DNA of 27,211 bases from a virus: the IMG/VR virus record IMGVR_UViG_3300030451_005335, positions 1 to 27,211 of that record; one strand, written 5' to 3'. The notes beneath the pieces are model-generated. The model did no database searches and was not told the DNA's origin. It saw only the letters and a list, made by a program, of their open reading frames with translations. Below are positions 1 through 27,211 of this stretch, piece after piece (position 1 is the first letter of the stretch; each line of letters begins with the position of its first letter). Position numbers and translations under genes: made by a program.

Positions 1-75
1 GCAATTGCAGCAGGATTTAAAATATGGTGCGATCCTCGAATTCGTGTAGGACATGAAAAAACAAGAGTTATATAG
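1..75 (+). CDS. C-terminal end of a probable glycosyltransferase (5' truncated)
   Basis: Only the last 24 codons are present, in frame from base 1 to the TAG at 73-75. The peptide reads AIAAGFKIWCDPRIRVGHEK then TRVI. The pattern 'GFKIWCDP...VGH' is typical of the end of the catalytic domain of GT2-type glycosyltransferases, where an 'AGFKIxxDP' strand is followed by a conserved Gly-His. Small glycosyltransferase-like genes are common in T4-like marine phages, where they may modify DNA, phage glycoproteins or host surface sugars. The assignment rests on this short motif alone, so substrate and role are unknown. The downstream small gene starts inside this one, overlapping it by 23 nt, which suggests co-transcription. 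Confidence 0.5.
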   Translation, partial: AIAAGFKIWCDPRIRVGHEKTRVI

Positions 76-226
76 AGTTCGTCGAGGGCAAGAGATTCTC
101 GGTAAGAATCTGACAGAGGAGGAATATTTTGATTTAATGGAAGACCTTGCCCAAAAGTTTTATGATGGAGATCTTCCGAACCCTCTCGATTTAACAACTG
201 AAATCCAAAAAGAATACGAAGAATGA
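53..226 (+). CDS. Small conserved phage protein, 57 aa, unknown function
   Basis: The reading frame runs from ATG 53 to TGA 224-226 and encodes 57 aa starting MKKQELYRVRRGQEILGKNL. It is highly charged. Its second half is acidic, with the stretch LTEEEYFDLMEDLAQKFYDG (about residues 20-39), then a proline-containing DLPNPLDL segment and an acidic tail. I see no signal peptide or membrane segment. From memory, similar small proteins occur in cyanophage T4-like genomes without a known function. It overlaps the upstream gene by 23 nt and the downstream gene by ATGA (223-226), so it is probably translated from a shared message. An AGGA at 48-51 is only 1 nt from the ATG, too close for a classical ribosome binding site, so coupling to the upstream gene is likely. 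Confidence 0.72.
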   Translation: MKKQELYRVRRGQEILGKNLTEEEYFDLMEDLAQKFYDGDLPNPLDLTTEIQKEYEE

Positions 227-945
227 GTACATTAATTACAAACCTGCCTTCATATGAAGTTTGGGTCAGAAAAGAATATCTAACCGACCATAAGAGTGGT
301 CATGGTGAATTTGTCAAGGGAGTCTGGGTATCTGCCAAGAGTATACCTGGTCGTGCCTTTTATTTTGAGACTTATTTACCTGAGTATGCCGCCATGTTTG
401 ATAAGTTACCGATTTCTGCGTTTCTCTCGTCTCCAGAGATACCCGATCCTGATATGACACTGCATAATTTACAGTTTTGGAACTGTATGGACTATGGTGT
501 AGTCTCCGTTCAGAAGCAATTTATTGGATCAATGCACTATGAAGTGTATACAAGAGACTTTGGCACTCAGACGGGCACGTACATATGTACTCTTGACAAT
601 TATCACTCGGATGTAGACGCAATTGACTACTCAACAAGTGAACAACCTGCCGAACATAAGTCCCATAACCTCCTCGAACTGGATAATGGGCAGTTTTGTC
701 TCTATCCAAACAACAGAATGAGGATTTATGACAACAGTATCACTCCTGAGACACCTAAGATTCCTGATTTTAAGGTGTCAACCGTGTATTATCAGGTGGA
801 AAATGGTCATGATCGTGATGGATTAGGTTCAGAAGAGAATTATTTTTGGAAAACAGCAAAAGAAAGGTCATCAAATGACTTAATTATTGAAGCAGATCTG
901 AATATTGGAGCAGGAAATACAGCAATCGAACCAGAACTCGGATAA
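223..945 (+). CDS. Conserved T4-like marine phage protein, 240 aa, unknown function
   Basis: The 240-aa soluble protein begins MSTLITNLPSYEVWVRKEYL. It has a conserved-looking core with GVWVSAKSIPGRAFYFETYL (about residues 33-52), LQFWNCMDYGV near 83-93, and a Tyr-rich segment including FCLYPNNRMRIYD. I know similar proteins in cyanophage T4-like genomes, where they sit by baseplate genes as hypothetical proteins. I see no enzyme motif, signal peptide or transmembrane segment. Its start overlaps the preceding stop as ATGA. It ends 42 nt before gp25, and the late promoter lies in that gap, so this gene may belong to the upstream transcript. It does not resemble T4 gp53 or gp5 as I recall them. 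Base composition is higher in G+C (sample lines 38-48%) than in the giant genes downstream. Confidence 0.8.
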   Translation: MSTLITNLPSYEVWVRKEYLTDHKSGHGEFVKGVWVSAKSIPGRAFYFETYLPEYAAMFDKLPISAFLSSPEIPDPDMTLHNLQFWNCMDYGVVSVQKQFIGSMHYEVYTRDFGTQTGTYICTLDNYHSDVDAIDYSTSEQPAEHKSHNLLELDNGQFCLYPNNRMRIYDNSITPETPKIPDFKVSTVYYQVENGHDRDGLGSEENYFWKTAKERSSNDLIIEADLNIGAGNTAIEPELG

Positions 946-962
946 TTTTGTTAAAAAAAGGG

Positions 963-970
963 TATAAATA
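963..970 (+). promoter_or_regulatory. T4-type late promoter ahead of gp25
   Basis: An exact TATAAATA octamer, the T4 late promoter -10 element recognised by the gp55-type sigma factor with sliding-clamp activation, lies in the 42-nt gap before gp25. Its last base is 17 nt before the ATG, the same spacing as at the gp8 promoter. By T4 geometry transcription would start near 976, leaving a leader of about a dozen bases with no Shine-Dalgarno sequence. The start point is inferred. Confidence 0.8.
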
Positions 971-987
971 AATATAAAACTTGGTTC

Positions 988-1389
988 ATGGCATATAAAA
1001 GGGTGTCTAGAGGGTTTAAAGACATAAGTTTATCATTTTCACCCCACCCAGTCACTAAAGATCTTCCAATTCTCAAAAATGAGGATGCGATTAAGAGGTC
1101 AGTACGTAATGTTGTTGAGACAATACCAACTGAAAAATTTTTTAATCCAGATTTTGGGTCAGATGTGTATAGAAGTCTCTTTGATTTTGTTGATTTTGGT
1201 ACTGCAACCATTATTCAAGATCAAATTGAGACTTCGATTAATAATTTTGAACCAAGAGTTGATAATGTAAGGGTTGAGGTTGACCCAAGACCAGATGAAA
1301 ATGAGTTTGAGGTCACTGTCATATATGATATTGTCGGTCAAGAGTTCCCAACTCAAGAATTTACATTCATATTAGAATCAACAAGGTAA
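988..1389 (+). CDS. 25: gp25-like baseplate wedge subunit / sheath initiator
   Basis: At 133 aa this is almost the length of T4 gp25 (132 aa). It carries the family hallmarks: FFNPDFGSDVYRSLFDFV (residues 51-68), matching the 'FDPEFGxD...LF' block, and NNFEPRVDNVRVEV with the conserved EPR triplet at residues 88-90. The gp25/TssE family sits at the inner baseplate. Its fold resembles part of the sheath subunit, and it serves as the template on which sheath polymerisation begins. The gene stands directly behind a late promoter and ends 1 nt before the gp6 start. The first ATG after the promoter gives the expected family length. No Shine-Dalgarno is visible, consistent with a very short leader. 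Confidence 0.95.
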   Translation: MAYKRVSRGFKDISLSFSPHPVTKDLPILKNEDAIKRSVRNVVETIPTEKFFNPDFGSDVYRSLFDFVDFGTATIIQDQIETSINNFEPRVDNVRVEVDPRPDENEFEVTVIYDIVGQEFPTQEFTFILESTR

Positions 1390-1390
1390 T

Positions 1391-3295
1391 ATGCCTTATT
1401 CAAATTTTACAAATCTTGATTTCGATCAGATAAAAACGTCAATTAAAGATTATCTCCGAGCAAATTCCAATTTTACGGACTTTGATTTTGATGGTTCCAA
1501 CTTTTCAGTATTAATTGACACGCTTGCATATAACACATATATTACGGCATTTAACTCAAACATGATTGTGAATGAATCTTTTTTAGATTCTGCCACTTTG
1601 AGACAAAATGTTGTGTCCTTATCGGGTAATATAGGTTACACACCGAGGTCTAGGACAGCAGCAGAGGCACAAATATCCTTTGATGTTACAATCGGAAGTG
1701 ATGTGGGTTCCGTTACCCTAGAACCAGGTATAGTGTGCACTGGGGACATAGATAATGAGACTTATACGTTTACAATAACAGAGGCAATAAGCACAAATGT
1801 TGTTAATGGTGTTGCGAAATTTGAGAATATCAGTGTTTTTCAAGGAACTTATCTAGAAAAAACCTTTAACTATGATGGTTCTCTTGATCAAAGATTTATT
1901 TTAGACAATTCTTTTATAGATACATCAAAAATTGTTGTTTTTATACGTCCATCTGGTCAAGGAATAAAGACAGGAGTTCAGTATAACTTAGTAAATGATA
2001 TAATAAACGTAAATTCTGAGTCAAAAATATATTTAATTAACGAAATCCAAGATGAAAAATATGAATTAAAGTTTGGTGATGGTTTTTTTGGAAAAAAATT
2101 AGGAAATAATCCACTTGATGATGGTAATGAGATATTAGTTAGATATATTGTAACTGATGGAGAAGATGGTAATGGTGCACAAAATTTTGTGTTCTCTGGA
2201 AAATTAACATCAGGGGGCGTAGCAGTTAGTTTTGATAATCCTGCAATCAAAACTACAGTACCATCCCAAAATGGTGGAAATATTGAAGAAATTGATTCTA
2301 TTAAGTATTATTCACCCATAACTTATTCATCTCAAAATAGAGCTGTTACTTCAAGAGACTACGAAGCTATAATCAAGAAAATTTATCCAAATACGGAATC
2401 AGTATCAGTCATTGGAGGTGAAGAATTAGATCCTCCAGAGTTTGGAACTGTTGTAATCAGTATAAAACCTAAAAATGGTAATATAGTGTCTGATTTTTCT
2501 AAACAACAGATTTTATCTAGTTTAAAACAGTATACCATATCAGGAATAAATCAAAAACTTGTAGATTTAAAATTATTACACATTGAAATTAGATCAAATG
2601 TGTATTATAACAGTTCTATTATGTCAAATGTGAATACTTTAAAGTCAAATGTATTAGATTCGTTAAATGAATATGCAAAATCAATAAATTTAAATAAATT
2701 TGGAGGAAGATTAAAGTATAGTAAGTTACTCAAAGTTATAGATGACACAGATCAGTCAATTACATCAAATATTACTCAAATTGTAATGCGAAGAGACTTG
2801 CAACTGTCAATAAATCAATTTGCACAATATGAATTGTGTTACGGTAATAAATTTTTCGTAAATCCAAACGGATTTAATATAAAATCAACAGGATTTACTA
2901 TTTTTGGGCAATCTGGAATATTATATTTCTCTGATGTTCCAAATTCAGATTTAAAAACAGGAATAATTCGAATAATTGAAATTTTGGAGGACGGAACTAT
3001 CAAAAATATTGTTTCTTCAGCTGGATCTATTGATTATGAAAAAGGTGAAATAAATATATCAACAATCAATTTCTTATCATCAACTGCACCGAATAATGTT
3101 GTGGAAATACAAGCATTTCCAAGATCTAATGATGTTGTTGGATTAAAGGATTTATTTGTATCTTTGGACATCTCAAATAGCACCATAAATATGGTTAGAG
3201 ATGTTATCTCCTCTGGTGATGAGGTTTCTGGTGTAGAATTTGTTAGAGATTTTTATTCATCGAGTTATCCAAATGGAGAAATAATTAGAAAATGA
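1391..3295 (+). CDS. 6: gp6-like baseplate wedge protein (baseplate J family)
   Basis: This 634-aa protein is close to T4 gp6 (660 aa). Its N-terminus has the conserved pattern of the family: FDGSNFSVLIDTLAYNTY (residues 33-50), NESFLDSATLRQNV (61-74) and GYTPRSRTAA (82-91). The central region carries the baseplate-J-like section, including KYYSPITYSSQNRAVTSRDY around residue 305-324. gp6 forms the continuous inner ring of the baseplate wedges and controls the dome-to-star switch. The start is set by AAGG at 1383-1386 and by the 1-nt gap after gp25. The end overlaps the next gene by ATGA (3292-3295). G+C drops along this gene, from 35% in the sampled line at 1741 to 17% at 1981 and 23% at 2581. 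Confidence 0.95.
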   Translation: MPYSNFTNLDFDQIKTSIKDYLRANSNFTDFDFDGSNFSVLIDTLAYNTYITAFNSNMIVNESFLDSATLRQNVVSLSGNIGYTPRSRTAAEAQISFDVTIGSDVGSVTLEPGIVCTGDIDNETYTFTITEAISTNVVNGVAKFENISVFQGTYLEKTFNYDGSLDQRFILDNSFIDTSKIVVFIRPSGQGIKTGVQYNLVNDIINVNSESKIYLINEIQDEKYELKFGDGFFGKKLGNNPLDDGNEILVRYIVTDGEDGNGAQNFVFSGKLTSGGVAVSFDNPAIKTTVPSQNGGNIEEIDSIKYYSPITYSSQNRAVTSRDYEAIIKKIYPNTESVSVIGGEELDPPEFGTVVISIKPKNGNIVSDFSKQQILSSLKQYTISGINQKLVDLKLLHIEIRSNVYYNSSIMSNVNTLKSNVLDSLNEYAKSINLNKFGGRLKYSKLLKVIDDTDQSITSNITQIVMRRDLQLSINQFAQYELCYGNKFFVNPNGFNIKSTGFTIFGQSGILYFSDVPNSDLKTGIIRIIEILEDGTIKNIVSSAGSIDYEKGEINISTINFLSSTAPNNVVEIQAFPRSNDVVGLKDLFVSLDISNSTINMVRDVISSGDEVSGVEFVRDFYSSSYPNGEIIRK

Positions 3296-6200
3296 TAGAA
3301 ACTGGAATTGTAAGTAAAGTAAAAGTACAAGATGTAATAAGTAATCAACTTCCCGAATTTATCAGGGATGAGAGTCCTCTTACTGATGAATTTTTAAAAC
3401 AATATTATATTTCACAGGAATATCAAGGTGCACCTATTGATCTTGCAGGTAATTTAGATCAATATTTAAATATTAACAATTTATTACCAGAAGTCATAGT
3501 CGATACTTCTACTACAGTAGGTCTTACTACTACTGGTGATGAAACAATCAAAGTTTCTAGTACAAAAGGATTTCCAAATCAATACGGTTTATTAAAAATT
3601 AATAATGAGATAATTACCTATACTGGAATTACCACAAATTCTTTCACTGGTTGTGAACGTGGATTTAGTGGTATCACTAGTTATCATTCAGATTTAAATC
3701 AAGAAGATTTAGTGTTTTCCTCTTCAGTTTCTGATAATCATGATAGTGGGTCTACAATACAAAATTTAAGTTCTTTATTTCTAAAAGAATTTTATAAAAA
3801 ATTTAAGAAAACTTTTTTACCAGGATTGGAGAGTACAGATTTTCAATCAAAGTTAGATGTAGGCACATTTATAGGAAACTCAAGATCCTTGTACCAAACT
3901 AAAGGTACAGATGAATCTTTTAGAATACTTTTTAATATTCTGTATGGTTTAACCCCTAAAGTTTTAAATTTAGAGGAAAGATTAGTAAAACCATCATCAG
4001 CAAATTATGTTAGAAGAAGAGTTTGTGTAGCAGAATTATTATCAGGAAATCCTATACAATTGCAAGGACAGTCTCTTCTGAAAGGGTTGACAGGACAGAC
4101 TTTATTTAGAAGTGATCTTGATAGTGATAAAAATGCGTCAATTTCAGAAATAGAACCATTTGAAAGAAAAAATTCAGGTATAACTGGAATTACAACATAT
4201 TATAAGATAGGTTTATTTGTTGGGTATGATGAGTCTGCAGATGTAGAAAATGATTTTGTAATTGTTCCTAATACAAAATCATTGGAAAAAGTATCTATAG
4301 GTTCAAGTATAATCAATGTTGATTCTACCATAGGATTCGGTACAACAGGAACCATCATATCAGGATTAAATACAATCACGTATAATGGTAAAACAGTTAA
4401 TCAATTTTTAAACTGCACAGGAATTGGTGATACAATATTTCCCATACAAAATATTAGATCAAATATTACTTATTTTGGATTTGAGAATGGTGATCTAGAT
4501 AAAAAAGTAACTTTAAGATTAACAGGTGTCATATCAGATTTTGAACAAGAAGGAAAAATTGATGTAAATGAAGGAGAGTTAATTTCTATACGTGGTTTAG
4601 GTGATAGAGTAGAAAATAATAATGAAACATATAAAGAAACATTTTGTAATTCTTGGGTATATAATACTAGGTCTTCATTTTTCATTGATAGTATATCTGG
4701 ATCAACGTATACACTTTTAACTGATATTGATAAATCATCTTTAAAAAAAGGTGATTTGGTAGAAATAGTAGATAAAAGAAATAACGAAATAGTTGTTCCT
4801 TTTGATAATAATATACCACCACATGTGGAAGATTTTGGAACAGTTGGAGTTGGACAAAGCACAGTAACACTCTCTAGCACTGAATCTACATTAAGTAAAC
4901 TAATTGAAAAAGGAATTATTAGTAATGCTAGTGAGATTGTTAATTTTAAGATAAGAAAAGTTCTTAATAAAGCTCATAGTGATGGGGCACCCATAGAATA
5001 CGGTAACGATGCTATCATATCAGATATATTGAATGTTTATACTGATAAAAACTCGGAAACTGCATATATTACATCAAATTCACTTCCATCATTCATAGAT
5101 AATGAAAATGCAGATATATCGAAGAAAATCAATATAAACACAAAAAATATTTCTGTAGATTTATCTCAAGGAGGTAGTATTAGTGGTGACTCTGGTCAGG
5201 GAATAAATTATTCAACTATTAATTTTGGGTCTGCTGTTCCTTTTGATACTGGTGATAAAATCTTTTATTCACATTCAGATGGTGACGGACTCATTGGTAT
5301 TGAAACTGGTTCTTACTTCATAAAAAAAGTAGGACCTAAAAGTATAAGATTATTTACATCACCCTCAAATATAGATGGTGGTAGAAATCTAACATTCACT
5401 AAAAATTCAACTAATGGTATTGTAAGTTTTGTATTATTTTCTCAAAAATCATCAATTATAGGTGCTCAAAAACTACTTAAAGAATTTCCATTAAATCAAA
5501 ATATATCTAATGGTAAAGACGAGTTAACAGATGTTGGACAAACTGGAATACTCATTAATGGTGTTGAGATTTCAAATTACAAATCATCTGATAAAATTTA
5601 TTATGGTCCTTTAGAAAATCTTCAAGTTTTAAACAATGGAGAAGATTATGATGTCATTAATTTACCGAATATTGTAATATCAACTGGTATAGGTACCACA
5701 GCTTTAGCACAACCCGTCATTAGTGGAAAAGTAAAAAACGTTTCTGTTGATCCTCAAAATTTTGATGTAACGGAAGTTATTTCTATTGGTGTTACTGGTG
5801 GAAATGGTTCTGGATGTGTTTTAGAACCTGTGGTTGGAGAGAGATTTAGAATCGAACTATTTAATACTAATACCAAAACATCAAGTGAGTCTAGAAGTGG
5901 TATAAACACCTCAGATGAAAGGATAGTATTTTATAACGATCATAATTTTCAAACAGGAGATCCAATAATATATGATTCATTTAATAATTTAGGAGTGGGA
6001 ACAGGGGTAGCAGGTTCACTTGTACCCGACTCTATTTACTATCCATATGTAGAAAACTCTAAAACAATTACCCTTCATAAAACAGCAAAAGATGCACTCA
6101 CAGGAGGAGGAATTAATAAAATTAACTTTAATGGTAATAATGTTTCTGGTAATCATGCATTTAAAGTTGGTTTAAGAAAAACTTTATTAGATGTTAAAGT

Positions 6201-9200
6201 TATTAACGAAGGTGATGGATATACAAATAGAAATTTAAAGATTAATCCCACAGGAATTTCCACACAAAATGACAGTGTTAATTTTGTAAATCATGGATTC
6301 CAAGATGGTGAAGTCATTGAATATTTTGGTAATATTTCTGGATTAACACAAGGCAATAGTTATTATATATTAAAAATTGATGATAATTCATTTAATTTAA
6401 GTGATGCTGGAATAGGTGCTACTATTTCATCAAATTATATTAGACGTAAACAAGTAAATCTAACTTCTAATGGTGTAGGAATTCAAACTTTCAAATATCC
6501 AGATATAGAAGTTTTTGTAGATTTTACAGGTACCACTCCTAATCCTCCATCCTTTACTGTAGTTCCAACTGTTAGAGGATCAATTGATCAACTATATCTG
6601 TATGAATCTGGAACTGGTTATGGATCTACTATTCTCAACAATCATAAAAAACCAATTATAACCTTAGAAAATGGTGTTAATGCTTCAGTAATACCTAATA
6701 TTATAGATGGTAAAATTGATAGTGTTAGAGTTGTTGGTGGAAAGCAATACTACTCAGTTCCTGACCTTGTTGTTACGGATCCTACGGGATTGGGTGTAGG
6801 TGCTGAGTTAAGAGCTGTTTTAGGTGTAAATCCAATATCTTCGGAACCTCAAATTTCTGATGTTATTATTATAAATTCTGGAATTGGATATTCTACCGAT
6901 ACTACAGTAAGTGTCAAATCTGCAGGTAGAAATGCATTTTTTGATGCGAATGTGAGATCTTTAACAATCAATAAACATAATGTTAATGATGATTATCAAT
7001 TATTAGAAGATTCTGAAAATAAACTAAAATATTCAGTTACTGGTTATGATACCTCACTCTTAGGATCGTCTAATTTAATAGGTTGGGCGTATGATGGAAA
7101 TCCAATATACGGACCTTTTGGAAGTGATGATCCTACAGAGAGAAATGATTTAACTAAAAAATTACAGTCTGGTTATAAAAAAACATCTGACATAGTAGAT
7201 CGACCACCTGTAGATAGTAATATTGAATTTATAGAAGATTATGTATTTGATAATTCAGGTGATTTAGACAAACACAACGGTAGATATGAAGTCACATCGG
7301 ATTTTCCAAATGGTGTATATGCCTATCATGCTACTCTTGGAGATAACAATATACCAAAATTTCCATATTTTATTGGAAATTCATATAGATCTAAAGTAAT
7401 AGAAAATAATATTAGCAGTGTAAATCAAAACAATTTTGATTTTAACAATAGTGGAGTTCTTAGAAATACTTTCCCTTACAAAATAGGTGAAAAATCTGCT
7501 GATAATGATTTTATTGTTGAAACAAATGAAATTGAAAATCAAAAATTACAAATTGAGTCTATAATATCATCCTCAGTTACAGGATTTGATATTGTTAATG
7601 GTGGTGTTAATTATAAGGTTGATGAAACACTAGACTTTGATGAGGAAGGAACATCAGGAAGTGGTTTAATATCTGTCATATCAAAAATAGATGGAAAGTT
7701 AATTAGCAAAATAGAAACTACATTAGAGAGAAAAGAAAATACAGTGATTACTTGGGGAGATAGCAAATTAAATTTCTTTACTGAGGATAATCATAATTAT
7801 AATAATAATGATTTAGTTGTGATATCTGGTTTATCTACGGATATATCACAACTAAATGATACATTTAAGATCAATGTAGATAAGTTTGAAACAACTACTA
7901 TATCAACAGTTACAGCATCATCAAACGCTGGTGTGACAACAGACATTTATGTTGCTGAAATTCCAACATCAGTTTCCGTAGGTAGTAGTATTACTATTAG
8001 TGATGGAACTCAAAGTGAAACTTTGAAAATTCTAAACATTTATAGCAATAATATTTTAACAGTTCAAAGAGATTTTGGTTCATCATATTCTTTAGTTCAT
8101 CCCAAAGGATCTAATGTTAGTTATCTGCCAAATAAATTTACAATTAATAAAACTATAGATCGATTTGAGTCTGTAAATAATAGAAAAATATTTTTTAATG
8201 CAGAAGAATCTATTGGAGTATCAACAGCTGATGGATCTGAAATAAGTAAAACATTTAATTTTGCTGGTAATAACGTAACAAGAAATATTCCAGTAAAACA
8301 AATTTATCTTGAGAATCATAGACTTGAAACAAATCAAAAAGTCAAACTAACACAACCATCTAATACAAATGTTAAAATATCAATTGATAATGGTACTAAT
8401 TATTTTAACATTCCAGAAACATTATTTGTAGTTAATAAAACAATTAATACCATTGGAATTAAAACTCAAATAAATGGAGTAGAAGTTCATTTTTTAGATT
8501 CTTTAAATTCTTTCTGTGATGATGATACATTTTTCTTTGAGACACAATTTGATGAAGTAACATGTAAAGTAGAAAATATAAAAACAGAATTAACAACAAG
8601 CACTGCACATGAATTAGAAACAGGTGATAAAATTTCATTAGCAATACAACCTAATTTATCAGTAGGTATTGGTACATCAACACATGTAAGAGTATTCAGA
8701 GATGAATTATCTGGTAATGTATTAATTAACAAATTAAATTTCACTAATGTTGGAGTTAATACAATTACAAATTCATTTAATATTGAAAATCATCATTTAA
8801 ATACGGGAGAAAAAGTAAAATACAATGCTGATATTTTACCCGAAGGGTTAGAGAATAAAAATTATTTTGTTTACCGAGTTGATGATGATAATATAAAATT
8901 ATGTGATACTTTCATAGATTCTCAAAAAAATACTCCTAGTATAGTTGGTTTTGGAACAACTGGAGGTCTCACTCAATCTGTTGCACTAGTTAACCCAAGT
9001 TTTAATGTAATCAATAATAATGATTTAAAATTTGATTTATCTGATTCTTCAGTAAATGGATATACTTTTAATTTATATACTGATGATAAATTTATTAATA
9101 AATTTGTGAATGCAAGTGGCATATCGACTGTGTTTAATGTAGTATCACTTGGATCAACATTAACAGTGGGTTATACAACTAGTTTACCTGATATTTTATA

Positions 9201-12200
9201 CTATAATTTAGAGAAATCTGGAACAATTAGTACAGTTGATAGTAGTGTGCAAAATTATTCTAAAATAGAATATATTGATAGTAATTATAATGGAGATTAT
9301 TCGATTACTAAAGTTGGTATTAAGACTTTTAGTATATTCTTAGAAAAAAATCCAGAAAAATTATCATATTTGCCATCCGAATGTGATGTATTGAAGTACA
9401 GTACAACATCCAAAACAACAACAGGTTCTATAAATTCGATTAATATACTCTCTGGTGGCACAGGTTATAAAAAACTTCCAAAATTTATTGGTGTTGGTTC
9501 TAGTTCTTTAGGTGTTGGTGCGGTTATTAAAACCAAATCTAGTGATATAGGTAATATTGATAAAATTAGAGTCTTGAATGAGGGATTTGAATATTCTTCA
9601 GATAATACATTAAGACCTGAAAGTTTAATTGCGTCGAGTGTAGATATAATAAATTCAGCAACAATAGGTATTGTCACTGTGGTAAATGGTGGTTCCAATT
9701 TTATTGAGGCACCTAACGTAATTATTGTTAATACGGATACAGGTTTACAGATAGAAAGTGGATTTTTAGAACCAGTGATGTTGGAGAATAGTATTTTATC
9801 AGTAAATGTAGTCGAATCACCTGTGGGATTACCTGCTAATCCTGTGACAATAAGGACTACTAATAATACAAATGGTATTACTATAGATAGAGTATTATCA
9901 AATAATTCAGGTATTTTTACCTGCAGAATAGCAACTCCTAACGCACAATTCTCCACCCCTCCTTTTGCAGAAGGTGATAGGGTATTTATTGAGGGTATAG
10001 AAAAAATAAGTTCTGATGGATCTGGTTTTAATTCATCTGATTATGGATTTAATTTGTTAAAGGTTACTGATTTTAGTTATGTTAATTCTAAAGGTCAAGT
10101 AACAATTGATTTATCTGAATTTGGTGGTGAGGTAAAAACTGGATTAAGTGAATCAAGTGATCTTCAAAAATTTGCAAATATAATTAATGAATCTGATTAT
10201 CCTGAATTTGGCATTATACTGGAACAAACTACCTTTAAAAAGGGAGAATTTATATCAGTAAATGATAAAAAAACTAATTTAGAAATTGTTGATATAGATA
10301 CAGGAAAATTGAAAATATTTGGTGCTCTTGACTTAAATGTAGGAGATATAATTAAAGGAGAAATAACTGGAAGTGAAGCTGAAATAAGTAATATATCCGA
10401 AAACAAATTGAGATTAAAAACAGACTTTTCTATTTTAAAAGATCTTGGATGGAATGATAGTATAGGTAAATTAAATGAAGATTTCCAAGTTGTGCCTGAT
10501 AATGATTATTATCAAAACATGTCTTACTCAATTCAAAGTTCGATTGAATGGGATACTTTTAAATCATCCGTTAATAATTTAGTTCATACTAGTGGTATGA
10601 AAAATTTTGCAGATTTAGGAATTAGTTCGTCTGCAAAATCGGGAGTGGGAACTGAATTGAGTGAAAATAAACTAGTGTTGATACGTGATATAATTGAAGA
10701 GAAGAGGGTTGATGAAATAAAAAATATTGATACAGTTCGTGATACCGATATCATAGGCAACACTGCTAGAAAAATAACATTTGATAATATCAGATTATCA
10801 GATTTTATAAGTTGCAAAACAAATGATGTTTTAACAATGGATGATTTATCACCTTCATTTAGTAATTTAGAAGAAGGTGTAGATTCGTTTATTGATCTAA
10901 TAGAGTTTAATGAAACTGCTGGAGTTCAATTTTTTAATAACTTATTGGTAGTTACAACTAGTAATCCAGCAGATAGAATCGAAATTTCTGACTTAATGGT
11001 TATAAGTAATGGTAGTGAAAATATTTTAGTAAAAAAAGGGAATTTAATTAACTCTGATGATGGATTTAATACGGCAGATGATATAATTGTTGATTATAAA
11101 CTCCATAATAACCTGAATACAGGTAGAAACACTTTGAGATTTTCACCAGTAATAGATCCAATTCCTGGTAATGAAAGTGATTATGATTTAAAAATATTTA
11201 AGACTGAATTTAACACTAATTTAGTTGGTGTTGGAACATCTTCTATAGGTCCTATAAATTTAAGTTCCAGAAATAAAATATCTTTAACAGGTATTACAAC
11301 TGATATTATTACGGTACCAATTAGTAGTTTTGATTCTCTTTACGCTACTGTATTTGTTTATGATATTTTCTCTAATAAAATGAATTTGATTGAGAGTTTT
11401 GTCACACACAATGATTCAGATAGTTTTCTCACACAATCATACTTTAGTGGAGAAAATAAAAATATATCACTAGAGTCTTTAGGAATTATTACATCTAGTG
11501 TATCATCAGGAAATTTAATTTTAAGTTTTGATAATCAATACTCAAATTCTTTAAATATAAAATCTAAAGTGGTGGTATTTGGTGATACTGGAACAGCAAA
11601 TGATGAGTACAGATTTAAAACTGAAGGGCAAGAAGATGGGTCAGAGAGAACTTCATTCTATGCAGGTATGTCAACAAGTAATGTTGGTGTATCCACTCTC
11701 CAATACTTAGATTCTAATCTTATTAATGCTGTTAAAACAGTTGCAGAAGTGAGCATAGGTTCATCAAAAGCTGTTCATGAAGCTTTATTCATACACGATG
11801 GTACAAACGCATATGCTCATCAAGCAGGATCACTATCAGTCACTAAAGATTATAATTCGGAGTATGATCCCTCTGTTGGATTAGGTACATTTGGTGCATC
11901 ATTATCAGGATCAAGTTTTAAAATAGAGTTTTATCCAGATAAAACTACTGGAATATCAACAGTAGTAGCACTGAATCATTGTTTTTATACTCTAGTTGAT
12001 GAAGAAAATATTCCAGAGGATTTAACTTATGGTACCATAACCGAAAGCAATAGTATAAAATTTTATAATTCTGTAACTGGAAATAGGGCATTTAGAACTA
12101 AATTCACTCCTAAAGTTAATTCTATCCCATTATATGGAAAAAGATTTAATCCAAATTCCTCATCAGATTTAAATTTATCAACTGGTTTATTCACATTAGA

Positions 12201-15200
12201 AAATCATTTCTTCAGAAACAATGAAGAATTAATTTACACACCCAAATCTACTTTTGTTGGTGTAGGATCAACTGCTATGCAATACAAAGGTGTTTCAGGT
12301 GGAATAGGATCTTTGACTTCACCAGTATTTGCAATAGTAAATGATGAAAATTCATTCTCAATATCTACAACTAAATCAGGAACAGCTGTTACATTTACAA
12401 GTGTAGGAGAGGGAAATGCTCATCAATTTGACATGTTAAAAGCAAATGAAAAATCTTTAATTATACTTGATGATGTTGTACAATATCCTTTAATAAGAAC
12501 TGATGTTACTCATACTTTAGATAGTAATTTAAATGCAGAGGTAGGGATTGCAACTGACATAATCCATTTAAGTGGTATTACTACTATCGCATCCTCCGAT
12601 ATATTAAAAATTGAAGATGAATTTGTTGAGGTTATTAATGTTGGACTTGGTACAACTGGTGGTGCTGCTGTTAGTGGTTTGGGAACATTTAATACAATTC
12701 AGGTAAATCGTTCTTTTGTTGGATCTTCAGCGACAACACATGCTGATGGAACTACTGTCACAAGATTTAAGGGATCTTATCACATCAATGGTAGAGATTT
12801 ATTCTTTACTAAGGCACCAAGAGGGAATGTTAATAATCCTAGAACTATAAATGATTTACCATCTCCAGTATCCAAATTCTCAGGTAGAGTCTATCTTAGA
12901 AATAATTATGATACTAACTTAGTGTTTGATGACATATCAGATCAATTTACTGGAATTAAATCAGATTTTGTTTTAAAAGTAGGTGGAGCAAACACAGTTG
13001 GTTTGGGGACAACAGGTGGAAGTGGAATTTTATTTATTAATGGAATATTCCAATCTCCTTCAACTGAATTTAATCCTAATAAAAACTTTAAGATAGTAGA
13101 AAGTGGGACTGGTGCTTCTGGTGTAACAACAGTTATATTTACAGGAATTACATCTGAAAATGGAAATCCTTTCATATCAAATAATATTAACACTAACGAA
13201 TTACCAAGGGGTGGAGTTCCAATATCAATAGGTAATACTGTAAATGGATTAGGTTATGCACCATTAAAAGGTGCAAGAGTTAAACCTATAATTGGAGCTG
13301 GAGGAACAATTGCCTCTATAGTTGGAGTTGCATATAGTGCTTCAGATTTAGTTATCAATAATGCAGAATATGATAACACCACTGGAGTAATGAAAATTAC
13401 AACTGATAATGAGCATCCATTCTACCGTGGTGGTTCTGATTTTGTCTTACTTAATAATATAACCTTTAATCCACCAATAACTTTTATAAGGACAAACTCT
13501 ATCGAAGTTGTATCGATAGCAGCTACAAATATTTTTAGCGTATCCATTGGTAAAAGCACGGTAGATTCACACACTTACGTTTCAGGTGGTAATGCATACC
13601 CATTTTATCCAGACTTAACTTTTGGATCTGGATATAATGATATTGTATCTATTGGAGTTACTGTACAAGATCCTGGATATAAACATCGTTTTATTTCTGC
13701 AAATGATAATGCGTTAACAATTTTTGGTGGAGGTGGAAGTTTAACACCTACTGATGCAGATTATGATCCTGTTACAGGTGTATTAAAATTATCTGTTGCT
13801 AATCATAACCTAACAAATTCAAGTAAGATAACTATTGTAGATAGTAGTCTTTTCTTCTCATGCTCAAAGGACAATTTCAGGACAGTTCATCCATATCCAA
13901 GAACAACTGATCCAGTTTCTGGTATTGCGACAGACGTAACCGTATTAAGTGATGATTTATTCTCAGTAAATGTCTATAAAAATGTAGGGAGTGGAGCAGT
14001 AGTATCAGCAACCGCAGGAGTTGGTGGAACAGCAATATTTAATATAGTTGATGGAGGAGAAAATTACAAAGATCCTCAAATATTTGTTTCACAACCATCA
14101 TACTCTAATTTATCAGTTAAAGGTATTTCTAGAGTCGGAGAGGGACCAACAACAGAAACAGGAACTGATCTAAGAGTTACTGCAATAGTGAAACCAGTAA
14201 CTGGTATAGGATCAACTTTATTCGAGGTTTCTGAATATGAGGTAGTTAATTCTGGATTTGGATTTAAAAAGGGTGATGTGGTAGAACCTGTAGGGTTAGT
14301 AACATCTAAAGAATTAAGTCAATTGGATGAAAGATCTAGAATAACTATCGATAAAGTTTACAATGATAGTTTTGCATTGTGGCAGTTTGGTGATTTTGAT
14401 TATATTGATTCTATTAAAAATTTACAAAATGGATCACGAACTGCTTTTCCTTTAAAAGTTACTAATCAATTAGTTAGTGTAGAATTAGATAAAAATACAA
14501 CTAATAAGAATTTTAGAATTGAAGATGTATTTTTAGTGATTGTAAATGGTGTAATTCAGGAACCAGTTGATGCATACACCATAATCGGAGGAAACACTAT
14601 TAGTTTTTCTGAACCACCACTAGGTAGTACATCATCATTATCAGATGATGCTGATGATATAAGTATACTATTCTATAAAGGAACCGCAGGTGAAGATTCT
14701 ATAGGAAATTTTGCAGAATCATTGACTATTGAGGTTGGTGATACAATACAGTTGCAATCAGGTTCTGGAGTTGAAAAGCAAGATCAAAGAACGGTCTTTA
14801 ATCTCAATACCTCACAAACATTAGAAACAAATCCTTATAGGGGAGTTGGCATTAATAGTGATAAATCAAGACCTTTAAATTTAATAAAACAAAAAGAAGA
14901 TAAAGTAATTAATCAATTAGTGGTATCTAAAAAAAGAGAGAGTATAGAACCAAGGATTTCTCCTACAGCAAAAATCATTTCTGATGTTACATTAGCAAAC
15001 ACTGGATTTTTTGTTGATAATGCAGATCTATTTAATTATGAACCATCCACTTCATCATTGAATTTGCAGATTATTGATCCAGTTAAGGATACTTTTGCAA
15101 ATGCAAAAGCAACTGCTACTATCTCTGCAGGTGGAACTGTAACAGGATTTAATATTTCTAATTTTGGTTTTGGATATACAACTAATCCCACTGTTGAGAT

Positions 15201-15963
15201 ATCAGCACCACCCACCATTCTTAAACAAGAAGATAATACAATAGTTGGTGTTGGTACAACAGCAACAGCAACAGCAACAATTAATGCAAGTGGTGCCATC
15301 ACTAAAATAGAAGTTGTAAATCCTGGTTTAGGATACACTATAGCACCTCAAGTTTTAATAAGTAGTCCATTTAATTTACCAGAGAGGACTGAAAATCTAA
15401 GCACTGATGTTGGAATTTCTATAGTGGTGAAAAATAATTGTGGAGTTGTCACAGGTATCGGAACCACATTATTTGGTAGTCCTAGTCAGTTAGCACTTGA
15501 GTTTACTCTTAAACGTGATGATTTTGATAATTTTGATACTGAAAGTCCAATAGATGTTGGTACTCCAATTTATATTTTTGATACTCAAGTTGGTTCGGGA
15601 TTGACATCTATCAATCTAAGTAAAAATGATAGTGATGTTGTGGGAATTGGAACATCTTTCATAGATAATGTTTATATGGTTGCTGCCAAATGCAAATTAG
15701 ATGGAAATGTTGGTTTAATTACAAGTTACATAAAATCAGATAGCACAATAACTGGTTTGGATTTGGCAGGGTCAACTGCAATAGGTAAATACTCAGTTGG
15801 ATTAATTACTAGTTTTACACGAGGAGAAAATCCAATATCTATAGGAGTTACTGGTTTAAGTGTTGGATTATCCACAGCACTTGGAATATCTACATTCCCA
15901 ACTTTAAAGAGAAGTGGTGGACCAAGAACACTAGAACAATCTGGTGGATTATCACCATCATAA
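3292..15963 (+). CDS. Giant gp7-like baseplate wedge protein with modular repeats, 4,223 aa
   Basis: One uninterrupted frame encodes 4,223 aa, roughly 460 kDa at 110 Da per residue. T4 gp7 has 1,032 aa. The link to gp7 is positional (between gp6 and gp8) and by sequence: SRSLYQTKGTDESFRILFNI (residues 197-216) matches the 'SRSxxFYSTKG...SYKFLFKVLY' block I recall near the gp7 C-terminus. Beyond residue ~330 the protein is mostly beta-repeat: at least 13 GxGY-type repeats, nine 'H-x-hydrophobic-x-TGD' repeats, three 'EI-x-Y-TG...RGF' modules and a YHYH domain at ~1255-1370. A C-terminal block (about 3580-4060, with WQFGDFDYIDSIKNLQNG and FLVIVNGVIQEP) resembles cyanophage baseplate proteins as I recall them. 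There is no signal peptide or membrane segment. Translation is probably coupled to gp6 (ATGA overlap; GGAG at 3275-3278). A large structural role, with the extension projecting from the baseplate, is inferred. Confidence 0.85.
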   Translation: MIETGIVSKVKVQDVISNQLPEFIRDESPLTDEFLKQYYISQEYQGAPIDLAGNLDQYLNINNLLPEVIVDTSTTVGLTTTGDETIKVSSTKGFPNQYGLLKINNEIITYTGITTNSFTGCERGFSGITSYHSDLNQEDLVFSSSVSDNHDSGSTIQNLSSLFLKEFYKKFKKTFLPGLESTDFQSKLDVGTFIGNSRSLYQTKGTDESFRILFNILYGLTPKVLNLEERLVKPSSANYVRRRVCVAELLSGNPIQLQGQSLLKGLTGQTLFRSDLDSDKNASISEIEPFERKNSGITGITTYYKIGLFVGYDESADVENDFVIVPNTKSLEKVSIGSSIINVDSTIGFGTTGTIISGLNTITYNGKTVNQFLNCTGIGDTIFPIQNIRSNITYFGFENGDLDKKVTLRLTGVISDFEQEGKIDVNEGELISIRGLGDRVENNNETYKETFCNSWVYNTRSSFFIDSISGSTYTLLTDIDKSSLKKGDLVEIVDKRNNEIVVPFDNNIPPHVEDFGTVGVGQSTVTLSSTESTLSKLIEKGIISNASEIVNFKIRKVLNKAHSDGAPIEYGNDAIISDILNVYTDKNSETAYITSNSLPSFIDNENADISKKININTKNISVDLSQGGSISGDSGQGINYSTINFGSAVPFDTGDKIFYSHSDGDGLIGIETGSYFIKKVGPKSIRLFTSPSNIDGGRNLTFTKNSTNGIVSFVLFSQKSSIIGAQKLLKEFPLNQNISNGKDELTDVGQTGILINGVEISNYKSSDKIYYGPLENLQVLNNGEDYDVINLPNIVISTGIGTTALAQPVISGKVKNVSVDPQNFDVTEVISIGVTGGNGSGCVLEPVVGERFRIELFNTNTKTSSESRSGINTSDERIVFYNDHNFQTGDPIIYDSFNNLGVGTGVAGSLVPDSIYYPYVENSKTITLHKTAKDALTGGGINKINFNGNNVSGNHAFKVGLRKTLLDVKVINEGDGYTNRNLKINPTGISTQNDSVNFVNHGFQDGEVIEYFGNISGLTQGNSYYILKIDDNSFNLSDAGIGATISSNYIRRKQVNLTSNGVGIQTFKYPDIEVFVDFTGTTPNPPSFTVVPTVRGSIDQLYLYESGTGYGSTILNNHKKPIITLENGVNASVIPNIIDGKIDSVRVVGGKQYYSVPDLVVTDPTGLGVGAELRAVLGVNPISSEPQISDVIIINSGIGYSTDTTVSVKSAGRNAFFDANVRSLTINKHNVNDDYQLLEDSENKLKYSVTGYDTSLLGSSNLIGWAYDGNPIYGPFGSDDPTERNDLTKKLQSGYKKTSDIVDRPPVDSNIEFIEDYVFDNSGDLDKHNGRYEVTSDFPNGVYAYHATLGDNNIPKFPYFIGNSYRSKVIENNISSVNQNNFDFNNSGVLRNTFPYKIGEKSADNDFIVETNEIENQKLQIESIISSSVTGFDIVNGGVNYKVDETLDFDEEGTSGSGLISVISKIDGKLISKIETTLERKENTVITWGDSKLNFFTEDNHNYNNNDLVVISGLSTDISQLNDTFKINVDKFETTTISTVTASSNAGVTTDIYVAEIPTSVSVGSSITISDGTQSETLKILNIYSNNILTVQRDFGSSYSLVHPKGSNVSYLPNKFTINKTIDRFESVNNRKIFFNAEESIGVSTADGSEISKTFNFAGNNVTRNIPVKQIYLENHRLETNQKVKLTQPSNTNVKISIDNGTNYFNIPETLFVVNKTINTIGIKTQINGVEVHFLDSLNSFCDDDTFFFETQFDEVTCKVENIKTELTTSTAHELETGDKISLAIQPNLSVGIGTSTHVRVFRDELSGNVLINKLNFTNVGVNTITNSFNIENHHLNTGEKVKYNADILPEGLENKNYFVYRVDDDNIKLCDTFIDSQKNTPSIVGFGTTGGLTQSVALVNPSFNVINNNDLKFDLSDSSVNGYTFNLYTDDKFINKFVNASGISTVFNVVSLGSTLTVGYTTSLPDILYYNLEKSGTISTVDSSVQNYSKIEYIDSNYNGDYSITKVGIKTFSIFLEKNPEKLSYLPSECDVLKYSTTSKTTTGSINSINILSGGTGYKKLPKFIGVGSSSLGVGAVIKTKSSDIGNIDKIRVLNEGFEYSSDNTLRPESLIASSVDIINSATIGIVTVVNGGSNFIEAPNVIIVNTDTGLQIESGFLEPVMLENSILSVNVVESPVGLPANPVTIRTTNNTNGITIDRVLSNNSGIFTCRIATPNAQFSTPPFAEGDRVFIEGIEKISSDGSGFNSSDYGFNLLKVTDFSYVNSKGQVTIDLSEFGGEVKTGLSESSDLQKFANIINESDYPEFGIILEQTTFKKGEFISVNDKKTNLEIVDIDTGKLKIFGALDLNVGDIIKGEITGSEAEISNISENKLRLKTDFSILKDLGWNDSIGKLNEDFQVVPDNDYYQNMSYSIQSSIEWDTFKSSVNNLVHTSGMKNFADLGISSSAKSGVGTELSENKLVLIRDIIEEKRVDEIKNIDTVRDTDIIGNTARKITFDNIRLSDFISCKTNDVLTMDDLSPSFSNLEEGVDSFIDLIEFNETAGVQFFNNLLVVTTSNPADRIEISDLMVISNGSENILVKKGNLINSDDGFNTADDIIVDYKLHNNLNTGRNTLRFSPVIDPIPGNESDYDLKIFKTEFNTNLVGVGTSSIGPINLSSRNKISLTGITTDIITVPISSFDSLYATVFVYDIFSNKMNLIESFVTHNDSDSFLTQSYFSGENKNISLESLGIITSSVSSGNLILSFDNQYSNSLNIKSKVVVFGDTGTANDEYRFKTEGQEDGSERTSFYAGMSTSNVGVSTLQYLDSNLINAVKTVAEVSIGSSKAVHEALFIHDGTNAYAHQAGSLSVTKDYNSEYDPSVGLGTFGASLSGSSFKIEFYPDKTTGISTVVALNHCFYTLVDEENIPEDLTYGTITESNSIKFYNSVTGNRAFRTKFTPKVNSIPLYGKRFNPNSSSDLNLSTGLFTLENHFFRNNEELIYTPKSTFVGVGSTAMQYKGVSGGIGSLTSPVFAIVNDENSFSISTTKSGTAVTFTSVGEGNAHQFDMLKANEKSLIILDDVVQYPLIRTDVTHTLDSNLNAEVGIATDIIHLSGITTIASSDILKIEDEFVEVINVGLGTTGGAAVSGLGTFNTIQVNRSFVGSSATTHADGTTVTRFKGSYHINGRDLFFTKAPRGNVNNPRTINDLPSPVSKFSGRVYLRNNYDTNLVFDDISDQFTGIKSDFVLKVGGANTVGLGTTGGSGILFINGIFQSPSTEFNPNKNFKIVESGTGASGVTTVIFTGITSENGNPFISNNINTNELPRGGVPISIGNTVNGLGYAPLKGARVKPIIGAGGTIASIVGVAYSASDLVINNAEYDNTTGVMKITTDNEHPFYRGGSDFVLLNNITFNPPITFIRTNSIEVVSIAATNIFSVSIGKSTVDSHTYVSGGNAYPFYPDLTFGSGYNDIVSIGVTVQDPGYKHRFISANDNALTIFGGGGSLTPTDADYDPVTGVLKLSVANHNLTNSSKITIVDSSLFFSCSKDNFRTVHPYPRTTDPVSGIATDVTVLSDDLFSVNVYKNVGSGAVVSATAGVGGTAIFNIVDGGENYKDPQIFVSQPSYSNLSVKGISRVGEGPTTETGTDLRVTAIVKPVTGIGSTLFEVSEYEVVNSGFGFKKGDVVEPVGLVTSKELSQLDERSRITIDKVYNDSFALWQFGDFDYIDSIKNLQNGSRTAFPLKVTNQLVSVELDKNTTNKNFRIEDVFLVIVNGVIQEPVDAYTIIGGNTISFSEPPLGSTSSLSDDADDISILFYKGTAGEDSIGNFAESLTIEVGDTIQLQSGSGVEKQDQRTVFNLNTSQTLETNPYRGVGINSDKSRPLNLIKQKEDKVINQLVVSKKRESIEPRISPTAKIISDVTLANTGFFVDNADLFNYEPSTSSLNLQIIDPVKDTFANAKATATISAGGTVTGFNISNFGFGYTTNPTVEISAPPTILKQEDNTIVGVGTTATATATINASGAITKIEVVNPGLGYTIAPQVLISSPFNLPERTENLSTDVGISIVVKNNCGVVTGIGTTLFGSPSQLALEFTLKRDDFDNFDTESPIDVGTPIYIFDTQVGSGLTSINLSKNDSDVVGIGTSFIDNVYMVAAKCKLDGNVGLITSYIKSDSTITGLDLAGSTAIGKYSVGLITSFTRGENPISIGVTGLSVGLSTALGISTFPTLKRSGGPRTLEQSGGLSPS
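3550..3693 (+). repeat. EI-x-Y-TG / RGF module, first copy, in the giant gp7-like protein
   Basis: Residues ~87-134 read as a compact beta module: a 'S-x-STKGFP' entry, then INNEIITYTGI, then FTGCERGFSGITSYHSD. The same scheme (a strand with Glu-Ile-Ile-x-Tyr-Thr/Ser-Gly, then an Arg-Gly/Arg-x-Phe turn and a downstream His) recurs at 7897-8130 and 12553-12768 in this gene and at 23857-24081 in the DUF4815 protein. The copies are divergent and recognised at protein level only. The function is not known to me. Confidence 0.6.
5620..6250 (+). repeat. GxGY and H-TGD repeats (residues ~779-985) of the giant protein
   Basis: Two GxGY-type beta repeats, LNNGEDYDVINLPNIVIS near residue 780 and VINEGDGYTNRNLKINP near 970, flank a copy of the second repeat family, HNFQTGDPIIYD at residue 884, which is followed by a 'SIYYPYV' strand. 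The next H-type copy, HGFQDGEVIEYFG, is at residue 1001 (6292). Spacing between copies is irregular and identity is low, so this is an old, diverged repeat array. Confidence 0.6.
6601..6960 (+). repeat. Cluster of three GxGY beta repeats
   Basis: Residues ~1104-1223 contain three successive copies: YESGTGYGSTIL, VVGGKQYYSVPDLVVTDP and INSGIGYSTDTTVSV. The consensus is a short strand ending in (N/G/S)-G-x-G-Y, then x4-P-x-(V/I)-x-(V/I)-x-x-P and a Gly/Ala-rich linker such as GLGVGAEL. This array ends directly before the YHYH domain. Confidence 0.65.
7050..7389 (+). other. YHYH-type domain inside the giant gp7-like protein
   Basis: Residues ~1255-1366 carry the marks of the YHYH family: GWAYDGNPIYGPFG at 1264-1277, then DRPPVDSN, and GVYAYHATLGDNNIPKFPYF ending near 1361. 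YHYH domains occur in secreted bacterial proteins and, as I recall, in large cyanophage structural proteins. Their biochemical role is unclear to me. Both defining segments (the 'DGxPIYGP' turn and the Tyr-x-Tyr-His strand) are intact, so the domain is probably folded and not a remnant. Confidence 0.75.
7897..8130 (+). repeat. EI-x-Y-TG / RGF module, second copy
   Basis: Residues ~1536-1613 include VAEIPTSVSVGSSITISDG, then LKILNIYSNNILTVQRDFG and SSYSLVHPKGSNVSYL. The 'hydrophobic-x-V-x-R-x-F-G-S-S...H-x-x-G-x-x-V' end matches the end of the third copy (VNRSFVGSSATTHADGTTV), which makes the relationship convincing even though the first half is diverged. Confidence 0.55.
8317..8890 (+). repeat. 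Cluster of three H-x-x-TGD beta repeats
   Basis: Three copies lie at residues 1676 (HRLETNQKVKLTQP), 1773 (HELETGDKISLAIQP) and 1835 (HLNTGEKVKYNADILPEGLE, continuing into NKNYFVYRVDDDNIKLC). The consensus is H-x-hydrophobic-x-T-G-(D/E)-x-hydrophobic-x-(Y/L), then a strand 'Y-(F/Y)-(V/I)-x-x-(V/I)-D-(D)-(D/N)-x-(F/I)-x-L'. Further copies in the same protein are at residues 884, 1001, 1501, 2972, 3375 and 3505. This is a structural repeat of fibre-like proteins, with function inferred. Confidence 0.6.
9445..9735 (+). repeat. Cluster of three GxGY beta repeats (residues ~2052-2148)
   Basis: Successive copies are LSGGTGYKKLPKFIGVGSSS (residue ~2053), LNEGFEYSSDNTLRPE (~2096) and VNGGSNFIEAPNVIIVN (~2131). 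The first is followed by a GVGAVIKT linker and IDKIRV strand, showing the full unit: G-rich linker, 'I-x-x-I-x-V' strand, GxGY turn, 'x-P-x-V/F-I' strand. Confidence 0.65.
12553..12768 (+). repeat. EI-x-Y-TG / RGF module, third copy
   Basis: Residues ~3088-3159 read DIIHLSGITTIASSDILKIE, DEFVEVINVGLG, then IQVNRSFVGSSATTHADG and TTVTRF. This is the clearest copy of the unit: entry strand, 'ILKIEDE' strand in place of 'LLKINNE', and the 'R-x-F...H-x-D/x-G-T' exit shared with the copy near residue 1600. Confidence 0.6.
15118..15372 (+). repeat. Pair of GxGY beta repeats near the C-terminus of the giant protein
   Basis: Residues ~3943-4027 hold two near-consensus copies, ISNFGFGYTTNPTVEISAPP and VVNPGLGYTIAPQVLISSPF, joined by a Thr/Ala-rich linker. 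These two are the best preserved copies in the protein and can serve as the query for finding the others. Confidence 0.7.
15262..15279 (+). repeat. Hexanucleotide microsatellite (GCAACA)x3
   Basis: Three perfect GCAACA units encode an Ala-Thr dipeptide repeat (residues 3991-3996) in the linker between two GxGY repeats. The repeat is in frame, so unit gain or loss would change linker length without a frameshift. Confidence 0.8.
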
Positions 15964-15980
15964 ATATGTATTATCACCAT
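15948..15980 (+). repeat. 11-bp direct repeat ATTATCACCAT at the end of the giant gene
   Basis: ATTATCACCAT occurs at 15948-15958, in the last codons of the giant gene, and again at 15970-15980, just after its stop codon. TGGTG at 15942-15946 can pair with the CACCA in either copy, and the second copy is followed by TTTTT. A weak 5-bp hairpin is possible. No function is established. Confidence 0.5.
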
Positions 15981-15994
15981 TTTTAAAAATCTTG

Positions 15995-16002
15995 TATAAA
16001 TA
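15995..16002 (+). promoter_or_regulatory. T4-type late promoter ahead of gp8
   Basis: An exact TATAAATA octamer lies in the 56-nt gap between the giant gene and gp8. Its last base is 17 nt before the gp8 ATG, identical to the gp25 case. It gives gp8 and the DUF4815 giant behind it their own late transcript, independent of read-through of 12.7 kb of upstream gene. The transcription start is inferred from T4 geometry. Confidence 0.8.
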
Positions 16003-16019
16003 TCTAAAAAACTAATAAT

Positions 16020-17621
16020 ATGCCAGCAATAGTAACAGATCAATTTAGAATAACGAATGCGGGTAATTTTGTAGACTCAGTATTAAATGAAAGTAATTCT
16101 TATTATGTATTTTTAGGATTACCAAATCCTGCAGGAAAAGATGGTGTTGCTGGATTTGGAAGAACTACTTCTTGGAATAATAATGTTCCAGATCCAACTG
16201 ATAATCAACAATACCTAACTCATTACAGAGATACCTCATTATTTGGTAAAAAAATAAATGCATCAAATGTTAGAAGAGTTGTAAAAAAACATACTTGGGC
16301 AGCCAATACCAGATACGATATGTATCGTCATGATTACCGAATAAAGGATGGTGATGAAAATAAAGCACCTAATTCTCAAAGTGGAAGTTTATATAGAACG
16401 AATTATTATGTAATCACATCAGAATTTAAGGTTTATATTTGTTTAGATAATGGAGGATTTGGAGATCCAACATTAAATGATGCAAAAGGAAACGGTAGTA
16501 AGGATGAACCAACATTTACAGATTTAGAACCAGCAGCTGCTGGAACAAGTAATGATGGTTATTTGTGGAAATACCTTTTTACAGTGGCACCTAGTGACGT
16601 TGTAAAATTTGATTCAATAGAGTATATTGTTTTACCAAACGATTGGTCTACATCGACTGATTCTCAAATACAAGCAGTGAGAGAAAATGGAGACTCAGAT
16701 ATAAATAAAAATCAAATTAGAAAAGTTTATATTGAAAATCCTGGAAGCACTTACACAGATGGTCAAAAAGTTTGTGATATTTTAGGAGATGGTACTGGAG
16801 CACAAGTATTAGTAACCGTATCAGGAGGAAAGATCATTGATACAGTTGTTACTGCAGGAGGTTCAGGATATACTTATGGTATTGTTGACCTTAAAAATAT
16901 AGGTAATTCTGATGTGGTTGCAGATAACAGAGCAACTTTGATACCAATCATACCACCGTCAAAAGGACATGGATTTGATATTTACACTGAACTTGGTGCT
17001 GATAAGGTTTTAGTTTACTCTCGTTTTGACGATTCAACAAAGGATTTTCCATCAGACACACATTTTGGTCAAGTTGGTATAATAAAAAATCCAAATGGAA
17101 CAAACAATACAGGAATAATAACTACATCACAATTTTCATCATTGTCTGCTATTAAACTAAGTGGTGATATAGCAGATTCAGTAAAAGATGTTATAGTAGG
17201 AAGTACAATAACACAAAGTGTAACTGGTGGAACTGCGAGAGGTATTGTTGCTTCTTATGATTCTGAAACCTTTGTTTTAAAATATATTCAGGATCGAAGT
17301 TTAAATTATTCTACAACTCCATTAAAGAAAGATCCCACTGATTATCCTACTTCATCAACCGAGGCTAAAGTATTATCATTTAGTTCTACTGGTAACATAT
17401 TTGAAGGAAGTAATGATTTAGGATCACCAATGAGTACTTTTAGTGGAATAACCACAACTATTAATAATAAATTGATAAATTTAGGTGTTCAGTTCACAAA
17501 TGGACTTGCTGGTTCTGAAATAAATAAAAAGACTGGTGATGTAATTTATATCGATAATCGAAAAGAAGTTACTCGGAACATCAGACAAAAAGAAGATGTT
17601 AAAATCATTCTGGAATTCTAA
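16020..17621 (+). CDS. 8: gp8-like baseplate wedge protein, enlarged (533 aa)
   Basis: The N-terminus MPAIVTDQFRITNAGNFVDS parallels the T4 gp8 start 'VTSKFR...NFYNSI'. GYLWKYLF (residues 180-187) matches 'GYVWEYLF', and GDVIYIDNR (506-514) with the terminal ILEF matches 'GEMIYMENR...ILFTF'. gp8 is a dimeric outer wedge protein. T4 gp8 has 334 aa. The extra ~200 aa here fall in two places: residues ~238-300, holding two GxGY repeats (IENPGSTYTDG and AGGSGYTYG), and a segment of ~140 residues after the GIIKNP strand. The core is otherwise intact. The gene follows its own late promoter with a leader of about a dozen bases and no Shine-Dalgarno. Five bases separate it from the next gene. Confidence 0.92.
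   Translation: MPAIVTDQFRITNAGNFVDSVLNESNSYYVFLGLPNPAGKDGVAGFGRTTSWNNNVPDPTDNQQYLTHYRDTSLFGKKINASNVRRVVKKHTWAANTRYDMYRHDYRIKDGDENKAPNSQSGSLYRTNYYVITSEFKVYICLDNGGFGDPTLNDAKGNGSKDEPTFTDLEPAAAGTSNDGYLWKYLFTVAPSDVVKFDSIEYIVLPNDWSTSTDSQIQAVRENGDSDINKNQIRKVYIENPGSTYTDGQKVCDILGDGTGAQVLVTVSGGKIIDTVVTAGGSGYTYGIVDLKNIGNSDVVADNRATLIPIIPPSKGHGFDIYTELGADKVLVYSRFDDSTKDFPSDTHFGQVGIIKNPNGTNNTGIITTSQFSSLSAIKLSGDIADSVKDVIVGSTITQSVTGGTARGIVASYDSETFVLKYIQDRSLNYSTTPLKKDPTDYPTSSTEAKVLSFSSTGNIFEGSNDLGSPMSTFSGITTTINNKLINLGVQFTNGLAGSEINKKTGDVIYIDNRKEVTRNIRQKEDVKIILEF
16731..16880 (+). repeat. GxGY repeats inserted in gp8
   Basis: Residues ~238-287 of the gp8-like protein hold IENPGSTYTDGQKVCDILGD and, about 38 residues later, AGGSGYTYGIVDL, joined by a GTGAQVLVTVSGGKI linker. 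This is the same unit as in the neighbouring giants. T4 gp8, as I recall it, lacks this segment. Confidence 0.65.
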
Positions 17622-17626
17622 GGAAA

Positions 17627-20600
17627 ATGACCCAAAAAATTAATTTAAATTCAAGTCCATATTACGATGACTATGATAGTTCAAAAAACTTTCATAAAGT
17701 TTTATACAAACCTGGATTTCCAGTACAGGCAAGAGAATTAACATCACAACAATCCATATTACAGAATCAAGTAGAAAAATTTGGTGATCATATATTTAAA
17801 GAAGGATCCGTTGTCATACCTGGTGGAACTGCTTTTGATAATCAATTTAGTGCAGTCAAATTAAAATCTACAAATTTTAATGTTGATATATCAATTTATA
17901 TTCAAAATTACTTAGGTAAAAAAATAATAGGTAATGATTCTGGAATTGAGGCTATTGTTAAATTTATTGCTCTTCCAGACGGGGTTAATGTAAAAGATGT
18001 TACTTTATATGTAAATTATTTAAGTGCTGACAAAAATTCTGAGTTTAATTCTTTTACTGATGGTGAAACAATAAGTTCTGATGAATCGGTGGTTTATGGA
18101 AATACAACAATTAATGCAAATACACCTCTCGCATCTCTACTAGATGCAGATGCAACTGCAATTGGATCTGCAGCTTTTGTTTCTCAGGGTGTTTATTTTG
18201 TAAGAGGATTTTTTGTAAATGTATCAGATCAAACTATAATATTAGACCATTATAGCAATGATCCATCATATCGAGTCGGATTACAAATAAATGAGTTGAT
18301 AGTAAATGCAAAAGAAGATAATACTTTATATGATAATGCAAAAGGATTTACTAACTATGCAGCACCTGGTGCTGATAGATTAAAAATTGATTTAGTTTTA
18401 AGTAAAAAATTATTAACTGATAAGAACGATACAGATTTTATCGAACTTATGAGAATTGATGAAGGTAAGATAAAGGTAATGCAGTCTAAAAGTGATTATA
18501 ATAAAATTAGAGATTGGGTAGCAGAAAGAACTTATGAGGAGTCTGGTGATTATAGTGTAGATCCATATAAAATTGGTTTATTCAACTCTTTAAATAATGG
18601 TCAAGGTAATAGTGGATTATTTTTTAAAGATGAAACTACCGATCAGGGAAATGAACCATCTGATGATTTAATGTGTGTAAAAGTCAGTGCTGGTCAGGCA
18701 TATGTGAGAGGATATAATGTAGAGAGCACAGGAACTACTATTGTAGATGTTGATAAATCAAGAGAGGTTGGTGTTAGTACTGATGTTGGTGTTGGATTTG
18801 AGATGGGTAATATTCTAAGAGTAAACAATGTTGTGGCTGGTTCGGTTGCACCAGGAACTACAATTAAATTGTTTGATAATTTTTTAGTTGGTGGTGTTCC
18901 AACAGGTGAAAATATAGGTAGTGCGAGAGTATATTCGTTTAATTTAGAAGATGCGCCATACACAAATAATGCCACACCTTGGGAATTAAGATTATTTGAT
19001 ATACAAACAAATACTAATTTAACTTTAAATCAACCAATAAGTGCTTCGGAATTACCTTTAGGTTCTTTTGTTAAAGGAAAGAGTAGTGGAGCAAGTGGAT
19101 TTGCAGTTTATGCTGGTGATGGTGGAGCAGCAGGTATAGTTACTGTAAATCAAACATCAGGATCTTTTGTAAGAGGTGAGCAGATACAAATTAATGGTGT
19201 AGATTTTCCAAGAACTGTTGGTCTTATAACAGCATATTCAACTCAAAGTATCAAATCTGTTGATGGTGGATCAAAATTTAGAGCAGATGCCATATCAAAT
19301 AGATTTAGATTGCCAAATGGTGTAACTAATGTCATAATATCTAATAGCGGTGCAACAGCCACTGCAGTAGAAGGTGATTTTAGTCGTCTCAGACCAGGAG
19401 CTACTCTTGTATATCTTAAACCAACAGGAGAATTTGCTTTTAACAGAGTCACAGAAGTAGGTGTTAATGGTAAAGCAGTAGGGTTAGGTACCTGTCAAGA
19501 CGTTGCTGGAGTGCGTGATGGATCTCTATTAAATACAAATGGCACGACAGTGCAAATGTTTGCTGCTGCACCACTTGTAACAGGCACAGGTCAATTATAT
19601 GCTCCATTTGATATGCCAAACGTATCAAATGTAGATTTATCAGATTCAACAATAAAGATAACATCTCAGGCATCTAAAACTGCATCTTCAAATGTAATAA
19701 CTCTTACCACATCAGGTGATTTTAGTGCCATAGATAATGTAGTATTTGACACCTTTGATCAGGAAAGATATTCAATATTTAATAATTCTACTGGGGAACC
19801 AGAATCTTTATCAAATGGTAGATTTGCGTATCAAAGTAATGGTTCTCAGATTCAATTAACAGGATTGTCTCAAGCAAGTTTAAACGCTGATGTTAATGTA
19901 ACTCTTACAAAAACAAAAATAAGATCAAAGATAAAAGAATATACAAGAAGTAGAAAGTTAATCATAGACAAATCAAGAAAATCAATATCAGGAGATATTG
20001 CAGTTGGAACTGGAGTATCTGCCATTTCAGATGGTCTTACATTTGATTCTAGATATGGATTAAGAGTTCAGGACGAAGAGATTTCATTAAATCTTCCTGA
20101 TGTTGTTAAATTTTTAGCAGTTTACGAATCTACAAATACATCCGCACCAGTATTAGATAAATTAGTATTTCCAAGTTCCATTAATGTATCTGATAATGTA
20201 ATTGTTGGTGAAAATATTGTATCTGATGATTATCAAGTAATTGCGAGAGTTGTTTCTAAAAATGTAAACACTGTTGAGATAGTTTATATTTCAGGTGGAA
20301 CATTTAGTCCTGCTGATGGTGTTGAATTTGATGAATCAAATATAAAAACAAATATTCAGTCTATAGAACTTGGAAAATATAAAAATATTACAAATTCATT
20401 CACTTTAGATAAAGGACAAAAAGATGAATTCTATGATTATTCAAGACTTGTAAGAGGCAAAAATGTGCCAGAACCACAAGGTCAGTTATTAGTGGTATTT
20501 GATTTTTATTCAGTTTCATCAGATGCTGGTGATGTATTCACTGTCAATAGTTATGATCAAGATAGATTTTCTAATGATATTCCAAGTATTGGTGCTAATA

Positions 20601-23600
20601 GTATAAGAGCTTCTGATACTTTAGATTTTAGACCAAGAGTATCTGAATATATTGTTGCTACAGATACTGGATCACCTTTCCAATTTTCTCAGAGAGATTT
20701 TAGTGGAACATCAATTTTGAGATATTTGGCACCGAATGAATCTTCTATCCTTAGTTATGAAAATTATCTAGCTAGAATTGATAAACTTTACATCAATAAA
20801 TTTGGTAAATTTATATACGAAAAAGGTATATCTTCTATGAATCCAAGACCACCAGTAAAATCTGGTGAACTAATGGAATTAGCTACTATAGCATTACCAC
20901 CTTACTTATATAATCCTCAAGATGCAACACTAGCATTAACTGATAATCGAAGATATACGATGAGGGATATTGGTGATATTGATGATAGAGTTAAAAATTT
21001 AGAGGAAGTTACTACTTTAACTTTGTTGGAAACAGCTGCTCAAACATTGCAAGTTCTGGATGAAGAAGGAAGAAACAGATTTAAAACAGGATTTTTTGTC
21101 GATCCATTTGATAATTATAATTTTATAAACCGTAATTTATCATCAACTCAAATTAATCCAAATGCTGGAGAACTAATACCATTTAGAAGTAGAGATACTC
21201 TTGCATCTCAAATTACACCAGCAGCATCAATTGATGTTTCTCAATTAGATTTTAATACTGATTTTGATTTATTTGACTCAAATATTAAAAAAACTGGTGA
21301 TGTTATAACATTAAATTATGAAGAGGTTGAGTGGATAACACAACCTTATGCCACAAGGACTGATGGGGTTAATGATACTATGAATGTTAACCCATATGAA
21401 ATTCCTGTTTTTAGTGGAACTATTGAATTAGATCCTAGATCTGATGTTTGGACAAGAACAAGACAAATTGAACCAACACAAATTATACGACAAGAAGGAA
21501 CAAATGGAACAGTATCAAATGTTAATTTAGATGTTAATTTGGGATCTGCTGAAAATCCATTAACATTTGATGCAGGAGTCAGAAGAGTAGCAAATCCTGG
21601 AAATGCAGGAACGAGAAGGCAGAGAACTATTTTCCAAGGTGAAGTTGCTGCTACAAATGTCATAAATGAAACTATTCAGATTAGTAACGCTGATACTACT
21701 GTTCGAAATAATCTAGTATCTTCTGGTGCCGAAGATTTTATGAGATCTAGAAATATATCATTTGTGTCTAGTGGATTTGCAGCTCATTTAAGAATGTACT
21801 TATTCATTGATGGTCAAAAAATATTTGATATTATTCCCAAATTATTAGAAATAGTTAAAGAACCAAATGGCACTGAGAATGGTTCAAATGGTTCTTTTAG
21901 GGTTGGAGAAACTGTGAGAGCTTACTTTGGTGGAAAAGAAATCATGTCATTTAAAGTTTGCCGACCAGATCACAAATCAGGATCAATCTCATCTCCAAGT
22001 GAAACATACTTGAAAAATCCATATACCAAAAATACTGGATTATTAGATATACCCACTTCTTATACACCATCAATAGATATTTTAAACATTGATATAAAAT
22101 CATTAGCTGAAGAGGCACAAGGGGATTTTTCTGGATACTTAAGGAAAAATGCAAAATTGGTTGGAAGTCAAAGTGGAGCAGAAGCGTATGTAAAACAAAT
22201 AAGACTTGTAACTGACGATTTTGGTGATTTACTTGGATCATGTTTTCTTCGTGATCCATTAGCACAACCCACACCAAGTGTTAGAATACAAGCAGGTTCG
22301 AAAGACTTTAAGTTAACATCAAGTTCTACAAATGAAAATGTACAACCAGCTGAAAAATTTGGTGTTATTGCTGCAGAAACAAGATATGATGCCATTGGAA
22401 CATTTGAAGAATGGCAAGAAACACTTACTATCGAAACAAACACCAATACAGTTAATGTTACTGGAGATGTTTCAGGAAATCTTGCTCTTATAGAAACGGT
22501 ACAATATTATGATCCATTAGCACAAACTTTTGTTGTTGGTGGCAATGTAAATTCACCAAGTGCTGTGGGTGCTAACAAAGATTTAAATGGTGCCTTTATA
22601 ACTTCCGTAGAAGTTTACTTTGCTTCAGTTGATACCACTACAAATTCACCAATAACATGTGAAGTTAGAAGTGTAACTGGTGATGCTAGACCATCTAGAG
22701 AATTAATAGGTAGAAGTAAAACATTAAGACCAAGAGGAACTGATTCAAGTGGAAATGAAGTTACTTTAATTGAGTTTGATCCTGATTCTGCAAGTAAACC
22801 AACTAAGTTTACATTCCCAGAACCAATATATTTGGCACCAGGTGAATCATACGCATTTGTTTTGGTAGCACCTCAGAGTACTGAATATAATGTTTGGACT
22901 GGAAGACATGGTGGAGTTGCAGTAAATGCAAGCACTATTCAAGAAGCAGACTCTGGAGCATCTTTAATTTATGGTACACAATATGCCATGGGTTCGATAT
23001 TTAAATCTCAAAACGGTGCTCTTTGGACTGAAGATCAGACTATGGATATGACATTTAAATTATATAAAGCTAAATTTACTTCACAATCAGGAACTGCATT
23101 CTTTAATAATCCTAAACTAAGTGACAGTAATGGATATGTACCTACCCTATTAAGTAATCCAATAGAAACTTTCCCTAAAACTGGAAAGATAGGTATTGAT
23201 ACAACCACATCAACAACTGTTATTCAGGCTTTAGTTCCAGGTAGAAAGGTAAGTGCTACTTTCCCTACAAGCACTGCTGTTATAGTTGGCACAGGTGCAC
23301 CTGTAGCATCCGCAAGTATAATTGATGGTCTTGGTGGAACAAATTATGTAGCAACTAATTCTGTCGAAACTTTTGCAATAACAGGTGAAGGTTCTGGTTT
23401 AAAGGTAAACATAAGCGGCACAGGTGCCATCACTGGTGTGACTGTTGCTGAAAGTGGAAATGGATATCAAATAGGAGATGTGGTAGGTATTGTTACATCA
23501 CAAGTTGGTACTAAAGGTGGTCAGGGTGAAGGTGCTCGAATTAGTATTGGAAGCACGGGTGGAATTGATACTTTATTCTTGACAAATATCCAATCTAATG

Positions 23601-25114
23601 ATGCATCATTTGCTCCAAATGTGGGTATAGCAGTTACATATTTTACAGATACTGATACAACAACAGCTACAGGAACAATAGCAGGACAAATTTTATCAAG
23701 AGATTTTGATGGTGGAGTCAATACAGGTAATGTTGCAAAAATAAGTCATTTTAATCATGGCATGTATTCTACCGTAAATAAAGTTTCTATTAAAGATATT
23801 GAGTCTAATGTTGAACCAACTACACTTAATGCAGATTTATCAAGGACAGAAACAAATGTGATTAGTGTGGCATCAACTAGTCAATTTTACAATTTTGAGG
23901 GAATACCTGTAAATGCTACAAATACTGGATATGTTAAAATTGGAAATGAAATTATTGGATACTCTGGAGTAGTATCTGGATCTGGTGATGGTGGAACCTT
24001 AACCATCGCAACAAGTGGAAGAGGTGTTGACAATACTCTATCAACAACTCATAGAATTGGAACTTCTGTAAGAAAACATGAACTAAGTGGTGTTTCAATT
24101 AGGAGACTTGAAGTAACACAAAATATTGCACTTTCACCATCACCAAACCTTGATGATTATCATATTTCATTTGATAGATCTACTAACGGAAAAGATAGAT
24201 CTTCATCATCTGGAGAGAGTCTTGGTGCACCTCAATTATCATTTAACAGTCAATCTTTAGTTGGAGGGTCAGACGTAAAAGCATCACAAAACATCTTGTA
24301 TGGTGCTTTAATTCCAAGGTATGATGTATTGACTCCTTCAGGTGCAGATGGGTCTACAACAACCGTAGAGGCATCAATTAGAGGGGTATCAGGAACTAGT
24401 GTTGATGGATCTGAAACTTCATTCGTTGATGACGGTTTTCAGAGAGTCCAACTTAATGCATATAATGCACTCGATAATGTAAAATTAGTTGCATCTAAAG
24501 TAAATGAAGATCAATATCTATCAAATTTACCATCTAATAAATCATTTACAACTACAATTAACTTGAATTCAAGTGATGAAAATTTATCACCAATAATTAG
24601 ATTAAGTAGTGGTTCAGAAACTGAATTTATAAATCATAGATTAAATAGTCCAATTGGATTAGAAAATTATGATGCAGATAATCGTGTAGATTCAATATTT
24701 GATGATCCTCATGCAGCAATTTACATATCAAATACTGTTAGGTTAAAAAATCCTGCAAATTCATTAAAAGTCATATTAAGTGCCGTTAGACCAGAATCAT
24801 CTGATTTCAGAGTTTTATATAGTTTGATAAGACCTGATTCTGCAGGGATAAGTCAAGCATTTGAACTATTTCCTGGATTTAAAAATGTTACTGAAATTAC
24901 TGGATCTGGATTTGCAGTGGTTGATGAATCAAAGAATGATGGTAGACCTGATACTTTGATTACACCAAGTGCATTTAATCAATTTAAAGAGTATGAATTT
25001 ACAGCAGATGGTTTACCTGAATTTATAGGATATACAATTAAAATTGTAATGTCTGGTACTAATCAAGCTCGTCCACCAAGAATATCTGAATTAAGAACTA
25101 TTGCAATCAAATGA
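17627..25114 (+). CDS. DUF4815-type giant tail/adsorption protein, 2,495 aa
   Basis: The N-terminus (LNSSPYYDDYDSSKNFHKVL, then VQARELTSQQSILQNQVEKF and GDHIFKEGSVVIPGG, residues ~7-67) is the signature I know as DUF4815, found in large virion proteins of marine and other myophages. Further blocks are GVYFVRGFFV (~186), AGQAYVRGYNVE (~354), RRYTMRDIGDIDDRVKNLEE (1108-1127, coiled-coil-like), a jelly-roll-like section from YDPLAQTFVV (1628) to FKSQNGALWTEDQTMDMTF (1792-1810), a GxGY repeat (~1920-1975), an EI-x-Y-SG module (~2078-2152) and a conserved C-terminus ending PPRISELRTIAIK. It sits where T4 has genes 9-12, so a role in fibre attachment or host contact is inferred. AAGGA at 17620-17624 overlaps the gp8 stop. 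No enzyme motif was recognised. Confidence 0.85.
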   Translation: MTQKINLNSSPYYDDYDSSKNFHKVLYKPGFPVQARELTSQQSILQNQVEKFGDHIFKEGSVVIPGGTAFDNQFSAVKLKSTNFNVDISIYIQNYLGKKIIGNDSGIEAIVKFIALPDGVNVKDVTLYVNYLSADKNSEFNSFTDGETISSDESVVYGNTTINANTPLASLLDADATAIGSAAFVSQGVYFVRGFFVNVSDQTIILDHYSNDPSYRVGLQINELIVNAKEDNTLYDNAKGFTNYAAPGADRLKIDLVLSKKLLTDKNDTDFIELMRIDEGKIKVMQSKSDYNKIRDWVAERTYEESGDYSVDPYKIGLFNSLNNGQGNSGLFFKDETTDQGNEPSDDLMCVKVSAGQAYVRGYNVESTGTTIVDVDKSREVGVSTDVGVGFEMGNILRVNNVVAGSVAPGTTIKLFDNFLVGGVPTGENIGSARVYSFNLEDAPYTNNATPWELRLFDIQTNTNLTLNQPISASELPLGSFVKGKSSGASGFAVYAGDGGAAGIVTVNQTSGSFVRGEQIQINGVDFPRTVGLITAYSTQSIKSVDGGSKFRADAISNRFRLPNGVTNVIISNSGATATAVEGDFSRLRPGATLVYLKPTGEFAFNRVTEVGVNGKAVGLGTCQDVAGVRDGSLLNTNGTTVQMFAAAPLVTGTGQLYAPFDMPNVSNVDLSDSTIKITSQASKTASSNVITLTTSGDFSAIDNVVFDTFDQERYSIFNNSTGEPESLSNGRFAYQSNGSQIQLTGLSQASLNADVNVTLTKTKIRSKIKEYTRSRKLIIDKSRKSISGDIAVGTGVSAISDGLTFDSRYGLRVQDEEISLNLPDVVKFLAVYESTNTSAPVLDKLVFPSSINVSDNVIVGENIVSDDYQVIARVVSKNVNTVEIVYISGGTFSPADGVEFDESNIKTNIQSIELGKYKNITNSFTLDKGQKDEFYDYSRLVRGKNVPEPQGQLLVVFDFYSVSSDAGDVFTVNSYDQDRFSNDIPSIGANSIRASDTLDFRPRVSEYIVATDTGSPFQFSQRDFSGTSILRYLAPNESSILSYENYLARIDKLYINKFGKFIYEKGISSMNPRPPVKSGELMELATIALPPYLYNPQDATLALTDNRRYTMRDIGDIDDRVKNLEEVTTLTLLETAAQTLQVLDEEGRNRFKTGFFVDPFDNYNFINRNLSSTQINPNAGELIPFRSRDTLASQITPAASIDVSQLDFNTDFDLFDSNIKKTGDVITLNYEEVEWITQPYATRTDGVNDTMNVNPYEIPVFSGTIELDPRSDVWTRTRQIEPTQIIRQEGTNGTVSNVNLDVNLGSAENPLTFDAGVRRVANPGNAGTRRQRTIFQGEVAATNVINETIQISNADTTVRNNLVSSGAEDFMRSRNISFVSSGFAAHLRMYLFIDGQKIFDIIPKLLEIVKEPNGTENGSNGSFRVGETVRAYFGGKEIMSFKVCRPDHKSGSISSPSETYLKNPYTKNTGLLDIPTSYTPSIDILNIDIKSLAEEAQGDFSGYLRKNAKLVGSQSGAEAYVKQIRLVTDDFGDLLGSCFLRDPLAQPTPSVRIQAGSKDFKLTSSSTNENVQPAEKFGVIAAETRYDAIGTFEEWQETLTIETNTNTVNVTGDVSGNLALIETVQYYDPLAQTFVVGGNVNSPSAVGANKDLNGAFITSVEVYFASVDTTTNSPITCEVRSVTGDARPSRELIGRSKTLRPRGTDSSGNEVTLIEFDPDSASKPTKFTFPEPIYLAPGESYAFVLVAPQSTEYNVWTGRHGGVAVNASTIQEADSGASLIYGTQYAMGSIFKSQNGALWTEDQTMDMTFKLYKAKFTSQSGTAFFNNPKLSDSNGYVPTLLSNPIETFPKTGKIGIDTTTSTTVIQALVPGRKVSATFPTSTAVIVGTGAPVASASIIDGLGGTNYVATNSVETFAITGEGSGLKVNISGTGAITGVTVAESGNGYQIGDVVGIVTSQVGTKGGQGEGARISIGSTGGIDTLFLTNIQSNDASFAPNVGIAVTYFTDTDTTTATGTIAGQILSRDFDGGVNTGNVAKISHFNHGMYSTVNKVSIKDIESNVEPTTLNADLSRTETNVISVASTSQFYNFEGIPVNATNTGYVKIGNEIIGYSGVVSGSGDGGTLTIATSGRGVDNTLSTTHRIGTSVRKHELSGVSIRRLEVTQNIALSPSPNLDDYHISFDRSTNGKDRSSSSGESLGAPQLSFNSQSLVGGSDVKASQNILYGALIPRYDVLTPSGADGSTTTVEASIRGVSGTSVDGSETSFVDDGFQRVQLNAYNALDNVKLVASKVNEDQYLSNLPSNKSFTTTINLNSSDENLSPIIRLSSGSETEFINHRLNSPIGLENYDADNRVDSIFDDPHAAIYISNTVRLKNPANSLKVILSAVRPESSDFRVLYSLIRPDSAGISQAFELFPGFKNVTEITGSGFAVVDESKNDGRPDTLITPSAFNQFKEYEFTADGLPEFIGYTIKIVMSGTNQARPPRISELRTIAIK
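23384..23560 (+). repeat. GxGY repeat unit in the DUF4815 protein
   Basis: Residues ~1920-1978 contain GEGSGLKVNISGTGAITGVT, then VAESGNGYQIGDVVGIV and a second Gly-rich linker. This is a complete unit of the repeat seen in gp8 and the gp7-like giant. Confidence 0.65.
23857..24081 (+). repeat. EI-x-Y-SG / RG module in the DUF4815 protein
   Basis: Residues ~2078-2152 include VISVASTSQFYNFEGIPV, VKIGNEIIGYSGV, then LTIATSGRGVDNTLSTTHRI and GTSV. The order of elements matches the three copies in the gp7-like giant (entry 'x-x-ST', 'I-G-N-E-I-I-x-Y-x-G', 'R-G', 'T-x-H-x-x-G-T-x-V'). Confidence 0.6.
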
Positions 25115-25317
25115 TAAAAGTAGAAGGTCACCCACATTTATACAGAGATCCTGAAACAAATGCTATTATTAATAATGATGATCAAGGTTATGCTCAATAT
25201 GTAAGATCCTTAGAATCTCGAAAAAAACAAAAAGATGAAATTAAAAGACTCAGAGATGAATTAGATGAAATTAAGTCATTACTTAAGATTTATGTGGATG
25301 GCAACGATAAGACATAA
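25111..25317 (+). CDS. Small conserved coiled-coil protein, 68 aa
   Basis: The 68-aa protein begins MIKVEGHPHLYRDPETNAII. Residues ~34-61 (LESRKKQKDEIKRLRDELDE onward to SLLK) are highly charged with a heptad-like pattern of Leu/Ile, predicting a short coiled coil. From memory, a very similar small protein follows the large fibre gene in cyanophages and has no known function. It overlaps the DUF4815 gene by ATGA (25111-25114), so the two are probably translated together. That suggests a stoichiometric partner, trimerisation or capping peptide, or an assembly factor for the giant protein (inference). Its stop codon overlaps the variant late promoter. Confidence 0.75.
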   Translation: MIKVEGHPHLYRDPETNAIINNDDQGYAQYVRSLESRKKQKDEIKRLRDELDEIKSLLKIYVDGNDKT

Positions 25318-25320
25318 ATA
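25313..25320 (+). promoter_or_regulatory. Variant late promoter (CATAAATA) ahead of the short-fibre cassette
   Basis: CATAAATA differs from the T4 late element only at the first base, which is the least conserved position as I recall for marine T4-like phages. It overlaps the stop codon of the 68-aa gene and ends 26 nt before the next ATG, 9 nt farther than at the other two late promoters. It would drive the 113-aa gene, the short fibre gene and gp13. Confidence is lower because the octamer is not exact and the DNA is AT-rich. Confidence 0.55.
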
Positions 25321-25346
25321 TAATTAGAAAATATTATTTTAAGTAG

Positions 25347-25688
25347 ATGGCAGCCGTATATGTTTCAAATTTAGTGATTAATGCTGGATCAGATTTTAGT
25401 CAAACTTTTAGTTTAGTCGAATTTGATGATTCAGGACCATTGAATTTGAATGGGTTTACAGTCGCCGCTCAATTTAGAAAACATGCTGGTAGTTCATCTA
25501 AACATGATTTTACAACAAATATATTAAATGCAACTGATGGAGAATTACTTATTTCTCTATCAGCATCAGCATCTAATGTACCAAAACCAGGTCGATATGT
25601 GTATGATATTGTGATAACAAATGCAGGGGGTGAAAAAACAAGAGTCGTAGAGGGTTCAGTCCTCTTAAGAGAAGGAGTCACTCGATAA
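25347..25688 (+). CDS. Small beta-rich virion protein, 113 aa
   Basis: The protein begins MAAVYVSNLVINAGSDFSQT. It has a beta-sandwich pattern: alternating hydrophobic strands, LNLNGFTVAAQFRKHAGSS (about residues 32-50), then PKPGRYVYDIVIT (~79-91) and a conserved-looking VVEGSVLLREGVTR end. I recall near relatives in cyanophage genomes placed directly before a tail-fibre gene. An Ig-like or baseplate-adaptor fold is plausible, but no T4 counterpart is known to me. There is no signal peptide. No clear Shine-Dalgarno precedes the ATG, and a possible late promoter lies upstream. The stop shares its last base with the next start (TAATG). Structural role inferred. Confidence 0.78.
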   Translation: MAAVYVSNLVINAGSDFSQTFSLVEFDDSGPLNLNGFTVAAQFRKHAGSSSKHDFTTNILNATDGELLISLSASASNVPKPGRYVYDIVITNAGGEKTRVVEGSVLLREGVTR

Positions 25689-26404
25689 TGCCAATTAAAG
25701 TTAGAGTTGGGCAAACAGATGCGATAAAGATACTATCCAGTGCGGGTGGTGGATCCGTTACAACACAAAATGCCGTTAATGTTATTGGTGGTATTGCATC
25801 GGTTACTCAACTTAGTGTATCAGGAATATCAACTTTAGCAAATGTTGGTGCAGGTATAATCACTGCAACATCATTTGTAGGACCTCTTACTGGAATTGCT
25901 GATACAGCACTTAGTTTATCAGGAACCCCAAATATTAATGTTGGATCGGTAGATGCCTCATCTCTTAATATAACTGGTTTAACAACTCTATCTGCAAATG
26001 GAGGAATTACAACCACTGGTGGTGATTTATATGTTGGTGGTAATCTTTTTGTTAATGAAGATATTACTCTAGATGAAATAAATGCTACATCTCTAAATAT
26101 CTCAGGGTTATCTACCTTCCTAGAGGATGTAGAATTTAAGAAAAATGTTTCAATAGGTGGAACATTAACTTATGAAGATGTAACAAGCATTGATTCAGTT
26201 GGACTTATTACTGCCAGAAAAGGTATAGTAATCGAAACTAATGGTCTCTTAATTACTACTGGAATTTCTACACTTAATGACACTACACAATCTTTTTCTA
26301 CTACAACAGGAGCACTGCAAATAGCAGGTGGTGTAGGTATCGCAAAGAGTGTTTATATTGGTGGATTACTGACTGCTGGATTAATCGATGGAGGAGAATT
26401 CTGA
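25688..26404 (+). CDS. Short tail-fibre-like protein, 238 aa
   Basis: It begins MPIKVRVGQTDAIKILSSAG, then is built of Ser/Thr/Gly-rich beta repeats with the core '(S/N)-(V/I)-(S/T)-G-(I/L)-(S/T)-T-(L/F)' at residues 43-50, 94-101, 137-144 and about 190-196. It also carries GIITATSFVGPLTG (56-69), VTSIDSVGLITARKGI (165-180) and GALQIAGGVGIAKSVYIGG (208-226), which are recurrent motifs of marine phage tail fibres. Such proteins are usually trimeric fibres or fibre stems. This one is short and ends on a repeat, with no recognisable tip or chaperone domain, so it may be a stem or adaptor. AAGGAG at 25672-25677 with 10-nt spacing supports the start. It overlaps gp13 by one base (TGATG). Confidence 0.8.
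   Translation: MPIKVRVGQTDAIKILSSAGGGSVTTQNAVNVIGGIASVTQLSVSGISTLANVGAGIITATSFVGPLTGIADTALSLSGTPNINVGSVDASSLNITGLTTLSANGGITTTGGDLYVGGNLFVNEDITLDEINATSLNISGLSTFLEDVEFKKNVSIGGTLTYEDVTSIDSVGLITARKGIVIETNGLLITTGISTLNDTTQSFSTTTGALQIAGGVGIAKSVYIGGLLTAGLIDGGEF
26390..26396 (+). promoter_or_regulatory. Strong ribosome binding site of gp13
   Basis: GGAGGAG with 7-nt spacing to the ATG at 26404 is the best Shine-Dalgarno sequence in the window and fixes the gp13 start. It lies within the last codons of the fibre gene. Confidence 0.85.
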
Positions 26405-27211
26405 TGGCAAAACCAAGCACTAGACAAGAATTAATTGATTACTGTTTTCGCAAATTAGGTGCACCAGTATTGGAAATTAACGTGGATGACGATCAGGCAG
26501 ATGATTTAGTCGATGATGCTCTCCAACTGTTTGGGGAAAGGCATTTTGATGGTATTGAGAGAATGTATCTTAAATATGAATTAACTCAAGAAGATATAGA
26601 TCGTGGTAGTGCAGCAGGAACAACAGGAGTTGGAATTGTTACCACAACTGGTAACTCAACTGAAGTGAGTGGATTAGGCACAGTTACATCTAAATTCTAT
26701 GAAACATCCAACTTCATACAAGTCCCCGACGCAGTTGTAGGAATTGATAAGATATTTAAATTTGACTCAAGTTCTATTTCTGGAGGGATGTTTAGTATCA
26801 AGTATCAATTATTTTTAAATGATTTATATTACTTTAATTCAGTCAACCTTTTACAATACTCAATGACCAAAAGGTATTTGGAAGATATAGATTTTTTATT
26901 AACAACAGATAAACAAATAAGATTTAATAAGAGACAAAATAGATTATATTTAGATATTGATTGGAAAGCGCAAGAAGTTGGAACATTTTTAGTCATTCAA
27001 TGCGATAGAATTTTAGATCCCGATTCATTTAAGGGAGTTTACAATGATAGTTTCTTAAAGTTATATTTAACTGCATTAATTAAGAGACAATGGGGTCAAA
27101 ATTTAATTAAGTTCCAAGGAGTTAAATTACCAGGTGGTTTAGAAATGAATGGAAGACAAATTTACGATGATGCCGAAAGAGAAATAGAAAATATAAGAGG
27201 AAGACTCATCT
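26404..27211 (+). CDS. 13: gp13-like neck protein (3' truncated by window end)
   Basis: The open frame from ATG 26404 runs to the window edge (269 aa, no stop). The N-terminus has ELIDYCFRKLGAPVLEINVD (residues 9-28) and DDALQLFGERHFDGI (37-51), matching T4 gp13 'LRRLGAPIINVEL...ALELYGEYHFDG'. Near the cut end, LTALIKRQWGQNLIKFQGVK (about 222-241), LPGGLEMNGRQIY and DDAEREIE match the gp13 C-terminal block '[23 protein letters not shown]...GQRLIEEA'. gp13 forms part of the neck that closes the head and joins it to the tail. T4 gp13 is 309 aa and the C-terminal block is already reached, so little should be missing. A Gly/Thr/Ser-rich stretch (about residues 70-95) looks like a loop insertion. 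Confidence 0.92.
   Translation, partial: MAKPSTRQELIDYCFRKLGAPVLEINVDDDQADDLVDDALQLFGERHFDGIERMYLKYELTQEDIDRGSAAGTTGVGIVTTTGNSTEVSGLGTVTSKFYETSNFIQVPDAVVGIDKIFKFDSSSISGGMFSIKYQLFLNDLYYFNSVNLLQYSMTKRYLEDIDFLLTTDKQIRFNKRQNRLYLDIDWKAQEVGTFLVIQCDRILDPDSFKGVYNDSFLKLYLTALIKRQWGQNLIKFQGVKLPGGLEMNGRQIYDDAEREIENIRGRLI

Follow-up and report, generated by a model that had tools for sequence, protein, structure and literature searches.

Among known structures, the closest to the repeat described here is probably domain I of the phage T4 tail sheath protein gp18 (residues 98-188; 3FO8, 3FOA), which is reported to bind the retracted tail fibres and the baseplate (PMC3004832). A published mutation of gp18, G106 to S, inhibits fibre retraction. 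Ig-like domains, found in other phage virion proteins, are likewise added beta modules.

The window analysed here is a stretch of 27,211 nucleotides (positions 1 to 27,211 of IMG/VR virus record IMGVR_UViG_3300030451_005335). Three of its genes, encoding a gp7-like giant, a gp8 baseplate wedge protein and a DUF4815/VrlC-like protein, share a GxGY beta-repeat which is confirmed as a genuine family (Table 1). Each protein matched one Pfam family (PF14240, PF09215 and PF16075), with 43.7 bits for gp8 (cut-off 25) and 187.2 bits for the DUF4815 protein (cut-off 30). The model of the window gp8 aligned to T4 gp8 (1n7z) with Z 18.7 over 271 residues at 3.6 A, and the five plain Foldseek matches below E 0.001 all belonged to gp8, from T4 or from Klebsiella phage KP1. 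The giant's possible likeness to T4 gp7 consists of one short motif, residues 192-224 against 726-758 (E 3e-7 when the N-terminal 450 residues were searched as a profile of six sequences; E 0.015 in pairwise comparison).

Table 1. Carrier genes and repeat units in the window, with scores of the retrained and the earlier (iterated) profile.
Feature	Position	Strand	Remarks
gp7-like giant baseplate protein	3292-15963	+	4223 aa; phrog_2885 over residues 2-4208; 13 proposed units
Unit, residue 783 (GEDY)	5545-5691	+	scores only in relatives: 10 units at aligned site
Unit, residue 974 (weak)	6136-6261	+	4.7 bits; ~20 units at site in relatives
Three consecutive units, residues 1107, 1149, 1197	6547-6921	+	10.2-13.1 bits retrained, 11.1-14.0 earlier profile; sites recur in relatives
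Unit, residue 1437	7543-7641	+	11.8 bits retrained, 15.3 bits earlier profile
Three consecutive units, residues 2055, 2098, 2133	9403-9729	+	17.9, 12.2, 12.7 bits retrained; 2098 only 2.9 earlier
Two units, residues 3588, 3655	13993-14286	+	12.7, 18.6 bits retrained; earlier profile 5.1 and none
Two best units (seeds), residues 3959, 4012	15100-15363	+	39 and 36 bits, retrained profile
gp8 baseplate wedge protein	16020-17621	+	533 aa; PF09215, E 2.4e-11
gp8 insert with units 242 and 281	16662-16955	+	residues ~215-312; T4 gp8 ~90 residues shorter here
DUF4815/VrlC-like protein	17627-25114	+	2495 aa; PF16075, E 5.6e-55
Two units in DUF4815 protein, residues 1904 and 1944	23288-23497	+	1944: 11.5-13.5 bits; 1904 only in relatives
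Possible half unit after 1944	23522-23596	+	0.8-2.6 bits, not significant

The unit has about 33-45 residues in the order strand, turn, strand, GxGY loop and short strand. This full order was found in three of the four modelled copies (gp8 281, giant 3959 and giant 4012), and the AlphaFold2 model of the giant's pair shows strand, strand, loop and short strand twice over. For gp8 copy 242 the second strand, loop and third strand are present and the first strand is not predicted. Because of that missing strand, the six strands predicted in gp8 234-312 are five from the units plus one after them, outside the units, and two units make six strands only in the giant's pair. The loop residues are strongly conserved, as G3959, Y3962, G4012, G4014 and Y4015 are invariant across 54 rows, and in gp8 G242, Y245, G280, G281 and Y284 are the same in 69/69 rows.

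The literal pattern G.GY occurs eight times in the giant, against a mean of 1.1 and a maximum of 5 in 1000 shuffles; its single occurrence in gp8 and in the DUF4815 protein is by itself no proof for them. The profile initially suggested, from the two best copies only, proved too narrow as the sole search model, since the other copies did not individually rise above shuffled decoys (best other real match 6.1 bits and best decoy 6.5, from a decoy set about 200 times larger than the real set). After iteration over 204 ORFs of the window and ten relatives, at a threshold of 1% estimated false discovery, the profile recovered nine of the 13 giant sites, both gp8 units and one in the DUF4815 protein; giant 2098 fell below the threshold, and 783, 974 and 3655 were not among the matches. 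A profile retrained on 802 ORFs, with the window's own copies part of the training set and 1604 decoys scoring up to 7.7 bits, found 12 of the 13 giant sites at 4.7-39 bits. Of the 13 copies originally counted in the giant, 783 scores only in relatives and 974 sits in the decoy tail, since decoys exceed its score and its own sequence was in the training. Giant 3655 is also less certain, being found by the retrained profile only; the earlier one detected two units in all at that site. At 5 bits or more, the 802 ORFs hold 894 units, with seven decoys reaching that score in twice as many proteins.

The smaller carriers behaved as predicted. Both gp8 copies were recovered, at 15.1 and 21.5 bits, and at least one copy in the DUF4815 protein, at site 1944, where relatives and window together have 25 units. 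A second DUF4815 site, at 1904-1907, has 17 units in relatives and no score in the window. T4 gp8 (PF09215, 1N7Z) has a core like that of the window gp8 and lacks the unit insert, as originally stated: between matching blocks it has 36 residues, against 128 in the window protein (207-334), and no unit above -2.7 bits was found in it. It also lacks a second insert of the window gp8, near 361-441.

The statement that the unit has no named domain agrees with the Pfam and NCBIfam searches, in which no model covered it; matches were insignificant, or significant with their best stretch outside the units, a placement verified for two array proteins and for L152. Five arrays of the neck protein gp14 matched no Pfam family up to E 10, Ig-like families included, and neither these arrays nor an alignment of paired units gave a PDB sequence match better than E 0.4. 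No paper naming the unit was found in the open-access literature, which does not prove that none exists. The GxGYxYP family (PMC4071793) was considered and rejected, as it shares only the letters of its name with the unit and no such Pfam match was obtained.

The original prediction placed the unit in three adjacent baseplate proteins. It is present in all three, but its range is wider, and the focus on these proteins arises from where the window stops, since gp14, with more copies per residue than any of them, lies slightly further along in relatives. Among near-full-length proteins, units at 5 bits or more occur in gp8 (114/114), gp7 (7/7), gp14 (19/19), DUF4815 (36/61), gp18 (2/4) and LtfC-like proteins (2/55), and in none of 93 gp6, gp13, gp25 and fibre-like proteins (12, 43, 10 and 28, respectively). 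The neck protein gp14 (phrog_460, head closure Hc2) carries the same unit as the window proteins at a different virion position and in a denser array, with 3-6 tandem units in each of the 19 proteins.

Unit arrays matched 18 PHROG families, and units are also found in sheath, fibre-annotated, hub/lysozyme-annotated and non-phage proteins. The sheath of Stenotrophomonas phage Ps15 has two clear units at 238-303 (20-38 bits). Unlike T4 gp18, it has few residues at T4 98-188, and its units lie between the segments that correspond to T4 250 and 338. This stretch is shared by 17 near-identical Stenotrophomonas phage records, the sole matches when one unit pair was compared by tblastn with phage records. 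By record title, the bacterial and archaeal carriers include Bacteroidota, Verrucomicrobiota, Planctomycetota, Methanoperedens and others. Units were present in 60/60 such loci, all found through a single peptide pattern already selective for the motif, and at least two units in 58 of 66 proteins. In contrast to the phage proteins, these have long arrays, with up to 25 copies, in part beside multicopper-oxidase or autotransporter-repeat matches.

The proposed relation to T4 gp18 comes mainly from profile matches. In a 30-kb stretch of T4 the only match above 2 bits was gp18 96-116, at 7.5 bits, just below the best of the 1604 decoys. The profile matched 11 of 12 T4-type sheaths at the strand and loop region, the exception being Vibrio phage D490; for ten of these no shuffle among 500 scored as high, and for the eleventh 5/500 did. 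The 12 sheaths, several of them near-copies of each other, come from seven of 16 IMG/VR sheath loci, T4 and four named phages; L197, whose frame is broken, was left out, and the sheaths of Ps15 and cyanophage S-PRM1 were scanned and not counted as T4-type, with nothing above 2 bits in S-PRM1. Domain I resembles the units in its loop PGSNY and preceding strand and in being an insert in a conserved core; its reported six-stranded barrel (with a helix) may have a counterpart in the six strands predicted in gp8. It differs in its host protein and in its second loop, which is degenerate, not GxGY, in most T4-type sheaths.

The gp8 model (234-310) aligned to 3foa (99-185) with Z 5.7 over 71 residues at 2.8 A, whereas the tool cautions that scores below 8 may reflect arrangements that are common, and gp18 was not among the best 50 plain Foldseek matches listed for gp8. 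In this model the gp8 units and T4 domain I are apparently in the same register, with P241-G242-Y245 on T4 P106-G107-Y110 if the first pair is 234-99, Met is counted as 1 and no gap follows. In profile-profile comparison the gp8 unit segment scored poorly against domain I (12%, 14 columns) and the second gp8 insert higher (57%, 44 columns), which may place domain I closer to the second insert. Translated T4 gp18 has G at 107 and A at 179, with P at 106 and L at 178; the G106 of the published mutant is thus the first glycine of the PGSNY loop if its numbering omits Met. For the model of the giant's end, the best 50 PDB matches listed mostly cover another part (195-323) and include no gp18, which excludes nothing, and in a viral structure library it weakly matched one neck protein, one sheath monomer and two hub/lysozyme proteins (E 0.0014-0.0084). 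If the link to gp18 holds, the existing fibre-retraction mutants would be a direct test of the unit's role in marine T4-like phages.

We propose, with a probability slightly below one half (about 0.47), that two units together make up a small barrel, and that virion proteins carry this barrel as an inserted surface for docking or bracing. The unit would be a small beta module, often in twos or threes, of strand A, turn, strand B, GxGY loop and short strand C, and two side-by-side units would build a barrel with some six strands, resembling domain I of T4 gp18. Exposed at the surface of proteins whose cores can do without it, as T4 gp8 suggests, the barrel would most likely have a mechanical job, docking or bracing tail fibres or adjacent virion proteins, the role reported for domain I; the GxGY loop may be the contact itself or the turn that shapes it. 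The copies would be old, fixed insertions handed down with each gene. The original interpretation is partly supported overall, and the selection for a common surface that it suggested may apply. Against barrel and docking, the bacterial arrays of up to 25 units indicate other uses.

Those same arrays, in unrelated bacterial proteins, favour the strongest competing explanation, which we regard as a serious though lesser possibility: units as stable beta spacers that lengthen and stiffen large virion proteins with no specific partner, their loop conserved for the fold alone. The copy number also varies, with 6 to 14 units in the seven giants of nearly full length and 3 to 6 in 19 gp14 proteins, and the glycine and tyrosine conservation could reflect the requirement of a tight loop. 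However, the sites recur over wide divergence and most keep their own sequence, which is more than a bare spacer needs. Rather doubtful is an extension of the docking proposal to contractile-tail virions in general. In it, each unit would be a docking half-barrel, pairs of units would build one and the same barrel in gp14, DUF4815/VrlC, gp8, the gp7 giant and domain I of T4 gp18, and the loop glycine altered in G106S would show where all of them make contact. Baseplate and neck of marine T4-like phages would in that case bear many docking points for fibres or neighbours. It is improbable that the units are weak host-surface (glycan) binders, as proposed for the Ig-like domains of other phage virion proteins. 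In favour, fibre-annotated PHROG families are matched by the gp14 arrays, many large repeat proteins of bacteria contain units, and PMC9230969 discusses such a role for add-on domains of sheath proteins; but the unit has no Ig-like or carbohydrate-binding Pfam match, and it is also carried by gp14, which would lie away from the host surface.

Inheritance with each gene, as the docking proposal includes, agrees with the relationships among units. The nearest relative lies at the same gene and site in another phage for 712 of 741 distinct units, a similarity partly built in, because site names derive from alignment to the window proteins. A site was given to 828 of the 894 units, the other 66 being unmapped, outside site bins or too near a protein end. 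The loci were fetched with gp8 and DUF4815 queries, with some overlapping records, and the gp8 rows are close to each other because the best 80 loci were kept for gp8 (117 proteins with units, 108 distinct). The gp14 sites 2-4 are less clean (in 43/52 the nearest relative shares the site), and neither of the two units at giant 3655 has its nearest relative there. A tree of 101 of the 828 units, built on 45 columns with a bootstrap that had not settled, needs 23 site changes, against a minimum possible of 20 and a shuffled mean of 84.4 (0/200 as low).

Module exchange, in which recombination moves copies between neighbouring genes and keeps the family alike, is very improbable. In its favour, several genes of one genome carry the unit, deep branches of the tree mix genes (11 gene changes), gp14 sites 2 and 4 are not single groups (4 changes each) and, at individual site pairs, units from one genome can resemble each other more (up to +9.6 score units). 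Against it, nearest relatives keep gene and site, and units of one genome show no increased similarity when all the cross-gene site pairs tested are taken together (mean -0.78, range -11.6 to +9.6). As a recent or continuing process, exchange is not supported by these comparisons and is largely contradicted; an ancient spread between genes could have occurred.

A widespread unit for which no Pfam or NCBIfam name was found can mislead annotation. Both gp7 and gp8 are matched by the family phrog_460, 'head closure Hc2', on account of the unit, and one Pelagibacter phage has a head-closure annotation on the gene that occupies the gp7 position.

The virus record, 27,211 bases long, encodes a T4-like baseplate block, composed of the genes for gp25, gp6, a gp7-like giant (4223 aa), gp8, a DUF4815/VrlC protein (2495 aa), an LtfC-like protein and a small fibre-like protein, followed by the start of a gp13-like gene. 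Among the matches listed in named phage records, gp8 of cyanophage S-SRM01 is the closest to the window gp8, with 58% identity. The T4 gp7 match at the N-terminus of the giant stands in contrast to PMC7029224, which states that gp7 is missing from phages of this kind and apparently replaced by VrlC. The label 'ferredoxin' looks odd on the 240-aa ORF at the beginning of the window.

Coordinates of features in the window and in comparison loci
Feature	Sequence	Position	Residues	Observation
240-aa ORF	Window	223-945		phrog_3704, 'ferredoxin', E 2.3e-111; no Pfam match
N-terminal motif of giant	Window	3868-3948	193-219	Matches T4 gp7 726-758, E 3e-7
YHYH domain (PF14240) in giant	Window	7066-7350	1259-1353	E 1.6e-20; between units 1197 and 1437
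Second insert of gp8	Window	17097-17399	~360-460	Likewise missing from T4 gp8
'Sheath' and 'terminase' genes	S-SRM01 (L002)	38218-41563		'Sheath' barely aligns with T4 gp18
YadA-domain structural protein	P-SSM4 (L005)	29296-37269		Regular array of six units toward its end
Gene between gp6 and gp8	Pelagibacter phage HTVC008M (L006)	16916-19966		Annotated 'head closure Hc2'; three units
MAG protein	Proteobacterium (L149)	797-7999		25 units
MAG protein	Ca. Methanoperedens (L152)	5370-7999		8 units

The GxGY repeat in these proteins is real: the giant contains 8 G.GY motifs, where 1.1 would be expected. A profile built from the two best copies was too narrow alone, but after iteration on 204 ORFs (window and ten relatives; estimated false discovery 1%) it recovered other copies, with a total of 136 units, 12 of them in the window (nine in the giant, two in gp8 and one in DUF4815). 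A profile retrained on 802 ORFs, including the window's own copies, scored 12 of the 13 copies predicted in the giant, the least strong being 974 and 3655, as well as both gp8 copies (242 and 281) and the DUF4815 copy; for giant site 783 and an additional DUF4815 site at 1904, scores came only from relatives. The original prediction is confirmed as an observation and partly supported in its interpretation.

T4 gp8 indeed lacks the segment that carries the units, with 36 residues there versus 128 in the window gp8. AlphaFold2 models of this gp8 (mean pLDDT 82.7) and of the final 374 residues of the giant (79.5) presented units 3959, 4012 and gp8 281 as strand, turn, strand, GxGY loop and short strand, while gp8 242 was modelled without the first strand. 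Residues 234-312 of gp8 are modelled as six strands, five from both units and one after them, and the remaining model matches T4 gp8 (1n7z; Z 18.7, 271 residues). G242, Y245, G280, G281 and Y284 are invariant in 69 aligned gp8 proteins.

At a threshold of 5 bits or more, units were present in all near-full-length gp8 (114/114), giant (7/7) and gp14 neck proteins (19/19), in 36/61 DUF4815, 2/55 LtfC-like and 2/4 sheath proteins, and in none of the gp6 (0/12), gp13 (0/43), gp25 (0/10) and fibre-like proteins (0/28). Sites recur across relatives near residues 972, 1110, 1152, 1200, 1440, 2058, 2136, 3588, 3960 and 4014 of the giant and near 240 and 282 of gp8. In single phages elsewhere, units lie in the sheath protein of Ps15 and, in P-SSM4, in the protein with a YadA domain and in another of 1443 aa. 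Five gp14 arrays together matched 18 PHROG families, with names including tail fibre, hub/lysozyme and baseplate wedge. The name of the HTVC008M gene is probably an annotation leak, since the gene contains units and phrog_460 matches the window gp7 and gp8 within their unit regions.

Module exchange between genes, as had been suggested, found no support as a recent process: the best match in another phage was the same gene and site for 712 of 741 distinct units, and cross-gene pairs from the same genome were on average no more alike than those from different genomes (mean difference -0.78; site pairs -11.6 to +9.6). A tree of 101 units required 23 site changes, against a minimum of 20 and a shuffled mean of 84.4. 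In this poorly resolved tree two gp14 sites were scattered, and 11 gene changes left genes mixed at deep branches; an ancient spread between genes is possible. The unit is a widespread, vertically inherited beta module, apparently without a name.

The closest solved relative of the unit is probably domain I of the T4 sheath protein gp18. Residues 234-310 of the gp8 model aligned with gp18 99-185 (Z 5.7, 71 residues, 2.8 A), a comparison in which Z below 8 can reflect a common arrangement. Independently of the fold, gp18 96-116 was the best unit-profile match in a 30-kb T4 stretch (7.5 bits), and 11 of 12 T4-type sheaths, some near-copies of one another, matched at that place with up to 13.2 bits; for 10 of these 11, 0/500 shuffles were as good. 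By both profile match and fold alignment the gp8 PGSTY would fall on the T4 PGSNY, the structural register being deduced because the alignment reports end points and not residue pairs. Against this link, profile-profile comparison with domain I was poor for the unit segment of gp8 and higher, at 57% probability, for its second insert, and sheaths have a degenerate second loop. Homology of the units and domain I is likely, but not proven. Two S-SRM01 genes, annotated 'tail sheath protein' and 'terminase large subunit', seem to have exchanged labels, as the product of the former barely aligns with T4 gp18 and includes a Walker-like stretch.

A review (PMC3004832) names residue G106 of T4 gp18. 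In the translated gp18, G and A are one position later, which indicates that G106 corresponds to the first glycine of the loop, numbered without Met. By analogy with domain I, the units of gp7, gp8, DUF4815 and gp14 may be docking or bracing points.

The unit is also cellular and not limited to phages. A single 13-residue peptide pattern retrieved 60 genome stretches from several phyla, in which 58 of 66 proteins had at least two units (maximum 25); since the pattern itself picks the motif, only the extra units count as evidence of cellular occurrence. In the two tabulated MAG proteins, units lie alongside multicopper-oxidase matches.
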